Part shown: piece by piece, positions 1 through 64,000 of the stretch
How the letters are laid out: each line of letters opens with the position of its first letter
Numbering within the stretch: position 1 is the first letter of the stretch
Notes under the pieces: model-generated
What the model saw: only the letters and a program-made list of their open reading frames with translations
Databases searched by the model: none
Told to the model about the DNA's origin: nothing
Assembly (NCBI RefSeq): GCF_030718205.1
Contig: NZ_JAUZQF010000029.1
Span: 1 to 64,000 of the forward strand
DNA from: Nonomuraea turcica
GTDB taxonomy: Bacteria; Actinomycetota; Actinomycetes; Streptosporangiales; Streptosporangiaceae
Reading direction: 5' to 3'
Length of the DNA stretch: 64,000 nucleotides
Program-made: the position numbers and the translations under genes

Positions 1-158
1 CTTCGTCCCCTTCGTGTTGATATGAGCGAATCGAAGGATTACGGAGTGGCCGTCTCTTGTCACATGGATCTCACCCGTACCAGTCCAGGGCTTGATCACC
101 CGCACACCATCTCCCTGGACGTGAACATCACAGGGAGGGTGAGCGCCGGCACCTCACC

Positions 159-430
159 CTGCAGCCCCAGCCCCTTCAGGAGATCCAGACCCGCAACCGG
201 ACCGACCAGCACACCGACGAGTGGAAGGCCCGCTACGCGTTACGCGCCGGCTGTGAGGCCACTGTCTCGGAGACAACCCGCGCCCACGAACTATGCGAAT
301 GCCGCTACAAAGGCCTGGCCAAGACCCACGTCCAGCATGTCCCGACCGCGGCAGGCACCAACGTCCTGCGCCTGGCCGACCACTACATCCCCGGCGCCTA
401 CCCCGACCGGCCAGCCCGTTCGCGCAGCGC
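159..430 (+). pseudogene. IS1182-like transposase C-terminal fragment
   Basis: The frame opening at 159 encodes about 90 residues that resemble the end of the DDE domain of IS1182-type transposases: a Tyr/Arg-rich run, a glutamate in the context GCEATVSE, then YKGLAKTHVQHV and a VLRLAD helix. The family is normally about 450-550 residues, so most of the gene is absent. No start codon, terminal inverted repeat or target duplication was found, and the frame loses its similarity after about 430. It is the scar of a mobile element at the left edge of an accessory stretch. Family assignment is from remembered motifs only. Confidence 0.55.
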
Positions 431-658
431 TTTCCAGCAGCTCTGCTGTTGCGCTCGACAGGCCTGGAGCAGGCTTCAGGGGCTGACCCGTGTGATGCTC
501 GGCCATCCCATCACCGGTCGAACGGTACCGGCACGTGATTCACGACCGCGGATCCGGGCTGCGTTGCCAGGCACGGCCTAGACCGACTGGCCCACGGGCT
601 GCTGTCGGTGTTGCCCGCACAGCGCGGGGAGCCACACCGACAGCGCGCCGAGCGCGGC

Positions 659-2071
659 TCAGCCGGGGACACCGACGGCGCCGCTGGTGCTGGCATTGTC
701 GGCGGGGCCATGGTGCGCGCTCGATGTCATAATCAGATTGAAGACTTCGCGCGGCGGGAGGTCGGCGTCCAAGGGCACGTCTTGATCGAGTAGCCAATCC
801 AAGGCGGCAGCCAGGATGTGCGGCGGGACGAGAGGCCCTCGGGCGTACACCACGCGCCACGGCGAGGGGGGCGAGGTGTCGAGACTCCAGACGGGATGGC
901 CGGCATCGTTGCCGTGAGAGATCAGAATGCCGATGTCCTGCCAGAAGGCCAGCAGGTCGGCCATGGTGTCCACGGGCGGGTCGTCGCAGGCCTCGATGAG
1001 GGTGGCGAACCCGGCCTGCCAGCGCTCCCAGACGGCGTGGTCCTCCTTGATGTGGTGGCGCAGGACCTGGACGGGCGGGTACTCATCCAGTCCGGGGTCC
1101 TCTCCAGCGGCGGGCAGGTCAAGGCCGGGAGGCTGAATGCCGTCCCAGATGCCGGAGTCGAGCCACTGCTGCGGGCTGGACCAGCGCTCGGGTGTCTGGG
1201 CGGCGGCGAGTTCGGCCAGGCGTGCGGTGGTGGCGCGCGGGCAGTCCAGCAGCGCGCCGACGATCTCCGCTGAGCGGGGGCACAGCGTCGGCCAGCCGGT
1301 GTCGAACAAGGCCAGCATGGCCTGCTCGTCCTTGCCGAGGGTCAGCCCTGGATGCCCGTCGAAGGGAATGACCTGGCGGGGCCGGCTCGGCGCGGCGGGC
1401 AACTCGACCCGGTGAGGGCGGTGTCCGTAGCGGTCGATCCAGGCGGTGGCCAACGTCAGACGGTGTTCCTCGAGCGCGTCCTGGATGGCTTGCATGCGCC
1501 GGTCTTGGGCGGCGCGCAGCTTGTCACGGCGCTGGCGTTCGGCGGGGGTGAGGTGCACGGCGCAGTGCTCTGAGCCGATGCCGGTGACGATGGTCTTGGC
1601 GCAGCGGTCCTTCTTCAGTGTGGTGCCGGCGCATTGCGCGTCGGGGTCCGGGTCCTCGCGGTAGGCGGCCTCCACGTCGCAGATGATCTGTGGGTCGATG
1701 GGCGGCCTCGCCAGTTCCACGTCCGGGCGGACCTCGGCGGGGTCGGTGCCGGCCTCGCGGGCCTGGGCGAAGATGGAGCGGGCGCGAGGCGGCCCGCTGC
1801 CCCAGGCCGGGGCCAGCGGGAGCCGGGCTTCCATGATGGCGGTGGCGTGGGCAGCATTGAGCAGCATGTCGCTGGCCTCACTGTGGATGTGCAGCTCTTC
1901 GCTGAGGTTGAGCCGCATACCGTTGATCAGCTGAAGGACGTTGCGGATCTCCCAGGAGAGCCGGGCGGCCTGCATGAGCAGCCAGGCGGGAGAGAAGCCG
2001 CCGTGACGGTCGCGTCGGGGCGGGGTGATGGTGCGGGCCGGGAGGGAGCGGGTCTGGCGGGAACGGGTCAT
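659..2071 (-). CDS. Hypothetical protein with Cys3His zinc-like motif (470 aa)
   Basis: Function not recognised. The ATG at 2071 is chosen because GGAGAAAGAGGC sits just upstream; an in-frame extension to 2128 has no such site. After a basic N-terminus (residues 1-25) comes a helical region. A likely zinc site follows: Cys147, Cys157, Cys170 and His173 (C-x9-C-x12-C-x2-H), a pattern seen in small treble-clef-like modules of bacterial accessory proteins. An Arg/Lys/Glu-rich helix follows, then an acidic, Trp-rich C-terminal half. It is divergent from an XRE regulator across an 18-bp palindrome, so the two are probably co-regulated. Inference: an accessory, perhaps mobile-element-borne, nucleic-acid-associated protein. 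Confidence 0.7.
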   Translation of the reverse strand: MTRSRQTRSLPARTITPPRRDRHGGFSPAWLLMQAARLSWEIRNVLQLINGMRLNLSEELHIHSEASDMLLNAAHATAIMEARLPLAPAWGSGPPRARSIFAQAREAGTDPAEVRPDVELARPPIDPQIICDVEAAYREDPDPDAQCAGTTLKKDRCAKTIVTGIGSEHCAVHLTPAERQRRDKLRAAQDRRMQAIQDALEEHRLTLATAWIDRYGHRPHRVELPAAPSRPRQVIPFDGHPGLTLGKDEQAMLALFDTGWPTLCPRSAEIVGALLDCPRATTARLAELAAAQTPERWSSPQQWLDSGIWDGIQPPGLDLPAAGEDPGLDEYPPVQVLRHHIKEDHAVWERWQAGFATLIEACDDPPVDTMADLLAFWQDIGILISHGNDAGHPVWSLDTSPPSPWRVVYARGPLVPPHILAAALDWLLDQDVPLDADLPPREVFNLIMTSSAHHGPADNASTSGAVGVPG

Positions 2072-2172
2072 GCCTCTTTCTCCAAAGGGGCTGCGGGAAC
2101 GGCTGCACGCGTCGGGGTGCGGCTGCATGCTTGCACGTCACAGCTGTGCGGTCCGGTGCCACTACCGCCATT

Positions 2173-2190
2173 TGTACCAACGTTGGTACA
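2173..2190. promoter_or_regulatory. Perfect 18-bp palindrome, probable XRE operator
   Basis: TGTACCAACGTTGGTACA reads identically on both strands. It lies between the divergent start at 2071 and the XRE gene start at 2225, the usual place for an operator bound by a small helix-turn-helix dimer. No second copy was noticed in the window. Binding by the adjacent XRE protein is inferred. Confidence 0.7.
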
Positions 2191-2224
2191 GACCTGTGAG
2201 GATCATGCCCGCCACCGTGGGTGA

Positions 2225-2479
2225 GTGCCCGATCCGATCACGCCACGCCTCGCTGAGCTGCGCAGACAGTTCGGCCTGCGGCTGCGTGAGCTCCGCGAAG
2301 GGCATGGCCTCACTCAGGAGCAATTGGGCGAGCTGGCCGACGTCGACCGCAAGACGATCAACCGGATCGAGAACGGCATGTACAGCCCGCACCTGGACAA
2401 GGTGTTCCAGATCGCCGACGCGCTGCGGGTGCCGACCAGGGATCTGTTCGAGTGGAGTGGAGCGCCGGAGCATCGATGA
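2225..2479 (+). CDS. Small XRE-family transcriptional regulator (84 aa)
   Basis: A single helix-turn-helix domain fills the protein. LRELREGHGLTQEQLGELA (residues about 20-38) and VDRKTINRIENG (about 40-51) are the two recognition helices of the Cro/CI (HTH_3) family, and the C-terminus (LRVPTRDLFEW) is the usual last helix. The GTG start at 2225 precedes the domain by about 18 residues and has only a weak purine site. The gene diverges from the 470-aa protein with the 18-bp palindrome between them, which suggests autoregulation plus control of the neighbour. The next gene converges on it, leaving about 57 bp. Confidence 0.85.
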   Translation: MPDPITPRLAELRRQFGLRLRELREGHGLTQEQLGELADVDRKTINRIENGMYSPHLDKVFQIADALRVPTRDLFEWSGAPEHR

Positions 2480-2536
2480 TGCCCCGGCTCCACGGGGAAA
2501 AGCCCACGCGATCGGCCAGGCACCACAACCGAGTCC

Positions 2537-5500
2537 TTACGTCGTGTGGTGCTGATCGTCCTGGCGGGCTTCGGCCAGGGCGTAGGCGCTCTCGACGAAG
2601 TCTTCCGCCTTCCTCCTGATTGCGTCCGCCTCGTTGTCAGGCTGAGTCTGCGCCTGGAGAGTTTCCAGGAGGATCGAAGTGATGTGGACGCGCAGCGTCT
2701 CAGGGTCATCTGAAGTGCCAGCCGGCGTCGTTTCTTCAGCCAGGCTGGCGCGGATCGCGCTGAGTTCGCGTGCTTGACGCAGTCCCGTCTCGGCGGACAG
2801 CACCAGCTCGCTGAGTCCTTGCCGGGTCAGCCCCACTGTTTGCTCGGCGACCAGGCAGGTCAGGCGCGCCGCACGGGCGGGCGCCTCTTGCGGGCGGGCC
2901 GACCCGGCGAAGCCGCATATCCCGCACAGCAACCATCCTGCGACGGCCTGCGGCTCCTGCCGATGAACCGCCCGGATGAGGGTGAGAAAGGTCTCCAGCG
3001 TTTCGAGGGGTTCCCGCCAGGCGCTGGGACGGGCGAAGGGCACGGCTGCGCTGCGCGGCTGCCAGCCGTCGGCCTGGGCTTGCTGGCTCAGCAGATCCGG
3101 GTGCAGGGGCAGATCCACCACATAGTCGGCCAGGAAACGGCGGTGGTCGTCGTCCGTGGCGTCGGCCAGTCCCTGGTCGTAGAGAACATGCAGCAACGCC
3201 AATGTGCCGAACGTGGGGATCTCGGCCCCAGCGGCGATGGCGCGCAGGACGACATCGTCGCTCCAGAGAGGAGACCCTGTCTCCAGGGCGTGTTGTACTG
3301 CCGCCAGCCATGCGCCTTCGCGCTGCAAGGTGAAGGTCGGCCTCTGGGCCACCAGGCCGGCATCGAGACCGCCGGTCATGAGTTCCGTCACGAGGGACAG
3401 ATCCGCCACCGAGGCGATGCCCGTGAGCCCGGCCGCTTTCACCAGCTGCTGCATCCGGTTACCCAGGTGGTCCCTTTCCTGCTGCGTGAGCTGGGACACG
3501 CGCAGGCCGGAGCCGGGTTCGACGCCGATGTTCATCGACGATTTCCGCACCTGGTCGATGGCGATCGTGGTCATCGTGAGGTCGTCGTAGCACGGGGACG
3601 GCAGATGGACCGCGGCGAAGCGCGAACGTAGTTCGGCGAAGCCAGCGACGGTTTGGGTGGCCAGGTACAGCGTGCTGGTGTCGATCACCACGACGTGGTC
3701 CAGCGCAGCCCGAACGGCTGCTACCTCGACGTCGAAGCGTTCGGGATCGGCCTCGCCTGCGGGAATGCAGCCGGCCGCACGCTGTAGCAGCGCCAGCGCA
3801 TAGGGGCGGTTGAGCTGGCTGGCCAGAAGCCCGAGCGGGATGGCGTCGGCCAGGACATGGTCACGCAGGTGTTGGGCGAGGCTGGCGCCCGGCTCCAGCA
3901 TCTGGCGCAGCGCCTCCGGATCGGTGATGTCCTGGGGATCGACCGGGCGCAGCGGCCCGTCCGGGTGCAGGCGCGGATGTGTCTCGAGGGCGGCCTGGAG
4001 CCGGGCGCCCAGCGCGGGCGGGAGGACGAGTGTGGGCGGCGGGGAACTGGGGAGCGAGTCGTCCTCGTGGGGAGGTTCGCCGGTGGCGAGGAGGATCGTG
4101 ATGAGCACCTGGCCGGTGAACTGGGTGTGCTCCGGGAAGCGTTCCACGAGATCGAGCAGTTCCTGGACGGTATCGGCCGACCATCCCGTCCGCGGCAGCA
4201 CTGCCGCCTTGAGCTGCGCCTGGGTAAGGGTGAGCACCGGCGGGAGCAGCGCGGTGTAAGCCCGGAGCGCGAGGTCGGGCTGGCGTGCGAACCAGCGTGC
4301 GCCGATCAGGCTCCAGGCGTACCCCACCTGCTCGGCCGTCAGCGGTCCCGGCTCCCGTACGGCCTGGGGCAGACTGGAGCGGCTCAGCAACAGCAGGGCC
4401 CGAGATCTCCACTCGTCGTGCTGGCCCGTGCGGTCGAGAATCCGCAGCGCCCGCTGCAGGAATTCGACGGCACCGAACCGGGCGGCCGCGCGGTCGCACG
4501 CGTGGACGGCTTCGGTGTGGCGTTCCAGCTCGACCAGGGATTGCACCAGGGCGGCCGCGCCGGACAGGGAGCGATCGGCGAGTTGCCGCAGGCGCATCAG
4601 GCCGGCTTGGTGGTGACCTTTGGCGATGTCGGCTCGTGCGTGCAGGGCCGAGGCCTCCTCGGCGGTGACGACCTCGCGGGCCACGAGGTCCTCGAGACCG
4701 GGCAGCGGCCAGGCGCCCAGTTCCGCCAGCGCCCTGAAGGCGATCATGCGTTCTTCGAGGGCATCGCCAGCGGCCAACTGCACGACGTGGTTCCACAAGG
4801 GAATGAGGTCACTCGGTTCGGCGGCCTGGGCGTCGGCGCGGACGGCGTCGAGCACGGCGGTGCCGACGGGACTGCTTACCTTGGCGACCAGGTCGTCGGC
4901 CTGAGGGTGACCGAGTTGCAGTGCGACCCGGGCGGCGGCCTGGGCCAGGTGCTCAGCGGCGGCCTCCCGGGCGTTGGCCTGCCCGTACGGCTCCGGCAGC
5001 GCGACGGCGATCGCGGCGTCGAGATCGCCGGTGAGCAGGTGAATATGGAACAGGACGTAGGCCGGATGTTCACTTGGTCCGCCCCAGCGGCGCTGCTCGG
5101 CCCGGGCGCTGTCGGCGAGCTTGCGAGCACGGGTGAGGTCGCCCTCGTGCAGCGGGCTCATGCCGATGCTGGCCCGCTGAGCTAGAGCCCTGGCCACCGC
5201 GATCCGGCCCGAGTTGCTTCGGGGGAAGGCGGACACCAGCGTCTCGAGCCAGGTGACGGCCGTGTCAAGATCGTGACTGGCAATGGCTTGATCGGCAAGA
5301 AAGCGCAGAGCTGTACCTTCCGAGCGGACACTGCCGTCTTCGACGGCCTCCGCGAGGCTGGCCGGAAGGGCAAGAGGTCCTCTGCCGCCGGTCTTTCGCG
5401 CTCGAGCAGGGCAAGGCCGAGGTCGGCCAGGAGCCGGCCGTCCGGCGACGGCGCGGTCTCGGTCAGGATCGCTGTCGCCTGTGCTGGGTCGGAGCGGATC

Positions 5501-6313
5501 AGAGACAGTCCGGCGAAGGCTCGCCACCGCTGCGCCGGGGTGGCTCCCGCTGTCACGGCACGGTTGAAGCATGCCGCCGCCTGAGGCTCCAGAAGATGCT
5601 CGTTGGCGTAGTCGGCTACCGACGCCCATAGCTGCCACCCCATTCTTTGGCCGGCACCATGCGGGGGTTTTCGCCAGGAGGGTGGAGACCGCGTCGGCCG
5701 GCGGGGCTGCCTGCAGGAGATCCGCCAGCCGTTCGACGGCACGCGCTCCAGCGGTGTCGCCGTCTTGCAGGGCACGGCGCCGGGTGTCTTCGAGCCGGTC
5801 GCGCGCCTCGCCGGGCAGGCGGTCCAGCCATCGGGCGAAACGCTGCTCGGCCGGGTCGCCGTCCTCGCGCGCGGGGCGCGCCAGGCTAGTGCGCGCGAGC
5901 ACGCTGGCCTGGTCGATCTGCTGGTCGGCTGGGATGGTCACCTTCCAGCCTTTGCCCGTGGACTCGGCTGCGTCGTGGGAGAGCGACTGCTAGTAGAGCG
6001 TTCCCGAGACGGGGTCGTGCAGGACGATCACGACGGGGATGTCGTAGTCGAACCAGTATTGGGCGTGCTCATCAGTGAAGCGGAAGATCCAGCCATCGCG
6101 AGTTGGCTCGCTGAACCAGCTCTGGCCGGATTTGATCTGTGCACCGAGCAGGCGCCCGGCGGTGTGGCCATTCTCGACAAGCTCGAGGATGGCATCGACC
6201 CCGAAGTCGTTGACCGGTTGTTCTCGGCACAGCCAGCCGAGACGTTCGTGGACGGCCTTGGCCACGGCGGCCACGCCCGCACGCTCGACGTGTACAGAAG
6301 CATCGACCCGCAC
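2537..6313 (-). pseudogene. DUF4365-TPR-PIN domain protein gene, interrupted
   Basis: One long gene is visible across three lesions. The GTG at 6313 follows AAAGGAGTGGCT and opens a DUF4365 domain (ERLGWLCREQPVNDFG, then LGAQIKSGQSWF), a nuclease-like fold common in defence-linked proteins. After 107 codons the expected Trp codon is TAG (5990-5992); the same frame continues with the normal end of DUF4365 (STGKGWKVTIP). Between about 5650 and 5375 the plausible solenoid sequence (SVADYANEHLLEPQAAACF) is in another frame, so two compensating indels are present. The rest is an alpha-solenoid of TPR type and a C-terminal PIN-like domain (VVVIDTSTLYL, then LWSDDVVLRAIA). A distal piece could restart at the GTG at 5941. 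Intact, it would be about 1,240 residues; a nuclease/defence role is inferred. Confidence 0.7.
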
Positions 6314-6538
6314 AGCCACTCCTTTGTGAGCCGGCTTGGATGGAGGGCTCCCACGAGCCAGGTCGAACAGCTTAGCGAACCGGCAGAGACGCCACCCCGC
6401 ACAACCAAGAGGGCTACGCGTTCCGGTGAAAGGATGAGATCCGCTCGAAGCGTGGTACACCATTCCAACGCGAGGAATATTTTGGTGATGTAATCTGAGG
6501 GATAGAAGAGCGGTGGATGGCGAGCTCGGGAGCGTGGT

Positions 6539-7621
6539 GTGACCCAGGAGACGGCGCATGCGAGCATGCTGACGCTGGCTCGTGAGTCACGCGGGATGAC
6601 CCAGACCGCGCTCGCCCACGCCATGTCGGCCCTGGCGGGAGAGCCGATCAGCCAGGGCTATGTGAGCAAGGCCGAAGCGGGCCGCCTCACTGTCGAGGGC
6701 GATCGCCAGACCGTGTACGCCCGCGCTCTGGGCTACCCTCCGGCGCTGCTTCGCCTGGACGCCGACCTGAGCGGGGTCGGCATCGGGCTGGTGCACCACC
6801 GCAAGAAGGCCGCGCTGGGAGCCCATGCGCTGCGCCGCATCCACGCGCAGCTCGCCCTGAGCCGCCTGCAGACACGCCGTCTCCTCCGGGCCCTGCCCGC
6901 GGATCAAACCCTGCACCGCTTCGAGCGTATCGCCGTGAACGACCTCGACACCCCCACCGAGGCGGCACAAACACTGCGCAAGCTGTGGGAAGTTCCCGCC
7001 GGGCCGATTACCCACCTGGTCGGGATGATCGAAGGTGCCGGCGGACTGATTCTCGTACGCGACCTCGAAAGCCGTGACCTGGACGCGGTCAGCCAGTGGA
7101 ACGGAGCCGAGCGCCCGCTGTTCCTGCTGGGCGCGCACGCTCCGGCCGACCGATTCCGGTTCAGCCTTGCCCACGAGCTCGGGCACGTGATCATGCATCC
7201 CGAGCCTGGCGCCACCCCGCAGCAGGAGCGGCAAGCCGATGAGTTCGCCAGCGAGTTCCTGATGCCCGCCGCGGACATCGGTGGCGAGTTGAGCGCAGGC
7301 TTGGACCTGCCGCGTCTCCAGCTGCTGAAGCGACGATGGGGAGTGTCGATGGCCGCCGTGGCCCGCAAGGCGCTCACCCTGGCCGCCATCAGTGAATGGC
7401 AGTATCGCAACCTGATGATCGAGATGTCCACGCTCGGCTACCGCACCCACGAGCCCAGCGAAATCCCGCGCGAACTCCCGCAGACCGTGCCCGCCGCGGC
7501 GCAACGCCTCGTCGCTCAACACGGACTCGACCGCGCCGCCGAGATCGCAGGACTGCTCGCTGAAGAGTTCACCCGCTTGTTGTTGCCCCACCCCGGCTCG
7601 CCGGACCCCAACCCCGCCTGA
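6539..7621 (+). CDS. XRE-ImmA/IrrE zinc metallopeptidase regulator (360 aa)
   Basis: An N-terminal Cro/CI helix-turn-helix (residues about 9-70, GMTQTALAHAM...QGYVSKAEAG) is followed by an ImmA/IrrE (DUF955) peptidase domain. The zinc motif HELGH lies at residues 212-216, with the downstream ERQADEFASEFLMP that supplies the third ligand. Such proteins cleave a partner repressor and switch on mobile-element or stress genes. The GTG start at 6539 follows GGGAG. Its promoter region faces the interrupted DUF4365 gene, and the TGT-like gene follows 28 bp downstream on the same strand, so it probably controls one or both. The substrate is unknown. Confidence 0.88.
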   Translation: MTQETAHASMLTLARESRGMTQTALAHAMSALAGEPISQGYVSKAEAGRLTVEGDRQTVYARALGYPPALLRLDADLSGVGIGLVHHRKKAALGAHALRRIHAQLALSRLQTRRLLRALPADQTLHRFERIAVNDLDTPTEAAQTLRKLWEVPAGPITHLVGMIEGAGGLILVRDLESRDLDAVSQWNGAERPLFLLGAHAPADRFRFSLAHELGHVIMHPEPGATPQQERQADEFASEFLMPAADIGGELSAGLDLPRLQLLKRRWGVSMAAVARKALTLAAISEWQYRNLMIEMSTLGYRTHEPSEIPRELPQTVPAAAQRLVAQHGLDRAAEIAGLLAEEFTRLLLPHPGSPDPNPA

Positions 7622-7649
7622 CACCGGTTACGTCTCACGAGGTGAGCAC

Positions 7650-8837
7650 ATGGACGACCGCACCAGCGCACCATCCCGTACCGTGGCGAGCTCTCTGCTC
7701 ACCTCGCCGCCCGACCACGGTACGGCCGGGCGCGCCATCACACAGCGCGCCCTGACCTTGGAGCGCGCCAACCTGCTGCCCGAAGCGCCCGGCTACCTCC
7801 ATCCCGACCACGGCGGCCTGGTGGTGTGCGGCACCGGCTGCTCGGCTCGGCTGCACGCACTGCGGCGGACCTTCGCCGGAGTACTGGCCGAAGACTGCGC
7901 CGCATACGAGAAGGAGGTCGCCACCACCGACGCGCCGTTCTGCCTGCCAGAGGATGTCCTGTTCGGCGGCGACCTGGACAGCGCGCTTCAAGAGCAGCTC
8001 GACAACGGGGCCTCTTTCGCCATCACCCCGACCCGCTATATCAAGGCCGGCGATCCCGCGGCCTTGAAGGCCGTGGTGAAGGCGACCAAGGCGCTGCGGC
8101 GCGATGACGTCGTGGTGACGCTTCCCGTCTCGATCGGCTGGCTGCGGCCGGAGGCGCGCACGACCCTGGTGGCTGCGATCCGCGCGATGGAGCACCCGAT
8201 CGCGCTGATCCTCGGCGGGCAGCGCGATCCGCTGCAGCAGTTCGCGGCCGCCCCCCAGCAGCTTCGGGAACTGCTGGCCGACGTACCGGGCACCGGGCTG
8301 TGGCGTACCGACCTGGCCGGGTTCGACGCGCTGGCCCACGGCGCCGGCTTCGCCGGCATCGGCGCGGGCGGTTCATTGCGCCACCTCGTCCCCGCCGGGG
8401 AACGCGCCGAGACCTCCGGCGGCGCAGCGAACTACCCCTCGGTGCTGATCCCCTCCTTACTGCGCTTCAGCAGCGCCAAGTTCATCGCCGACTCCTACGC
8501 CAACGCCACTGCGCCCCGCTGCACTTGCAGCCGCTGCCAAGGCAGGCCGCTGGACGATTTTCTCGGCCTCACGAACGTGGTGAAGGCGGCCGCGCACGCG
8601 CACAACAGCGCCACCTGGAACGCCTGGCTGCCCGATCTGCTGGAGCAGCCCACGCTGGCCGACCGGCAGATCTGGTGGCGCGCCCGCTGTAAGCAGGCCG
8701 TAAACGCGCACGCCCTGGAGAACACCCGTATCAAGCAGCCCAACCATTTCAAACCGCCTAAGCCGCTGGAGAAGTGGGCCAGCCTGCCGCTCCGCACCGA
8801 CGGTCAGGCGGTCACGCCCCCGCCGGGGGCAGAGTGA
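7650..8837 (+). CDS. Tgt-like protein with CxCxxC...H zinc site (395 aa)
   Basis: Not firmly recognised. Near the C-terminal third, Cys291-x-Cys293-x2-Cys296 followed by His316/His318 matches the zinc site that ends the TIM barrel of queuine tRNA-ribosyltransferases and their DNA-modifying relative DpdA. The centre reads like alternating beta-alpha units (VVVTLPVSIGWL; HPIALILGGQRDP; GTGLWRTDLAGFDALAHG; GIGAGGSLRHLVP). The ATG at 7650 follows GAGGTGAGCAC. It is co-directional with the XRE-ImmA gene (28-bp gap), and its 3' end overlaps the convergent 8812-9438 gene by 26 bp. Assignment to the TGT superfamily is inferred from motif and order; no other Dpd/queuosine gene is in view. Confidence 0.55.
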   Translation: MDDRTSAPSRTVASSLLTSPPDHGTAGRAITQRALTLERANLLPEAPGYLHPDHGGLVVCGTGCSARLHALRRTFAGVLAEDCAAYEKEVATTDAPFCLPEDVLFGGDLDSALQEQLDNGASFAITPTRYIKAGDPAALKAVVKATKALRRDDVVVTLPVSIGWLRPEARTTLVAAIRAMEHPIALILGGQRDPLQQFAAAPQQLRELLADVPGTGLWRTDLAGFDALAHGAGFAGIGAGGSLRHLVPAGERAETSGGAANYPSVLIPSLLRFSSAKFIADSYANATAPRCTCSRCQGRPLDDFLGLTNVVKAAAHAHNSATWNAWLPDLLEQPTLADRQIWWRARCKQAVNAHALENTRIKQPNHFKPPKPLEKWASLPLRTDGQAVTPPPGAE

Positions 8838-9438
8838 TCTGCTGGTAGGCCTGCTCCAGGAACAGCCAGCCCGCGGCGGAGAATCTGCGGCGTTCGAAGG
8901 GCGCCGGTGGGACGACTACGTGTGATTCGCCGTCGGCGTCGACGATCACGCCGATGCCGTAGAAGTCGGCTTCCATCCGTAGCATGTGGAGATCACGTGG
9001 TGGCGCGGGAAGCAGCATCGCGCGCGGACAGAACGGTGCGAACCGGCCTGCCCGCTCCAGGCCGACGCGCCACGATCGGGTCGCTACGACCGCCAGACGC
9101 GCCTCGATCGGGGGGACCGCCAAGCGGGTCACATGGCCCTGGTTTCGGTGCATCGCGCCGTTCGGGAGCAGGCGCAGTGCATCCGATGCCATCCGTCCGA
9201 CTGCCGACAGCGGCAGCGGCACGTTCACCGGCAGGTCCAGCAGGACTCGCAGCGCATCCGGTGAGGTGATGGCCGTCATTCCGGTGTGTCGGCGTCGCTC
9301 GATCTCGGCTTGATCCGGCTCGTAGTGCAGCAAGACTGAGGTGCCCTGCAGCACCACATGCGACGAGAAAGTCCGGTTCAGGGGAAAGCCCGGCACGTCG
9401 GCGACGGCCTGAGGAAAAACCTCTGCGGCGCCGGTCAC
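8812..9438 (-). CDS. Hypothetical protein (208 aa)
   Basis: No family recognised. The GTG at 9438 is preceded by AGAGGGTGAAGAC and lies 18 bp after the stop of the upstream winged-helix gene, so the two form an operon. The sequence is soluble-looking, rich in Pro, Arg and Val. A MHRNQGHVTRLAVPP stretch near residue 95 and a MEADFYGIGVIVDADG segment near residue 155 suggest a compact alpha/beta fold. There is no signal peptide, membrane segment or Cys motif. Its product may be controlled by, or work with, the winged-helix protein. Confidence 0.65.
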   Translation of the reverse strand: MTGAAEVFPQAVADVPGFPLNRTFSSHVVLQGTSVLLHYEPDQAEIERRRHTGMTAITSPDALRVLLDLPVNVPLPLSAVGRMASDALRLLPNGAMHRNQGHVTRLAVPPIEARLAVVATRSWRVGLERAGRFAPFCPRAMLLPAPPRDLHMLRMEADFYGIGVIVDADGESHVVVPPAPFERRRFSAAGWLFLEQAYQQITLPPAGA

Positions 9439-9456
9439 GTCTTCACCCTCTTCTGC

Positions 9457-9804
9457 TCACTCGTGTCGTCCAAGCCCGTCCCCCGCGATCAGGTCGTAAT
9501 GCCCCCGCAGGCCCGCGACCAACCGTCCCAATGGCTCCCAAAGGGCGTCGCCGCCTGTTCTGCGATACCAGCGCCGCCGGTCTCGCCCGACCTCCGTCAC
9601 CCTGCTCACCATGCGCAAGGCCAGCAGGTCCCGTACCACCGGGTAGTACACCGCCGATTGCACGCCGTGCCGGACGGCCAGCCTCCCGAGGTTCACCTGA
9701 CCCTCCGGTGCGCTGGCGAACGCCTCCAGCACCTCCAGCCGATACCGATTGCCGAACATGCAGGCAGAGACCCCACGGATGTCTTCCAGTCCGGCTCCAC
9801 GCAC
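9457..9804 (-). CDS. Winged-helix transcriptional regulator (115 aa)
   Basis: The protein is one winged helix-turn-helix domain: helix 1 NRYRLEVLEAFASAPEGQ, helix 2 LGRLAVRHGVQSA, recognition helix VYYPVVRDLLALRMV, then a beta wing SRVTEVGRDRRRWYRRT. This arrangement is that of ArsR/PadR-like repressors. The C-terminal helix (GRLVAGLRGHYDLI) could dimerise. No Cys pair for metal sensing is present. The GTG at 9804 follows GGGTGAAGG. It is first in a two-gene operon with the 208-aa protein, and an AT-rich dyad lies 15 bp upstream. Confidence 0.75.
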   Translation of the reverse strand: MRGAGLEDIRGVSACMFGNRYRLEVLEAFASAPEGQVNLGRLAVRHGVQSAVYYPVVRDLLALRMVSRVTEVGRDRRRWYRRTGGDALWEPLGRLVAGLRGHYDLIAGDGLGRHE

Positions 9805-9818
9805 CCCTTCACCCTAGT

Positions 9819-9837
9819 GATTAACGAATGCATAATC
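9819..9837. promoter_or_regulatory. AT-rich dyad upstream of winged-helix operon
   Basis: GATTAACGAATGCATAATC has GATTA/TAATC arms separated by 9 bp, in an AT-rich patch that is exceptional here, 15 bp upstream of the GTG at 9804. It could be the promoter and self-operator of the winged-helix gene. The arms are only 5 bp, so the call is tentative. Confidence 0.35.
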
Positions 9838-10046
9838 CATAGCACGTGACGCGTGCCTGCCCCGGCAGCCACGGGCCATCTCCCTCACGGGCCGCGCTGA
9901 GCAGAGCGTGGTGACGACGCACGAGCATACGCCCCTGCCCGTCTCCCGCGACGCCTCTGTCACGAACCCATCACAATGCGTGCGCTGCCCGAAACCGCAG
10001 CGATCCCGGCGGCGATGGTCCCAACAGGCAGGAGAAGGGGGGTCGG

Positions 10047-10575
10047 ATGGACAGCAGCCAGCTCCGGTACGCCGTCATTGACCTGGAGACCACGGGCCTG
10101 CGGCCGTCGTGGCACGACCGGATCATCGAGGTCGCCGTCGTCGTGCTCGACCCGCTGGGGCGGATCACGGACGAATGAAGCACGCTGGTCAACCCCGAGC
10201 GCGATCTGGGCGCCCAGCACATCCACGGCATCCGCGCCGCCGACGTCCGGCATGCCCCGAGTTTCAAGGACATCGCCGGGGCACTCACCGAGCTGTTGCG
10301 CGGCCGAGCGCCCGTGGCGCACAACCTCCGCTTCGACTTGGGCTTCCTGCACGACGAATACGCGCGGGCCGGCACGCCGATCCTCGACCCGGGCCCCATC
10401 GGCATCTGCACGATGACCGAGGCCGCCCGCTTCCCTGCCCGCTGCCGCACGACTGGATCTCAGCCGCGCTGACGCCATCCGTCTGCACCACGAGTACCTG
10501 GACACTCTGGCTCACGCGGCCAAGGCGGACGGCGTCGTCACGGCTACGGAGCGCCGTGAACTCGACCTCGTCGCC
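10047..10575 (+). pseudogene. DEDDh 3'-5' exonuclease (DnaQ-like) pseudogene
   Basis: The ATG at 10047, behind GGAGAAGGGGGG, opens a DnaQ-type exonuclease: motif I (VIDLETTGLRPSWHDRIIE), motif II (HNLRFDLGFLHDEY) and a MTE block. The codon at 10176-10178 is TGA where the family has Trp (DE-W-STLVNP), and the frame continues intact afterwards. At about 10440 the frame shifts and the HxAxxD region is lost. A trailing segment (HEYLDTLAHAAKADGVVTATERRELDL) is the acidic TerB-like helix pair found after this nuclease in actinobacteria. It ends where an IS1634-like fragment begins. Not functional as it stands. Confidence 0.75.
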
Positions 10576-10585
10576 GCGCAGCCCG

Positions 10586-10670
10586 TTCACCGAACGGGTG
10601 CTGTTCGCCCTGGTCGCCAACCGCGCCCTGGACGCCTAGTCCAAGCTCGCAGGAGCCCCGGCGAAGAAGT
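10586..10670 (+). pseudogene. IS1634-like transposase fragment
   Basis: A frame starting at 10586 reads FTERVLFALVANRALD, a stop, then SKLA, closely resembling the conserved N-terminal 'LFALVANRAL..SSKLA' of IS1634-type (IS4 superfamily) transposases. Under 30 codons remain. It directly abuts the exonuclease remnant, so an insertion or deletion event there probably truncated that gene. Short match, from memory. Confidence 0.4.
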
Positions 10671-10815
10671 AGAGGACCTCGTCGTCGCTCAGTTGTGAGG
10701 CTGCTTGTCCGCGTGTCAGCCTTCCTGATTGATCGTTACCCGCCACACCCCGGGCTCTGTGGGGCGTGCGCCTGCCGAATGGGGTTGTACGGGCAAACAA
10801 CCCGACCGGCACCGC

Positions 10816-10995
10816 TCATACCTCGAGGGGCAGGCCGGCATAGGTGCGGCGGAGGTTCTCCACACTCCGTACGAGGGCAAGGTTCGCCGCCGTCAGCGTA
10901 CGGACCTGCTCTTCCAGGTCGTTGAGCCGCTTCTTCAGTTCCAGCAACTCGACATCGAGTGCTGGAGCCTCCATGACCATCCGTCCACCGATCAT
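10816..10995 (-). CDS. Small coiled-coil protein (59 aa)
   Basis: The ATG at 10995 has an excellent Shine-Dalgarno site (GTGGAGGTGAACCCATC). The product is mostly one amphipathic helix: DVELLELKKRLNDLEEQV followed by RTLTAANLALVRSVENLR, with hydrophobic residues at heptad spacing, so a short dimeric coiled coil is expected. A 14-bp DosR-like box at 11080-11093 lies about 85 bp upstream, placing it in the hypoxia-type regulon. No catalytic motif is present; function unknown. Its small size makes it easy to miss, but ribosome site, codon bias and the upstream box all support it. Confidence 0.7.
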   Translation of the reverse strand: MIGGRMVMEAPALDVELLELKKRLNDLEEQVRTLTAANLALVRSVENLRRTYAGLPLEV

Positions 10996-11079
10996 GATGG
11001 GTTCACCTCCACGTTACGGAACAACCACAGGGTGCATGCTCGACGGTCTGTCGGGTAGCGGCGAATGTCCCAGATCGAA

Positions 11080-11093
11080 GGGACCAAAGGCAT
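11080..11093. promoter_or_regulatory. DosR-like 14-bp box
   Basis: GGGACCAAAGGCAT keeps the GGGACC..GG core of the repeated box. It stands about 85 bp upstream of the small coiled-coil gene (minus strand). The partner position 22 bp away (11102-11115) is poorly conserved. Confidence 0.5.
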
Positions 11094-11169
11094 CGGCTGC
11101 CATCCCTCCGGGGCGGACATTCGTTACGTGGTGACCTCATCGCGGTGCGAGGCGCTTACGCGAGGGTTC

Positions 11170-11205
11170 GGGCCAAAGGTCCCTTTCGGAAAGGGCCTTT
11201 GGCTC
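11170..11205. promoter_or_regulatory. Tandem DosR-like boxes upstream of P-type ATPase
   Basis: GGGCCAAAGGTCCC (11170-11183) and AGGGCCTTTGGCTC (11192-11205) are two near-palindromic 14-mers with centres exactly 22 bp apart, about two helical turns. They end 36 bp before the ATPase start at 11242. The pair is among the best in the window. Confidence 0.75.
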
Positions 11206-11241
11206 GCGCGTCCTCGCTGCCAGGGATGATCTGGTGGGGAC

Positions 11242-13695
11242 ATGGATGCCATCACGCATGCGTTCGCCGGGCTTGCCGATGAGGAGGCCGCTCGGCTGCT
11301 GGCCGAGCACGGGCCTAACGCGCTGGCGGAGCCGAAGCAACCTTCGCTGCTGGTGCGGGCGGTGCGTCAGCTCGCCGACCCGTTGTCGCTCCTGCTGTTG
11401 ATCGCCGGTCTGGTCACGCTGGTGGTGCTGGGGGAGGTGCCCGAAGGCGCGGCCATCCTCGCCATCCTGGTCGTCAACGTGGTCATTGGGGTGAGTCAGG
11501 AGGTCAAGGCGGAGCAGGCGGTTCGGGCGCTGCGGATGCTGACCGCGCCGATGGCCAAGGTACGCCGAGGTGGCGTCGTGCGCCGGATTCCGGCGGCCGA
11601 GGTGGTCGTCGGCGACGTGGTGGAGGTGGCGGCGGGCGATCGGGTGCCCGCCGATGCGCGGGTGGTCGAGGCGGCCTCGCTGGCGGCGAACGAGTCGATG
11701 CTGACGGGGGAGTCGCGCTCGGCGGGCAAACGCGCTGGAGGGCTGACGGAGGGGCCGCTGGGCGACCGAGACGGGGAGCTGTTCTCCGGCAGCATGATCG
11801 TGCGAGGCTCGGGTGCCGCGGTGGTCACCGCCACAGGCGCCACCACCGAGGTGGGCCGCATCGCCTCGGCCTTGCACGGTCACGTCAAGGGGCCCTTGGA
11901 GGTCGAACTGGCCCAGGTGTCCAAGCGCATCGGCCTGCTGGCCGTGGCGGCCGGCGTGGTCATGGTGGTGCTCGGCTTCACCCGGGGCGGGATCGAGCCG
12001 TTCGACCTGGTATTGGCCGGGGTGGCGCTGGCGATCGCGGCGGTGCCCGAGAGCATGGCGGCGGCCGTCACCACCGCGCTGGCGCTCGGATCGCAGCGCA
12101 TGGCGCGGCTTGGGGTGATCGTGCGGCGGTTGTCGGCGATCCAGGCGCTGGGTGCCACTACCGTGATCGCCTCGGACAAGACCGGCACGCTGACCACCGG
12201 CCGTCTGGCGGTGGCCGACCACCTGGAGGTCCCGGGCATGGACCTGTGGCGGGCCGCGGTGCGCTGCAACGACGCCCGTGACGGGCTTGGGGACGCGGTG
12301 GACGTGGCCCTCCTGGTCGAGGCGGAGCGCCACGGAGTGCGGCCGACGGGGCCTCGGATGGTCACCAGGCCTTTTGACGCCGACATCCGGTCGATGGCCG
12401 TCGTCACAGTCGGCCCGGTGCTGACCGTGAAGGGCGCCCCGGAGGTGATACTCGCCCGATGCGCCGCGACCGAGACCACCGAGCGCTTGGCCGCTGCCGT
12501 GCCGGAACTGGCCGGGCGCGGCCTGCGGGTGCTGGCCCTGGCCGAGGGTGACACCGACGATCTGGACGCGACAGGGCTGCGGCCGGTCGGCCTGGTCGGG
12601 CTGAGTGACGAGATCCGTCCATCGGCCCGGCAGGCGGTGGCGGACTCCCGGGCGGGCGGTATCCGGGTCATCATGGTGACCGGCGACCACGCGGACACTG
12701 CCCGGGCGGTGGCTGAGGAGGTCGGCATCGAGCCGGAGCCGGTGGTGACCGGGACAGAGCTGGGCGGGGAGGACCGCCCGGCCCGCCTGCGGGAAGCGGG
12801 CGTGCTGGCCCGCGTCGACCCGGCAACCAAGCTGGATCTGGTACGGGCGCTGCGCGACGGCGGTGACGTCGTGGCGATGACCGGCGACGGCGTCAACGAT
12901 GCGCCCGCCCTGCGGCATGCGGACGTGGGCGTGGCCATGGCGGGGGAGGAGGGCACCGACGTGGCCCGCGAGGCTGCGGCCGTGGTGGTCACCAACGGTG
13001 AGCTGGGCACGATCGTGACCGGCGTGCGCGAGGGCCGCCGCCTGCACCACAACGTCGCCTCGATGATCGGCTACCTGCTGGCCGGGAACCTGGCCGAGAT
13101 CTTCCTCGTGCTGGTCGGCCTGTTCGCCTGGCCGGACCTGGTCATCCCGCTGCTGCCGGTGCAACTGCTGTGGATCAACCTGGTGCTCGACGGCATCCCT
13201 GCCATCGCCCTGGGCGTCGACCGCGCACCCGGCGATCCCCTCGCCACCAGGCCCGGCCGGGACGGGTTGCTGTCGCGATCGGTACTGGTGAGGATCGGGA
13301 TCCGTTCGCTCATCGTCGGCCTGCTCGTCGTTGCCGCCGTCGAGGTCGCCCGACGGCTCGGTTGGGACGAGGACCAGGTCAGGACCCAGGCCGTGCTCAC
13401 GCTCGTGTTCGCCCGGCTCACCCTCGCCTACGTGGCCCGGGCCCGCCGGTGGACGTTCGAGCGCGGCTGGTGGCACGGCTGGGCGGTACTGGTCGCCGTG
13501 AGCGGGACGGCCGCACTGCAGGCGCTGGTCACGCTGGTGCCGCCGCTGGGCACGCTGCTCGCCCTTGCCCCGATCCCGCCGCTGGGCTGGGCCATGGCAC
13601 TGGGCGCCGCCATACTCACCCCGCCGCTGTGCGACCTGGCCCGCCGAGTTCGTACGGCCGCCAAGCCAGCGCCGACCGGGGACGGTCGTCCCTGA
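11242..13695 (+). CDS. P-type cation-transporting ATPase (P2-like, 817 aa)
   Basis: An ATP-driven membrane cation pump. The actuator motif LTGES, the phosphorylation site DKTGTLT (Asp312), the nucleotide-binding KGAPE, and the hinge [12 protein letters not shown] are all present. The M4 motif is AVPESM, close to the PEGLP of Ca2+/Na+ P2 pumps, and M6 is LLWINLVLDGIPAIALG; no CPx metal motif or heavy-metal N-domain exists, so it resembles mycobacterial CtpF. The N-terminal cation-ATPase domain (LADEEAARLLAEHGPN) is complete. The ATG follows GGTGGGGAC. Two DosR-like boxes lie directly upstream, matching ctpF's known membership of the DosR regulon. Substrate ion not determined. Confidence 0.92.
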   Translation: MDAITHAFAGLADEEAARLLAEHGPNALAEPKQPSLLVRAVRQLADPLSLLLLIAGLVTLVVLGEVPEGAAILAILVVNVVIGVSQEVKAEQAVRALRMLTAPMAKVRRGGVVRRIPAAEVVVGDVVEVAAGDRVPADARVVEAASLAANESMLTGESRSAGKRAGGLTEGPLGDRDGELFSGSMIVRGSGAAVVTATGATTEVGRIASALHGHVKGPLEVELAQVSKRIGLLAVAAGVVMVVLGFTRGGIEPFDLVLAGVALAIAAVPESMAAAVTTALALGSQRMARLGVIVRRLSAIQALGATTVIASDKTGTLTTGRLAVADHLEVPGMDLWRAAVRCNDARDGLGDAVDVALLVEAERHGVRPTGPRMVTRPFDADIRSMAVVTVGPVLTVKGAPEVILARCAATETTERLAAAVPELAGRGLRVLALAEGDTDDLDATGLRPVGLVGLSDEIRPSARQAVADSRAGGIRVIMVTGDHADTARAVAEEVGIEPEPVVTGTELGGEDRPARLREAGVLARVDPATKLDLVRALRDGGDVVAMTGDGVNDAPALRHADVGVAMAGEEGTDVAREAAAVVVTNGELGTIVTGVREGRRLHHNVASMIGYLLAGNLAEIFLVLVGLFAWPDLVIPLLPVQLLWINLVLDGIPAIALGVDRAPGDPLATRPGRDGLLSRSVLVRIGIRSLIVGLLVVAAVEVARRLGWDEDQVRTQAVLTLVFARLTLAYVARARRWTFERGWWHGWAVLVAVSGTAALQALVTLVPPLGTLLALAPIPPLGWAMALGAAILTPPLCDLARRVRTAAKPAPTGDGRP

Positions 13696-13782
13696 TGAAG
13701 GAGGACTTCGGCCTCTAGAGGCACGGCGTGTGCCAGGCGTGTTCTGACGATGGGGATCGGGGACCCATGCAAGGAGACTGCG

Positions 13783-14115
13783 ATGAACAGGCCGATCGTG
13801 GTCGGAGTCGATGGATCGCCATCGTCGTACGAGGCGCTGGCCTGGGCGGCCGACGATGCCGCCCGGCGCGGGCTGGACCTGCGGATCGTGCACGTACGCG
13901 CGCCGTGGGCGGACGAGCACCCGCTCACGGCGGCCAGTGACCACCGGACGCTGACCGAGCTGCTGGCCGCCGCGGCGGCACAAGCCGGTCACCGGCCGTT
14001 CGCGGAGAAGGTCGCGACGGCTTTAGCGATCGGTGTGGTGACAGAGCGGCTGAGGCACGAGTCGCAGTCCGCCGACACCCGGCGGCTCAGGGGCTGTCCG
14101 GCCGCAGCCTCATAG
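13783..14115 (+). pseudogene. Universal stress protein, 3'-truncated
   Basis: AAGGAGACTGCG precedes the ATG at 13783, and the product starts as a normal USP (IVVGVDGSPSSYEALAWAADDA, RRGLDLRIVHV). After about 90 residues, past ERLRHES, the expected glycine-rich ATP-binding segment (VVGSRG...G) and second domain are missing; the frame runs through QSADTRRLRG to a stop that overlaps the convergent 14110-14550 gene by 6 bp. Family members here have 280 residues. Probably a truncated relic, although a short product could still be made. A GAGGACTTCGGCCTC dyad at 13701-13715 may be a decayed regulatory box. Confidence 0.65.
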
Positions 14116-14550
14116 ACGGTGGATGCGGCGGCCCGTGACCTGGTGCGGGACGATGCGGATATACAGAGGGCGGTCGCCGCCCGCCCACGGGGTGACATCG
14201 ACATCGGGGACCTCGTCCGGCGGCACGTGGTGCGCCGGGCCCTGGATGAGGACGCTCCAGCCCTCCTGCCTAGCCTCGTCGATCCGATCCACCTGGAAAC
14301 CGATCTTGATCTCCACACCTTCCAGGCCGGTGCGCAGGTCCTGATCCATAGGGCCGCCATAAGAGGTGCGGAAGACGATGGCACTCTCGTGGATCTTGTA
14401 GTTGACGGGCAGCACCGTCGGCCCGTACGAGCCGTTGAACGCCACCCGGCCGATGCCGCCCGGCGCCACCAGTCGCAGGCACTCCTCGCGATCGAGGACC
14501 TCCAGTGCCGGCTCTGCCGCGGCGGGACGCGAGTCGCCAGGGGTTGTCAT
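14110..14550 (-). CDS. Pyridoxamine 5'-phosphate oxidase-family protein (146 aa)
   Basis: A split-barrel flavin-binding family protein. LEVLDREECLRLVAPGGIGRVAFN opens the fold, VLPVNYKIHESAIVFRTSYGG is the typical FMN-contact region, and IKIGFQVDRIDEARQEGWSVLIQGPAH the central strand pair. Such proteins bind FMN or F420 and are frequent DosR-regulon members. The ATG at 14550 follows AGGAGGAGAG. It diverges from the USP at 14714, and the tandem boxes at 14621-14656 lie between, so both promoters may share them. The physiological substrate is unknown. Confidence 0.85.
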   Translation of the reverse strand: MTTPGDSRPAAAEPALEVLDREECLRLVAPGGIGRVAFNGSYGPTVLPVNYKIHESAIVFRTSYGGPMDQDLRTGLEGVEIKIGFQVDRIDEARQEGWSVLIQGPAHHVPPDEVPDVDVTPWAGGDRPLYIRIVPHQVTGRRIHRL

Positions 14551-14620
14551 CCGTATCTCTCCTCCTTGGTGACGGTCACAGTGATGACGCTACTCTCGCG
14601 ATCTCGTGGCAGGGCAGACA

Positions 14621-14656
14621 GGGTCCTTCGTCCCTTGAGCGACCGACCTCCGGCCC
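14621..14656. promoter_or_regulatory. Tandem DosR-like boxes between divergent genes
   Basis: GGGTCCTTCGTCCC (14621-14634) and CCGACCTCCGGCCC (14643-14656) have centres 22 bp apart. They lie 71 bp from the minus-strand start at 14550 and 58 bp from the USP start at 14714. Confidence 0.7.
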
Positions 14657-14713
14657 TGCACCCGGCAGGTGCGGGCAGGGTGCGATGGAGGTACGACCAA
14701 GGAGGGACACATC

Positions 14714-15556
14714 ATGATCATCGTCGGAGTGGACGGCTCTGTGAACTCACGGGCCGCGGTGGAATGGGCGGCCAACGACGCCTGCCGTATGCGGGTGCCG
14801 CTGCGGGTGGTGTATGCGATGGACGGTAGCTGGTACCAGATCGGCAAATACCCTGACGTCGGGCTGCCCGACGTGCTGCTCCGCGAAGGGCGGAGAATCC
14901 TGCGCGAAGCCGAGGCACTCGTCCACGAGCGCCAGCCCACCGTGGACGTCACCACGCAACAGGTCGAGGGCACGCCTACCGTGGTCCTGCGCGAGCAGGC
15001 CAAAGACGCCACCGAGATCGTGGTCGGCAGCCGCGGGCTCGGCGGCTTCGCCGGCGCGCTGCTGGGCTCCGTCAGCACTCATGTAGCCGGGCACACCCAC
15101 TGCCCCGTCGTGGTGGTCCGCGGCGAGCACCGGCCGCCCCAGGGCGAGGTCGTCATCGGCGTGGACGACTCGCCCGAGTGCGAGCCCGCGCTCGCCTACG
15201 CCTTCGAGCAGGCGCAGCTGCAGGGAGCCGCACTGCGGGTGCTGCACGCCTGGCAGCTGCCGGTACACGCCTACGCCCCGGCAATCGCCTATGACATGGA
15301 CGAGGTCCGTACGGCACAGCACCAGGTCGTCCGGAACCGGCTGGAAGCCCTCGCCAAGGACTACCCGCAAGTGAAGATCATCGAGGACGTGCACTCGGCG
15401 CATCCCGTGGAGGCGCTCACCGACGCGTCCGGACGGGCGGATCTGCTGGTGGTGGGCTCGCACGGGCGGGGCGCTATGGGGTCGGTGCTGCTCGGCTCGG
15501 TCAGCCGCGGCGTTCTGCACCATGCCCGCTGCCCGGTGGCGGTGGTCCGCGCCTAG
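14714..15556 (+). CDS. Universal stress protein, two-domain (280 aa)
   Basis: Two tandem USP domains. Domain 1 (residues 1-140) begins MIIVGVDGS and ends with GSRGLGGFAGALLGSVSTHV; domain 2 (about 147-280) begins VVIGVDDSPE and ends with GSHGRGAMGSVLLGSVSRGV. Both keep the G-2x-G-9x-G(S) signature of ATP-binding USPs. The ATG is chosen because AAGGAGGGACACATC precedes it. It is about 80% identical by eye to the protein at 61170-62012, and a CBS-BON remnant follows it just as an intact CBS-BON gene follows that paralogue, so the two loci are copies of one module. Confidence 0.93.
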   Translation: MIIVGVDGSVNSRAAVEWAANDACRMRVPLRVVYAMDGSWYQIGKYPDVGLPDVLLREGRRILREAEALVHERQPTVDVTTQQVEGTPTVVLREQAKDATEIVVGSRGLGGFAGALLGSVSTHVAGHTHCPVVVVRGEHRPPQGEVVIGVDDSPECEPALAYAFEQAQLQGAALRVLHAWQLPVHAYAPAIAYDMDEVRTAQHQVVRNRLEALAKDYPQVKIIEDVHSAHPVEALTDASGRADLLVVGSHGRGAMGSVLLGSVSRGVLHHARCPVAVVRA

Positions 15557-15586
15557 CGCAAGAACCTGAGACCTGCGTGCTATAGG

Positions 15587-15812
15587 TCTTCACCCGCCCG
15601 GCCACCGAATTGAAGGCGGACGTCAGAGCCGTTCTCCCGGACCCTGAGGCGTTCACCATCGAGGTCCACCAGGGCATCGTGACGGTCAGCGGCCGCGTGC
15701 GGCGGCGCTCTCAGGCCATCGCCCTGGTAGAGGCGGTTCGGGAGGTCGAGGCGTCATCGACGTGGAGTATGAGGTGGCCTGCGACGTGGAGGACATCATG
15801 GTCGTGCCTCAG
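15587..15812 (+). pseudogene. CBS-BON protein, C-terminal (BON) remnant
   Basis: The sequence from 15587 translates as VFTRPATELKADVRAVL, TIEVHQGIVTVSGRVRRRSQ and IALVEAVREVE, which parallels the BON domain of the intact protein at 62113-62769 (VFTRPADELEADIRAVL; GVVTISGRVRWRSQ). The N-terminal CBS domains are absent, and after about 15750 the frame shifts; the other frame continues VIDVEYEVACDVEDIMVV, the expected C-terminus. It is therefore both 5'-truncated and frameshifted. It sits 30 bp after the USP stop, mirroring the order at 61-63 kb. Confidence 0.8.
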
Positions 15813-15866
15813 CTCGCCAGCCGACGGACCGTCGCCTTACGGTCGGCCTGGCACGATGGGTCCGGC

Positions 15867-15880
15867 AGCACCTTAGTGGC
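15867..15880. promoter_or_regulatory. Weak DosR-like box before ppk2
   Basis: AGCACCTTAGTGGC matches about 10 of 14 positions of GGGACCTTAGTCCC and lies 20 bp upstream of the ppk2 start. No clear partner box. Tentative. Confidence 0.3.
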
Positions 15881-15900
15881 CGTGTAGGAAGGGTTCGCTT

Positions 15901-16701
15901 ATGGCCGACCAGAGGTTGCGGCGTAAGCCGTACGAGAGGGAGCTCTTTCGGCTGCAAGCCGAGCTGGTGAAGCTGCAGGAGTGGGTGAAGGCCGAGAGGC
16001 GGCGAGTGGTGGTGATCTTCGAAGGGCGGGACGCCGCGGGCAAGGGGAGCACCATCAAGCGGGTGGCCGAGTACCTCAACCCCCGTGTGGCCAGGATCGT
16101 CGCGCTGCCTGCGCCCACCGAGCGTGAGCGCACGCAGTGGTACTTCCAGCGGTACGTGGAGCACCTGCCGGCCGCCGGGGAGATCGTGCTGTTCGACCGC
16201 AGCTGGTACAACCGGGCCGGGGTCGAGCGGGTGATGGGGTTCTGTACGCAGGAGGAGTACACGCGGTTCCTGCACCAGTGCCCGATCTTCGAGCGGCTGC
16301 TGGTGGAGGACGGGGTCCTGCTGCGCAAGTACTGGTTCTCCGTCGACGACGCCGAGCAGGAGCGGCGCTTCCGGGCCCGGCTGGAGGATCCGATGCGGCG
16401 GTGGAAGCTGTCGCAGATGGACCTGGAGTCGATCACGCGGTGGGAGGAGTACTCCCGGGCCAAGGACGAGATGATGATCCACACTCACATCCCTGAGGCA
16501 CCCTGGTATGAGGTGGAGAGCGGGGACAAGCGGCGGGCCAGGATCAACATGATCTCCCATCTGCTGTCCACGATCCCCTACCGGGAGGTGCAGCGGACGC
16601 CGCTGGAGATCCCGAAGCGACCACCTTCTACGGGCTATCGCCGCCCGCCCCGTCTGGAGACGCACGTTCCCGACGTGGCTGCGGAGCTCGCTCACGAGTG
16701 A
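15901..16701 (+). CDS. ppk2: Polyphosphate kinase 2 (266 aa)
   Basis: Transfers phosphate between polyphosphate and nucleoside diphosphates. The Walker A motif EGRDAAGKGST lies at about residues 41-51, the Walker B-like VLFDRSWYNRAGVERVMGF near 100, and the PPK2 lid (RKYWFSVDDAEQERRFRARL...KLSQMD) follows. Length is normal for the single-domain class. AGGAAGGG precedes the ATG at 15901. A hairpin terminator follows and DUF4342 converges. PPK2 fits an energy-reserve role in low-oxygen dormancy; the direction of the reaction in vivo is not decided by sequence. Confidence 0.93.
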   Translation: MADQRLRRKPYERELFRLQAELVKLQEWVKAERRRVVVIFEGRDAAGKGSTIKRVAEYLNPRVARIVALPAPTERERTQWYFQRYVEHLPAAGEIVLFDRSWYNRAGVERVMGFCTQEEYTRFLHQCPIFERLLVEDGVLLRKYWFSVDDAEQERRFRARLEDPMRRWKLSQMDLESITRWEEYSRAKDEMMIHTHIPEAPWYEVESGDKRRARINMISHLLSTIPYREVQRTPLEIPKRPPSTGYRRPPRLETHVPDVAAELAHE

Positions 16702-16750
16702 CCGCCACACCGCGTACCGCTCCGCCGAGCCATGGCGAGCCCGGCGTCCC

Positions 16751-16791
16751 CCGGTCACACGGCTCATTCCACTCCGGCGCCGTGTGGCCGG
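16751..16791. terminator. Bidirectional hairpin between convergent genes
   Basis: CCGGTCACACGGC (16751-16763) pairs with GCCGTGTGGCCGG (16779-16791), 12 of 13 positions with one G:T, around a 15-base loop. It lies between ppk2 and the convergent DUF4342 gene, 29 bp from the latter's stop. There is no U-tract, which is usual in actinomycetes. Confidence 0.6.
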
Positions 16792-16820
16792 GTCCACGCC
16801 CTAGCTCGCCCTGATGGTCT

Positions 16821-17099
16821 TCAGACTGGAGGAATCGGCGGCGGGTCCTGCTCATCCTGGGGGTCGCGGTGGATCTGGATGGTCCATTCGGCCGCAGCGG
16901 CGGCCAGCGCGGCGGCGGCGGTGACGACGGGAGCGGCGATGAACGCCACCACGCCGACGGTCACGGGGATCTCCATCACGGTGTGGCCGTGGGTGTCCTT
17001 GACGATGATCCGGCTGACGTTGCCCTCATGGATGACGGTCTTGATCTTTTCGGCGAGTTCCGCACCACGTACCCGGACCTCTTCCTTTGTGATGGTCAT
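16821..17099 (-). CDS. DUF4342 domain protein (92 aa)
   Basis: VRGAELAEKIKTVIHEGNVSRIIVKDTHGHTVMEIPVTVG is the typical DUF4342 sequence, followed by a hydrophobic segment (VVAFIAAPVVTAAAALAAAAA, residues about 50-70) that may enter the membrane, then a WTIQIHRDP strand and a Pro-rich tail. The ATG at 17099 follows AAAGGAGACAAGA. Such proteins often sit with chaperones or stress genes; the biochemical role is unknown. Two box-like sequences 62-97 bp upstream suggest the shared low-oxygen regulon. Confidence 0.85.
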   Translation of the reverse strand: MTITKEEVRVRGAELAEKIKTVIHEGNVSRIIVKDTHGHTVMEIPVTVGVVAFIAAPVVTAAAALAAAAAEWTIQIHRDPQDEQDPPPIPPV

Positions 17100-17160
17100 T
17101 TCTTGTCTCCTTTCTGACTTGCGCCACTGTCAGGATTCCGCCAGGCAGCCTCTTGGGGTA

Positions 17161-17196
17161 CGGGCGAAGGGCCTGATCATCGCCGCCAGTGGTCCC
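17161..17196. promoter_or_regulatory. Tandem DosR-like boxes upstream of DUF4342 gene
   Basis: CGGGCGAAGGGCCT (17161-17174) and CCGCCAGTGGTCCC (17183-17196) have centres 22 bp apart and match the box consensus at about 10 and 9 of 14 positions. Weaker than the best pairs, but position and spacing agree. Confidence 0.45.
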
Positions 17197-17228
17197 GATT
17201 CGGAGCGGCTGGAATCTCCGGTGGGCTG

Positions 17229-17430
17229 TCAGGTGAAGGCCAGCGCTGTGAGCAGGTAGACCGTGGTGGAGACCAGGTCCTGGATGACGGTGGCCAGCGC
17301 GCCGGGAACCGTAGGTGGGGGGTCGCGGCCCAGGCGGTTGGGCAGCCACGGCAGGCCCATGGCCAGCACCGAGGCCACGGATCAGGCGGAGAACAACGCG
17401 AAAGCGGCCGTCACGGCCACGCCGAAGAGG
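17229..17430 (-). pseudogene. mgtE: MgtE-like Mg2+ transporter C-terminal fragment
   Basis: On the minus strand this stretch reads LFGVAVTAAFALFSA, a TGA, SVASVLAMGLPWLPNRLGRDP, then LATVIQDLVSTTVYLLTALAF and a stop. The LPxxxxRLGxDP...ATVIQD order is the end of the MgtE membrane domain. About 65 codons remain of a roughly 450-codon gene, with an internal stop. Its upstream end meets the 3' fragment of ubiX, so two unrelated gene ends are joined near 17432. Confidence 0.6.
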
Positions 17431-17436
17431 CAGAAC

Positions 17437-17682
17437 GCCCCGCTGAGTGAGATCCATCTCGGGAACATGCTGGCGCTCTCGCGCATGGGCGTGCGGATGG
17501 TGCCGCCGATGCCTGCCTTCTACAACCACCCGAGGTCGGTCGACGACATCGTCGACCACGTGGTGGCCCGCGTTCTCTACCAGCTCGAACTGCCCGCACC
17601 CGCCGCCAAGAGGTGGGCGGGCATTGGCCCGGGCAGGGTGTCCCGGCATGCGAATCCTGCTGACGGAGTCTTAACCGGGTGA
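17437..17682 (+). pseudogene. ubiX: UbiX-like flavin prenyltransferase 3' fragment
   Basis: PLSEIHLGNMLALSRMG, VRMVPPMPAFYNHP and VDDIVDHVVARVL are the conserved C-terminal third of UbiX/Pad1 flavin prenyltransferases. The N-terminal Rossmann part is absent. The piece runs to a TGA at 17680 and overlaps the 3' end of the convergent formate dehydrogenase gene by 12 bp. It has no start of its own and is taken as a relic. Confidence 0.75.
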
Positions 17683-20328
17683 CAAACGTACGGCAGTGAC
17701 CTTGTACTCCGGGCACGACGTGACCGTGTCCGCGTGGCCGGAGGTGAGGGCGTTCACCTGGCTGGCGGGGAAGTGGAATGCGCAGAAGAGCTGGCCGGGT
17801 GCCGTGTCGTCGGTGATGCGGGCGGTCAGCGTGGCGCGTCCGTGGCGGCTTTCGACGGTGACCGGGTCGCCGTCGTGTACGGAGTGCCGGGCGGCGTCGG
17901 CGGGGTTGACGTCGATCCGGTCGGCGGGGTCGAGGCGGATGTTGTCCGTTCGCCTGGTCATGTTGCCGGAGTTGTAGTGCGCCCATCGGCGGCCGGTGAT
18001 CAGGATGAGCGGGTAGTCGTCGTCGGGGCTCTCGCCGGGCGGGAGGTAGGGGCAGGCGGCGAGGTGGGCCAAGCCGTCGGCCGTGGCGAACCGGTCCACG
18101 TACAGCTTGCCCGTCCCCGGGTGGCCGGCGTCGGGGCAGGGCCAGGCGAGGGCGCCTTCCCGGTCCAGCCGCTGGTGTGAGATGCCGGCGAAGGCGGGGG
18201 CGACCTGGCCGCATTCGGCGAGGGCGGCGGCCGGGGTGGGGCAGCCCAGGTCGGCGCCGAGCGCGGTGGCGAGGGCGTGGACGATGGCGAAGTCGGTGCG
18301 TGCCTGTCCGGGCGGGGCCAGGGCGGGGCGCACCCGTTGGAATCGGCGGTCAAAGTTGACGAAGGTGCCGTCCTTTTCCAGCCAGGACGCGGCGGGCAGC
18401 ACCACGTCGGCGTGGCGGGCGGTCTCGGAGAGGAACAGTTCCTGGCAGATGACCAGGGGGCAGGTTTCCAACGCTTCGACGACCTGGTTGGTGTCCGGGT
18501 CGGTGGCGCAGACGTCCTCGCCGACGATCCACAGTGCGTGCAGTTCACCGGCCCGCGCCGCGCTGAACATGCGGGGGATGCGCAGGCCGTCGCGGCGCGG
18601 CACCGGAACGCCCCAGATCTGCTCGGCCCTGGCACGGGCGGCCGGGTCGCTGACCTTGGCGTAGCCCGGGAGCAGGTCGGGCAGAGCGCCCATGTCGGAG
18701 GCGCCTTGGACGTTGTTCTGGCCGCGCAGCGGGTTCACGCCGTAGCCGCGGTCGGTGCCGACGGCGCCGCGCAGGATCGCGAGGTTGGCGAGTGTTCGTA
18801 CGCCGTCGGTGCCGTGCAGGTGCTCGGTCACGCCGAGCCCGTACAGGATCGCGGGTCGCTCGGCTCGGCCGTACAGTCGTGCGGCGGTCACGAGGTCGGG
18901 TGCGGGAACGCCGGTGATGGCCGAGACGCGGTCGGGTGGGTAGTCGTCGAGGAGCGCGGTGAGCTCGGTCAGACCGGTGGTGCGGTGGTGCAGGAAGTCG
19001 GGGTCGGTCAGGCCCTCGGCGAGCAGGATGTGCGCGAGGCCGTTGAACAGAGCGACGTTGGTGCCCGGCCGGGGCCGCAGGTGGACGTCCGCGTGCTCGG
19101 CCAGCCCGACGGCGCGCGGGTCGGCGACCACCAGTCGCGCTCCGCGTAGGACGCGTTGCAGCAGCCGTGCCCCGACGACCGGGTGTGCCTCGATCGGGTT
19201 GGCGCCCACCACGAGCAGGCAGTCGGCGTGCTCGACGTCGTCGAAGCTGTCGGTGCCGCCGGACAGCCCGAAGGCGGCGGTCAGCCCGGCGGCGGAGGGG
19301 GAGTGGCACAGGCGCGAGCAGTTGTCGACGTTGTTCGTGCCGATGACGGTCCGCATGAACTTCTGGATGAGGTAGTTCTCCTCGTTGGTGGCCCGGGCGG
19401 AGGAGATCGCCGCCACGGCGTCGGGGCCTGCCTGGTCGATCGCTGTCCGTAGTCCGTGGGCGATGTGGTCGAGTGCTTCGGGCCAGGTCACGGGCTCGAG
19501 CCGGGTTCCGCGGCGGAGCAGCGGCCGGGTGAGGCGTTCGGGTGAGCGGTGGAATGCGTGGGCGAAGCGGCCCTTGACGCAGGCGTGCCCGCGGTTGACC
19601 GGGCCGTCGTGGGCGGGCGTGACCGCGGTGACCTCGCCGTCGCGGGTCAGCACGTCCAGGGCGCAGCCGACGCCGCAGTAGCCGCAGGTGGTGCGGGTAC
19701 GGGAGAGCGCCGACAGGTGGGTGCCGGGCGGCAGGCCGGGCTCGGTGAGCGCGCCGGTGGGGCAGGAGTCCACGCAGCCGCCACAGGCAACACAGTCCGA
19801 GTCGGCCCAGGGGCCGCCGGTTCCCGGCGCGACCACGGTGTGGCTGCCGCGTCCGGTCAGGGTGAGTGCGAAGGTGCCCTGGACTTCGGCGCACATGCGT
19901 ACGCATCGGCCGCAGGCGATGCACAGGTCGCGATCCAGCCGGACGTAGGGATGGCTGTCGTCGCGGCCGCGCCATGGTTCGGCGGCTCCCGGGCCGACGC
20001 CCAGCCTCCGGCACCATCGGGCCAGCTCGGTGTCGCCCTCCAGGGCGTAGCCGGGGAGCGCCGAGACGATCAGCTCCACGGCGTCGTGCCGCAGTCGGCG
20101 CAGGTCGTCCTGATCCACCTCCACGTGAGCACCGTCTGTCACTGGGGTCACGCAGGCGGCGACCACGTGCCCGTCCAGCCGTGCCAGGCAGGTACGGCAG
20201 GAGCCCACGGGCGACATGCGGTCGTCGTGGCACAGCGTAGGGAGCTCACCGCCTGCCGCGCGGACCGCGGACAGCATGCTGGCACCCTCGGGTACGGCGA
20301 CGCGGGCGCCGTCCACGATCACTCTCAT
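17671..20328 (-). CDS. fdhA: NAD-dependent formate dehydrogenase, catalytic alpha subunit (885 aa)
   Basis: Molybdopterin formate dehydrogenase. Order: plant-type [2Fe-2S] domain (LPTLCHDDRMSPVGSCRTC), His-type cluster helix, two [4Fe-4S] motifs (CIACGRCVRMC and CVACGGCVDSCP), the CGYCGVGC cluster, then the bis-MGD domains and a molydop-binding C-terminus. The metal-ligand residue is Cys (DNCSRLCHSP), not selenocysteine. ATG at 20328 overlaps the stop of the upstream flavoprotein gene (ATGA) and follows GAGGTGGGGCGG. A longer in-frame N-terminal extension lacks a ribosome site. Forms a cytoplasmic NAD-reducing complex with the 20325-22025 product. Confidence 0.93.
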   Translation of the reverse strand: MRVIVDGARVAVPEGASMLSAVRAAGGELPTLCHDDRMSPVGSCRTCLARLDGHVVAACVTPVTDGAHVEVDQDDLRRLRHDAVELIVSALPGYALEGDTELARWCRRLGVGPGAAEPWRGRDDSHPYVRLDRDLCIACGRCVRMCAEVQGTFALTLTGRGSHTVVAPGTGGPWADSDCVACGGCVDSCPTGALTEPGLPPGTHLSALSRTRTTCGYCGVGCALDVLTRDGEVTAVTPAHDGPVNRGHACVKGRFAHAFHRSPERLTRPLLRRGTRLEPVTWPEALDHIAHGLRTAIDQAGPDAVAAISSARATNEENYLIQKFMRTVIGTNNVDNCSRLCHSPSAAGLTAAFGLSGGTDSFDDVEHADCLLVVGANPIEAHPVVGARLLQRVLRGARLVVADPRAVGLAEHADVHLRPRPGTNVALFNGLAHILLAEGLTDPDFLHHRTTGLTELTALLDDYPPDRVSAITGVPAPDLVTAARLYGRAERPAILYGLGVTEHLHGTDGVRTLANLAILRGAVGTDRGYGVNPLRGQNNVQGASDMGALPDLLPGYAKVSDPAARARAEQIWGVPVPRRDGLRIPRMFSAARAGELHALWIVGEDVCATDPDTNQVVEALETCPLVICQELFLSETARHADVVLPAASWLEKDGTFVNFDRRFQRVRPALAPPGQARTDFAIVHALATALGADLGCPTPAAALAECGQVAPAFAGISHQRLDREGALAWPCPDAGHPGTGKLYVDRFATADGLAHLAACPYLPPGESPDDDYPLILITGRRWAHYNSGNMTRRTDNIRLDPADRIDVNPADAARHSVHDGDPVTVESRHGRATLTARITDDTAPGQLFCAFHFPASQVNALTSGHADTVTSCPEYKVTAVRLSPG

Positions 20329-22025
20329 CCGCCCCACCTCCGCAGCCGGTCTCCGTAGGCCCGGGCCAGGCTTCGCACGGCCGCTGGCACCCGGCGGCCG
20401 AACGCGCACAGGCTGGCCTGGCTCATCACATTGAGCATGCGGGCGTACGCCTCGCCGGGTGGATCGCCGACCGTGATCATTTCCAGCCCGCGGCGTGAGC
20501 CGACCCGGCAGGGCGAGCAGGCGCCGCAGCTCTCGGCGGCGGCGAACATCCATACGTGCCGCAGCACGTCCTGCGGTGCCGGCCGATGGTCGATGGCGAC
20601 CAGTCCCGCGTGGCCGAGCGCTGCGCCGTGCCGGCTCAGCGTGGCCCCGCTCAGCGGCACGTCCAGCTCGTCTTCCGCCAGGAATCCGCCAAGGGGGCCG
20701 CCGACCTGCAGCACGGCGAGCTGGGCGCCGTCACGCAGGCCGCCGCCCAGCTCGGTGACGATCCGGCGCAGCGGCGTGCCGAGCTCGACCTCGTAACAGC
20801 CGGGGCGAGCGAACCGCTCCGACAGGCAGACCAGCTTCGTGCCCGGCTCACCCGGCGTGCCACGGCGGGCGTAGGCGTCACCGCCGTGCCGGACGATCCA
20901 CGGGATCGCGGCCAGGGTCTCGATGTTGTTGACCACGGTCGGCGCGTCCCACAGACCGCTGCTGGTCGGGTACGGCGGACGCGCCCGCGCGCAGCCTCGG
21001 CCGCCTTCCAGCCCCGCGATGAGCGCCGTCTCCTCGCCCGACACATAGGATCCCGCGCCACCCACCACCTCGACGTCGAGATCCACATCGCTGCCGTGCA
21101 CGTGCGCGCCCAGATGCCCGTCCTCGTACGCCTGCGCCACAGCCGCGCGCATCCGGGCCAGCGCCCGCGGATACTCCGAACGCACCAGCACCACTCCACG
21201 ACGCGCCCCACAGGCCAGACACGCCAGCGCCAGCCCTTCGAGTACCCGCCCGGGATCCTCCTCCATCAGCAGCCGATCGGCGTAGGAGCCTGGATCGCCC
21301 TCATCGCCGTTGGCGATCACCACGGTGTCCGGTGAATGACCCGCGGCCGCCCACTTGTCGGTCACCAGGAATCCCGCTCCGCCCCGGCCCTGCAGCCCGG
21401 AGGCCGCCACCTGTGAGGCAACCTGCTCGGGCGTGCGCCGGCCCACGGTCTCCACCCAGGACCGCCAGGCGGGCTGACCGGCGAGGATCCCGGCGAGGAC
21501 GACCGGCTCACCGGTGGCGTCCGCCACCGGGATCGGCGGCGCGTACGGCGGTTCCCGGCCGGAGATCTGCTCGGCGATCTTAGGGCCGGTGCAGGGCGTG
21601 TCACTGTCCAGGCAGGCGGGCCCCGCGTAGCAGTAACCCAGGCACCGGACCGCCTGCACCGACGTCTCGGGCGTGGACTCGCCACGGTTCAGGCCCAGAG
21701 CGTGCTCGATCTCAGGCAGGTGCCGGTTACCGCGCGCCGCGAAACACGCGGTCGCGACGCACACCCGCACGTGGCGGCGCCCATGCCCGGCGGCCAGATC
21801 GGCGTAGAAGCTCGCCGGGCCAAGCCCGGCCGCCGCGGGCAGCCCGAACCCGCGCGCGATCTCCGGCGCCCACGCCTGCGGCCCGGCGACGGTCTCGGAC
21901 GCCGCCTGGGCCAGGGCCTGCATCAATCGCACGCCTGGCCGGCCGCGCCGATCGGAGAGAGCCCGGAACGCATCAAAGGGGCGGTCCACGCATTTATTCA
22001 TGCCCGTTTCCCGGGTATCGGACAC
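20325..22025 (-). CDS. fdhB: Formate dehydrogenase beta subunit, NuoE/NuoF-like (566 aa)
   Basis: The diaphorase partner of the alpha subunit. Residues about 65-165 are a thioredoxin-like [2Fe-2S] (NuoE) domain (CVATACFAARGN...RCLGYCYAGPACL). A NuoF domain follows with the FMN site GRGGAGF, the NAD-binding NGDEGDPGSYADRLLMEEDP, and the C-terminal [4Fe-4S] ligands CGACSPCRVG...C. The GTG at 22025 lies 9 bp after the USP stop; an ATG at 22001 behind GGGAAACGGGC is an equally good start. Translationally coupled to fdhA by ATGA. It passes electrons from formate to NAD+, or the reverse. Confidence 0.9.
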   Translation of the reverse strand: MSDTRETGMNKCVDRPFDAFRALSDRRGRPGVRLMQALAQAASETVAGPQAWAPEIARGFGLPAAAGLGPASFYADLAAGHGRRHVRVCVATACFAARGNRHLPEIEHALGLNRGESTPETSVQAVRCLGYCYAGPACLDSDTPCTGPKIAEQISGREPPYAPPIPVADATGEPVVLAGILAGQPAWRSWVETVGRRTPEQVASQVAASGLQGRGGAGFLVTDKWAAAGHSPDTVVIANGDEGDPGSYADRLLMEEDPGRVLEGLALACLACGARRGVVLVRSEYPRALARMRAAVAQAYEDGHLGAHVHGSDVDLDVEVVGGAGSYVSGEETALIAGLEGGRGCARARPPYPTSSGLWDAPTVVNNIETLAAIPWIVRHGGDAYARRGTPGEPGTKLVCLSERFARPGCYEVELGTPLRRIVTELGGGLRDGAQLAVLQVGGPLGGFLAEDELDVPLSGATLSRHGAALGHAGLVAIDHRPAPQDVLRHVWMFAAAESCGACSPCRVGSRRGLEMITVGDPPGEAYARMLNVMSQASLCAFGRRVPAAVRSLARAYGDRLRRWGG

Positions 22026-22034
22026 AGCGCTTCT

Positions 22035-22874
22035 TTAACGCACGATCGCGACCGGGCATGGAGCATGCCGCAACATGGCCGCCGTCACGGAGCCGAACCG
22101 TCCGTGCGGGCTTCCGACGACCACCAGGGTCGCGTCGGTGATGGCGGCGAGCGCCTCGCTTGCCCGTGACTGTGTCGTACGCGCCTCGATCGCGACCTTC
22201 GGCTGCTTCTCCGTCCAGGGCGCGAGGGTGCGCGCCAGCCAGTTGTCGGCCGCGTCCCGAACGGCCAGGGGGTCGAGAGCCGGGAACGTGATCCCTCCCC
22301 AGGCCACCGGAGGCTGGTGCCAGGCGTGCACCGCGAGCACCGGCAGGCCGCGTACGGCTGCTTCCGCGTAGGCGAAGCCGAGCACCGCGTCGGCCTTGCC
22401 GTCGTCCCCCAGACCCACCACGATCGGCCCCGGGTGAGGCCAGCGCGGCAGCGAGCCCCTGCCGCGGACGACGATGACCGGGCACTGCGCGTGGGCCACC
22501 GCATGGGCTGCCACGGAGCCGGTCACCGCTCGCGCCACGGCGCCCAGGCCGCGGGAGCCGATCACGAGCAGTCCGGCATCGGCCGACAGCTCCTCCAGTC
22601 GCCCGGTGGCCGAGCCCTCGTACAGATCGGGACGCACGTCCAGTCCTGGTGAACTGGCTCGTGCGCAGTCGGCGCCGTGCCACAGCACATGCTCGGCCGC
22701 ATGGCGCAGCGAGTCACGGGCCGCCGGATCCCCGTCGCCGTAGGGCCATTGCCACGCGTGGCAGACGATAAGGGGAAGCTTTCGGAGCTCGGCCTCGTCC
22801 ATCGCCCAGTCCAGGGCCTGCATCGAGTGGTCGGAGCCGTCGTAGCCGATCACCACGCCCCTTGTCTCGTTCAC
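22035..22874 (-). CDS. Universal stress protein, two-domain (279 aa)
   Basis: First gene of the formate dehydrogenase operon. Starting at GTG 22874, domain 1 begins GVVIGYDGSDHS and contains VIGSRGLGAVARAVTGSV; domain 2 begins PIVVGLGDDGKAD and ends VVGSPHGRFGSVTAAML. The ATP-binding glycine signature is present in both, with P replacing one residue in the second. About 9 bp separate it from fdhB. A 93%-like copy of its first-domain DNA (about 22430-22700) reappears at 55040-55310. The start is supported by family alignment; the ribosome site (GAGTGG) is weak. Confidence 0.88.
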   Translation of the reverse strand: MNETRGVVIGYDGSDHSMQALDWAMDEAELRKLPLIVCHAWQWPYGDGDPAARDSLRHAAEHVLWHGADCARASSPGLDVRPDLYEGSATGRLEELSADAGLLVIGSRGLGAVARAVTGSVAAHAVAHAQCPVIVVRGRGSLPRWPHPGPIVVGLGDDGKADAVLGFAYAEAAVRGLPVLAVHAWHQPPVAWGGITFPALDPLAVRDAADNWLARTLAPWTEKQPKVAIEARTTQSRASEALAAITDATLVVVGSPHGRFGSVTAAMLRHAPCPVAIVR

Positions 22875-23233
22875 ATATCCACTCTTGGCAGACCACAGCG
22901 CCGTACGGCAGGCCACAACGGCTTGGTCTTGAAGGCTTTGCCCTTTCCTGGCCAGGGCGTCGACCGGGACCGTCACCACTCCGCAGCGCGCACGGATGGC
23001 TCGCCGCCCTACCTGATGCGCTGGCTGGACGACGGACACGAGAGCCTCGTCTTTCCCGGGCCCCGACGCGCGGGTCGTCCAAGCCACTCGATGACGAAGT
23101 GCCTGCACGAGTTGCCCCCGTCCGGCCCGGCTGCCCGAGTCAGCGCTGGACGATCATCCATTGCCGACGCCGACCGGGCAGCGTGTCCGACTTCGACGAT
23201 CCCGCTCCCTACGTGGGGCGGAGTTCGATGCGT
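22875..23233. other. Gap with no supported gene
   Basis: No frame here has family similarity or a good ribosome site. It should hold the promoter of the USP-formate dehydrogenase operon. A loose box-like dyad (GAAGGCTTTGCCCT, 22931-22944) is seen but is too weak to call. Confidence 0.5.
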
Positions 23234-24129
23234 TCATGGCTCCAGTGACTGCGGGATGGAGTCCGAGGGGCCGGTCGGACGCTCTGTGTGCCCCGCGGCG
23301 TCGTAGATCTTCACCCACTTGATCGACGGGAACTGCTTGAGCGTCGGTCTGATCAGGTTGGCGATGGTGAACGTCGATCCTGCGCTGGTCACGCGGCCGG
23401 TCAGGTAGACCCTGGCGATGCCGTTCTTGATGGTCAGCTTGCTGAAGCCGGTGGCTGTGGAGCTGACGAACTGCAGTCCTTGCGCCTTCTCGGCTTGGGG
23501 GGGCCGGCGAACAGCCGCTGCAGCGTGCCGAAGGAGGTGGCCGGGGGGATCACCGGCCGCTGCACGGCGGTGGTGTATGGCCTGCGCCCGATGCCGTGGT
23601 TGGCCATGTTGAGGAAGTAGTCGCGCACGGGCACGGTCCGGTAGGGGGTGGCGATGTCGACGACGACGCGGCTCGGCTGAGTGAGCGTGTAGACCCGGAA
23701 GGGCACCCGCTTGGCGAGACCGACCCCGAAGGTCAGCGTCGCCTCGAAGTCCCCGGTGGTGACGACCTGGATGACGCCGGGCAGCGCGTAGGTCCTGCGG
23801 GCGGGCCCGTAGGTGACGTTTCCGTGGTCGTCGTGGCCGTCGGCCTGGCCGAAGCGCACCTGGAGCAGGGCGCTACCGACGGCGCTGACGGTGTGGCCGG
23901 AGCCGTCGGCGATCAGCTTGGTCACGTAGCGGACGTCGCGCTGGGCCGGCGCCCGGCCGCGGAACTCGAAGACCAGCCGGTCCAGGCCGGAGTGGTGCGC
24001 GGCCCTGATGCCCACCAGGGTGGGGATGGCGGCCTGCTGGGTAGCCTGCGCCGGTACGGCCGGCAGTCCCATGGCCGAGGCTGCCGCCGCGGTGGCGATG
24101 AAGGGGCGGATCGGGAGCATGATGATCAT
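23234..24129 (-). pseudogene. Secreted AMIN-like/GerMN domain protein, frameshifted at a G7 tract
   Basis: Starts MIIMLPIRPFIATAAAASAM, a signal peptide ending near VPAQA. An AMIN-like beta domain follows (LVGIRAAHHSGLDRLVFEFRG ... VVVDIATPYR), then TLQRLFAGP, the start of a GerMN domain. At the run of seven Gs at 23497-23503 the frame is lost and reads into a Lys/Arg tail (stop 23434). In the next frame the GerMN domain is complete: GLQFVSSTATGFSKLTIKNG, ARVYLTGRVTSAGSTFTIA, IKWVKIYDAAGHTE, stop at 23234. One-base slippage at the homopolymer explains it. A cell-wall or spore-related exported protein; exact role unknown. Confidence 0.8.
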
Positions 24130-24190
24130 CTCTTTTCCCGTGAGTGCTCCTGATTCCAGCGTGAACACTGCCCGTGTCCCGGTAACACCG

Positions 24191-24210
24191 GCGAACGTCC
24201 TATAGTTCGC
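24191..24210. repeat. Inverted repeat GCGAAC-N8-GTTCGC
   Basis: Perfect 6-bp arms (24191-24196 and 24205-24210) around GTCCTATA, about 62 bp upstream of the AMIN/GerMN gene start. It could be an operator or part of the promoter. Nothing else supports it. Confidence 0.35.
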
Positions 24211-24297
24211 GGATTTCGGCCGTCACGGGACTACCGCCCGAGAATGCGAGGGGCTCTACGGGTTGGGACAGGGCGAGCGACGGTGCCGATCCCGACC

Positions 24298-24311
24298 GGG
24301 ACTTTCGGCCC
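24298..24311. promoter_or_regulatory. DosR-like box GGGACTTTCGGCCC
   Basis: A strong single match located between the DUF305 gene stop (24321) and the start of the AMIN/GerMN gene, about 170 bp upstream of the latter. No good partner at 22 bp. Confidence 0.55.
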
Positions 24312-24320
24312 GCCGGGTCG

Positions 24321-24980
24321 TCACCAGCTCATCCCGCCGCGCATGCCTGGCATGTTCCACCAGTTGGTGCCGAACCAGTCGCTCAGGTACTGCTGCATCT
24401 GGAACATCTCGGTGTGCTGGGTGTCACGCACACTGGCCGCGAACGCTCTGACCTCCTGGTGTTCCGCCTGTCCGCGCATGAGCAGTTGCTGGGACATCAT
24501 CACCGCCACCATGTGATGGGGGATCATGTCCTGCAGGAACGCCTTGTCCAGCGCATCGCCCGACAGCTTGGACAGATCGCGCATCATCGGCTGGTAATCG
24601 ACCGCCGCCGAGCGTCCCGGGTACCAGGCGGCCAGCCACTTCTTCATAGTGGCGATCTCGGCGCTCTGGGTCTTCACGATTGAGGCGCCCAGGGCGCGCA
24701 TCTCTGCCCGGCTCGAGCGCTGCAATTGTCCGGCTGCGGCGACGGCCTCCTGGTGGTGGGCCACCATCTCGGCCAGGTAGTCGAACTCACTGCCGACGCG
24801 AATATCGTGCATCCGGCCCATCGGCCACATGTCGTTCATCGGACCGTAGTTTTGTCCGTTCTGATGCCACCCGGTGACACGTGGTGGCTGGGCGTTGCCT
24901 GCGGCGACGGCAACGCCGGTCACCGCGGCGGTGGCGAGCACCGATCCGGCGGCGATCCCCGCGATCACTGACCGTCTCAT
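24321..24980 (-). CDS. DUF305 exported protein (219 aa)
   Basis: ATG 24980 follows GGGGGCCGAG. MRRSVIAGIAAGSVLATAAVTGVAVAAG is a signal peptide or anchor. Two ferritin-like DUF305 repeats follow, each with the family's His-Met signature: FDYLAEMVAHHQEAVAAAGQ (about residue 70) and AFLQDMIPHHMVAVMMSQQL (about 150), with EMRALGASIVKTQSAEIATMKKW between. DUF305 proteins are often linked to copper handling. The C-terminus is Met/Trp-rich (NWWNMPGMRGGMSW), compatible with metal binding. The copper ATPase gene lies 650 bp away on the other strand. Confidence 0.88.
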   Translation of the reverse strand: MRRSVIAGIAAGSVLATAAVTGVAVAAGNAQPPRVTGWHQNGQNYGPMNDMWPMGRMHDIRVGSEFDYLAEMVAHHQEAVAAAGQLQRSSRAEMRALGASIVKTQSAEIATMKKWLAAWYPGRSAAVDYQPMMRDLSKLSGDALDKAFLQDMIPHHMVAVMMSQQLLMRGQAEHQEVRAFAASVRDTQHTEMFQMQQYLSDWFGTNWWNMPGMRGGMSW

Positions 24981-25228
24981 CTCGGCCCCCTTGCTTCCAT
25001 GACCGCTGATAGCAGGTCCCTCATGACCCAGCCTGAAGCGGCCCGCTCGGCGAGGGCAGGGTCTTCCGACACCTGGAGCCGGGACCAACAGCAGCCATGG
25101 GCAGGACCAATGACCCTCTCGGCAGGATGAGCGGGCACCGCCCATTCCCGATCACGTGTTCGTTCGCTGACCAGCAGGTTGTAGGTCTCGGGAGACAGGA
25201 TCGGGCTCCAGCGCCGCAGCCACAGCAC
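24977..25228 (-). CDS. Doubtful short ORF (83 aa) upstream of DUF305 gene
   Basis: The frame starts MLWLRRWSPILSPETYNLLV and ends 4 bp inside the DUF305 gene (ATGA overlap), which hints at coupling. No family is recognised and the ribosome site is poor. It may be a 3' remnant of a larger gene whose 5' part is gone. Confidence 0.25.
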   Translation of the reverse strand: MLWLRRWSPILSPETYNLLVSERTRDREWAVPAHPAERVIGPAHGCCWSRLQVSEDPALAERAASGWVMRDLLSAVMEARGPR

Positions 25229-25277
25229 GCGGAAGATTATCCGAACGTCCCCCTTGGTCCTCCCGACGCCTGATGGA

Positions 25278-25313
25278 GGGACCTTAGACCCTATTGCTCG
25301 GTACCTTCTGCCA
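25278..25313. promoter_or_regulatory. Tandem DosR-like boxes before copper operon
   Basis: GGGACCTTAGACCC (25278-25291) and GGTACCTTCTGCCA (25300-25313) are spaced 22 bp centre to centre, 79 bp before the small membrane gene at 25392. A third half-like site (TATCCGAACGTCCC, 25238-25251) lies on the DUF305 side. Confidence 0.65.
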
Positions 25314-25409
25314 TTTTAGCCGGGGCCACCGGCGGGGCAGACTCGAGCATGAGCCTTCCATTTCCGACGCCGGAGAGATCGGAAGGAAGTCATGATCAAG
25401 TAACATTTC

Positions 25410-25631
25410 GTGCTCGCCGCCGTCGCGGCCGTGGCCGCGGTCGTAGCCGTGTGGGCTGGCGCGCCTGTTTACACGGTCCTGCTCGCGGCAGTTTTCCTGG
25501 TGTGCCTGGTGATCATGCTGTGGATGATGCGGTCCGTGGGCGCTGCGCACCGATCGCAACGACCGCACAGAAACGACCGCACAGATGAGCCCGATCAGGT
25601 GCGGGGCACGAAGGGAGGCGATGTCTCGTGA
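25410..25631 (+). CDS. Small one-helix membrane protein (DUF2933-like), stop at original codon 4
   Basis: GGAAGGAAGTC precedes an ATG at 25392, but its fourth codon is TAA (25401-25403). The same frame then continues [17 protein letters not shown] and [21 protein letters not shown], two hydrophobic stretches like the small DUF2933-type proteins of copper operons. Translation could restart at the GTG at 25410, giving 73 residues with a basic tail. The stop overlaps the next start as GTGA (25628-25631), so it is coupled to the ATPase. Whether it is a recent nonsense mutation or a sequence error cannot be told here. Confidence 0.6.
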
Positions 25632-28336
25632 CCGCGACCGACTGGGTGGTCATCGCCCCCTCCGCAGCAGTGATCGCCTTCCTCTTCTGGTACTTCTTCG
25701 GACCGAGAAAGAGCCATCTTGCCGAGCTGCGGGACGGGACGCAGGAGGTCGAGATCACCGTCAAAGGCGGCTACGTGCCAGACGTCGTCCGCGTCCGCCA
25801 GGGCGTACCGCTTCGGCTGGTTTTCGACCGGCGCGAGAGTGGCGAGTGCACCTCGCGCGTGATGTTCCCCGATTTCGGAATCGACCATGCGTTGCCCGCC
25901 TTCCAGCGCACCGCCGTGAAGCTGACGCCGTCCAAGACCGGTGAGTACGCCTTCGCGTGCGGCATGAGCATGGTGCGCGGCCGCCTGATCGTCGAACCAG
26001 GCCCGAACGACCAGCCTCAGGCCGGTGAGGCCGCCACGAACGGCCACCACGGCGAACCCGCCTCCAACCAGGACCGTCCGGATACGCCAGGTTCGCAGAT
26101 CGGGGCAGACGACGGCGACGCCGAGGCAGCGGAGCGGCGGGCAGAGATCCGGGATCTGTCGTGGCGGGTGCTGGCCGGAGCGCTGCTGACCGCGCCGGTG
26201 GCGGTGGCGGTGATGGCGCACGAGTTCTTCGGCGCCGCCTGGGTGCCCGATCCGCTACTCGAACGGTGGGTGCAGCTCGTGTTGATCACGCCGGTGATGT
26301 TCTACACCGGCTGGCCGATCCACCGGGTGGGATGGCTGAGCTTGGGGCACCGGACGGCGGAGATGAACGCGCTGATCACGCTCGGCACCTGCGCCGCCTA
26401 CGGTTATAGCCTGCTGGTCACCCTCGCCCCAGAACTGCTGCCAGTGGATCTGCGGGATGTGTACTACGAAGCCGTCGGTGTGATCTTGACGTTGATCCTG
26501 CTCGGCCGCCTGCTGGAGGCCCGCGCCAAGGCCGGGACCGGGCAGGCGATCCGCGAGCTGATCGGGCTGCAGGCCAGAACCGCCCGGGTACGCCGCGATG
26601 GCGGCGAGATCGAGATCCCGATCGCCGAGGTGGTACCGGGCGATGTGGTGATCGTGCGGCCGGGGGAGAGGGCGCCGGTGGACGGCGTGATCGTCGATGG
26701 GCGTTCCACGCTGGATGAGTCCATGGTGACCGGCGAGTCCATCCCGGTGGAGAAGGAGCCCGGCGACCAGGTGGTGGGCGCGACCGTCAACCAGACCGGC
26801 GCGTTCATCTTCCGGGCCGAGAGGGTCGGCGCCGAAACCGTGCTGGCTCAGATCATCCGCCTGGTCCAGGCAGCGCAGGCGTCCAGGGCGCCCATTCAGC
26901 GCCTGGCCGACCTGGTGTCCGGCTACTTCGTGCCGGCGGTGATGGTCATCGCCGTGGTCACGTTCGCGGTCTGGTACGTCGCCGGGCCTCCGCCAGCGTT
27001 CACGCTCGCTCTAGTGGCGGCGGTCGCGGTGCTGATCATCGCGTGCCCCTGCGCGCTCGGCCTGGCCACTCCGCTATCGATCATGGTGGGCACCGGCAAG
27101 GGCGCCCGGGCGGGCATTCTGATCCGCGACGCAGCCGCGCTGGAGAGCGCGCACCAGCTGGAGGCGATCGTCCTGGACAAGACCGGCACCATCACCCGCG
27201 GCCGGCCCGCGCTCACCGACGTGATCCCCGCTGGGCCCCGGTCGGCCGACGACCTGCTCCGGCTGGCCGCTGGCGCCGAACGCTCCTCCGAGCACCCGCT
27301 CGGCCAGGCCGTCCTCGCCGGCGCGGCCGAACGCGGCCTGACGGTGGCCGAGGCGTCCGCGTTCGGCTCGCAGACCGGCAAGGGCGTGTCGGCCACCGTC
27401 GAGGGGCATCAGGTGCTCGTCGGCGGCCATCGCCTGCTCGGCGCTGCCGGAGTGAAGGTGACGGTCCTGCGGGAGGCGGCCGATCGGCTGGCCGGGCAGG
27501 GCCGTACACCCATCATGGTGGCCGTCGATGGTGCGCCCGCCGGGGTGCTGGGCGTGGCCGACACGATCAAGGACGACTCCCGCGACGCCGTGCCGGCACT
27601 GCGACGGCTGGGCCTGCAGGCTGTGATGATAACCGGGGACAACCGGCGCACCGCCGAGGCCATCGCCCGCCAGGTCGGCATCACCCGCGTGCTGGCCGAA
27701 GTGCTGCCTGAGCACAAGGCCGCCGAGATCGCCCGCCTTCAGGCCGAGGGCCGGCGCGTCGGCATGGTCGGCGACGGCATCAACGACGCCCCCGCGCTGG
27801 CGCAGGCCGACGTCGGCTTCGCCATCGGAACCGGCACCGACGTGGCCATCGAGGCCTCCGATATCACGTTGATCTCCGGCGCGCTGGGCGGGATCGTCAC
27901 CGCGGTCAGGCTCTCCCGCGCCACCATGCGCAACATCCGCCAGAACCTGTTTTTGGCCTTCGTCTACAACACTGTCGGCATCCCCATCGCGGCCGGCATC
28001 TTGTACCCGTTCCTGGGCCTGCGGCTGTCCCCGATCATCGCGGCCGCCGCGATGGCCCTGTCCTCGCTGTCGGTGGTCGGCAACGCCAACCGGCTGCGCC
28101 GCTTCAGCCCGCCGATCCTGACAGCAGCGCCGGAACCGCCCGCCGACGTGCCCATCAGCGTGGAGAGCGGCATCGAACCGGAGCAGGCCATCGACCCGAT
28201 CTGCGGCATGCGCGTCGATCCCGCGACCGCCGCCGCCTCACTCGAACGCAACGGCACCACCTACTGGTTCTGCTCCACCCACTGCCGCTCCGCCTTTACA
28301 GCACAGGGACCGCTGGGGCACGTACACCATGGGTGA
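25628..28336 (+). CDS. Cupredoxin-P1B copper ATPase-YHS fusion (902 aa)
   Basis: Four parts in order. An N-terminal membrane helix ([18 protein letters not shown]). A cupredoxin-like domain (residues about 35-125: [48 protein letters not shown]). A P1B ATPase with TGES, the copper motif [19 protein letters not shown], the [10 protein letters not shown] histidine motif and [12 protein letters not shown]-terminal YHS domain ([10 protein letters not shown]...[12 protein letters not shown]). There is no HMA N-domain; the cupredoxin part replaces it. Likely exports Cu(I), with both ends able to bind metal. DosR-like boxes stand upstream of its operon, and an HMA-like gene lies downstream. Confidence 0.93.
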
Positions 28337-28384
28337 ACCGCTGGCCGTTCACGCCCCGTCATCCTGAGGGAGGCAGGTTCATCG

Positions 28385-28500
28385 GCGGTGGGTCCTGGCT
28401 CATCGCGGCCGCCTGGCGGGCGCTGCACCAAGCGGCGCAGGACGGCACGCTGGCCACCAGTGGTCCCTACGCCCGCATCCGCGACGGGCGGCAGGCACCG
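28385..28500 (+). pseudogene. Isoprenylcysteine methyltransferase-family fragment
   Basis: LIAAAWRALHQAAQDGTLATSGPYARIRDG matches the 'W..L..A...G.LATSGPYARVRHPQY' core of the ICMT/PEMT-type membrane methyltransferases. The rest of the domain is missing and the frame becomes repetitive. About 35 codons remain, 50 bp after the copper ATPase. Confidence 0.55.
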
Positions 28501-28520
28501 GGAAGGGCCTCGGTGGTCGC

Positions 28521-28640
28521 ATGGAGGCCTGCTGTGCCCATCACGTCGCCGACCTCGGGCCCATCGTGGGAACCTCGGGCGCGGCCGTTTTCCTCACCCG
28601 AATTCCGATCACGGCCATCGGTCTCGGTCGTCCACGCCCT
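28521..28640 (+). pseudogene. Remnant of a small Cys-rich membrane protein
   Basis: A frame from 28521 reads MEACCAHHVADLGPIVGTSG, AAVFLTRIPITAIGLG and then degenerates. The CCAHHVAD motif before a hydrophobic helix looks like the metal-binding start of a membrane protein encoded near copper ATPases. The family name is not known to me; the remaining frame is shifted. Confidence 0.35.
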
Positions 28641-28709
28641 CGGGGACGCGATCGTGCTGAGTCGGCTCCGCCGTACCTCCATTCCCGTCGGAGGCGAGAC
28701 ACGCTACGC

Positions 28710-29130
28710 GTGACGCGCCGCCCCACCGTGATGGTCACTGCGATCTTGTTTTTGCCTCTCGTGGCAGCAGTGGCCGAGTGGCTGGCCGCTCACTCGTCCG
28801 GCGGCGCTCCAGGGCGCACCACCATGGTCCAGGCGGGGCTTCGTGGAGGGTCGCATGGCCCCTCTGGCTCTGGACCGCTCAGGAGCACGCTTCAAGATCA
28901 CCCTGGATACGCATACCGTACCGCCGGACCCCGACTTGCCGCAGGCCGCGACCTTGCTCATCAACGCACGCCCACCGGGTATGGGGACGTGGAACGGAAC
29001 GGCTCCCAGCAGCCACCCATCCGTGAAGGCACGCTCACCTTCGCTGGGCCGGGTGCCGTCGGGAGCAAAAGATCGAGCTTCGCATTACCGGGCTGGGCTG
29101 CCCAATGACGTGGTGTCCGTCTGGACAGCG
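28710..29130 (+). pseudogene. Degenerate exported protein gene with several frameshifts
   Basis: A signal-like start (RRPTVMVTAILFLPLVAAVAEW) at 28710 is followed, in alternating frames, by ITLDTHTVPPDPDLPQAATL, TWNGTAP, REGTLTF and KIELRITGLG. Together they suggest one beta-rich exported domain broken by at least three indels. No function assigned. Confidence 0.5.
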
Positions 29131-29167
29131 CCGCAGGAGCCCGCCCAGCGGGGGATGGGAGTCAGAC

Positions 29168-29410
29168 GTGGCAAGGCATCGAGGCCCTACGTGCCGGGTG
29201 GTTCTGGACCTGAGCGGCGTGACCTGGGGCGGCGATCGCAACGAGGCCACCGCTCAACTGCTGGCCCGGCCGGGCGTCCTCGAGGTCAAGGTCGACCCGC
29301 ACAGGCACCGTGCGGTGGTCATCCACGACGCCCACTACGAACTGCCGGACCTGTGGAACTGGCTGGTGCAGTGTGCAAACGACGGCGAGCAGGGACGCGG
29401 CCACGCATGA
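29168..29410 (+). CDS. HMA-like small protein lacking CxxC (80 aa)
   Basis: GTG 29168 follows GGGATGGGAG. CRVVLDLSGVTWGGDRNEATAQLL and PGVLEVKVDPHRHRAVVIHD have the beta-alpha-beta rhythm of heavy-metal-associated domains, with PGV..V.V the usual second strand, but the GMxCxxC metal loop is replaced by SGVTWGGDR. It may bind no metal or use another site. It lies downstream of the copper ATPase after a stretch of broken genes. Confidence 0.5.
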   Translation: MARHRGPTCRVVLDLSGVTWGGDRNEATAQLLARPGVLEVKVDPHRHRAVVIHDAHYELPDLWNWLVQCANDGEQGRGHA

Positions 29411-29469
29411 TGAGGGCGGGATCCCGATCTGGTCCCATCCCGATCGGCGAGGGCCAGGCCCGGTACTTA

Positions 29470-29630
29470 TAGGTAGCCGGTAGCCGACCACCTGTGACGC
29501 GGGCCGGACCCGCTCCTCGACTTTGCCGTTGCCGGTGTTGCCCTCGATCGTGGTGATCGTGCCGTTGCCGTTGTCCTTCTTGACCAGACCCACGTGAGCG
29601 ACGCGCCCGGCGGGCACCGGCAGTGCTCAT
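29470..29630 (-). pseudogene. CHAP-domain amidase C-terminal fragment
   Basis: PAGRVAHVGLVKKDNGNGTI and TTIEGNTGNGKVEER then ASQVVGY are the last third of a CHAP cysteine/histidine amidohydrolase, including the catalytic HVG histidine. The N-terminal half with the cysteine is absent. Just upstream on the same strand a hydrophobic end (VVVAGLVLLTLLGLTLAVAL, about 29640-29720) is a separate remnant. Confidence 0.6.
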
Positions 29631-29790
29631 AGCTGGCTCACCTGCGGAGTGAGCGCCACCGCCAAGGTGAGGCCAAGAAGCGTGAGCAGCACCAGGCCGG
29701 CCACGACCACGCCAGGCTCACCCCGGAGACAGGCGAGAACGCCTTCGCGCCGCCCTCAGCCCGCTGCACAGAACCGAACCATTCGTCCTG

Positions 29791-29889
29791 TTAGCCGGCG
29801 CCCGCAACCCACGCAAGGGAGGCAACGAGCGCGGCGATCGAGGCGACCAGCACAGTCAGCGGCAGCCGGAGCCCACGGAGTCTGGTCAC
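29791..29889 (-). CDS. Tiny membrane peptide (32 aa), coupled to SHOCT gene
   Basis: GTG 29889 overlaps the TGA of the SHOCT gene (GTGA), a common coupling arrangement. The product starts with a basic segment (TRLRGLRLP) followed by one hydrophobic helix (LTVLVASIAALVASLAWVAGA). The overlap, the basic-then-hydrophobic pattern and clean codon bias support translation. Function unknown. Confidence 0.5.
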   Translation of the reverse strand: MTRLRGLRLPLTVLVASIAALVASLAWVAGAG

Positions 29890-30143
29890 CGGGGCCTCGG
29901 GCGGTGGGCGGCAAGACGTTCGCGGGCTTCGGTGTAGGCGTCGGTGTCGATCTCGCCGGAGGCGTAGCGGCGGTCGAGGATCTCCTCCGGGCTCTCCCGA
30001 TGCTCGCGGCCGTCCCCGCCGTAGCGGCCGCCGGATGCGCTTTGCGTCAGGCGGATCACCGCCCACACGACGAGGCCGATCAACACGATCCACAACAACG
30101 GCATGAAAACCATCCAGACCCAGCCGCCACCATCTCCGTACAT
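29886..30143 (-). CDS. SHOCT-domain membrane protein (85 aa)
   Basis: MYGDGGGWVWMVFMPLLWIVLIGLVVWAVIRL is an N-terminal membrane helix. SPEEILDRRYASGEIDTDAYTEARERL is a SHOCT (short C-terminal) module. ATG 30143 is taken after GGGGAGGTGGGCACG; a GTG one codon earlier is possible. A GGGTCCTTCGACCC box lies 79 bp upstream, so it appears to belong to the low-oxygen regulon. Proteins of this layout are abundant in actinomycete stress loci; mechanism unknown. Confidence 0.85.
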   Translation of the reverse strand: MYGDGGGWVWMVFMPLLWIVLIGLVVWAVIRLTQSASGGRYGGDGREHRESPEEILDRRYASGEIDTDAYTEARERLAAHRPRPR

Positions 30144-30221
30144 CACCGTGCCCACCTCCCCAGGAGGCTTCCTCTTCTTCACTGTTTCTTCATTGTCCAT
30201 GCCGACCGGGAACCGGTGGTA

Positions 30222-30258
30222 GGGTCCTTCGACCCTGATTGGCTGGGGCGTTCGGGCC
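30222..30258. promoter_or_regulatory. DosR-like box with weak partner
   Basis: GGGTCCTTCGACCC (30222-30235) is a strong match. GGGGCGTTCGGGCC (30245-30258) is a weaker partner with its centre 23 bp away. Upstream of the SHOCT gene. Confidence 0.6.
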
Positions 30259-30550
30259 TCCGGGTCGCACGTCCCGATCTTGGTCACGCATGATTGTCAA
30301 CGAGATGTAGGGCCCCACCCAGGCCTTCCTCATGGCCACCGGCGGCCATCCCTGTCACACGCTCACCTGCTTCCCTCACCTTCGTGGGGTACACCTAATG
30401 GCCCGACAAGGCGCCCGAGAAGGCACTCAGGCAGGCCAGGCTGGTGTCCGCCCGCCAGGGCCCCAGGGTCTCCTACCGGGCTGGCCGACCAGACGGCGTG
30501 TGGCGCTGAATGGGCGCCCTGGACGCCAGCGCCGCCTTGACGCGGTGGCG
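30259..30550. other. Gap with no supported gene
   Basis: Frames here are Pro/Arg/Gly-rich shadows without a ribosome site or recognisable family. It borders decayed gene pieces and may itself be eroded coding DNA. Confidence 0.4.
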
Positions 30551-30554
30551 CCGT

Positions 30555-30830
30555 CGACGAGGTTGCGTGAGCGCGTACCGAGCGCGGCGAAGCCGACGAT
30601 GAGCACGGTCATGCGCGGATCCGGCAGCAGGTAGCGCAAAAGGTGCAGGACGCGGCCCCCACTGGCCATGCCGGAGGCGGAAATGATGATCGACGGCTGG
30701 CCCGGTTTGTTGACACTCATCGACTCCTCGACCGTCCGCAGCTCGCGCAGCCAGCCGGGATCGAGCACGTCACGCGTGAGCCCCGGGCATAACTCCGAAG
30801 AGCCGGAGGCGACGGCCCGTGCCGGATGAG
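30555..30830 (-). pseudogene. Beta-CASP metallo-beta-lactamase RNase, internal fragment
   Basis: LDPGWLRELRTVEESMSVN, PSIIISASGMASGGRVLHLL and LPDPRMTVLIVGFAALGTR match the beta-CASP part of RNA-processing MBL proteins (motif IISASGMAxGGRV.HHL). The MBL half with its HxHxDH site and the C-terminal end are missing. On its 5' side it runs directly into a CBS fragment. Confidence 0.7.
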
Positions 30831-30917
30831 CACCTCGGCGACGTCCTTGAACGGGTGCTGCCGTTGACCGAGACGACCTCCGTGCTTATGAGCTCTTTGA
30901 CGGTGACTCGCATCATG
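30825..30917 (-). pseudogene. CBS-domain protein N-terminal fragment
   Basis: MMRVTVKELISTEVVSVNGST is the normal start of a CBS-domain stress protein; after one missing base the frame continues FKDVAEVLIRHG. Then the sequence switches to the beta-CASP fragment. It has an ATG with a plausible purine site (GAAGAAGGGGCC) at 30917. Confidence 0.65.
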
Positions 30918-30942
30918 GCCCCTTCTTCGATGACTCCTGCCG

Positions 30943-31956
30943 TCATCGCGTCGCGGACGTGTCTTCTCGGGCAGGGGCGAAAGTCCCATGTCGTCGAGCC
31001 GTTCGTCCGGTGTGCTGGGCGAGGAGTTCGTTCACGGGCCGGCGCGGGGCGCGAGGCGCGATCGGGCCGTAGCCGAGGCGCATGATCATCTGTGGATGAC
31101 CGCGTCGATGATGCGGATCGCTGTGGCGCCGCATGTCGCGCAGGTCGAGCGGCTGGTTGAGGAACGACGCCGAGACCCCGTGCCTGGCCGCCACCAGCAG
31201 CACCCGCTCCAGCGCCTGCCCGGCACGCAGCCAGTCCATCGGCTCGTCCCCGGCGGTCGTGAGCACCGCGAGCTGAGGGCGCGGCTCGAAACGTCCGCTG
31301 CCGGCGCGGCGCCCGAAGTCCCGGATCGGATCCACGACACCATCGGCCAGCGGTCCGTGCATGTGGGAGGGCACGCCGTGCCCGCTCGTCCAGGCCGCCA
31401 GCTCGGCCACGTATTCGCTGTCGCGGGCCAGTTCGTCCTGAGCCAGGGCGGCGTAGTCCAGCATGTCGTCGGCCGAGCGCCGGTCCAGCAGGATGAGCCT
31501 GGCACGCTCCAGCGAGGCCGCGGTGCGCAATGCGCTCAGCACGTGCGCCGGGATCAGCCGCTCGTCGTACGGCATCCGGTTGGTACGCCGGACCGGGATG
31601 AGGCCGTACATCTCCCGCGCCTCTGCCGTCGGAAGTTCACGTGTCTCGAGGTCGACGGTGGCCAGCAGGTCCGGCGCCTTCTCGGAGTCGGGCAGCAACC
31701 GCACGTCCGGCCTGCGCCCGGCGGCACGGGCCGCGATGCGCAGGTTGAACAGCGCGGCCCCGCTGCTGACGTGCAGGGATCGCCCGCGGGGGTCGCTCAC
31801 CGGCAGCCAGCGGTCCCAGTCGGCTAGCAACTCGATCACATCGTCGCCGCGAACCTCGAACCGCCACGGCTGGGTGTTGTGCACCGACGGCGCTTCTCCG
31901 GCTGCCACGAGCAGCCGTCTGACTGCGAGGGCGATGGTGTGGTGTGCAGTGGTCAT
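30943..31956 (-). CDS. Acg-like FMN nitroreductase-family protein (337 aa)
   Basis: A double-nitroreductase fold of the Acg/Rv3131 type typical of the mycobacterial DosR regulon. APSVHNTQPWRFEVRGDDVIEL is the N-terminal signature, RRTNRMPYDERLIP the linker, GQALERVLLVAARHGVSASFLNQPLDL and PQMIMRLGYGP the C-terminal half. Acg binds FMN but lacks ordinary nitroreductase activity, so sequestration or a specialised redox role is possible. ATG 31956 follows GGGAGGTGCGTC. A CTGCCGAAGGTCCC box lies about 60 bp upstream. It ends 25 bp before the CBS fragment. Confidence 0.9.
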   Translation of the reverse strand: MTTAHHTIALAVRRLLVAAGEAPSVHNTQPWRFEVRGDDVIELLADWDRWLPVSDPRGRSLHVSSGAALFNLRIAARAAGRRPDVRLLPDSEKAPDLLATVDLETRELPTAEAREMYGLIPVRRTNRMPYDERLIPAHVLSALRTAASLERARLILLDRRSADDMLDYAALAQDELARDSEYVAELAAWTSGHGVPSHMHGPLADGVVDPIRDFGRRAGSGRFEPRPQLAVLTTAGDEPMDWLRAGQALERVLLVAARHGVSASFLNQPLDLRDMRRHSDPHHRRGHPQMIMRLGYGPIAPRAPRRPVNELLAQHTGRTARRHGTFAPAREDTSATR

Positions 31957-32016
31957 GACGCACCTCCCAATGACGACACTGGCCTGTGCGGACCCGTCCC
32001 ATCAGGGGCGGAGGTC

Positions 32017-32030
32017 CTGCCGAAGGTCCC
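32017..32030. promoter_or_regulatory. DosR-like box before Acg-like gene
   Basis: CTGCCGAAGGTCCC keeps the right half (GAAGGTCCC) of the box, 61 bp upstream of the nitroreductase start. No clear partner at 22 bp. Confidence 0.5.
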
Positions 32031-32054
32031 ATAGAGCCACGCGAAAACAATCCT

Positions 32055-32428
32055 TGAACGGCGCCCGTTCTACGTCCTTGGCGCCGCCTATGGCGGGCTG
32101 GTGGGCGGAGTGGCGGATGCCACCCGGCTGGCACTGCTGCATCTCAACGACGGTGCCGTGAACGAAACGCGGGTGCTTGCGCCTGGCATTGCCGCCCCGA
32201 TGCGACAGATCACCGCCCGCGGTGGCCCGCTCGACATCGGGCTTGGCTGGTATCGCCCGTCTGGGAAGGACTCGGGCTTTGTCGAGAATCTCGGCGGCGG
32301 TAGCGGATTTTGGAACGTCATCCGCCTCTACCCGAGTGCCGGATTTCCTCCGTGGTGGTGATGGAAACACCACCCGCTACCACCACGAAGCGATCATGGC
32401 CACGGTGTCGATCATTGAGTCGGCATGA
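32055..32428 (+). pseudogene. Serine hydrolase (beta-lactamase family) 3' fragment
   Basis: RPFYVLGAAYGGLVGGVADATRLALLHLND, DIGLGWYRP and FVENLGGGSGFWNVIRLYP are the C-terminal half of class-C beta-lactamase-like hydrolases (HLGGGGGF motif). At about 32345 the frame shifts; the last part (GNTTRYHHEAIMATV) is in another frame and stops at 32428. The SxxK nucleophile region is absent. Confidence 0.7.
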
Positions 32429-32485
32429 CGCACGGACAGTCCCCGTCATTCGCGAAGCCGCCACCAGGTACACGCTGGAGGCGTT

Positions 32486-32503
32486 ACCCCTGGTCAGAGG
32501 GGT
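32486..32503. repeat. Inverted repeat ACCCCT-N6-AGGGGT
   Basis: Perfect 6-bp arms followed by an AT-rich stretch (TTAATGTAGTACTCTG), about 115 bp before the PP2C gene. Could be the operator/promoter of that gene. Not a match to the DosR-like box. Confidence 0.4.
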
Positions 32504-32615
32504 TAATGTAGTACTCTGTTTTCGGGTGTCCCGTACGGCATGCTGATCCAGACCGGCACCGACTCTTACCGGCGAGGGCCACCGAAACCGAGCGCCTAGC
32601 CACCGGGCGGCCACG

Positions 32616-33959
32616 ATGACGGGGAAAGCGCAAGAGCCAGAGCAGCCGCACATCCACGGGACGCGTCTGCGCCTGGGCACCGAGTTGGAGCAGATCGCCC
32701 AACAGCTCAGGTCGCTGGCCCGGACCCAGGACCATCTGCACGACTTGTACGAGGCCGTCCTGACCCGGAAGGTGGACCTATCCGTCGTGCTGGGGTTGAT
32801 CGTATCCACCACGATGGACCTGGTCGGCGCCCGTTATGGCGCGCTCGGCGTACTTGATGAGAAAGGCGAAAACATCGCATCGTTTATTCCCATGGGCTTG
32901 TCTGAGCAGGAAAGGGCCGACCTGGTCGGCGCGGAGCTTCCCCGCGGGCGCGGCTTGCTCGGGCATCTGATCACCCACCCTGAACCATTGCGCGTTGATG
33001 ACATCGCAGCACACCCGGACTCGGCAGGCTTCCCGCCCGGCCATCCGCCCCTGCGCACCCTGTTGGGCGTTCCGATCAACATCCGCGGCAAGATCTATGG
33101 AGACCTGTATGTGTCCGAGCGGCTCGATGGACGGCCCTTCGACGCCCACGACGAAACCTTGATCGTCGCGCTGGCCGGCGCCGCGGGCCTGGCCATCGAC
33201 GACGCCCGCCTGTACGAGCCAACTCGCCGCGACGCCGAGTGCTTCCAGCGGCTCCTGCTCCCGCAGCTCCCCGAGCACATGGAACCGTTCGATGCTGCCG
33301 CCGCCTACCGCCCCGCCGCGATCCCCGGTCACGTCGGCGGAGACTGGTACGACGCCATGCTCGTCCCCGACCGAGCCTGCGCCGCGATCATCGGCGATGT
33401 CGTCGGACACGATCTCCAGGCTGCGGCCGCTATGACCCAGATCCGCAACATGCTGCGTGCCCTCCTGTACGACCAGCGCACCCCGCCGAGCGTTGTCCTC
33501 GCCCAGCTTGACCGCACCGTGCTGGCCATCACGGACAACCCCGTCACCACCGCGTGCCTCGCCCGCATCGAACCCGAAGCCCATGGCTGGAGCCTGCGCT
33601 GGAGCAGCGCAGGCCATCTCCCGCCGCTGCTGCTCGCGCACCACCAGAAGGCCCGCTACCTGCACGTCGACCCTGACCTGCCCCTCGGGGTCGACACCGC
33701 CCAGCCGCGTCATGACCACGCGCACCCCCTGCCCTCAGGCGCCACAGTGATCTTCTTCACCGACGGGCTCGTCGAACACCACGAGCACTCGGTCGAAGAG
33801 GGGCTGGAACGCCTCGCTGTCATCGCCACTGCCCACGCGGCTCTGCCCGTGTGCGACTTCGTGCAAGCACTGATCGACGAACACCCCAGCGACGGCCACG
33901 ACGACATGGCCATCCTCGCTCTGCGCACCCCGTGCATCCGACGCGGCGGAAGCGAATGA
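32616..33959 (+). CDS. GAF-PP2C (SpoIIE-type) serine phosphatase (447 aa)
   Basis: An N-terminal helix (residues 15-50) leads to a GAF domain (about 50-195: MDLVGARYGALGVLDEKGE, LLGVPINIRGKIYGDLYVSE) that closely resembles the heme/redox GAF domains of DosS/DevS kinases. Instead of a kinase core it carries a SpoIIE phosphatase (about 205-440) with metal-binding aspartates in GGDWYDAMLV, GDVVGHDLQAA, FFTDGLVE and DDMAIL. Such proteins dephosphorylate anti-sigma antagonists, so a gas- or redox-tuned partner-switch is plausible. The ATG at 32616 is the first in-frame start after a purine patch. Downstream genes converge. Confidence 0.88.
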   Translation: MTGKAQEPEQPHIHGTRLRLGTELEQIAQQLRSLARTQDHLHDLYEAVLTRKVDLSVVLGLIVSTTMDLVGARYGALGVLDEKGENIASFIPMGLSEQERADLVGAELPRGRGLLGHLITHPEPLRVDDIAAHPDSAGFPPGHPPLRTLLGVPINIRGKIYGDLYVSERLDGRPFDAHDETLIVALAGAAGLAIDDARLYEPTRRDAECFQRLLLPQLPEHMEPFDAAAAYRPAAIPGHVGGDWYDAMLVPDRACAAIIGDVVGHDLQAAAAMTQIRNMLRALLYDQRTPPSVVLAQLDRTVLAITDNPVTTACLARIEPEAHGWSLRWSSAGHLPPLLLAHHQKARYLHVDPDLPLGVDTAQPRHDHAHPLPSGATVIFFTDGLVEHHEHSVEEGLERLAVIATAHAALPVCDFVQALIDEHPSDGHDDMAILALRTPCIRRGGSE

Positions 33960-34159
33960 GAAGGACGTCAGGTTGCCCATGACTAGGAGGGAAGTCTCCA
34001 CAGTGGGCGTAAGGCCGCCAAGAGCGACAAAAGGTGGGCGGATCCAGATCGAGGACTGAAACTGGTCGGATCGAGTGCCGCTGCGGTCCAGAGTCGGCGT
34101 CCGGCGGGGGCGCGGTGGCCAGCGCCCGCCCGCGCCAGGTCGGCCCGCGACCGACCGCG

Positions 34160-34741
34160 ATCCTCGCTTCGCGCGGCGGGCGGGCCTGTCGAGCAGCCGC
34201 ATCCGGTCGACGCCCATGTTGGTGACGCCGAGCTCGGCAAGCTGGGCCTGCTCGACGCGCTGGTCGGCCTGAGGTCGATGAGGCCAACCTGGACGGGGAT
34301 GCCCATGGCGACGGCCTGGGCGATGTTGGCGCGGGTGCGGTGCAGGGTCTTGCGGCCGGTGATCTGCTGGTGCTGGCCGGGGTCGTCGGTGTAGTACGAG
34401 GTGGCCAGTCTGACCCCGGACCGGGCGAACATCTCCCAGAGAGCGGGGGTGACGTGTACGAGATTGGAGTACACCTCTACCTCGATGTCCGCCGAGAGCG
34501 CGTGTGCGACCAAGCCGGGTAGGCCGGCATGAAGGGTGGGCTCTCCGCCGATGAACTGCACCATGGACACGCCGAGAGCGGCGGCCTGGTCGATCGCGCG
34601 GGTCCAGTCGTCGTAGCTCATGCTGCCGTGGGTGCCGGTGGGCCCGCTATGGGCGTAGCAGTGCGTGCACGCCAGCTGGCACTTGCCGGTGATCTCCAGC
34701 CAGATGAAGCTCAGGTCAGGCTCGGGGGACGCGATGACCAT
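34160..34741 (-). pseudogene. Radical SAM maturase-like gene, frameshifted and 3'-truncated
   Basis: FIWLEITGKCQLACTHCYA carries the CxxxCxxC cluster; FIGGEPTLHAG is the GGE motif, and the barrel continues through SNLVHVT, RLATSYYTDDPGQHQQ and IPVQVGLIDLRP. At about 34265 the frame breaks; the next frame reads DQRVEQAQLAELGVTNMGVDRMRLL and then decays, so the SPASM-type Cys-rich end is not recovered. It ends a minus-strand set with two small coupled ORFs and an XRE-TPR gene, the layout of a peptide-modification locus, but no precursor is proven. Confidence 0.75.
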
Positions 34742-34756
34742 TATTCCTCCCAGGAC

Positions 34757-34999
34757 TCATGCTGGATTGGACTCGTGCTGGATGGTGCCCCCGCACAAGG
34801 GACACCCAGAGGTCGTGCGGGGCGTGTATGCGGGGCCACCCGCCCGCAGCCGCTGGACTGGGGACCGCTCGGCGGCTTGGGGGCCGATCATCAGGCTTCG
34901 CGATCTCGGCGGGGGCGACGTCGGCGCGATGCGTGCTTGACGTGGCAGGGGCGACGGGAGGTGCCCGTGCAAGTGCCAGGCGAAGAACACGGCGGTCAT
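34757..34999 (-). CDS. Small protein with C-terminal CxxC (80 aa)
   Basis: ATG 34999 overlaps the previous stop (ATGA), showing translational coupling. The N-terminus (MTAVFFAWHLHG) and the end (SGCPLCGGTIQHESNPA) are protein-like; the Pro/Arg-rich middle is less so. A CPLCGG pair could bind zinc. It lies 15 bp upstream of the radical SAM gene. Could be an accessory or substrate peptide of that enzyme; this is inference only. Confidence 0.5.
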   Translation of the reverse strand: MTAVFFAWHLHGHLPSPLPRQARIAPTSPPPRSRSLMIGPQAAERSPVQRLRAGGPAYTPRTTSGCPLCGGTIQHESNPA

Positions 35000-35310
35000 G
35001 ACGCCTCCGCGGGCGCGACGTCGTGCTTGTCGCGTTGCCGGCGCGCAAGCACAGTGCCGTGAACGTACGACGGCTGGCGGGCGGCCCGGTCGAGGTGCAC
35101 CACTTCCACGAACCCGCTGGCGCCGCCCGCGAGAGTGTCGAGCGCGTCGTTCAGCCGCTGCAGTGCCCGGTCCGGCTCATCGGTGATGCCGCACATCCCG
35201 TGACCGTCGCGGTTGTTGGCGGTCCAGGAGTACAAGGCGTCATGCGGAGTCGGAGGGCTGGGGCCGACCTCGCGGCTACCGATCGTTGGCCCCGAGTCCT
35301 TGAATGCCAT
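34996..35310 (-). CDS. Hypothetical protein (104 aa) in radical SAM locus
   Basis: Not recognised by name, but DALYSWTANNRDGHGMCGITDEPDRALQRLNDAL and GFVEVVHLDRAARQPSYVHG resemble small proteins often found beside XRE-TPR regulators in streptomycetes. Start at ATG 35310 has a weak ribosome site. The stop overlaps the following start by ATGA. With the radical SAM gene downstream and the XRE-TPR gene upstream it forms one co-directional set. Confidence 0.6.
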   Translation of the reverse strand: MAFKDSGPTIGSREVGPSPPTPHDALYSWTANNRDGHGMCGITDEPDRALQRLNDALDTLAGGASGFVEVVHLDRAARQPSYVHGTVLARRQRDKHDVAPAEAS

Positions 35311-35407
35311 GTAGCGAAGCTATGACTCTCGGTAAGCGCGCTCCATGGACGTCTTGTCCTACCCGCCGGGCGGATCGCCGCCGGATGAGGACGCCATGTC
35401 CTCCCTG

Positions 35408-36587
35408 TCAGATGCCGAGGGAATGCGCCAGAGATCGGACCGCAGGCGAATGCCGCGCCTCCTCTTCCCGGATGCTCTCGACTAGGTCACGGGCGACGGC
35501 CTGGTGGCGGAACCACACCTGGGACGTGGCACGGGCCTCCAGGATGCGTTCCGTGGCGGTCTTGCGGTGCCGGGCGTCGAGGTGCGCCTGGGCGACGTCC
35601 AGCAGGTGACGGCCGTAAGCGATGCCCTGCAGGTCGCCGGGATGGATCCGCTGCGACGCAATCAGCGCCTTGCTGGGGTCGTGCAAGACGGTGTAGGCGT
35701 GCGTCTCCTGCTCCGCTACACGAGCGGGCCCGAATGACGAGTTGTAGATCTTCACGGTGCCTCGCAGACGTTCGGCGCCTGCGGTGGCCATTGGCCACGT
35801 ACTCGCCTACATCCCTGCCGGCAGCTGCGGCCGGCGCCAGCGCGGTGATGAGGAGGTTGCCCCATGCGGCGATGTGCTGGGAGGGAGTGCCGAACGACGG
35901 CTCGATCCTAGAGGCCACGCCGACGACGAGCTGCTCGGCTTCGCGCAGGCGCGCCTGGTGGAGGAGGACCCAGGCGTAGGTGGCATGGAGGGTGGCCCAC
36001 AGCATCTCGTCGCTGCCGCTGCGGGCGGTGGTGATGGCACGTTCGGCGCCGATGGCGGCAAGGTCGTCGCGGCCCAGGTGGATCATCACGCTGGCTGCGA
36101 GGTCGTAGGCCATCGCGAGCGGATAGACGGCGTCGGCGCCGGCCGCGGAGTGTGTGAGCCTCGCCTCGGTGATGAGGCCCGGGAGCCGGGCGATGAGGCT
36201 GGGGAACTGGCCGGCCCAGTAGGAGGCGCAGGCGTCGTCGACGGCCTGCCGAATGTCCGCCAGTGGAGTCGGTTCGCCGTCGTGGCCATCGTCGAGGTCG
36301 GGGAGGAGGGACGGCGAAAGGAGGACGTTGCGGAGGGCAAGGACGCTGCCCCCGTCGCGGTCGGTCCCGAGCTGGTCACGTTTCCCGACGAGGCTCGACA
36401 GCTCGACGTCGAGGGCGTTGGCGATCCTCACCAGCGAGGTGAGCCGGGCACTCTTGCGCTGGCCCTGTTCGAGCTTGGCGATGAGGTCTCGAGAGAGGTC
36501 GGCGGCCTCGGCGAGTTCCTCTTGGGTGAACCCCCGGGATTGGCGAGCCGCCTTGAGTCGCGCGCCGATCGTGCCAGCGTCGGTCAT
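35408..36587 (-). pseudogene. XRE-TPR regulator gene with one frameshift
   Basis: ATG 36587 begins an XRE helix-turn-helix (ARLKAARQSRGFTQEELAEA, DLIAKLEQGQRKSARLTSLV), then a TPR-like helical array (residues about 90-265). At about 35795 (YVA/NGH) the frame is lost and runs to a shadow stop at 35487. In the neighbouring frame the protein continues MATAGAERLRGTVKIYNSSF ... LLDVAQAHLDARHRKTATER and ends at 35408. The restored length is about 390 residues, as expected for this streptomycete-type family. A one-base indel in CGTGGCCAATGGCC accounts for it. Confidence 0.8.
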
Positions 36588-36810
36588 AGGCCCTGACCTT
36601 CCCTGTGTGTCTCGTCAACCACAGGCTACGGCGCAGGGCCCTTTTATGCGCCACGGGAACGTCCGGATCTCACTGCCGGGGCCGCACGGCCAGGCGGACA
36701 CCTGGGTGGGCTGGCCCGGCCGTGCGGCTGCACTCGGTGATGCGGCACCCCGGCCGCCTCTCGGCGCTGACGGCGCCGCTCCCGCAGGCTGACCACGCCG
36801 AGCCGCTAAC

Positions 36811-36912
36811 GTTGGGCCTCCAGCAGGGCACGGCCTTTCTGGATCAGCTCGTGCACGGACGGCATCTTGATCTCGCCGAGCGTGTAGCCGCCACCCTCGT
36901 TGGCCCCGGGAC
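36811..36912 (-). pseudogene. Short 3' coding fragment, unknown
   Basis: ANEGGGYTLGEIKMPSVHEL then IQKGRALLEAQR and a stop. The codon bias is coding-like, but only about 33 residues remain and the 5' side is replaced by the next fragment. Not recognised. Confidence 0.35.
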
Positions 36913-36915
36913 CAG

Positions 36916-37085
36916 GTGCGGCACACGCTCAGCGAAAACGGCTGGTCGAGCTTCGACCTCGGGCCACTCCGCATCCAGATCCCCGTCGGCGACCTCACCC
37001 GCGTCGCCGCCGCATGCGGCCTGGCCGACGTCATCGCAGCACAGGCCAGCTTCTGGGGATCCTACCTGCGTGAGATCCGCGACCG
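36916..37085 (+). pseudogene. Coding fragment of unknown family
   Basis: HTLSENGWSSFDLGPLRIQI and PVGDLTRVAAACGLADVIAA then ASFWGSYLREI. Strong third-position GC bias and balanced composition indicate real coding DNA, but it is cut at the 3' side where the ATPase 3' end begins. No family recognised. Confidence 0.35.
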
Positions 37086-37094
37086 AGGTGGTCC

Positions 37095-39629
37095 TCATCG
37101 TCCACGGGCCGGGATGGCGGGCTCGCGGTGCAGGATGCGGTCCAGCCGGGCGGCGGCGTAGCCGAGGATCGACAGCGTGGCCACGATGAGCAGGTCGGCC
37201 GCGGGAAGGGGTCGGGTGGCGAGCAGGTCTCGCAGGATCGGCACGTACAAGCCGGCGAGTTGCAGCACGAGCGCGCCGGCCACGGCAAGCAGCAGCATCG
37301 GGTTGGCCAGGGAGCCGGGGCGGGCGCGCGAGCCGAGTGCCACGCCGAGCTGGGTGGCGCCCAGGGCGAAGAAGGCCATGCTCTGCCAGGGGCGGCCGGT
37401 GTGCAGGGCCCAGACGGCCACGCCGAGGGTGACGGCGGTCAGGACGACGGCGATGCGCACCACGCGCTGCCACAGGCCCGCGCCGAGGATGCTCTGGTCG
37501 GGTGGCCGGGGCGGGCGGCTCATCGCGGCCGGGTCGGCGGGTTCGCCGCCGAGGGCGACGCCCGGCAGGCCGTGGGTGAGCAGGTTGATCCACAGGATTT
37601 GGGCGGGCAGCAGCGGCAGCGCCAGCCCGAACAGCGGGCCCAGCAGCATGACGGCGATCTCGGCGGCGCCGCCGGACAGGCCGTAGACCAGGAAGCGGCG
37701 GATGTTGGCGTAGACGCGGCGGCCCTCGTCGACGGCGGCCACCACGGTGTCCAGGTCGTCGTCGGCCAGCACCAGGTCGGCGGCTTGGCGGGCGACCTCG
37801 GTGCCGCGCCGGCCCATGGCCACGCCGATGTCGGCGCGGCGCAGCGCCGGGCCGTCGTTGACGCCGTCGCCGGTCATCGCCACGACCTCGCCTTCCGCGC
37901 GCATGCGTTCGATGAGGTCGAGCTTCTGCTCGGGGGTGGCACGGGCGTAGACGGCGGCCTCGGCGGCCGCAGCCGAGGGGGAGAGGGTGCGGCAGTCGAT
38001 GATCGGGTCGTCGGGGGTGATGATGCCGAGTTCGGTGGCGATGGCGCGGGCGGTGCCCGGGTGGTCGCCGGTGATGAGGACCGGTTTGATCCCGGCTTGG
38101 CGGCAGGCTGCCACAGCGCCGGAGGCGGCCTGGCGAGGCGGGTCGAGGATGGCGATCAGTCCGAGCAGACTCAGTCCCTCCTCAGGCACCTCCTCCGGTA
38201 CGGGCAGCAGGTCGGTGTGGGCGACGGCCAGCACCCGGTAGCCCTGGTGGGCGAGCCGTTCGGCCTGGTCGGCGGCGCGCTCCAGCAGTGCGGGATCGTC
38301 GGTGAGCACCGGTGGGTGGAGCAGGGCTTCGGGGGCGCCCTTGCAGATCAGCCGGGCTCGGCCGGAGGGCAGTCGGTGCAGGGTGCTCATGCGCTTGCGG
38401 GCGCTGTCGAAGGGACGTTCGGCCAGGCGGGGATAACGGTGGTGCAGGCCGGCGCGGTCCGAGCCGAGCTTGGCGGCGGCGGTCAGCAGGGCGGCCTCGG
38501 TGGGGTCGCCCAGGGCCTGCCACCGGCCGTCTGCGCCGTCCTCGCCGTGCAGGAGGCGGGCGTCGTTGCACAGTGCGGCGGCGGTGAGTAGTTCGGTGAA
38601 CGCCTCGGGCGGGGCGCCGTCGAGGTGCCCGTCTGGCCCGTAGCCGGTGCCGGTGAGCGTGGCCTGCGCGGTGGGTGTCCACAGCCGGCGGACCACCATG
38701 TGGCCCTCGGTGAGGGTGCCGGTCTTGTCGGTGGCCAGGACGGTGACCGAGCCGAGGGTCTCGACTGCGTGCAGGCGGCGAACGAGGGCGTGGCGTGCCG
38801 CCATCCGGCGGGCGCCCAGTGCCAGGCTCAGCGTGACGACGGCCGGCAGTGACTCGGGCACGGCCGCCACCACCAGGCTGATCGCGGTCACCACCATCAG
38901 TTCCACCGGCTGGCCCCGGACCAGCCCCAGCGCCCCGACCACCACGCACAGGAACACGGTGACCCCGGCCAGCAGCCGTCCGACGCCGACCAGGCGGCGT
39001 TGCAGCGGCGTCATCCCAGATCCCTTGACCATGAGGGCGGCGATGCGCCCGGCCGCACTGGCCGAGCCGGTCGCCGTGACCTCGGCCCGGCCGCGCCCAC
39101 GCACCACCACGGTGCCGGCCGACACCTCCTCGCCCGGGCTCTTGTCCACCGGTACCGATTCGCCGGTCAGCGCCGACTCGTCCACCAACAACGCCGCCGC
39201 CTCGCCCACGCGGGCGTCGGCCGGGACGATGTCGCCTTCGGCCAGCACCAGCAGGTCGCCGGTCACCACCTCGGCCGCCGGGATCTGCCGCTGCGCCCCG
39301 TCCCGGACGACCCGGGCCACAGGGGCGGTGAGCTCGGACAGGGCGGTGATGGCGCGATCGGCGCGCACCTCCTGGGTCACGCCGACGCTCGTGTTGACCA
39401 CGATCACCAGCAGGATCACGGCCATGTCCGTCCAGTCGCCGGTGACGGCGGTCAGCGCGGCGGCCACCAGCAGCACGATGATCAGCGGATCTCGGAGCTG
39501 CCCGGCCACGCGCCGCCACAGCGGGACCGGCGGCTTGCTCGGCAGCAGGTTCGGACCGTCCCGCTCCAGCCGCGCCTCGGCCTCCGCCGACGACAGCCCG
39601 GATCTGGACAGGACCACCGGTTCATTCAT
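37095..39629 (-). CDS. P-type cation-transporting ATPase (P2-like, 844 aa)
   Basis: Second P2-type pump of the window. It has the N-terminal cation-ATPase domain, LTGES, M4 [22 protein letters not shown], phosphorylation site DKTGTLT (about Asp301), [23 protein letters not shown] (Gly replacing Ala of NDAPAL), and M6 [16 protein letters not shown]. Complete C-terminal membrane segments follow, so it is close to CtpF/SERCA-like pumps. ATG 39629 is preferred; a GTG three codons upstream is possible. Two DosR-like boxes lie 64-99 bp upstream. Its last 40 bp recur at about 48982-49050. Confidence 0.92.
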
Positions 39630-39692
39630 CTCCCGCACCCCGCTTGAAATACCGTCTTCCCCTCAGCCTCGCTCGCCACAGCCGCGAGCCCA

Positions 39693-39728
39693 GGGCCAAA
39701 GGTCCCGGAGACCGGCCCCCAAGACCTC
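39693..39728. promoter_or_regulatory. DosR-like boxes upstream of second P-type ATPase
   Basis: GGGCCAAAGGTCCC (39693-39706) is identical to the box at 11170-11183 before the other P-type ATPase. GCCCCCAAGACCTC (39715-39728) is a degenerate partner at 22 bp. Confidence 0.65.
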
Positions 39729-39934
39729 TTAGCCCCGGACCGCGGGACTTACGCCTCTACGACCCGACAGGGCTCTACCGTTGTCCGTGTCCCCGGGGGC
39801 GGGCGGAGGCCACTGAGCGGCGATGATCTTGTGCAGCGGCAGGTTCTCCGCGTCCGCTTCGGTCTTGTCGCCCAGGAAGCAGATCACCGGAATGGCCCTC
39901 GTCGGCGACGTTCGCGAGGGTCGGGTTCGGCGGG

Positions 39935-39970
39935 TGGGCCGTCGGCTTCGCATTTGGGGACCTTCGCCCC
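39935..39970. promoter_or_regulatory. Tandem DosR-like boxes before 38-aa ORF/GerW operon
   Basis: TGGGCCGTCGGCTT (39935-39948) and GGGACCTTCGCCCC (39957-39970), centres 22 bp apart, end 48 bp before the ATG at 40019. Confidence 0.65.
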
Positions 39971-40018
39971 TGTCTCGCCGCGGCGATGTCGCTCACGATG
40001 CCGATGGGAGGCGCGAAG

Positions 40019-40135
40019 ATGACTGATCAAGGGCGCGGATCTTCGGCGGCTTGGGCGCCGCGGCGGTTGCAGGAGTCTCTCGCGCCTGTCGACTTCAGAG
40101 GTCGGCGGCCGGTCTTCAGAATCGAGGAGCAGTAA
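40019..40135 (+). CDS. Small basic protein (38 aa)
   Basis: ATG 40019 follows GGGAGGCGCGAAG, a strong site, and the TAA overlaps the next ATG (TAATG), so the two genes are coupled. The product is basic and Arg/Ala-rich (AAWAPRRLQESLAPVDFRGR). No family known. Placement directly after tandem boxes argues it is transcribed. Confidence 0.55.
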   Translation: MTDQGRGSSAAWAPRRLQESLAPVDFRGRRPVFRIEEQ

Positions 40136-40494
40136 TGGACGTTATCGACGTGAGCGGCACTGTCAAGGACGTGGCCAGGGTCGAGCGGGTCTTCGGCGAA
40201 CCGGTCACGCAGGACGGCGTCACCGTCATCCCGGTCGCCCGAATCGGCGGTGGTGGTGGCGGGGGCGGCGGCAAGCAGGAGGGGGAACGGCCTGGCGAGG
40301 GTGCCGGTGGCGGGTTCGGGCTCGGCGCCGCTCCCGCAGGCGTGTACGTGATCAAGGACGGCGATGTCCGCTGGCAGCCCGCGGTGGACATCAACAAGAT
40401 CATTGTTGGCGGGCTGACGGTCGCCGTCGTCGCCCTGCTGACGGTGCGGGCCATCGCCAGGATGCGGTTCGCGGCGCGTTCCCGCAAGGTGTGA
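40135..40494 (+). CDS. GerW/YtfJ-like protein with C-terminal anchor (119 aa)
   Basis: FGEPVTQDGVTVIPVARIGGGGGGGGGK is the YtfJ/GerW signature (cofactor-free beta domain with a glycine tract), then FGLGAAPAGVYVIKDGDVRWQPAVDIN. A C-terminal hydrophobic helix (IIVGGLTVAVVALLTVRAI) anchors it, unlike the cytosolic Bacillus protein. GAGGAG lies before the ATG. Coupled to the 38-aa ORF upstream; a hairpin follows. Confidence 0.88.
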   Translation: MDVIDVSGTVKDVARVERVFGEPVTQDGVTVIPVARIGGGGGGGGGKQEGERPGEGAGGGFGLGAAPAGVYVIKDGDVRWQPAVDINKIIVGGLTVAVVALLTVRAIARMRFAARSRKV

Positions 40495-40508
40495 CGGCTC
40501 ATCCGCGA

Positions 40509-40540
40509 AGGGCCCGGGCGGCGACCACCGTCCGGGCCCT
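40509..40540. terminator. GC-rich hairpin after GerW-like gene
   Basis: AGGGCCCGG (40509-40517) pairs with CCGGGCCCT (40532-40540), 15 bp after the stop. No U-tract. Confidence 0.55.
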
Positions 40541-40676
40541 CGCGCTGCCGGACGACCTCGCCGAGAGTGAACGGTTGACCCTGGTGGAGCGATTCGTCGG
40601 GCGCTGGATGGCGGGGCCGGTTCGACTCGGCCCTGGTGCGCTGGGGGTACCGGCACCGCGGGACGCACCTGTCCAG

Positions 40677-40712
40677 AGGACCAACGGCCCCCGCATCCGG
40701 GACCTCGGCCTC
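40677..40712. promoter_or_regulatory. Tandem DosR-like boxes before USP pseudogene
   Basis: AGGACCAACGGCCC (40677-40690) and GGGACCTCGGCCTC (40699-40712), about 22 bp apart. The second has one base fewer between its half-sites. 53 bp before the ATG at 40766. Confidence 0.55.
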
Positions 40713-40765
40713 GGGCGGTGCTGCGGTCGCCGCGTGAGGCTGGGGGCGGAAGTAGGAGGTGTGTG

Positions 40766-41603
40766 ATGTTCAGGCACATCGTGGTCGGCGTGGACGGATC
40801 CGCACTGGCGACGGCGGCCGTGGAGTGGGCCGCCGCCGACGCGCAGCGCAGAGGGCTGGACCTGCGGATCGTGCACGTGCGCGAGCAATGGCCCTACGCC
40901 GCCGACGGGACGAAGTACAGCGCGGCTGTGTTACAGGCGGCCGCCGACCGGGCGCTGGACCTGACCCGTGACGTCCAGGTGACGATGGAGCTGGTGCCGG
41001 GCAACGTGATCGACACCCTGATCGGTGAGTCGGCATCGGCCGACAGCGTGGTGCTGGGCAGCCGGGGCTCGGCGGGTTCGCCGGGATGGTCGTCGGCTCG
41101 GTGGGCATGGGCGTCGCCGGGCACGCCACCGGTCAGGTCGTGATCGTCCGCGGGCCTTCCGTGGTGCAGCACGGTCGGATAGCCGTGGGGTACGACGCCT
41201 CGGCGCATTCAGAGGCCGCCATGCAGTACGCGGTCGACCAGGCACGCGCCCGCGGCTCGAACTGCACGTGGTCTACGCGTGGCAGGTGCCGATGTTCTCG
41301 CCGTACGTGGCCGCACGCGGCTCCCTGCTGGAGGACGTCTACGAGCAGGAGATCCGCGCGGCAGGCGCGAGGGTGGCGCGCTGGCGGGAGAAGAACCCGG
41401 ACGTCGTGATCACCGGCGAGGAGGTCGTCGCCCATCCGGTGAACGCTCTGGTCAGGGCAGGCAGCACCGCCGACCTGGTGGTGGTGGGCTCGCGCGGCCT
41501 GGGCGGTTTCGCCTCCGCGGTGCTTGGCTCGGTCAGCCACGCGGTGCTGCACCACCTGGTCTGCCCGGTCGCCGTGGTGCGGCCCCGGAAGGAACCGGCA
41601 TAG
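40766..41603 (+). pseudogene. Universal stress protein gene with two frameshifts
   Basis: AGGAGGTGTGTG precedes ATG 40766. The product begins HIVVGVDGSALATAAVEWAA and is normal to SVVLGSRGS, where a frameshift (about 41065-41085) moves the G-rich loop (MVVGSVGMGVAGHATG) and start of domain 2 (RIAVGYDASAHSEAAMQYAV) into another frame. A second shift at about 41258 moves the rest (LHVVYAWQVPMFSPYVA ... VVGSRGLGGFASAVLGSVSH) into a third. Apart from the two indels the two-domain USP is complete, so the damage is recent or an error of sequence. Confidence 0.8.
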
Positions 41604-41844
41604 GGACACTCACGGTGCGGCGGCGGGCCTGCGGCCACCGCTCTCATGGCCGGCCGCCGGGTGGTGCGCGGGATCGCGATGCTCAACCAAGGTCCCACAT
41701 CATCGAGGGGGAGCGCCCTGGAGTGAAAGACGAGGCTTTCGTCCCAGGGCGGGCGGGTCGTTCGCCCCTATCCGGCGCCGGGAGCCGGCCGGTAGCAAGG
41801 GGATGGGTCGCCGTACGGGTGACCCGAGAGGGAAGAGGTGTGTC

Positions 41845-42372
41845 ATGTCGACAGCCGTTGATCCTCAAGGTGCCCGAGCCGGTGGCCGGGGTGTCGCGTC
41901 GCAGCTGACGAGCGAGCAGGTGTGGCGAGAGTTGGGCAAGGCGTCGTTCGCGGTCGTCGCTCACGTCACCCCGGATGGGCGGCCGAGATCCAGCGGCGTC
42001 ATGTACATGGTCGTCGGCCGCCGGATGTACGTGGTGGTGGCGACCGACAGCTGGAAGGCCAGGCACATCGAGCTCGGCGGGCAGGTCGCGGTGACCGTAG
42101 CGGTGCGCCGGGGCGGGATCATGTCGCTCCTCGCGCCCATCCCGCCCGCCACCGTCAGCTTCCACGGGACGGCGGTCGTACACCCGGCGGGCAGCCTGGA
42201 GGACGGCGAACTCGGCAGAAAGCTGACACGCATGCTGCCCAGCGAGCGGCGGGCGTCCTGCCGTGTCATTGAAATCGAGCCGGAGGGCTGGTTCGTCACC
42301 TACGGGATTGGCGTCTCGTTCATGCGGATGCGTGTTCCGGATCTCGCGCGAGCCCGCGTGCCCGTGGCCTGA
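41845..42372 (+). CDS. Pyridoxamine 5'-phosphate oxidase-family protein (175 aa)
   Basis: LTSEQVWRELGKASFAVVAHVTPDGRPRSSGVMYMVVGRRMYVVV is the flavin/F420 split-barrel core, followed by DSWKARHIELGGQVAVTV. GGGAAGAGGTGTGTC precedes the ATG. Upstream are box-like sequences (TCAACCAAGGTCCC at 41683 and GAGGCTTTCGTCCC at 41732) that match in part. Likely a flavin- or F420-binding oxidoreductase; the last 25 residues are basic and unusual. Confidence 0.82.
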   Translation: MSTAVDPQGARAGGRGVASQLTSEQVWRELGKASFAVVAHVTPDGRPRSSGVMYMVVGRRMYVVVATDSWKARHIELGGQVAVTVAVRRGGIMSLLAPIPPATVSFHGTAVVHPAGSLEDGELGRKLTRMLPSERRASCRVIEIEPEGWFVTYGIGVSFMRMRVPDLARARVPVA

Positions 42373-42634
42373 CGATTCGGGCTCGCCCGGCGGTCCCGCT
42401 CAGCGGCGCACCTGTCGCAGCAGGCCGGTCCAGACTCACTGCTCGGCCGCGGCCATCAGCTCCAGCAGGGCACGCAACCCCGGCCGGCGAGGAACCGGCC
42501 GTACATGTACCGGGACAGGCGTCGGCGCCGCCGACTGTCGGCGAGTACCCAGGTCGTTCGGCGTGCTCCGATCGCGGAACGACCGTGAACAGCCCGCCCC
42601 CGGAACGGCCGTTGCCGCCCTGGTCGATCCGAAG

Positions 42635-42650
42635 ATACCCCGCAGGGTAT
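42635..42650. promoter_or_regulatory. CstR/CsoR-type operator 1 of sqr promoter
   Basis: ATACCCCGCAGGGTAT is a palindrome of the TACCC-N4-GGGTA type bound by CsoR-family persulfide (CstR) or copper sensors. It lies 74 bp before the sqr start. Confidence 0.75.
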
Positions 42651-42651
42651 T

Positions 42652-42688
42652 CGGGCCTTTGGTGCTCCTCGTCTGGGACCAAAGCCTC
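42652..42688. promoter_or_regulatory. DosR-like boxes within the sqr promoter
   Basis: CGGGCCTTTGGTGC (42652-42665) and GGGACCAAAGCCTC (42675-42688), centres 23 bp apart, lie between the two CstR-type palindromes, suggesting combined low-oxygen and persulfide control. Confidence 0.5.
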
Positions 42689-42690
42689 TT

Positions 42691-42706
42691 ATACCCCCGG
42701 AGGTAC
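42691..42706. promoter_or_regulatory. CstR/CsoR-type operator 2 of sqr promoter
   Basis: ATACCCCCGGAGGTAC is a variant of ATACCCCCGGGGGTAT, ending 17 bp before the sqr ATG where a bound repressor would block transcription or initiation. Confidence 0.65.
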
Positions 42707-42723
42707 GGGAGGACGTTGGGGGT

Positions 42724-43965
42724 ATGAGACAGCGCATCGTGATTCTAGGGGCGGGTACCGGCGGCACGCTGGTGGCCAACCGGCTGCGGCGCCTGTACCC
42801 CGAGGACGCGGCCGAGATCGTCGTGGTGGATCAAGACGATGAGCACGTCTACCAACCCGGGTTGCTGTTCGTCCCGTTCGGGCTGGCCGAGCCGGGTGAG
42901 ATCGTCCGGCCCCGGCGTCGTCAGCTGCACCGGGGAATCGTGTTCCGGCAGACCCCGATCGACCGGGTCGATCTGGGCGCCGAGCAGGTGCACCTGGAAG
43001 ACGGCACGGTGCTGGGTTATGACGTGCTGGTGGTGGCCACGGGGTCGGTGCTGCTGCCGCAGGAGACCGAGGGCCTGACCGGCCTCGGGTGGATGGACAC
43101 GGTGTTCACCTTCTACAGCCCGCAGGGCGCGGCCGCGCTGCACGGCGCCCTGGAGCGCTTCGAGGGTGGGCGGCTGGTGGTCAACGTGGTGGACATGCCG
43201 ATCAAGTGCCCGGTCGCGCCGCTGGAGTTCGCCTTCCTGGCCGACTGGTACTTCCGCCGGCGGGGCATCCGCGATCGCGTTGAACTGATCTACGTCACCC
43301 CGCTGGACGCCGCCTTCACCAAGCCGGTCGCCGCCCGCACCTTAAGTGGTCTGCTGGCCGAGAAGGGCATCGAGTTGGTGACCGAGTTCAACACCGGCTC
43401 CGTCGAGGGCTCCGCCGGCCGGCTGATCTCCTACGACGAGCGCGAGGTGGGCTTCGACCTGGCCGTCGTGGTGCCGCTGCACGGCGGTGCCGAGTACGTC
43501 GGTCGCTCTCCGGGGCTCGGCGACGAGCTGGGATTCGTCGCCGTGGACCAGCACACCCTGCAGGCCGCCGCCGCGCCGAACGTGTTCGCCATCGGCGACG
43601 CCGCCGGTGTGCCGACCTCCAAGGCGGGATCGGTCACCCACTTCGAGGGCGAGATCCTGGTCGACAACATCGGCCGATTCCTGGCCGGGCGCCCCTTGGA
43701 CGCCTCCTTCGACGGGCACACCAACTGCTTCATCGAGACCGGCTTCGGCAAGGCGCTGCTGATCGACTTCAACTACGACACCGAACCCCTGCCGGGGCAC
43801 TACCCGGCCGCCGTGGGCCTGCCGCTGCTGAAGCAATCCCGCCTCAACCACCTGGGCAAGCTGATGTTCCAGTGGTTCTACTGGCACGGCCTGCTGCCCG
43901 GCCACGACATCCCCGGCGTCGGCGCGGCCATGCCCATCCACGGCAAGACCCGCCCACCCGCCTGA
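42724..43965 (+). CDS. sqr: Sulfide:quinone oxidoreductase-like flavoprotein (413 aa)
   Basis: Oxidises sulfide and passes electrons to the membrane quinone pool. IVILGAGTGGTLVANRL is the FAD Rossmann loop, VLVVATGS the second motif, and FAIGDAAGVPTSKAGSVTHF the C-terminal FAD contact. Cys162 in VVDMPIKCPVAPLEF is the conserved redox cysteine. The amphipathic C-terminus (LMFQWFYWHGLLPG) can seat on the membrane. ATG 42724 follows GGGAGGACGTTGGGGGT. First gene of sqr-tusE-dsrE, with two CstR-type palindromes upstream. The exact SQR type is not settled. Confidence 0.9.
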   Translation: MRQRIVILGAGTGGTLVANRLRRLYPEDAAEIVVVDQDDEHVYQPGLLFVPFGLAEPGEIVRPRRRQLHRGIVFRQTPIDRVDLGAEQVHLEDGTVLGYDVLVVATGSVLLPQETEGLTGLGWMDTVFTFYSPQGAAALHGALERFEGGRLVVNVVDMPIKCPVAPLEFAFLADWYFRRRGIRDRVELIYVTPLDAAFTKPVAARTLSGLLAEKGIELVTEFNTGSVEGSAGRLISYDEREVGFDLAVVVPLHGGAEYVGRSPGLGDELGFVAVDQHTLQAAAAPNVFAIGDAAGVPTSKAGSVTHFEGEILVDNIGRFLAGRPLDASFDGHTNCFIETGFGKALLIDFNYDTEPLPGHYPAAVGLPLLKQSRLNHLGKLMFQWFYWHGLLPGHDIPGVGAAMPIHGKTRPPA

Positions 43966-43986
43966 ACCGAAAGGAAGTTGATCAAC

Positions 43987-44304
43987 ATGTCGACCACGAC
44001 CTACGCCGGCCAGCCCGTGACCGTCAACGACGAGGGGTTCTTCGAGGACCCCGACCAGTGGACCAAGGACATGGCCCCGGAGATCGCCAAGAGCCTGGGC
44101 ATCGACCAGCTCACCGAGCGGCACTGGCAGGTCATTGAGTTCATGCGCGCCGAGTTCGCTGCCAAGGGCACCGGCCCCACCGTGCGGGCGCTCGGCAAGT
44201 CCTCCGGAGTGCCGGTCAAGGACCTGTACCAGCTGTTCCCCAAGGGCCCGGCGAAGATCGCCGCGAAGATCGCCGGCATCCCCAAGCCGCACGGCTGCAT
44301 CTGA
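43987..44304 (+). CDS. TusE/DsrC-family sulfur carrier (105 aa)
   Basis: VNDEGFFEDPDQWTKDMAPEIAKSLGI and LTERHWQVIEFMRAEF are the TusE/DsrC core, ending IPKPHGCI, where the penultimate Cys is the persulfide-carrying residue. The second cysteine of true DsrC, about ten residues earlier, is absent, so it is TusE-like. ATG 43987 follows GAAAGGAAG; a TTG three codons earlier is less likely. Sits between sqr and dsrE and probably receives sulfane sulfur. Confidence 0.9.
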   Translation: MSTTTYAGQPVTVNDEGFFEDPDQWTKDMAPEIAKSLGIDQLTERHWQVIEFMRAEFAAKGTGPTVRALGKSSGVPVKDLYQLFPKGPAKIAAKIAGIPKPHGCI

Positions 44305-44350
44305 CCCCACCGGACGCCTCGCACGAGCGTCACCGAAAGGACGGTTCATT

Positions 44351-44818
44351 ATGGGCGACACCATCGAGAAGGTCTCGATCATCGTCTCCAAAGGCTCCCT
44401 GGAGGGCATCTACCCCGCGCTGATCATGGCCAACGGCGCTCGCGCCGAGGGGATCGAGGCCAACCTGTTCTTCACCTTCTTCGGCCTCGACGCCGTCTCG
44501 AAGAGGTACCACGAGCACATCAAGGTTGCCACGGTCGGCAACCCCGGCCTGCACCTGGCGACTCTGATCGGAGGGCTGCCCGGGATGCCCCGTCTGATGA
44601 CCCGCTACCTCGAACGCAAAATGGACAAGCTGGACATCCCCCCGATCCCGGAGTTCATCGAAATGATCGCCGACACCGGCGCCGGGCTGTACGGCTGCAA
44701 GGCGTCCTGCGACCTATTCGACCTGACCAAGGACGACCTGGTCCCGCAGGTGCAGGACATCATCACCGTCGGCGACTTCTATCAGCTGGCCGCCGGCGGG
44801 CAGATCATCTACACCTGA
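44351..44818 (+). CDS. DsrE-family sulfur transferase (155 aa)
   Basis: KVSIIVSKGSLEGIYPALIMANGA is the DsrE/F/H fold start, EANLFFTFFGLDAV the second strand, and IADTGAGLYGCKASCDLFDL carries the Cys motif (GCKASC) that accepts sulfane sulfur in DsrE2-type proteins. GAAAGGACGGTTCATT lies before the ATG at 44351. Third gene of the sqr operon; it likely exchanges persulfide with the TusE-like carrier. Confidence 0.88.
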   Translation: MGDTIEKVSIIVSKGSLEGIYPALIMANGARAEGIEANLFFTFFGLDAVSKRYHEHIKVATVGNPGLHLATLIGGLPGMPRLMTRYLERKMDKLDIPPIPEFIEMIADTGAGLYGCKASCDLFDLTKDDLVPQVQDIITVGDFYQLAAGGQIIYT

Positions 44819-44901
44819 ACCCCCGACCCCGGCGTGACTCCGCGGGCCTGCGCGGCCATCGCCGAGCACGCCGCGGCAGGGGAGCCGAAGGGGGGCAGGA
44901 C

Positions 44902-45012
44902 ATGGAGAGGGACAAAGACGCCCTCGCCGACGTCGTCGTCCGCCTGCGCCGCGCGCAGGGAAAGATCGGTGGCGTCATCCAGATGATCGAGAACGGCCGG
45001 GAGTGCGAGGAC
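44902..45012 (+). pseudogene. cstR: CstR/CsoR-family regulator, truncated after residue 37
   Basis: ATG 44902 follows GGGGGGCAGGAC. DVVVRLRRAQGKIGGVIQMI and ENGRECED are the first helix of CsoR-family sensors, with Cys35 the first sensing ligand. At about 45013 the homology stops precisely and the sequence becomes the antisense of a peroxiredoxin gene. The second cysteine and DNA-binding helices are lost, so it cannot act as a repressor. This was the evident regulator of the surrounding palindromes. Confidence 0.8.
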
Positions 45013-45432
45013 GGTCGCCTGGGGGTCGATCACGAAGACGGCGCGGACGGCCGCCGTCTGGGACGCACTCGGGTGGAGCATGCCGTACGCCCGCGAGATC
45101 CGCGTCTCGAGGTCGGCGATGATCGGGAACGGGATAGCCACACCGAGCTTGTCCTGGATCGACCGGGTCCAGGCCAGATGGCTGTGGACGGAGTCGATGG
45201 AGGTGCCGAGCAGGGCGACGTTCTGGTCGGTAAACTCTCCGGCCAGCTCGGCGAAGGCGACGAACTCGGTGGTGCACACCGGGGTGAAGTCGGCCGGGTG
45301 GCTGAAGAGGACCAGCCAGCGGCCGGCGTAGTCGGCCAGCTGTACCGGGCCGTGGGTGGTGTCGGCGGAGAAGTCCGGGGCCTTGTCGCCGATGAGCGGG
45401 AGTTCTGCTGTTTCGAGGGTGATGTCATTCAC
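45010..45432 (-). pseudogene. 1-Cys peroxiredoxin, 3'-truncated
   Basis: LPLIGDKAPDFSADTTHGPV, then WLVLFSHPADFTPVCTTEFV with peroxidatic Cys53, and AYGMLHPSASQTAAVRAVFV are a Prx6-type peroxiredoxin. After about residue 140 (FVIDPQAT) the conserved C-terminal dimerisation arm is missing and the frame reads antisense cstR DNA to an adventitious stop at 44809. CCTCCAGAG-type purine site precedes the ATG at 45432. It could still make a 207-residue hybrid protein with a foreign tail. Confidence 0.8.
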
Positions 45433-45440
45433 CTCCAGAG

Positions 45441-46826
45441 TCAGGCGTTGGCGGGCGTGGCGGTGCGCTGCCAGGCCTCGTAGCCGCCGATCAGGTCGGA
45501 CACCTGGGCGCGGCCCTGGTGCTCCAGCAGGCTCATGGCGATGACCGAGCGGTTGCCGGTGGCACAGTACACGACGATGGGCCGGTCCTCGGGGATCTCC
45601 GGCAGCCGTCCGGCGAGTTGGGCGAGCGGAATGCGCAGCGCGTTCTCGATGGCGCCGCCCGCCACCTCACTCGCGTTGCGCACGTCCAGGAGCAGCGGTG
45701 GCTCGGGGCCGTCGAGTGCGCCGCGCAGTTCGGCGGCGGTCAGGCGGGTGCTGTGAGCGATCTCGGCAGGCATGGTCAGGAAGGCGCCCTCGGGCTCGCG
45801 CAGGTATCCGCCGACCGTGTCGAAGCCGATCCTGGCCAGGCGGGTGACGACCTCACTCTCGCGGTCCTGCGGGGCGACGACCACGATCTCCTGGCCCGGG
45901 GCGACGACCATGCCGGCCCGCTCGGCGAAGCGGCCGTCGGCGGCGACGTTGATCGAGCCGCGCAGGTGGGCCAGCCCGTACTCCTGCGCGTCGCGCGTGT
46001 CCAGGACGACGGCCCCCGCCGACCGCCTGGCCACGAACTCCTCCCCGGACAGGGGAACAGTATGCGCGTTCACGTCGAGCAGGTCGTGCTGCTTGCGGTT
46101 GAGCACCGCGTCGTAGACGAAGTAGCCGGGCGCGGGCGGCTGGCCCTCGGTGACGATCGACACGAACGCCTCCTCGCTCATGGGCACGCACGCGTAGTTG
46201 GTCAGGCGCTGCTGCCCGATGGTGGACTGGCGTTCGGTGGACAGGTTCTTGCCGCAGGCCGAGCCGGCGCCGTGCGCGGGAAAGACGCGGGTGGCCTCCG
46301 GCAGCCGCATCAGCTTGTGCTGGACGCTGTCGTACAGCATGCGGCCGAGCTGGTCGGCCGTCGCGCCCAGGGAGGCAAGCAGGTCGGGGCGGCCCACGTC
46401 GCCGACGAACAGCGCGTCGCCGGTCAGCACGCCGTACGGCGCCGGGTCGGCGGCGTGCTCGAACACCAGCACGCTGATCGACTCCGGCGTGTGGCCGGGC
46501 GTCTCCATGATCTCCAGAACGACGTCGCCGAGCTCGATGCGCTCGCCGTCGCCGAACTTGCGGATCGGGTACTCGGCCTCGGCCCTGCGGCCATAGCCGA
46601 TCCACGCTCCGGTGCGGGCGGCGAGTTCCAGATGGCCGGCGATGAAGTCGGCGTGGAAGTGGGTGTTGATCACGCCTTCGATGCGCAGGCCGTGCGCCTC
46701 GGCGTCGGCGATGTACTCGCTGACGTCACGCCGGGGGTCCACGACGACGGCGCGTCCGGTCTTGCGGTCGCCGATCATGTAAGAGGCATGGGAGAGGCAG
46801 TCGAGGTAGTACTGGGCGAAGAACAT
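45441..46826 (-). CDS. CstB-like persulfide dioxygenase-rhodanese (461 aa), internal start
   Basis: AAGGAGGAAGACC precedes ATG 46826, so this part is almost certainly also translated on its own. MBL domain: INTHFHADFIAGHLELA metal motif, METPGHTPESISV, and VFPAHGAGSACGKNLSTE (residues 1-about 245), the ETHE1/CstB type using non-heme iron. Rhodanese 1 (about 265-345) has VVVAP instead of the catalytic Cys loop and is inactive. Rhodanese 2 (about 370-455) has VVYCATGNRS with an intact Cys. Converts persulfides to sulfite/thiosulfate in CstR regulons. Confidence 0.85.
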   Translation of the reverse strand: MFFAQYYLDCLSHASYMIGDRKTGRAVVVDPRRDVSEYIADAEAHGLRIEGVINTHFHADFIAGHLELAARTGAWIGYGRRAEAEYPIRKFGDGERIELGDVVLEIMETPGHTPESISVLVFEHAADPAPYGVLTGDALFVGDVGRPDLLASLGATADQLGRMLYDSVQHKLMRLPEATRVFPAHGAGSACGKNLSTERQSTIGQQRLTNYACVPMSEEAFVSIVTEGQPPAPGYFVYDAVLNRKQHDLLDVNAHTVPLSGEEFVARRSAGAVVLDTRDAQEYGLAHLRGSINVAADGRFAERAGMVVAPGQEIVVVAPQDRESEVVTRLARIGFDTVGGYLREPEGAFLTMPAEIAHSTRLTAAELRGALDGPEPPLLLDVRNASEVAGGAIENALRIPLAQLAGRLPEIPEDRPIVVYCATGNRSVIAMSLLEHQGRAQVSDLIGGYEAWQRTATPANA

Positions 46827-47684
46827 GGTCTTCCTCCTTCTAGGTGACTTCTTGGCGAGGAGCAGGGTGAGAGCCAGCGCCACCAGCCCCGCGGCAGCCA
46901 GCGCGGCGATGCCCCACGCCGTCTGGTACAGGGCGGGCGGTGCCTGCCGGACGAGCACGAACGCCCCCATCACGAGCACGAACCAGCCGAACCCCTTGCG
47001 CAGCCACTCGCCGCTGATCCGCCCGGCGAGCCGCCCGCCGAGCAGGCCACCGGCGACCGCGGCGGCGGTGACGGGCAGCGCGATCGACCAGTCGACCTGG
47101 ACGGACTGCAGGTAGCCGGCGAAGCCGGCGAACGACTTCATCGCGATGACGAGCAGCGAGGTCGCCACGGCCGTGGTCATGGGCATGCCGCCGAGCAGTA
47201 CCAGCGCGGGCACCACCAGGAACCCGCCGCCCGCGCCCACCAGCCCGGTGACCAGGCCGACGACGACTCCCTCCGCGACCACGTGGAGAATCGGCAGGTC
47301 CTTGGCTCCACTGGGCTGCGGCTTGGGTGTCCGGCGGCCGCGGATCATCGCGACCGCGGTGGCCAGCATCATCACGGCGAAGCCCGCCAGCAGCAATGGT
47401 GCGGGAAGGCGCGGGCCGAGCAGCCCGCCGCCGTACGCGCCGGCCATGCCGGCCAGGCCGAAGACGAGTCCCGTACGCCATCGGATGCGTCCCGCCCTGG
47501 CGTGCCCGAGGGCGCTCACCACGCTGGTGACACCCACGACGAACAGCGACATCGCGATGGCGCTCTTGGCCGGGACGCCGGCCAGGTAGACCAGCAGCGG
47601 CACGGTGAGGATCGAGCCGCCCCCGCCGAACAGGCCCAACGTCACGCCGACGACCACGGCCGCGGCAAGGGTCAGAGCGCTCAT
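45441..47684 (-). CDS. TauE/SafE exporter fused in frame to persulfide dioxygenase-rhodanese (747 aa)
   Basis: From ATG 47684 (AAAAGGAAGCGT) the TauE/SafE permease runs for about 285 residues: two repeats, each with a glycine motif (GLFGGGGSILTVPLLVYL; GLVGAGGGFLVVPALVLLGG). The frame continues without a stop through LLLAKKSPRRRKT into an MBL-fold persulfide dioxygenase and two rhodanese domains. A TAG is present one frame away at 46840-46842, so separate genes were probably joined by a small indel. TauE would export sulfite or thiosulfate made by the dioxygenase-rhodanese part. Confidence 0.75.
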   Translation of the reverse strand: MSALTLAAAVVVGVTLGLFGGGGSILTVPLLVYLAGVPAKSAIAMSLFVVGVTSVVSALGHARAGRIRWRTGLVFGLAGMAGAYGGGLLGPRLPAPLLLAGFAVMMLATAVAMIRGRRTPKPQPSGAKDLPILHVVAEGVVVGLVTGLVGAGGGFLVVPALVLLGGMPMTTAVATSLLVIAMKSFAGFAGYLQSVQVDWSIALPVTAAAVAGGLLGGRLAGRISGEWLRKGFGWFVLVMGAFVLVRQAPPALYQTAWGIAALAAAGLVALALTLLLAKKSPRRRKTMFFAQYYLDCLSHASYMIGDRKTGRAVVVDPRRDVSEYIADAEAHGLRIEGVINTHFHADFIAGHLELAARTGAWIGYGRRAEAEYPIRKFGDGERIELGDVVLEIMETPGHTPESISVLVFEHAADPAPYGVLTGDALFVGDVGRPDLLASLGATADQLGRMLYDSVQHKLMRLPEATRVFPAHGAGSACGKNLSTERQSTIGQQRLTNYACVPMSEEAFVSIVTEGQPPAPGYFVYDAVLNRKQHDLLDVNAHTVPLSGEEFVARRSAGAVVLDTRDAQEYGLAHLRGSINVAADGRFAERAGMVVAPGQEIVVVAPQDRESEVVTRLARIGFDTVGGYLREPEGAFLTMPAEIAHSTRLTAAELRGALDGPEPPLLLDVRNASEVAGGAIENALRIPLAQLAGRLPEIPEDRPIVVYCATGNRSVIAMSLLEHQGRAQVSDLIGGYEAWQRTATPANA
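46833..46839 (-). promoter_or_regulatory. Internal ribosome binding site AAGGAGG
   Basis: A consensus AAGGAGG lies six bases before the ATG at 46826 inside the fused TauE-dioxygenase frame. It decides the internal start and shows that the two halves were once separate cistrons. Confidence 0.75.
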
Positions 47685-47700
47685 ACGCTTCCTTTTCTCG

Positions 47701-47716
47701 ATACCCCAGGGGGTAT
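47701..47716. promoter_or_regulatory. CstR/CsoR-type operator before tauE
   Basis: ATACCCCAGGGGGTAT, one mismatch from a perfect palindrome, lies 17 bp upstream of the TauE start at 47684. Confidence 0.75.
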
Positions 47717-47766
47717 ATAGAGGACAGACAGACATCCCCGCCGATGGTGAGGCTAGGAGGGGAAGG

Positions 47767-48351
47767 TCAGGTACTCGATCGGCTGATGCAGGCCAGGGCC
47801 GCATCGACGTCGACGCCCGGCCCGCGGTTATAGGGCAGACGGGACAGCAGCATGCCCAGCGTGCAGGTGTCGGTCAGTGCGGCGACGGCCAGCCCCGCAC
47901 CGATGGCCGCAGCGGCGAAACGCGCGCCGGGTATCCACAGGTCCGCCACGATCGCGACCAGCACGATCGCGCCCGCGACCAGCCGGACCTGCCGCTCCAG
48001 ACTCCACCTCGGCCGGCCGCGCACCACCGGCGCCTCGGCGGCGATCCACGCGTTCATGCCGCCCGAGAGCACCACCGCGTCGGGCAGTCCGGCCCCGCAC
48101 AGGCTCTTGTGCGCCTGGGCCGCGCGCCCGCCGGACTGGCAGATCAGCAGCATCGTGCCACCCGCGTCGGCGACGATCCGCCGCAGGTGGGCGTCGACCT
48201 GGTCGAGCGGCAGGTTGATCGCGCCGTCGATGTGCGCGGCCTCGAACTCGCCGGGAGTTCGCACGTCCACGACCAGCACGTCGGGATTGGCTGCGATCAT
48301 GGCGCGGGCGGTGACGGCGTCGACGTTTGGTGACTCGTCTTCGGTGGTCAT
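47767..48351 (-). CDS. Rhodanese-DUF2892 membrane protein (194 aa)
   Basis: Rhodanese domain: VLVVDVRTPGEFEAAHIDGAINLPL, then the active loop LLICQSGGRAAQAH with catalytic Cys (residues 10-105). A DUF2892 pair of membrane helices follows (VRLVAGAIVLVAIVADLW; FAAAAIGAGLAVAALTDTCTLG). ATG 48351 is used; a GTG one codon upstream is possible. Two CstR-type palindromes lie 25-70 bp upstream. Probably transfers sulfane sulfur at the membrane in the same detoxification system as TauE and the dioxygenase. Confidence 0.9.
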   Translation of the reverse strand: MTTEDESPNVDAVTARAMIAANPDVLVVDVRTPGEFEAAHIDGAINLPLDQVDAHLRRIVADAGGTMLLICQSGGRAAQAHKSLCGAGLPDAVVLSGGMNAWIAAEAPVVRGRPRWSLERQVRLVAGAIVLVAIVADLWIPGARFAAAAIGAGLAVAALTDTCTLGMLLSRLPYNRGPGVDVDAALACISRSST

Positions 48352-48375
48352 CACTTCTCTTCTCGTGCCCGAGCT

Positions 48376-48421
48376 ATACCCCCGGGGGTATCTTACTTAA
48401 GCCTTTATACCCCCGGGGGTA
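48376..48421. promoter_or_regulatory. Two CstR/CsoR-type palindromes
   Basis: ATACCCCCGGGGGTAT (48376-48391) is perfect over 16 bp and TACCCCCGGGGGTA (48408-48421) over 14 bp; centres are 31 bp apart, about three turns. They lie upstream of the rhodanese gene and are the best operators of the cluster. Confidence 0.85.
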
Positions 48422-48493
48422 ACCACATCGCAAATCCGATGATGATCTTGAGGAATCCGAAGGCGGCTGCCAGCGCCGCACCCTCGCGGCGCC

Positions 48494-48760
48494 CGCCACG
48501 AGCTTGTCGACTTCGTCTCCGACGACCGGCTGCGCGCGTCCGCTGAGGGCAGAACGTTCACGCGACAACGCTGGTCCACCCCGATCCGCTCCTACCGGCA
48601 CCTGCACGGCGGGCGGGTCGCCGTCGCCGGCGAAGCTCAATGGCACGCCCCCGCTCCCGAAGGACGGTTCAGCTACGTCGAATTCCACGTCGACGACATC
48701 GCCTACAACACAGGGCACTCCGCCACCCCCAGAGCTCCAGACGCTGGTCAACGCCGCTGA
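48494..48760 (+). pseudogene. DUF6544-like fragment
   Basis: RHELVDFVSDDRLRASAEGR, RWSTPIRSYRHLHGGRVAV and GRFSYVEFHVDDIAYNTG resemble the C-terminal part of DUF6544 (membrane-associated, unknown role). The beginning is absent and the end drifts into a Pro-rich tail. A 5'-truncated relic. Confidence 0.5.
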
Positions 48761-48828
48761 CATGCCAGAACTGACGCTCGATAGTCACCGTCCGTCAGAC
48801 GGCGTTGGTAGCTCTTGGAACGATGGGG

Positions 48829-48954
48829 TCAAGACGGGTCGCGCTGCACAGGCGGCGGACGTTCTCGTTGAGCAGGCAGCGCGACAGGAGGACGACCTGT
48901 CCGGAAGGGCTCGTCATGCAGCTCCTGCCGGATGAGATCCATTTGGCGGGTCAT
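48829..48954 (-). CDS. Possible 41-aa peptide with strong ribosome site
   Basis: GGAAGGAGGCATGCG precedes ATG 48954; the product starts MTRQMDLIRQELHDEPFRTG and ends Pro/Arg-rich. The ribosome site is convincing, but the tail is not, so this may be the start of a gene whose remainder is lost. Not recognised. Confidence 0.35.
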   Translation of the reverse strand: MTRQMDLIRQELHDEPFRTGRPPVALPAQRERPPPVQRDPS

Positions 48955-48981
48955 CGCATGCCTCCTTCCGAGCTTCGTGAT

Positions 48982-49060
48982 GTGGTCCTCATCGTCCACG
49001 GTCCAGGGGAGCGGGCTCGCGATGCAGGATGCGGTCGAGCCGCGCAGCCCGTTGGAGCGC
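48982..49060 (-). pseudogene. P-type ATPase extreme C-terminal fragment (repeat of 37088-37145)
   Basis: [19 protein letters not shown] and its stop match the tail of the ATPase at 37095-39629 ([19 protein letters not shown]). The 20 bases GTGGTCCTCATCGTCCACGG just past the stop are identical at 37088-37107 and 48982-49001. A second ATPase copy, or a copy-and-delete event, left this end behind. Confidence 0.7.
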
Positions 49061-49325
49061 GGTAGCGACGGAGCCTCGGCTCCCCGAGGGTGCGGCAGCG
49101 GAACCACGGCGCCGCCCAGCGGCGCCAGCCGCGCCGCTAGCTGCTCCCGCGCCGGCTCGGGCATCCAGCCGGGCAGCGCCGCCACGCCGTCGCGCACCAC
49201 CGCCGCGCCCTCGTAGCCGTCCAGATCCAGATCGCCCTCGAACTCGACGCAGCACGCAGCGCCGCGGCAACGGCGCAGAGTCCGCGGCTCTCAGCGCCAG
49301 TCAGGTCTGTGATCTTCGCGTACAT
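49061..49325 (-). pseudogene. Frameshifted fragment of unknown protein
   Basis: ATG 49325 starts MYAKITDLTGAESRGLCAVA; after about 26 codons the frame shifts to EFEGDLDLDGYEGAAVVRDG, VAALPGWMPEPAREQLAARL and VVPLPHPRG, which joins the ATPase tail. Plausible protein in both parts; family unknown. Confidence 0.45.
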
Positions 49326-49340
49326 CGCCTCTCGGCTTCC

Positions 49341-50570
49341 CTAGTTAGGGAGCTGCGACCGTTCACCCAGCACCTTGCGGTAGAGCGCGTCGCGCAGGGC
49401 GAGCTCCCGCTTGTCGGTGATGCCGAACCCGAGACGGTTGGGTGCATAGCAGTATCCGATGCCGGTGTCGGGATCGGCGAGGCCGAACGAGCCGCCGTTG
49501 CCGGGGGTGCCGAAAGCGTCGTTCGCCGCGCTGCCGAAAGGCCAGTCGCTGGTCGGTTTCAGGTAGCCCAGCGAGTACACCGCCGGTGCCCGAAGGACGA
49601 GGTCGACCAGGCCGCCGCTGGGTGGCTGGGCCGGCTGCACCAGAGCGTCGAGGGTTTGCGGGGCCAGGCCGAGCTTGCCGCTCACGGCGGCGCCGTAGGC
49701 CGCCGCCACGGCGCGTGCCTCGCCGATGCCGTTTCCCGCAGGCAACTCGATGCGCAGCACATCAAGGCGGTTGTAGTTCACGTCGGTCAGCAGTTCCTGC
49801 GGGTTGGCGAACGCTCGCAGGGTGAGGCTACCCGGCGTCATCATGCCGCGAAGCAAGCCGCGCGGAACGTCACCGAGGTGCAGCAGCGATTCATACTTGC
49901 TGCGGCCGTGGATCGTCGCCCGGCGTTCCAGATCGAATCCGGCCGGCAGACCGATGGAGAAGTCGATGCCCAGCGGCGCGGCGATCTCCTCGGCGAAGAA
50001 CCGCCCCAGCGATCGCCTGGCCGGGTCCACCCGGCGCAGCAACTCGCCTTCGTACCACCCCAGCGAGATGCCGTGATAGCCCTGCCGGGTGCCCGCAGGC
50101 CATAGCGGCCGTTGCAGGGCGATGGCCGCGGCCACCAGGTCGAGGTTGCCGAGGTCGGCGATGGTGAGCGGGATATCGATCACTGGCAGGCCGGCCTGGT
50201 GGGACAGCAGTTGCCGGACGGTGATGTCACCCTTTCCCCGCCAGGCGAACTCAGGCCAGTACGCCGCGACCCGTTCGTCGTAGTCCAGCAGGCCCCGCGA
50301 GTGCGCCAGAGCGAGCGCCAGCGAGGAGACGCCCTTGGTGGTGGAGAACATCGTCACGACCGTGTCCTCGCGCCACGGCTTGCGGGTGATGCCGTCGCGG
50401 TAGCCGCCCCACAGATCGACGACCTTCCGGCCGTCGCGGTAGACGGCGCACGCCGCCCCGACCTCGCCGCGCTCGGCGAAGTTGTGCCGGAACGCATCGG
50501 CGACCGGCCCGTACCCCTCATCCACCTCGCCGCATATGAGTGCGGAGGGGACATCCACTTTGAGTATCAT
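49341..50570 (-). CDS. Serine hydrolase, beta-lactamase (class C/EstB) family (409 aa)
   Basis: The SxxK nucleophile is Ser76-Thr-Thr-Lys79 (TMFSTTKGVSS), the Tyr motif is in GYHGISLGWYEGELL, and GTPGNGGSFGLADPDTG is the C-terminal HxG-equivalent region. No signal peptide, so it is probably a cytoplasmic esterase or peptidase of the EstB type rather than an antibiotic-resistance enzyme. ATG 50570 follows GGAGCATC weakly. Two DosR-like boxes lie 50-85 bp upstream. It is unrelated in context to the serine-hydrolase relic at 32.1 kb. Confidence 0.9.
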   Translation of the reverse strand: MILKVDVPSALICGEVDEGYGPVADAFRHNFAERGEVGAACAVYRDGRKVVDLWGGYRDGITRKPWREDTVVTMFSTTKGVSSLALALAHSRGLLDYDERVAAYWPEFAWRGKGDITVRQLLSHQAGLPVIDIPLTIADLGNLDLVAAAIALQRPLWPAGTRQGYHGISLGWYEGELLRRVDPARRSLGRFFAEEIAAPLGIDFSIGLPAGFDLERRATIHGRSKYESLLHLGDVPRGLLRGMMTPGSLTLRAFANPQELLTDVNYNRLDVLRIELPAGNGIGEARAVAAAYGAAVSGKLGLAPQTLDALVQPAQPPSGGLVDLVLRAPAVYSLGYLKPTSDWPFGSAANDAFGTPGNGGSFGLADPDTGIGYCYAPNRLGFGITDKRELALRDALYRKVLGERSQLPN

Positions 50571-50620
50571 GATGCTCCTCTCTCACCCATTCCCTAACGG
50601 TCTCCGCGGCTTCCCCGATA

Positions 50621-50655
50621 GGGCCGAAAGGCCCCCACCCCGGGCTCAAAGCCTC
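50621..50655. promoter_or_regulatory. Tandem DosR-like boxes before serine hydrolase
   Basis: GGGCCGAAAGGCCC (50621-50634), a near-perfect palindrome, and GGGCTCAAAGCCTC (50642-50655), centres about 21 bp apart, lie upstream of the start at 50570. Confidence 0.7.
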
Positions 50656-50755
50656 CCCCTCTTCCAGGACCGAATGAAGATCCGCAAGGCGGGGGGTGAG
50701 GTGCGGCCATCCAGAAACCGCCTGCGGTCGTCTCCTGGGCGACCGAGCGGCATCA

Positions 50756-50791
50756 GGGACCATGGGCCCGACGGGAGCGGACCTTCGCCTC
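50756..50791. promoter_or_regulatory. Tandem DosR-like boxes before ABC operon
   Basis: GGGACCATGGGCCC (50756-50769) and CGGACCTTCGCCTC (50778-50791), centres exactly 22 bp apart. A third similar 14-mer, GGGACCATGGGAAC, is at 50823-50836. All lie upstream of the ATPase start at 50873. Confidence 0.7.
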
Positions 50792-50872
50792 TTTCAGGTC
50801 CGCTCGGTGCCGGCGACCATGAGGGACCATGGGAACAGGAGCGCGACGGGCCGGGAAGACCGGGCCCGGCGC

Positions 50873-51619
50873 ATGACGACCCGGGACGGGGCGGCGATCG
50901 CCGTACGGGACCTGCGGGTGTACCGGGGCCGGCAGGTGGTGCTGCCCGGCCTGACCTTCGAGGTGCCACGCGGCCAGGTGACCGGGCTGCTCGGCCCGAG
51001 CGGCTGCGGCAAGACCACGTTGATGCGGGCGCTGGTGGGGGTGCAGGTCGTCGCCGGCGGTGAGGTGATCGTGCTCGGCGAGCGCGCTGGGAGTCCGGGA
51101 CTGCGCCGCACGGTCGGCTACTCGACGCAGGATCCCGCCATCTATCGAGATCTGTCGGTGGTGGAGAACCTGCGCTACTTCGCCGCCGTCCTGGGGGCAC
51201 CCCGCTCCGACGTCGACCGCGTGCTGGGCCACGTGGGCCTGGCCGATGCCGGGCGTCAGCTGGTGGGCACCCTGTCCGGAGGACAACTCAGCCGGGCGAG
51301 CCTGGCCGTCGCTCTGCTCGGCGCCCCGCAGGTGCTCGTCCTGGACGAGCCGACCGTGGGGCTGGATCCGGTACTGCGCCGGGACCTGTGGACGCTGTTC
51401 CGGCGACTGGCCGCGACCGGCGTCACGTTGCTGGTCTCCAGCCACGTGATGGACGAGGCCGCCCGGTGCGATCGGCTCATGCTGATGCGCGAGGGGGAGA
51501 TCCTCGCCGACGACACGCCCGATGGGATACGCGGGTGTACCGGCACGACCGACTTGGAGGAGGCGTTCCTGCGCCTGATCGACGAGCGCGAGGCCCGGCG
51601 CGCCGAACAGAGTCGGTGA
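50873..51619 (+). CDS. ABC transporter ATP-binding protein (248 aa)
   Basis: Walker A GPSGCGKTT, Q-loop YSTQDP, signature LSGGQLSRASLA, Walker B VLVLDEPTVGLDP and H-loop SSHVMDEA are all intact. The class is the multidrug/DrrA-like exporter ATPase with a short C-terminal extension. Upstream in-frame ATGs (50696, 50819) fall among or within the regulatory boxes, so 50873 is preferred. The stop overlaps the permease start (GTGA). Substrate unknown. Confidence 0.88.
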   Translation: MTTRDGAAIAVRDLRVYRGRQVVLPGLTFEVPRGQVTGLLGPSGCGKTTLMRALVGVQVVAGGEVIVLGERAGSPGLRRTVGYSTQDPAIYRDLSVVENLRYFAAVLGAPRSDVDRVLGHVGLADAGRQLVGTLSGGQLSRASLAVALLGAPQVLVLDEPTVGLDPVLRRDLWTLFRRLAATGVTLLVSSHVMDEAARCDRLMLMREGEILADDTPDGIRGCTGTTDLEEAFLRLIDEREARRAEQSR

Positions 51620-52359
51620 GCGACGTGAATCCCGCCATCACCCTGGCCACGGCCCGGCGGATCCTGACCCAGCTCCGGCACGACGGCCGCACGCTGGCCA
51701 TGCTGATGGGAGTCCCGAGCCTGCTGATGATCCTGCTGTGGTACGTGATCGACAACCAGCGCGCCTTCAACGCCTACGGGCCGATGCTGCTAGGGATCTT
51801 TCCCTTCGTCGTGATGTTCATCGTCACCTCGATCACCACACAGCGCGAGCGCGCCGTCGGCACCCTGGAACGGCTGATGTCAGGCCCCCTGGGCAAGTTG
51901 GACCTGCTGCTCGGGTACGCCATCGCCTTCGGCGCGGTGGCGCTGGTCCAGGTGGGGGTGGTACTGGCGATCTCGCTGACCTGGCTGGAGCTCGAACTGG
52001 CCGGCTCGGTCGGCACGTTGCTGCTGGTGGCGGTGCTGGCCGCGGTGCTCGGCATGGCCCTCGGCCTGTTCTTCAGCGCCTTCGCCCGGACCGAGTTCCA
52101 GGCCGTGCAGTTCATGCCCGCCGTGGTGCTGCCGCAGGTGCTGCTGTGCGGCCTGATAGTGCCGCGCGACCAGATGGCCACGTGGCTGGAGTGGCTGTCG
52201 AACGCCATGCCGCTGTCGTACGCGGTCCAGGCCATGCGGGAGCTCGGCACCACCGCCGACTTCACCGGGGTGCTCGCGCGCGACCTGGTGGTCATCGCCG
52301 GCTGCACTCTGCTCGCCTTGATCCTGGGGGCGGCCACGCTGCGCCGCCGTACCCCCTGA
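51616..52359 (+). CDS. ABC-2 type permease (247 aa)
   Basis: Six hydrophobic segments in the ABC-2 membrane fold, including LLMILLWYVIDNQ, FPFVVMFIVTSITTQRERAVGTLERLMSGPL (the conserved ERE..GTLE.L...P motif) and FMPAVVLPQVLLCGLIVP. Starts at GTG 51616 inside the ATPase stop. Forms the exporter with the preceding ATPase; a terminator follows 8 bp after its stop. Confidence 0.88.
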   Translation: MSDVNPAITLATARRILTQLRHDGRTLAMLMGVPSLLMILLWYVIDNQRAFNAYGPMLLGIFPFVVMFIVTSITTQRERAVGTLERLMSGPLGKLDLLLGYAIAFGAVALVQVGVVLAISLTWLELELAGSVGTLLLVAVLAAVLGMALGLFFSAFARTEFQAVQFMPAVVLPQVLLCGLIVPRDQMATWLEWLSNAMPLSYAVQAMRELGTTADFTGVLARDLVVIAGCTLLALILGAATLRRRTP

Positions 52360-52366
52360 ACCAGCC

Positions 52367-52390
52367 GACCCCGCGCACCGCGGCGGGGTC
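52367..52390 (+). terminator. Rho-independent terminator
   Basis: GACCCCGC (52367-52374) pairs with GCGGGGTC (52383-52390), loop 8, followed by TTCTCTTT. Separates the two ABC operons. Confidence 0.75.
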
Positions 52391-52415
52391 TTCTCTTTCC
52401 CGCTACCACCTCATA

Positions 52416-52441
52416 GGGCCCAAGGTCGTGCCTTTCGGCCC
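52416..52441. promoter_or_regulatory. Paired DosR-like boxes before second ABC operon
   Basis: GGGCCCAAGGTCGT (52416-52429) and GTGCCTTTCGGCCC (52428-52441) overlap, with centres 12 bp apart rather than 22. 54 bp upstream of the ATG at 52495. Confidence 0.5.
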
Positions 52442-52494
52442 TGCCGCGCCCGGCGCTCACGGGGAGACGCTCAAGGCCGACGGAAGGAGCCGAC

Positions 52495-53397
52495 ATGTCA
52501 GCGGTGATCGTGGCAGGGCTGTGCAAGCACTACGGGGCGGTCAAGGCGGTCGACGAGGTGAGTTTCACCGTGGCGCAGGGAGAGGTGTTCGCGCTGCTCG
52601 GCCCCAATGGCGCGGGCAAGACCACCACGGTGGAGATCCTGGAAGGGCATCGCAGCCGGGACGCCGGTCAGGTGTCGGTGCTCGGCTTCGATCCGGCCAC
52701 CGGCGGCCGGGCCTATCGTGAGCGCATCGGCGTCGTGCTGCAAGAGGCCGGGTTCGAGGAGGAGTTCTCTGTCGCGGAGCTTGTCCGGCTGTACGCCGGC
52801 TTCTACCCGCGGCCCCGCGACCCGGACGAGGTCATCGAGCAGACCGGCCTCAAGGACAAGCGCGACGCCCGCGTACGGACGCTCTCCGGAGGGCAGCGGC
52901 GCCGCCTGGACCTGGCGCTCGGCCTGGTCGGCGCGCCGGAGCTGCTCTTCCTGGACGAGCCCACGACCGGCTTCGACCCTTCGGCCCGGCACCACGCTTG
53001 GGAGCTGATCGACGGGCTGCGCTCGTCCGGCACCACGATCCTGCTCACCACGCACTACATGGACGAGGCCCAGCACCTGGCGGACCGGGTGGCGGTGCTG
53101 CGCGAAGGCCGCTTGGTGGCCATCGGCGCGCCGGACACCCTCATCGCGGCCGAGGGCGCCAGCGTGCTGTCCTTCCGGCTCCCGGAGGGGACGGTCCCCG
53201 CGGATCTGCCCACCCTGACGGGCCGCGCCGAGGCGCACGGCCCGGTCGTGTCGGTCCAGACCGCCCAACCCGCCCGTGACATGCACGTCCTGACCGGCTG
53301 GGCGCTGGAGCGCGGCATCGAGCTGACCTCACTGATGCTGGCCCGGCCATCGCTGGAAGACGTCTATCTCGACCTGGTGAACGAGGCGACATCATGA
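52495..53397 (+). CDS. ABC transporter ATP-binding protein (300 aa)
   Basis: Walker A GPNGAGKTTT, Q-loop VLQEAG, signature LSGGQRRRLDLALGL, Walker B LLFLDEPTTGFDP, H-loop TTHYMDEA, then a C-terminal extension of about 85 residues typical of drug-export ATPases. GGAAGGAGCCGAC precedes the ATG. Stop overlaps the next start (ATGA). Paired with the double permease that follows. Confidence 0.92.
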   Translation: MSAVIVAGLCKHYGAVKAVDEVSFTVAQGEVFALLGPNGAGKTTTVEILEGHRSRDAGQVSVLGFDPATGGRAYRERIGVVLQEAGFEEEFSVAELVRLYAGFYPRPRDPDEVIEQTGLKDKRDARVRTLSGGQRRRLDLALGLVGAPELLFLDEPTTGFDPSARHHAWELIDGLRSSGTTILLTTHYMDEAQHLADRVAVLREGRLVAIGAPDTLIAAEGASVLSFRLPEGTVPADLPTLTGRAEAHGPVVSVQTAQPARDMHVLTGWALERGIELTSLMLARPSLEDVYLDLVNEATS

Positions 53398-54962
53398 TCA
53401 GCCGACTGGTCTGGCACGAGACCCGATCCTTCTTCCGCGCTCCGGTCGCCGCCATCTTCACCGTCGCGATCCCGCTGCTGATGGCGGTGATCGTGGGCGC
53501 CGCGGTGGGCAACCAGATCGTCGAGCCGCGCACGGGCGTGCGGGTGATGCAGTTCGTCATCCCGGTCATGACCGTGTTCGGCGTGGCACAGGGCTGTTTC
53601 GGCGCGCTGGCCATTCACCTGGCCGACCTGCGCGACCGCGGCTGGCTGAAGCGGCTGCGCGGCACCCCGGTGCCCGCCTGGGCCGTCCTGACCGGGCTGG
53701 TCGGGGCGTCACTGGTGATGGCGGCGGCGACCGTCGCCGTGCTGCTGGCGATGGGCTTGGTCTTCTACGACCTGCAGATGGTGTGGCGCACGCTGCCCGC
53801 GCTGTTGCTCACCCTGTTGATCGGTGCCGCCTGCTTCACCGCGCTCGGCTTCGCCGTGGTCGCGCTGGTACGAAGCGGTGCCGCGGTGCAGTTGCTCGGC
53901 ACGGGGCTGCTGCTGGCGCTCGCGTTCATCTCCGACATCATGCTCGTCGGCGCCCGGCTGCCGGCCTGGCTGGACATCGTCGGGTGGACCTTCCCGCTGC
54001 GGCACTTCGCCAATGCCGTCCGCGACGCCATGAATCCGCTGCTCAGCGGGTCTGGCTTCGCCGGCGATCACCTGGCGGTGCTGGCAGCTTGGGGGGTCGG
54101 CGGCGCGGCCGTGGCCGTGTGGCGCTTCCGCTGGGAACGACCCCCGGCCCGGACGACGACGGCTCGGGCGGCACGCGGGCGGTTCGTGCGACGGCAGGGC
54201 CGCCCGGCGTCGTGGCGACTGCTGGTCGGCCAGGCCGCGCACGCGGCGATCCGGCTACGTCGCGACCCGTCCACGGCGTTCTTCACGGTGATACTGCCGG
54301 TACTGCTCCTCGTGCTGGTCTCACTGGTCTTTGGCGAGGCTCGGGTCTCGGGCGTGCGACTGCCGGTGTTCATGCTTGCTGCGATGATCACGTACACGGT
54401 AGGCGTGGCCTCTTACGTCAACATCGCCGATACCGTCGCGGGCGACCGCGAGCGCGGCGTGCTCAAGCGGCTGACCGGCACCCCGCTCCCGCTCTGGGCC
54501 TATCGCGCGGGCAGCCTCACCATGGCGCTCCTGGTCACCCTGGTGACCGCTGCCGTACTGGCACTGGTGGCGGTGCTGGGCTACGGCGTCAACATCGAGC
54601 CTGTCATGATTCCCGGGATGCTCACCGCGATCGTCCTCGGGGGCGCGTGCTTCGCGGTTCTCGGCGCTCTCGTGGTGACGTTCGTGAGCAAGCAGCAGAC
54701 TGCGAACGCGATCACTCTGGGCACTTTCCTGCCGCTGGCCTTCGTCTCCGACGTGTTCGTCATCGGCGGGGAACTGCCCGGCGCGCTGCGCGCGATCGGC
54801 GACGTCTTCCCGCTCAAGCACGTCTCCCACACCCTGCTCGCCGTACTAGACCCGGCAGGCCGGCCGTGGCCTTGGATGGACCTCGCCGTGGTTGCGGCCT
54901 GGACGCTGGCCGGTGCCGCGGTCCTCGCCCTCAAGGAAACTGGAATGCGCGCCGCCAGCTGA
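53394..54962 (+). CDS. ABC-2 permease with two fused membrane halves (522 aa)
   Basis: Two homologous ABC-2 domains lie in one chain: residues about 1-245 and 275-522. Each has an RGWLKRLRGTPVPAW / RGVLKRLTGTPLPLW block, an ISDIMLVG / VSDVFVIG block and a PLRHFANAV / PLKHVSHTL block. A basic linker (about 245-275) joins them. A single polypeptide can therefore supply the full membrane part, while the first ABC operon uses a half-size permease. Gene duplication and fusion are inferred. A decayed USP lies convergent to it. Confidence 0.9.
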   Translation: MISRLVWHETRSFFRAPVAAIFTVAIPLLMAVIVGAAVGNQIVEPRTGVRVMQFVIPVMTVFGVAQGCFGALAIHLADLRDRGWLKRLRGTPVPAWAVLTGLVGASLVMAAATVAVLLAMGLVFYDLQMVWRTLPALLLTLLIGAACFTALGFAVVALVRSGAAVQLLGTGLLLALAFISDIMLVGARLPAWLDIVGWTFPLRHFANAVRDAMNPLLSGSGFAGDHLAVLAAWGVGGAAVAVWRFRWERPPARTTTARAARGRFVRRQGRPASWRLLVGQAAHAAIRLRRDPSTAFFTVILPVLLLVLVSLVFGEARVSGVRLPVFMLAAMITYTVGVASYVNIADTVAGDRERGVLKRLTGTPLPLWAYRAGSLTMALLVTLVTAAVLALVAVLGYGVNIEPVMIPGMLTAIVLGGACFAVLGALVVTFVSKQQTANAITLGTFLPLAFVSDVFVIGGELPGALRAIGDVFPLKHVSHTLLAVLDPAGRPWPWMDLAVVAAWTLAGAAVLALKETGMRAAS

Positions 54963-54974
54963 ACCGTGGCATGA

Positions 54975-55318
54975 GGCGTCGCCGCCAGGCCCATCGGCCA
55001 GTTGTCGGCCGCCAGGCCCACCACGATCGGCCCCTGGCGGGGCGTGAGAGGCAGCGGGCCCCTGCCGCGGACGACGATGACCGGGCACTGCGCGTGGGCC
55101 ACCGCATGGGCTGCCACAGAGCCGGTCACCGCTCGCGCCACAGCGCACAGTCCGCGGGAGCCGACCACGAGCAGTCCGGCATCGGCCGACAGCTCCTCCA
55201 GCCGCCCGGTCGCCGAACCCTCGTACAGATCAGGGCGCACGTCCAGTCCTGGGGAACTGGCTCGTCCGCAGTCGGTGCCGTGCCGCAGCACGTGCTCGGC
55301 CGCATGGCGCAGTGGGAC
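54975..55318 (-). pseudogene. Universal stress protein remnant, copy of 22.0-22.9 kb gene
   Basis: LRHAAEHVLRHGTDCGRASS, PDLYEGSATGRLEELSADAG and VVGSRGLCAVARAVTGSVAA nearly repeat the first domain of the USP at 22035-22874. After PIVVGLA the sequence jumps to ADNWPMG, matching a part about 55 residues later in that USP (ADNWLAR), so an internal segment is deleted; both ends are also lost. DNA identity is about 93% by eye over 250 bp. Confidence 0.8.
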
Positions 55319-55370
55319 CTCGATCCCGACGTCACGGTCGCCTGATCTGGGTACCGCCGTGGCGCTCTCG

Positions 55371-55952
55371 TTACCGGCCCTGCAGAAGCGGCGGCAGCGC
55401 GCGAACGGTGAGGATGATCCTGATCAGGCTCGCCGGTGCGGCCAACGCCATGGGCCAGGGGAGCGGCGGCATGCTGGCGACGGCGGCCGCGAGCATGCCC
55501 GCATCCAGCAGGATCAGGGTCACGGCGGCGACCGGGGTGGCGGCTTGGGCGCGACGGTAGGCGTGCTTTTCCCGGACGACGCTCAGCAGGGTGAACACGG
55601 TCGCGGCGAGTGCGAGGCCGTAGGCGATCCGCAGGGGCGGCACGATGGGCCAGGTCCACATCCGGGCGGAGACCAAGGTCAGGCCCCAGACCAGGGCCAT
55701 GATCGGGCCCGTGGCCAGCAGCGCCATGGCCGTCCGCCGCCAGGGCGAGTCGCGGACGAAGGCAGTGGTGATCACTTCCGCGTCGCCGAACTCGGCGATC
55801 GCCGCGCGAGCGGCCGCGTCAGGGTCGCCGAGCGTGGCGAGGTGGGCTTCGTAGGCTTCTTGCAGCCCGTCGGCCAGTTCCTCGACGGCTTGTGCCGGCA
55901 GCCGGTGGGCCAGGATGGCGAGCTGGGCGGCGATCAGCTCGTGGCCGGCCAT
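55371..55952 (-). CDS. Permease-prefix-domain membrane protein (193 aa)
   Basis: The first 65 residues (LPAQAVEELADGLQEAYEAHLATLGDPDAAARAAIAEFGDAEVI, read in part) form the helical permease-prefix domain, followed by four membrane helices (AMALLATGPIMALVWGLTLV; IAYGLALAATVFTLLSVV; AAVTLILLDAGMLAAAVA; a last one near 175). It overlaps the upstream PadR gene by 19 bp, the usual PadR plus DUF1700-like pair. Probably affects envelope stress; function unproven. Confidence 0.82.
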   Translation of the reverse strand: MAGHELIAAQLAILAHRLPAQAVEELADGLQEAYEAHLATLGDPDAAARAAIAEFGDAEVITTAFVRDSPWRRTAMALLATGPIMALVWGLTLVSARMWTWPIVPPLRIAYGLALAATVFTLLSVVREKHAYRRAQAATPVAAVTLILLDAGMLAAAVASMPPLPWPMALAAPASLIRIILTVRALPPLLQGR

Positions 55953-56272
55953 GGCCGTGTTCCCAGGGCTGCGGTGACCGTGCTGGCGAACTCCTGCCAG
56001 CCAGCCCGCTCGCCGCTCAGTGCGGTACGACCGGCCGCGGTGAGCTCATAGGTGCGGCGACGGCGCCCGCCGACCACCGACCAGCTTCCCGCGATCAGCC
56101 CGACTCGCTCCAGCCGGTGCAGTGCCGGGTAGACAGTGCCGGTGGGCAGGTCGATCCGGCCCGCGGTCGCGTCCCGCAGGGCCTCCTTGACCGCGTAGCC
56201 GTGCCGCGGCTCGTCCTCCAGCGCCGCCAGCAGCAGACCGTCCAGGTGTCCTTTGAGCGCTTCGGCCCTCAT
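55934..56272 (-). CDS. PadR-family transcriptional regulator (112 aa)
   Basis: LKGHLDGLLLAALEDEPRHGYAVKEAL, then TGTVYPALHRLERVGLIAGSW and the wing GGRRRRTYELTAAGRTAL are the PadR winged helix. The C-terminal dimerisation helix is short, as in the PadR-s1 type. Diverges from the 56361 membrane gene across a 14-bp inverted repeat, which is its likely operator. Confidence 0.92.
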   Translation of the reverse strand: MRAEALKGHLDGLLLAALEDEPRHGYAVKEALRDATAGRIDLPTGTVYPALHRLERVGLIAGSWSVVGGRRRRTYELTAAGRTALSGERAGWQEFASTVTAALGTRPWPATS

Positions 56273-56274
56273 AG

Positions 56275-56345
56275 GTAGTAACGCTATATCGGGTCTTCCG
56301 CCGCAGCAACCGCCGTTGTAGCGTCCCTATGTATAGCGTTGCTAC
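56275..56345. promoter_or_regulatory. 14-bp inverted repeat flanking divergent promoters
   Basis: GTAGTAACGCTATA (56275-56288) and TATAGCGTTGCTAC (56332-56345) are reverse complements at 13 of 14 positions. One lies 2 bp from the PadR start and the other 15 bp from the divergent gene. A partial third copy (TTGTAGCG) is at 56317. Probable PadR operators. Confidence 0.7.
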
Positions 56346-56360
56346 GTATGAGGAGGAGTG

Positions 56361-56864
56361 GTGGACGAGATCGACATCGCCGGCATCCCGGTCCCGGACG
56401 CGGGCCCGCTGTTCCTCACCGTCCTGACCGTCCACATCGCGGCCGGGCTGACGTGTGTCACCTGCGGGGCCGTGGCGGTCGCATCCCGCAAGGGCGCGGC
56501 CCGGCACCGGCGCTTCGGCCGGATCTACCTGTGGGCGCTGGGCGTGGTGTTCGCATCGATGACGGTCCTGTCGGTGATCCGCTGGAGCCACAACGCCCAT
56601 CTGTTCGTCATCGGCACGGTCGCCTTCGCGCTCGCTCTGGTGGGCTACCTGGGCAGGCGGCGCCGGCCGTACCTGCACATCGCGGGCCTGGGCGGCTCCT
56701 ACATCGCCCTGCTGACCGGCTTCTACGTCGACAACGGCCCGCACCTGCCGGGGTGGGACCGGCTGCCCGCCTGGGCGTTGTGGATCCTGCCGAGCCTCCT
56801 CGGCCTACCAGTGATCGCCCGCGCCATCGGGCGCAGGCTCCCCGCCAAGCGAGCGACATCATGA
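56361..56864 (+). CDS. DUF2306-like four-helix membrane protein (167 aa)
   Basis: Hydrophobic segments LFLTVLTVHIAAGLTCVTCGAVAVA, IYLWALGVVFASMTVLSVI, HLFVIGTVAFALALVGYLG and LHIAGLGGSYIALLTGFYVDNGP, with conserved His residues (VHIAAG; RWSHNAH; LHIAG), resemble DUF2306-type membrane proteins. AGGAGGAG precedes GTG codons at 56358 and 56361. Stop overlaps the methyltransferase start by ATGA. Under PadR control by position. Confidence 0.78.
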   Translation: MDEIDIAGIPVPDAGPLFLTVLTVHIAAGLTCVTCGAVAVASRKGAARHRRFGRIYLWALGVVFASMTVLSVIRWSHNAHLFVIGTVAFALALVGYLGRRRRPYLHIAGLGGSYIALLTGFYVDNGPHLPGWDRLPAWALWILPSLLGLPVIARAIGRRLPAKRATS

Positions 56865-57538
56865 TCATCAAACTGCTGCTGCGGCGGCATCGGCGCAACC
56901 CGGCCCGCCTTCGCTGGTACCGCGTCGTCTACCGGCTCGCCTACCGCCTTGGCCTGACCATCTGGGAGCGGCCCACCCCACCCGCCGACCTGGTCACGCT
57001 CGTCGAAGGGCCCTCAGCGCTCCGGCCCCGACGTGCCCTGGATCTCGGCTGCGGCACCGGCACCGACACCATCTACCTGGCCACGCACGGCTGGGAAGTC
57101 ACCGCCATCGACATGGTGCCCAAGGCTCTGGCCGCCGCCCGCCGCAACGCCACTGCCGCCGGCGTGGCCCCACGCTTCATCGAAGGTGACGTCACCCGCC
57201 TCCACGATCTCGGTGTGGGCGATGGCTACACCCTGCTGGTGGACTTCGGCTGTTTCCATACCCTGCCGGAGGACCGGCGGCCCGCCTACGTCACCAGCGT
57301 GTCGCAGGCGGCAACATCGCGAGCGAGGCTGCTGCTGTACGGATTCAGCCGACCGCCCAAGGCCGCCCCGATGCGCGCCGACCTCACAGTCGAGGAGGTC
57401 CGGCAACGCTTCAGCCACGCTGGCTGGGAACTCCTCAGCGCCGAGCGCGCCTCAGCCGAGGCGCTCGGCATCGGTGTGCGACGGGCTGACGACCGGTTCG
57501 AGCTGTGGTGCTACCAACTCCAACGCTTGTCGAGCTGA
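56861..57538 (+). CDS. SAM-dependent class I methyltransferase (225 aa)
   Basis: ALDLGCGTGTDTIYLATHGWEVTAIDM is motif I plus the acidic end of strand 2, RFIEGDVTRL is motif II, and LLVDFGCFHTLPEDRR the post-II block. Before it lies a basic helix (KLLLRRHRRNPARLRWYRVVY) that may touch membrane or substrate. ATG 56861 overlaps the previous stop. Similar enzymes methylate small molecules; no substrate can be named. Confidence 0.9.
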   Translation: MIIKLLLRRHRRNPARLRWYRVVYRLAYRLGLTIWERPTPPADLVTLVEGPSALRPRRALDLGCGTGTDTIYLATHGWEVTAIDMVPKALAAARRNATAAGVAPRFIEGDVTRLHDLGVGDGYTLLVDFGCFHTLPEDRRPAYVTSVSQAATSRARLLLYGFSRPPKAAPMRADLTVEEVRQRFSHAGWELLSAERASAEALGIGVRRADDRFELWCYQLQRLSS

Positions 57539-57865
57539 CCACGCCGCACATCCCGGATCCCGACGCCTCTCTCCAGGCCCCGATGGAATCGTTGCGGCGT
57601 AACCAAAGCGTGGGACGTTGGTCCGCTCATGGGTCACACCTGACGCCTGCGCGCGAACGCCGCAGCGCGATCAGTCGTCTTCGACGAGTTCGCTTTCCCC
57701 GGCTTCCCTGCTCTCCATGACGGCGAAGGCGGCGGGGCGGGATGTGGGGGTGGCCGGGTGGGTCCTCACCGGCGCCCTCGCCGGGAACCGGTTCACCAGG
57801 ACTGGGCGGAATGGTGGGCTGTTGAACGCCCGCCCCAGGGCGGGGCCCGTAGGTCCGGCGATTTG
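57539..57865. other. Gap with no supported gene
   Basis: No frame shows family similarity; the ORFs are Arg/Pro/Thr-rich shadows. It separates the PadR-methyltransferase set from the pntB fragment. Confidence 0.5.
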
Positions 57866-57991
57866 ATGGGTCACGGGTACGCCGGCATCGACAATGAGCT
57901 GTACACCGACCCCAGGACCGACATGTACTTCGCCGACGCCAAGAAGGCCCGGACCGAGATCACCGCGGCCGTCAAAGTGCTGGTCGGCTGA
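57866..57991 (+). pseudogene. pntB: NAD(P) transhydrogenase beta subunit (PntB) 3' fragment
   Basis: GHGYAGIDNELYTDPRTDMY then FADAKKARTEITAAV and a stop matches the last 40 residues of PntB (GYAGIDNPLFY...N.MLFGDAK). The remaining 420 residues are absent. An ATG happens to start the fragment but no ribosome site is seen. Confidence 0.75.
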
Positions 57992-58006
57992 CTCCTCGTC
58001 CTGGAT

Positions 58007-58042
58007 GTGACCTTAGTCACCATGCGTTCGGGCCGTTCGCCT
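58007..58042. promoter_or_regulatory. Tandem DosR-like boxes before small Cys protein
   Basis: GTGACCTTAGTCAC (58007-58020, 5-bp perfect arms) and CGGGCCGTTCGCCT (58029-58042), centres 22 bp apart, 66 bp before the ATG at 58108. Confidence 0.6.
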
Positions 58043-58107
58043 CCGGCACGCGCCGACGGCAGGAGCGACGGTGAGATCACCGGAAAGCACGTAGTGAGGT
58101 GATCGAA

Positions 58108-58296
58108 ATGGCCGTACTGCTGAGCACGACGCACGTCATGAACGATCCGCTGAGCGAGACGTATTTCGTGCGAGCCGCCGATGCGTTAGACATCCACCGG
58201 GCCGACAGCACGCATGCCTGTGCCGCTTGTGCCGGCTCCTGGCCATGCGCGCCGGCGCTGGCCGCCGCGTTCATGCTCGACCTGCACAGCGGCTGA
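58108..58296 (+). CDS. Small Cys-containing protein (62 aa)
   Basis: TGAGGTGATCGAA precedes ATG 58108. The product opens MAVLLSTTHVMNDPLSETYF, then a His/Cys patch HACAACAGSWPCAPALAAAF. Three Cys in nine residues with adjacent His could bind a metal or form a disulfide. No family recognised. Flanked on both sides by tandem DosR-like boxes, so expression under low oxygen is likely. Confidence 0.6.
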   Translation: MAVLLSTTHVMNDPLSETYFVRAADALDIHRADSTHACAACAGSWPCAPALAAAFMLDLHSG

Positions 58297-58297
58297 G

Positions 58298-58333
58298 AGG
58301 ACCAAAGGCACCCCTATTCGGGACTTTGTCCCC
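58298..58333. promoter_or_regulatory. Tandem DosR-like boxes before CBS gene
   Basis: AGGACCAAAGGCAC (58298-58311) and GGGACTTTGTCCCC (58320-58333), centres exactly 22 bp apart. The next intact gene is the CBS protein at 58448; a USP fragment lies between. Confidence 0.7.
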
Positions 58334-58369
58334 GGGTGCGGCGGGCGCGTTGTCGCGAGGCTGGAGGTG

Positions 58370-58451
58370 CGGCTCGGTGGGTCACGGCGTGCTCCACCAC
58401 GTGGCCTGCCCGGTCGCGGTGGTACGGCCTCGCATCCAGGAGGAGACATGA
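58370..58451 (+). pseudogene. Universal stress protein C-terminal fragment
   Basis: GSVGHGVLHHVACPVAVVRPR is the last 20 or so residues of a USP, matching the end of the gene at 40766-41603 (VLHHLVCPVAVVRPR). It stops at 58449-58451, overlapping the CBS start (ATGA), so the CBS gene was once downstream-coupled to a full USP that has been deleted. Confidence 0.75.
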
Positions 58452-58918
58452 ACATCGAGTCGCTGACCGCCGGTCAGGTGATGAGCCGCGTTCTGGTGGC
58501 CGTCAAGCCGGATGAGTCGCCGCTGATGGCGTGGGAGCTGATGCGTCGCGCCGGCGTGCATCACCTGCCGGTCGTCGACGGGACGAATGTGCTGGGCATC
58601 CTGACCCGCGAGCAGCTCGCGGCGTCCTGGCAGGGTGGCCCCGATGAGCAGTCCAGCCGCCAGGTCCGCGCCTTGCTGGGGCGTGGCTGCCGGCCGCGGG
58701 TGCGGCCGGACACGCCCCTGGCCCGGGTCGCGGCCGTCATGCTCGACGCCGGGTGCGACGCCGTGCCGGTGGTGTCCGGCGACGGCCTGGTCGGGATGGT
58801 CACGGCTCACGATGTGCTGGTGGCCGTCGCCGGACGAGCCAAGCCCGCCGAAGGGCCCGCTGAGGTGGTCACTGGGATGTTCCACCTCGAACCTGTCCTG
58901 CCGCACGAGACCCGATAG
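58448..58918 (+). CDS. CBS-domain pair protein (156 aa)
   Basis: Two CBS motifs: TAGQVMSRVLVAVKPDESPLMAWELMRRAGVHHLPVVDG (residues about 6-48) and VRPDTPLARVAAVMLDAGCDAVPVVSGDGLVGMVTAHDVL (about 85-125). Such stand-alone pairs bind adenine nucleotides and sense energy charge, and one (Rv2626c) is a strong DosR-regulon member. AGGAGGAGAC precedes the ATG at 58448. The flavodoxin-like gene follows after 10 bp. Confidence 0.92.
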   Translation: MNIESLTAGQVMSRVLVAVKPDESPLMAWELMRRAGVHHLPVVDGTNVLGILTREQLAASWQGGPDEQSSRQVRALLGRGCRPRVRPDTPLARVAAVMLDAGCDAVPVVSGDGLVGMVTAHDVLVAVAGRAKPAEGPAEVVTGMFHLEPVLPHETR

Positions 58919-58928
58919 GAGGCGCGCG

Positions 58929-59447
58929 ATGGACGCGCTGGTCGTCTACGAATCCATGTACGGCAACACCAAGCAGATCGCCGAGGCGGTGGCCGAAGGA
59001 CTGGCCTCCCGGCTGCAAACCGAGGTGATCGAGGTCGGCTCCGCACCCTTTCTGGTGGAGCCGGAGGTCGGACTGCTCGTGGTGGGCGGCCCCACGCACG
59101 CCTTCTCCCTGAGCCTGTCCTCCACCCGCCAGTCCGCCGCCCAGCAGGCCGCCGGGCCGCTCATCTCGCCGGGCATCGGGGTGCGGGAATGGCTGGGCGC
59201 GCTGTGCACGCCCTCGGCCGCTTGTGGTGCGGTGGCCTTCGACACCCGTATCGCCAAGCCGCGCATGCCGGGCTCGGCCGCTCGCGGCATCGCCAAGCGG
59301 CTGCGCCGCGTCGGCATCCGGGCGGTGGCACCGGCGCAGAGCTTCTACGTCACCGGCACCCAAGGGCCGCTGGTGGAGGGAGAGCTGGAGCGGGCGAGGC
59401 AGTGGGGAGAGAGCCTCGCGGCGTCGTTCCCGGTCCCTGCACCATGA
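58929..59447 (+). CDS. Flavodoxin-family protein (172 aa)
   Basis: ALVVYESMYGNTKQIAEAVAEGL is the FMN-phosphate loop of flavodoxins. LLVVGGPTHAFSLSL is the second loop, and GAVAFDTRIAKPRMPGSAARGIAKRL the third region. TAGGAGGCGCGCG precedes the ATG. Two-gene unit with the CBS protein. Could carry electrons in low-oxygen redox metabolism; the donor is unknown. Confidence 0.9.
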   Translation: MDALVVYESMYGNTKQIAEAVAEGLASRLQTEVIEVGSAPFLVEPEVGLLVVGGPTHAFSLSLSSTRQSAAQQAAGPLISPGIGVREWLGALCTPSAACGAVAFDTRIAKPRMPGSAARGIAKRLRRVGIRAVAPAQSFYVTGTQGPLVEGELERARQWGESLAASFPVPAP

Positions 59448-59487
59448 CGCGAGCACCCCGACGCTCCGCGACCCGGCCCGCCGGGTA

Positions 59488-59524
59488 AGGCCGAACGTCC
59501 CGATGAATCAGGGACCTCCGGCCC
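59488..59524. promoter_or_regulatory. Orphan tandem DosR-like boxes
   Basis: AGGCCGAACGTCCC (59488-59501) and GGGACCTCCGGCCC (59511-59524), centres 23 bp apart. No gene starts within the next 300 bp on the plus strand; the following 59525-59755 holds nothing recognisable. They may be left over from a deleted gene. Confidence 0.6.
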
Positions 59525-59755
59525 TACCTGCACACGACCCGCACGACGATTCTGGGAGAAGACACCCGCCGAGGCGCGAAAGAGATCCCCGTCCCTGAGG
59601 CGCCCTCCCTCCCGGCGAGCCGATCGGTGGCGGTGGCCGCAGTCACAATGCCCCTGCCACCGAGGCGGCGGCGCGAGCCGGGCAGGACGTCCCTCCCCTC
59701 GGCGGGTGTCTTCGCATGTCCGCCGTTCGCGGCGGTGACGACCCGGCACCGATGA

Positions 59756-59792
59756 AGGCCAAAGGTCCCATCGCACGCGGGACCGTCGCCTC
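59756..59792. promoter_or_regulatory. Tandem DosR-like boxes before GAPDH
   Basis: AGGCCAAAGGTCCC (59756-59769) and GGGACCGTCGCCTC (59779-59792), centres 23 bp apart, 36 bp before the gap start. Confidence 0.65.
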
Positions 59793-59827
59793 TAAGCACC
59801 GAGCCCCGGGCGCCGGACGATACAGGC

Positions 59828-60811
59828 ATGAGAATCGGAATCAACGGGTTCGGCCGGATCGGCCGGGCCGTCCTGCGTCGCGCGCTCCGCACCGACCTGG
59901 ACATCGTCGCCGTCAACGACGTCGCCGACGCGGCCGCGCTGGCCCACCTGCTCAGGCACGACTCCACCTACGGCCCGCTCGACCTGCCCGTCACCGCCTC
60001 CCCCGGGGCGCTGGAGGTCAACGGCACGACCATCGCGGTCAGCGCCGTCGCCGACCCGGCCGAGATCGACTGGCGCGCCCACGACGTCGAGCTGGTCATC
60101 GACGCCACCGGCCGTTTCCGGACCAGGGATGCCTTAGCGAGCCACCTGAAGGCGGGCGCGCGCAGGGTCCTGCTCTCCGCCCCCGGCAAGGGCCTGGATG
60201 CCACCATCGTGCCCGGCGTTAACGACGCGGCCTACGACCCGGCTATCCACGAGATCATCTCGCTGGCCTCGTGCACCACCAACTGCGTCGCCCCCATGGT
60301 CAAGGTGCTGCACGAGCGGTTCGGCTTCGTCCGCGGCTTCATGACGACGATCCACGCCTACACCGGCGACCAGATGTTGCTGGACGCCCCGCACAAGGAC
60401 CCGCGCCGGGCCCGCTCCGCCGCCGTCAACGTCGTGCCCACCACCACTGGCGCCGCCCGCATGGTCGGCCAGGTGCTGCCTGAGTTGAACGGCCGGTTGG
60501 ACGGCATCGCGATCCGGGTGCCGGTGGAGGACGGCTCGATCACCGACCTGAGCGCTCAGCTCAGCCGCGCCGTCACTGCGCAGGAGGTCAACGACGCCTT
60601 TGCCGCGGCCGCAGGCGACGAGTTGCACGGCATCCTGCGCTACAGCACCGACCCGCTGGTCTCCCGCGACATCGTTGGCGATGCCGCCTCGTGCGTGTTC
60701 GACTCCGCCCTCACCCAGGCGAGCGGGGATCTGGTGAAGGTCTTCGGCTGGTACGACAACGAATGGGGCTACGCCAACCGGCTGGTCGAGATGGCCCAGC
60801 GGATGGTGTGA
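59828..60811 (+). CDS. gap: Glyceraldehyde-3-phosphate dehydrogenase (327 aa)
   Basis: GINGFGRIGR is the NAD loop, SCTTNC holds catalytic Cys149, and HAYTGDQ follows with the catalytic His. RAAAVN-equivalent RSAAVNVVPTTTGAA and WYDNEWGYANRL complete the family. The residue after the beta-2 strand (VAVNDVAD) is Asp, typical of NAD-dependent enzymes. Placing it behind tandem DosR-like boxes suggests an alternative, low-oxygen GAPDH beside a housekeeping one elsewhere. Downstream lies a decayed kinase fragment. Confidence 0.95.
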   Translation: MRIGINGFGRIGRAVLRRALRTDLDIVAVNDVADAAALAHLLRHDSTYGPLDLPVTASPGALEVNGTTIAVSAVADPAEIDWRAHDVELVIDATGRFRTRDALASHLKAGARRVLLSAPGKGLDATIVPGVNDAAYDPAIHEIISLASCTTNCVAPMVKVLHERFGFVRGFMTTIHAYTGDQMLLDAPHKDPRRARSAAVNVVPTTTGAARMVGQVLPELNGRLDGIAIRVPVEDGSITDLSAQLSRAVTAQEVNDAFAAAAGDELHGILRYSTDPLVSRDIVGDAASCVFDSALTQASGDLVKVFGWYDNEWGYANRLVEMAQRMV

Positions 60812-60812
60812 C

Positions 60813-61043
60813 ATGGAGACCGTTGCCGTGCTCGCCCCGCGCTTCGACGAGAAGTGCCTGGCGAGCACGCGCAACGCCGTCCACCGCGCGGCGAGGGCGC
60901 AGGGGCTGGCAGGGGAGCGGCTCGCCTCTCCCGCCGCCCGCCGCCCCTGGAGGGAGGGGGATCTGGCTGATGCGCCGACTGGCCGACCAACTCGGCTTCA
61001 CACCGGTCCTGAGGGCACCACTGTGCGGTTACGCATGCGGGTA
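60813..61043 (+). pseudogene. Anti-sigma/HATPase domain protein, internally deleted
   Basis: METVAVLAPRFDEKCLASTR and NAVHRAARAQGLAGERLAS are the first helix of an anti-sigma-type ATP-binding domain. The N-box region (about 40 residues) is gone, and the end (GIWLMRRLADQLGFT, then GPEGTTVRLRM in another frame) is the G2-box and last strand. Both deletion and frameshift. ATG overlaps the gap stop region (TGACATG). Confidence 0.65.
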
Positions 61044-61079
61044 ACCGCTGGCAGCTCGTGTGAAGGGGCATGGCATACC

Positions 61080-61115
61080 AGGTCCTTCGGCCCTCGGGCG
61101 ACGGACCTCCGGCCC
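61080..61115. promoter_or_regulatory. Tandem DosR-like boxes before USP
   Basis: AGGTCCTTCGGCCC (61080-61093) and CGGACCTCCGGCCC (61102-61115), centres exactly 22 bp apart and 55 bp before the USP start, the same arrangement as at 14621-14656 before its paralogue. Confidence 0.75.
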
Positions 61116-61169
61116 TGCACATGATGAACACGAGCGCGCTGCGATGGAGCTGAGAAGGAGGAGGACATC

Positions 61170-62012
61170 ATGATCATCGTAGGAGTGGACGGCTCGGTGA
61201 CCTCGAGAGCCGCCGTCGAGTGGGCAGCCAACGACGCCTTCCGCATGCGGGTGCCGCTGCGGATCGTGCACGCCGTGGACCGCTCGCCGTACCAGATCGG
61301 CAAATACCCCAACGTCGCCCTGCCTGATGTGCTGCTGAGCGAGGGCCGCAGGATCCTGCGCGAGGCCGAGGCGCTCGCCCGCGAGCGCCAGCCTGCGATC
61401 GAGGTCGAGACGCACAACATCGAAGGGGCGCCTGCCGTGGTCCTGCGCGAGCAGGCCAAGGGCGCCACCGAGCTGGTGGTCGGCAGCCGCGGGCTGGGCG
61501 GGTTCGCCGGCGCGCTGCTCGGCTCGGTCAGCATGCACGTGGCCGGTCACGTGCACTGCCCGGTCGTGGTGGTGCGGGGCGAGCTGCGGCCGGTGCACGG
61601 GGAGGTCGTGGCCGGGGTGGACGACTCGCCCGAGTGCGAGCCCGCGCTGGCTTACGCCTTTGAGCAGGCCAAGCTGCGGGGCAGCGCGTTGCGGGTGGTG
61701 CACGCCTGGCAGCTGCCGGTGCACGCGTTCGCGTCGGAGGCCGCCGTCGACATGGACGAGGTTCGTACGACGCAGCACCAGCTCGTCAGGGACCGGGTGG
61801 CGGCACTGAGCAAGGACTACCCCGAGGTCAGGGTCATCGAGGAGGCGCTGTCCGCGCATCCGGTGGACGCGCTCACAGACGCCTCGGAGCGGGCGAACCT
61901 GCTGGTGGTGGGCTCGCATGGGCGCGGCGCCCTGGGCTCGATGCTGCTGGGCTCGGTCAGCCGGGGCGTGCTGCATCACGCCCGCTGCCCCGTGGCGGTG
62001 GTTCGCGCATAG
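61170..62012 (+). CDS. Universal stress protein, two-domain (280 aa)
   Basis: Paralogue of the protein at 14714-15556 with the same length and layout. Domain 1 starts MIIVGVDGSVTS and contains VVGSRGLGGFAGALLGSVSM; domain 2 starts VVAGVDDSPECEPALAYAFE and ends VVGSHGRGALGSMLLGSVSR. GAGAAGGAGGAGGACATC precedes the ATG. Tandem boxes upstream and a CBS-BON gene downstream complete the module. ATP binding is expected from the glycine motifs. Confidence 0.95.
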   Translation: MIIVGVDGSVTSRAAVEWAANDAFRMRVPLRIVHAVDRSPYQIGKYPNVALPDVLLSEGRRILREAEALARERQPAIEVETHNIEGAPAVVLREQAKGATELVVGSRGLGGFAGALLGSVSMHVAGHVHCPVVVVRGELRPVHGEVVAGVDDSPECEPALAYAFEQAKLRGSALRVVHAWQLPVHAFASEAAVDMDEVRTTQHQLVRDRVAALSKDYPEVRVIEEALSAHPVDALTDASERANLLVVGSHGRGALGSMLLGSVSRGVLHHARCPVAVVRA

Positions 62013-62026
62013 GACCTGCCTGGTCA

Positions 62027-62040
62027 GGGACTTTGGTCAC
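62027..62040. promoter_or_regulatory. DosR-like box before CBS-BON gene
   Basis: GGGACTTTGGTCAC lies 14 bp after the USP stop and 72 bp before the CBS-BON start. No clear partner. Confidence 0.55.
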
Positions 62041-62112
62041 CCGGCATCCAGGACGTCCGCCACTGCCGGCCGAGGCGGTGGACGGGAGAGCCTGGGAGTG
62101 GAGGTGGACGTC

Positions 62113-62769
62113 ATGTCAATCGAAGTCAAGGACGTCATGGGGCGGGTTGCCATCGCCGTGCTGGAGAACGCGCCGTTCGCCGAGATCGTGGCCGCGCTGA
62201 AGCGGTACGCGGTCGGCGCGGTCACCGTGGTCGACGCCGACCGGCGGCCGGTGGGCGTGGTCTCCGAGGACGATCTGCTGCTCAAGGAGGCCGACCCGGT
62301 GCGGCACAGCGTGTCGATCTTCGACTCCCGCGCGCAGCGGCGCGATCACGAAAAGGCCGCAGGGGTGACGGCGGCTCAGCTGATGACCTCTCCGGCGATC
62401 ACCGTCACACCGGGCACCAGCGTGCGTGATGCGGCGCGGCTGATGCACGCCAAGCGCGTCAAGCAGCTGCCGGTGATCGACCCGGTGACCGGGCGGGTCG
62501 TCGGCACGCTGCACCAGCGCGACGTCCTGCGGGTCTTCACCCGGCCGGCCGATGAGCTGGAGGCGGACATCAGAGCCGTGCTCACGGATCCCGCGGCATT
62601 GTCCATCACGGTCGACGCGGGTGTGGTGACGATCAGCGGCCGGGTGCGGTGGAGGTCCCAGGTTATCGCGCTCGTCGAGGCCGTGCGCGTCGTGGAGGGT
62701 GTGATCGACGTGGTGGACGAGGTGGTCCCGGACAAGGACGACCTCCTCATCGTCCCCTCGGGCATGTAG
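62113..62769 (+). CDS. CBS-CBS-BON domain protein (218 aa)
   Basis: Two CBS domains (VKDVMGRVAIAVLENAPFAEIVAALKRYAVGAVTVVDA and AAQLMTSPAITVTPGTSVRDAARLMHAKRVKQLPVID, read in part) are followed by a BON domain (residues about 150-212: DIRAVLTDPAALSITVDAGV, SGRVRWRSQVIALVEAVRVV). GGAGGTGGAC lies before the ATG at 62113. CBS pairs sense nucleotides while BON may contact lipid. A decayed copy follows the other USP at 15.6 kb. Confidence 0.93.
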   Translation: MSIEVKDVMGRVAIAVLENAPFAEIVAALKRYAVGAVTVVDADRRPVGVVSEDDLLLKEADPVRHSVSIFDSRAQRRDHEKAAGVTAAQLMTSPAITVTPGTSVRDAARLMHAKRVKQLPVIDPVTGRVVGTLHQRDVLRVFTRPADELEADIRAVLTDPAALSITVDAGVVTISGRVRWRSQVIALVEAVRVVEGVIDVVDEVVPDKDDLLIVPSGM

Positions 62770-62778
62770 GAGGCGTTC

Positions 62779-64000
62779 GTGGACGCGGCATGGCGGATTG
62801 AGGTGCGCGGAATCGTGCAGGGTGTCGGGTTCCGGCCGTTCGTGCACCGGCTGGTGACGGCCATCGGGATCCGCGGGCACGTGAGGAATGCCGGCGGGAT
62901 CGCCGCCGGATTCGAGATCGTGGAGAGCGAGACGGCTCCCGGAGCCGCTCGCGCGATCCCGCCGGATCTGGCCACGTGCGCCGAGTGTCTGCGTGAGCTG
63001 TTCGACCCGGCCAACCGGCGTTACCGGTATCCGTTCATCAACTGCACGGCTTGCGGTCCCCGGGCGACGATCATCGAGAGCCTGCCGTACGACCGGGCGC
63101 GCACGTCGATGCGCGGCTTCGAGATGTGCCCGGCCTGCGCCGCCGAATACCACGACCCGGCGGACCGGCGCTTCCACGCCGAGCCGATCGCATGCGCGTC
63201 CTGCGGTCCCCGGCTGCGCTTTATGAACATGACGGGAGAGACGGCCCTGGGGGCAGCGATCGACGTCCTCGCCAGTGGAGGCGTGGTCGCGGTCAAGGGG
63301 CTGGGTGGTTTCCAGCTGGTGTGTGACGCGATCAACGACGAGCCCGTCTCCCGGATCCGCCAGGTCAAGGCCCGCGACGCCAAGCCGCTGGCGGTCATGG
63401 CGCGCGACCTGATCACCGCCGGTGCCCTGGTCGACCTCTCGGACTCCGATCGCCTGCTGCTCTTCGCGCCTTCCGCGCCCATCGTGCTGGCCCCGCGACG
63501 GCACGGCGTCCTTGCGCCCGGCGTCTGCCACGGGATGCCGGACATCGGGGTGTTCCTGCCGTACACGCCGCTGCACCACCTGCTGCTGGAGGCGTTGCGC
63601 CGCCCGCTCGTGGTGACCAGCGCCAACCACGCCGACAATCCCATGCTCATCGAGGATGTCGCGGGGCCTGGAGGTGGACGGGGTGCTCACCCATGACCGG
63701 CCCATCGTGGCCCGCTACGACGACTCGGTGATCCGCTCGTTCGGGCCGCGCGCCACGACGATCCGGCGGGCCCGCGGTCTGGCCCCCGCTCTGCTGCGAC
63801 TGCCGGTCGCCACCCCGCCGCTGGTGGCCGTGGGCGCCCAGCTCAAGAGCACATTCACGCTGGCCGAGGGTGATGGGGCGGTACTGGGGCCGCACATCGG
63901 CGACCTGTCCGACGCCCCGGCGCTGGAGGCGTACGAGCAGGCGCTGGAGCATTTGAGCCGGATTCACGGCATCGACCCGCAGTACGCCGCCCACGACCTG
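62779..64000 (+). pseudogene. hypF: Carbamoyltransferase HypF, frameshifted and with a shortened acylphosphatase domain
   Basis: HypF makes the cyanide ligands of [NiFe]-hydrogenase. GTG 62779 opens an acylphosphatase domain (VRGIVQGVGFRPFVHRL), but after GHVRNAGG about 45 residues are missing and it jumps to GFEIVESE. The paired zinc fingers (CAECLRELFDP ... CTACGPR; CPACAAEYHDP ... CASCGPR) and the YrdC-like domain (VAVKGLGGFQLVCDA, VTSANHADNPM) are intact. At about 63665 the frame shifts; GVLTHDRPIVARYDDSVIRS and RARGLAPALL continue in the next frame to the window edge. Implies a hydrogenase gene set to the right. Confidence 0.85.

Follow-up and report, generated by a model that had tools for sequence, protein, structure and literature searches.

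Palindromic boxes resembling DevR/DosR operators, often paired two DNA turns apart, precede genes in two islands of Nonomuraea turcica

The palindromic boxes that recur ahead of genes in this actinomycete are real and, judged by their sequence, almost certainly regulator docking sites, often paired two DNA turns apart. They are very probably operators, as predicted here, of a response regulator of the DevR/DosR/OsdR type. The system is a clear further case of a kind already described, the low-oxygen dormancy switch of tuberculosis bacteria and Streptomyces, and not a new kind. The window, which is the whole stretch of 64,000 nt that was analysed, lies on contig C37; C42 is a second box-rich contig, and C1 served as the control contig.

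The box, GGGnCnWWnGnCCC, repeats ahead of genes from 11 kb onward in the window. The 14-mer of the original prediction, with up to 3 mismatches, matches the window 47 times against 22.35 expected from 100 dinucleotide shuffles (maximum 32), an enrichment over shuffled DNA. When a symmetrised matrix built from the window's sites was applied elsewhere, it found 24 intergenic sites above 11 bits in the held-out first 100 kb of C42 and a single one across 360 kb of C1. In the reverse test, a matrix trained on C42 alone recovered 24 intergenic window sites above 10 bits, against a mean of 1.20 (maximum 5 in 200) in first-order Markov simulations, confirming that DosR-like boxes recur; one of these 24, at position 354, precedes 11 kb. 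Groups with a box above 9 bits number 33 in the window, 9 of them inside called ORFs and 24 outside called genes or at gene edges (23 from 11 kb on), making the predicted figure of about 21 sites a fair one. Genome-wide, GGGWCNWWNGNCCC occurs at 51 distinct places, 25 of them on C37 and C42, and an Rfam scan of the window gave no match. Boxes had been described as absent before the accessory genes at 1-10 kb and present from 11 kb, and a box precedes 0 of 7 first genes at 1-11 kb of the window versus 15 of 36 at 11-64 kb. The corresponding counts are 26/65 for C37 11-112 kb and 20/37 for C42 1-60 kb, that is, 46 box-bearing first genes across the two islands, and outside the islands 0/11 (C37 112-129 kb), 0/30 (C42 60-100 kb) and 2/212 (C1).

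Within the window, a tandem pair at 11058/11080 (11058..11093; 11.9 and 9.2 bits, offset 22) is followed by a pair at 11170..11205 (18.0 and 7.8 bits, offset 22) with GGGCCAAAGGTCCC as its first box and its proximal centre 43 bp from the start codon of a P2-type cation ATPase gene (11242..13695, +; Pfam E1-E2_ATPase, Cation_ATPase_N and Cation_ATPase_C). The pair at 13679..13715 (11.3 and 7.3 bits, offset 23), whose first box overlaps the 3' end of this gene, lies 41 bp from the start of the short gene 13750-14115, which has a USP-like N terminus by eye and no NCBIfam match. Between the divergent genes for a pyridoxamine oxidase-like protein (14110-14550, -; Pfam) and a USP (14714-15556, +; Pfam) lies the pair 14621..14656 (16.6 and 5.0 bits, offset 22). 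A box of 12.1 bits with a weak partner of 3.3 bits (17161..17196) precedes the DUF4342 gene 16821-17099(-). Single boxes stand at 24298..24311 (15.0 bits, no partner), 130 bp before the gene 23434-24168(-), and at 25103..25116 (15.4 bits, partner 1.4), before the DUF305 gene 24321-24968(-). The feature at 25278..25313 combines a strong box of 19.8 bits with a weak partner at 25300, and the nearest strong box to the third P-type ATPase gene (25628-28336) lies 337 bp upstream.

Farther along, the cluster 30222/30245/30262 (30222..30275; 17.6, 8.5 and 11.6 bits) lies inside a called ORF, and a box of 11.2 bits with no partner (32005..32018) precedes an Acg (Rv3131)-family FMN oxidoreductase gene (30943..31956, -; NCBIfam NF047509, 289 bits, cut-off 199). 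The second P2-type ATPase gene (37095-39638, -; Pfam) is preceded by boxes at 39693 (partner 2.5 bits) and 39744 (39693..39757; 15.0 and 12.7 bits), and the box at 39693 is identical to that at 11170, so that both P2-type ATPases carry the same GGGCCAAAGGTCCC, as had been claimed. A single box of 16.3 bits (39957..39970) and a pair at 41732..41768 (7.8 and 15.2 bits, offset 23) are followed by the pair before sulfide:quinone reductase (42724-43965, +; NF049943), at 42653..42688 (11.2 and 12.5 bits, offset 22), with its proximal centre 42 bp from the start. A single box (50621..50634; 15.8 bits) precedes the beta-lactamase/esterase-family gene 49341-50570(-) (Pfam), a pair (50756..50791; 17.7 and 6.6 bits, offset 22) sits at the start called for an ABC transporter gene, and two boxes 12 bp apart (52416..52441; 13.8 and 12.7 bits) precede the ABC gene 52504-53397(+). 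Further pairs occupy 58007..58043 (9.5 and 7.9 bits, offset 23), 58298..58333 (7.0 and 9.2 bits, offset 22; before the CBS-domain gene 58448-58918(+), Pfam CBS), 59488..59524 (both strong, 18.5 and 15.8 bits, offset 23), 59756..59792 (14.1 and 9.1 bits, offset 23; proximal centre 42 bp from the start of GAPDH, 59828-60811(+)) and 61080..61115 (13.0 and 8.7 bits, offset 22; before the USP gene 61170-62012(+)). The array 62004/62027/62050 (62004..62063; 3.0, 12.9 and 8.2 bits, steps of 23) precedes the gene 62098-62769(+), its proximal centre 41 bp from the start. The dormancy gene content of the islands (USP, Acg-type, WS/DGAT and the nitrate-reductase-like gene) fits a DosR regulon, with the caveat that some island genes lack a box of their own; PPK2, for example, has none above 9 bits nearby.

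The spacing of the boxes is sharply defined. On C37, 21 of the 39 anchors have a partner at 21-23 bp, and on C42, 16 of the 26 do; other spacings average 0.7 and 0.4. Partners above 6 bits at 21, 22 and 23 bp number 2, 15 and 8 for 40 C37 anchors and 3, 11 and 1 for 26 C42 anchors, a pair with both members as anchors being counted twice; the 23 anchors on C1 have no partner above 6 bits at 17-27 bp. The sole other C37 offset with at least 3 such partners is 12 bp, with 3. The same 21-23 bp peak is obtained with the C42-trained matrix, the window-trained matrix and a matrix built from published Streptomyces OsdR sites, and the predicted 22-bp spacing is thus present. Partners at offsets 7-9, also seen in C1, were discarded as self-overlap of the palindrome. 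G+C-rich DNA does give some chance boxes (13 per 100 kb above 9 bits on C1), but the pairing is exceedingly unlikely to be a product of chance or base composition: compared with the 21 and 16 partners observed, 2000 draws of random intergenic anchors had 0.8 and 0.5 on average and never more than 5 and 4, and independent loci repeat the peak, with 77 of 155 pairs at 21-23 bp in 80 named loci (orthologous promoters of related species not being independent samples), the other 48 offsets sharing 78, and 0 pairs at that spacing for 47 C1 anchors.

Partners above 5 bits at 21-23 bp accompany 13 of the 24 window groups outside genes or at gene edges, and two further such pairs (30222/30245 and 30974/30996) lie inside called ORFs, which makes the claim of about fifteen pairs a fair one. 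In five of the six pairs named in the original prediction, even the lower-scoring box reaches roughly 5 bits; in the sixth, the box at 25300 scores only 1.6 bits (4.8 with the C42 matrix). A partner above 5 bits is lacking at 21 of 55 box promoters. Among 28 non-divergent promoters, the weaker box is proximal in 8 and distal in 8 of 16 pairs; therefore no fixed strong/weak order is seen, and the idea that the strong box is always distal was rejected. The count of 17 versus 17 over all promoters is balanced partly by construction, because divergent promoters were counted from both sides.

The boxes also keep a fixed phase with a promoter element. The standard TANNNT -10 is nearly absent in this genome (at most 1/52 at any offset), and NANNNT was therefore tried; 20 of 39 promoters carry it at +29 to +31, against a mean of 3.8 and a maximum of 8 for the remaining bins. 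Because NANNNT was picked after inspecting this genome, it was then applied to loci elsewhere: across 41 named loci, with the promoters of dosR excluded, it occurs at +30 in 26/115 and at +31 in 26/115, with a mean of 3.6 per offset and a next highest count of 12. The distance between the proximal box and a degenerate -10 is thus constant, which places the boxes near -42 and -64; with the transcription start that we infer, the proximal member of these closely packed boxes would lie over -35. In relatives, 33 start codons lie 42-44 bp from a box centre, of which 12 are those of dosR; without dosR, 21/115 starts remain at this distance, where three-base bins hold 4.0 on average, and in this genome 7/52 starts lie at 41-43 bp. 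The excess in relatives suggests leaderless mRNAs. This arrangement bears on whether the palindromes, being repeated, are a dispersed REP-like element or transcription terminators, which is extremely improbable: the boxes lie upstream of starts and in phase with the -10, the members of a pair differ in sequence, and the outermost two matrix columns per side hold only 0.13-0.21 bits, so the box flanks are not shared.

The DevR/DosR homologue that had been presumed exists at C37:64878-65519, 0.9 kb beyond the window; among solved structures its product is closest to DevR of M. tuberculosis (3c3w; E 3.4e-80, residues 1-210 aligned to 1-210). A second copy, 94% identical, lies on the C42 island, and boxes lie upstream of both. 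D54, which we take to be the phospho-acceptor Asp, and K179, K182 and N183, presumably the DevR recognition residues, are kept in both copies. The operon beside dosR appears to carry a sigma-70-family factor. Among 19 Streptosporangiaceae loci, 12 have a box centre 42-44 bp ahead of dosR and 1 has it 72 bp ahead, and the other 6 have no box above 7 bits within 200 bp. In the other congeneric genome (G003), no protein matches DevR at E <= 1e-75, a point against this reading. A 594-aa kinase gene with HisKA_3 lies at C37:82117-83901, 17 kb beyond dosR. Residues 1-294 of its product match the DevS GAF domain (2y8h, E 1.7e-54) and 2vzw (E 2.5e-51), presumably DosT, and keep the HPPM His and a Tyr 22 residues on, pointing to a DevS/DosT-type kinase with a predicted DevS-like heme GAF. 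Box-bearing targets on the second island include a nitrate-reductase-like molybdoenzyme (C42:8558-12211, so called from its size and neighbours, not a family match), pyruvate formate-lyase and WS/DGAT.

With at least 128 GerE-domain matches in the genome (150 of 265 candidates scored), the boxes might bind another LuxR/NarL-type regulator, not the DevR orthologue. This is unlikely: among 150 of 243 candidates scored, the only full-length regulators close to DevR are the orthologue and its copy, the next full-length matches being 31-44% identical; both copies sit inside the box-rich islands with boxes upstream of each; and their recognition residues are those of DevR, while the box consensus matches published OsdR sites.

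Among relatives, the 21-23 bp spacing stands out in Streptosporangiaceae, Thermomonosporaceae, Nocardiopsaceae and Jiangellaceae and weak in Streptomycetaceae (only 7 of 25 pairs in Streptomycetaceae plus family f18), the family labels being assigned from genus names, with one Nocardia-titled record put with Pseudonocardiaceae; the 80-locus set overlaps in part with another set of relatives' loci. There is about an even chance that DevR regulons across Streptosporangiales and Jiangellales share an ancestral, fixed promoter grammar, in which DevR dimers sit at -64 and -42, a usable -35 is missing, the -10 is degenerate and transcription often starts at the start codon itself, giving a leaderless mRNA, and that two near-identical DevR copies here drive both islands, with their 46 box-bearing first genes, through it, including the dosR-adjacent operon seemingly with a sigma-70-family factor.

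In the proposed mechanism, low oxygen (or NO) probably activates the DevS-type heme GAF kinase, which would phosphorylate the DevR orthologue. DevR dimers would then occupy a strong box and often a second one 22 bp (two helical turns) off, on the same DNA face; the gene-proximal box, centred near -42, would cover and replace the -35, with the other near -64, and the poor NANNNT -10 would make transcription dependent on the activator. Targets in the window would be USPs, CBS proteins, the Acg-type oxidoreductase, P2 ATPases, sulfide:quinone reductase and GAPDH. Dev boxes in tandem have reportedly been called a hallmark (Chauhan 2011, NAR). That two dimers bind cooperatively may be expected from the spacing and from published M. 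tuberculosis work. The tuberculosis dormancy switch would thereby reach large, filamentous actinomycetes of the soil, whose regulon is readable from sequence alone, and the conserved spacing and -10 phasing offer a testable promoter rule predicting transcription starts and leaderless mRNAs in harmless organisms, which would allow safe work on activator cooperativity.

The literature searched, mostly at the level of titles and abstract openings, yielded no description of such a 22-bp rule beyond the mycobacteria. The OsdR/OsdK (SCO0204/SCO0203) regulon of Streptomyces coelicolor is likewise clustered around its regulator gene; the published account gives a 16-nt OsdR consensus, AGGGCCGATCGGCCCT, three sites containing GGGACCTTCGGCCC, and OsdR binding in vitro to the SCO5978-5979 region, and the exact 14-mer of the original prediction lies inside the sites of SCO5979, SCO0167 and SCO0216 (PMC5069765). 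Unlike the loci here, Streptomycetaceae show weak 22-bp pairing; the searched text of PMC5069765 lacks the terms 'tandem', 'two binding sites', 'bp apart' and 'leaderless', and in its Table 1 one promoter, that of SCO0517, is listed with two sites, at a distance of 20 bp. The packing of boxes here resembles that of M. tuberculosis DevR promoters, which have one, two or more closely packed boxes, the proximal one over -35 (PMC3029386). The M. tuberculosis DevR/DosR regulon is also alike in its orthologous regulator with the same recognition residues, its DevS-type kinase, and its Acg/Rv3131 relatives, USPs and WS/DGAT; unlike it, this genome carries a DevR copy on each of two islands, the copies sharing 94% identity, and the islands also contain pyruvate formate-lyase, AdhE-like and phosphoketolase genes.

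The window opens contig C37 (C37:1-64000) of a 12.66-Mb genome in 113 contigs. Because the 14-mer of the original prediction was by itself only about twice as frequent in the window as in shuffled DNA, a symmetrised 20-bp matrix was built from window intergenic sites. Above 11 bits, it identified 36 intergenic sites on C37. On C42, a contig unseen in training that carries a second box-rich island, the opening 100 kb held 24; on the control contig C1 the opening 360 kb, a stretch with about 2.5 times the intergenic DNA of the C42 stretch, held 1. A matrix trained on C42 only detected 24 intergenic window sites above 10 bits, against a mean of 1.20 and a maximum of 5 in 200 runs of first-order Markov DNA, confirming the claimed enrichment over random DNA. 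With this C42 matrix, first genes on C37 that had a box no further than about 200 bp away numbered 0/7 at 1-11 kb, 15/36 at 11-64 kb, 11/29 at 64-112 kb and 0/11 beyond, in agreement with the proposal that boxes begin near 11 kb and are missing before the genes at 1-10 kb. The window matrix gave 20/37 within 1-60 kb of C42, 0/30 beyond 60 kb, and 2/212 on C1. The sequence GGGWCNWWNGNCCC is matched at 51 distinct places genome-wide; C37 and C42, which make up about 2% of the genome, hold 25 of them, and the other 26 are scattered.

Spacing between boxes is dominated by 22 bp. Partners above 6 bits at 21, 22 and 23 bp numbered 2, 15 and 8 on C37 (40 anchors, the strong boxes from which offsets are counted) and 3, 11 and 1 on C42 (26 anchors), and none occurred at 17-27 bp from the 23 anchors of C1. 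With matrices never trained on the contig under test and a partner cut-off of 5 bits, 21 of 39 C37 anchors and 16 of 26 C42 anchors had a partner at 21-23 bp, while the 61 other three-base bins averaged 0.72 and 0.44, with maxima of 4 and 3. An OsdR matrix, made from 25 site sequences in a Streptomyces paper (PMC5069765), had its top offsets at 22 and 23 bp in C37 and 22 bp in C42, with no pairs at 21-23 bp on C1. The anticipated 22-bp peak is thus present on both contigs with cross-trained and OsdR matrices; five of the six example pairs were borne out, and in the sixth, 25278/25300, the partner is weak. At some promoters three boxes follow one another 21-23 bp apart: within the window 62004/62027/62050, with a weak first box, and, outside it, C37:65556/65578/65600 and C42:44477/44499/44520. 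Upstream of an ABC transporter gene (52416-52441), two good boxes stand just 12 bp apart, departing from the 22-bp rule. Three further boxes (30222-30275) lie within the called ORF 29886-30287 (minus strand), which may be spurious; the opposite-strand ORF 29649-30293 over them has no Pfam match.

Promoters were aligned at the proximal box centre, using the 39 of 52 with a start codon within 110 bp. NANNNT falls at +29 to +31 in 20 of these 39 (other bins: mean 3.8, maximum 8), and T occupies +35 or +36 in 32. In the window, 15 of the 19 scored promoters have this T. Of 177 promoters from 41 of 80 named loci (Streptosporangiaceae, Thermomonosporaceae, Nocardiopsaceae and Jiangellaceae), 141 lie no more than 110 bp from a start codon. 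Among these, 38 carry NANNNT at +30 and 30 carry it at +31, against a mean of 4.9 per offset; 100 have T at +35/36, and 33 have the start codon 42-44 bp from the box centre. In the 115 promoters left once dosR is excluded, these values are 26, 26, 81 and 21. Placed from sequence alone, with this T taken as -7, the transcription start would lie near +42, the proximal box at about -42 and the distal box at about -64, so that start codons at 42-44 bp would imply leaderless mRNAs. Start codons lie 41-43 bp from the box centre in 7/52 promoters of this genome, and a box is centred 42-44 bp upstream of the dosR start in 12/19 Streptosporangiaceae loci. A study on M. marinum reports YANNNT -10 motifs without a -35 element and many leaderless mRNAs (PMC8022548).

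Just beyond the window, C37:64878-65519 encodes a response regulator of 213 aa. Its best relative among solved structures is M. tuberculosis DevR, and D54, K179, K182 and N183 are kept. A second copy at C42:7716-8354 is 94% identical; boxes precede both, and the full-length matches ranking next share 31-44% identity (150 of 243 candidates scored). In a comparison with the 80 best-ranking of at least 555 relatives, the orthologue shares 87-94% identity with those of Nonomuraea, Microtetraspora, Streptosporangium and kin, which places the host very probably within the Streptosporangiaceae. A kinase with HisKA_3 (C37:82117-83901) matches the DevS GAF domain over residues 1-294, retaining the His of HPPM and a Tyr 22 residues on, the putative heme ligand and distal residue.

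The window encodes P2 ATPases, USPs, PPK2, an Acg/Rv3131 oxidoreductase, GAPDH, CBS proteins and a formate dehydrogenase alpha subunit (TIGR01591, above cut-off) with a NuoEF-like partner. The window scan found no own box above 9 bits for the PPK2 and formate dehydrogenase genes; a C42-matrix site at 23147 might serve the latter. It also encodes sulfide:quinone reductase, DsrC-like, rhodanese and TauE proteins. The sulfide:quinone reductase (42724-43965) scores above cut-off for NCBIfam 'type III, selenoprotein subtype'. Outside the window, WS/DGAT, phosphoketolase and hemerythrin genes also lie on the dosR side, and the C42 island holds a large molybdopterin oxidoreductase, pyruvate formate-lyase, phosphate acetyltransferase, an AdhE-like protein and a second WS/DGAT. 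Beside dosR stand a USP gene, recognised by eye, and then a sigma-70-family gene (C37:66479-67390) with regions 1.2, 2, 3 and 4, overlapping the 3' end of the USP-like gene divergent from dosR. As it lies downstream of a triple box, the regulon may relay to a second sigma factor.

Across the 80 named actinobacterial loci, 77/155 pairs fall at 21-23 bp: Streptosporangiaceae 38/58, Thermomonosporaceae 11/27, Nocardiopsaceae 11/21, Jiangellaceae 7/9, Micrococcales 2/4, Streptomycetaceae 1/7, Pseudonocardiaceae 1/2, Geodermatophilaceae 0/3, and others and MAGs 6/24. Counted per anchor with the window matrix, families f4, f19 and f18 gave 9/18, 5/13 and 4/14, and the OsdR matrix gave 7/25 pairs for Streptomycetaceae and f18. 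At the E-values used, DevR matches occur in 54/61 genomes of the family and 110/148 of the class; in the other genome belonging to this genus no match reaches E <= 1e-75, and the regulator may be missing there.

The boxes very probably mark a DevR/DosR/OsdR regulon in a large, filamentous actinomycete, a kind of control system already known. For M. tuberculosis, promoters with several boxes, cooperatively bound and overlapping the -35, have been described (PMC3029386), and the Streptomyces paper describes an OsdR regulon (PMC5069765). The present analysis adds the quantified 22-bp rule and its phase relative to a degenerate -10, targets that are likely to be leaderless, dosR among them, and two regulator copies across two islands.
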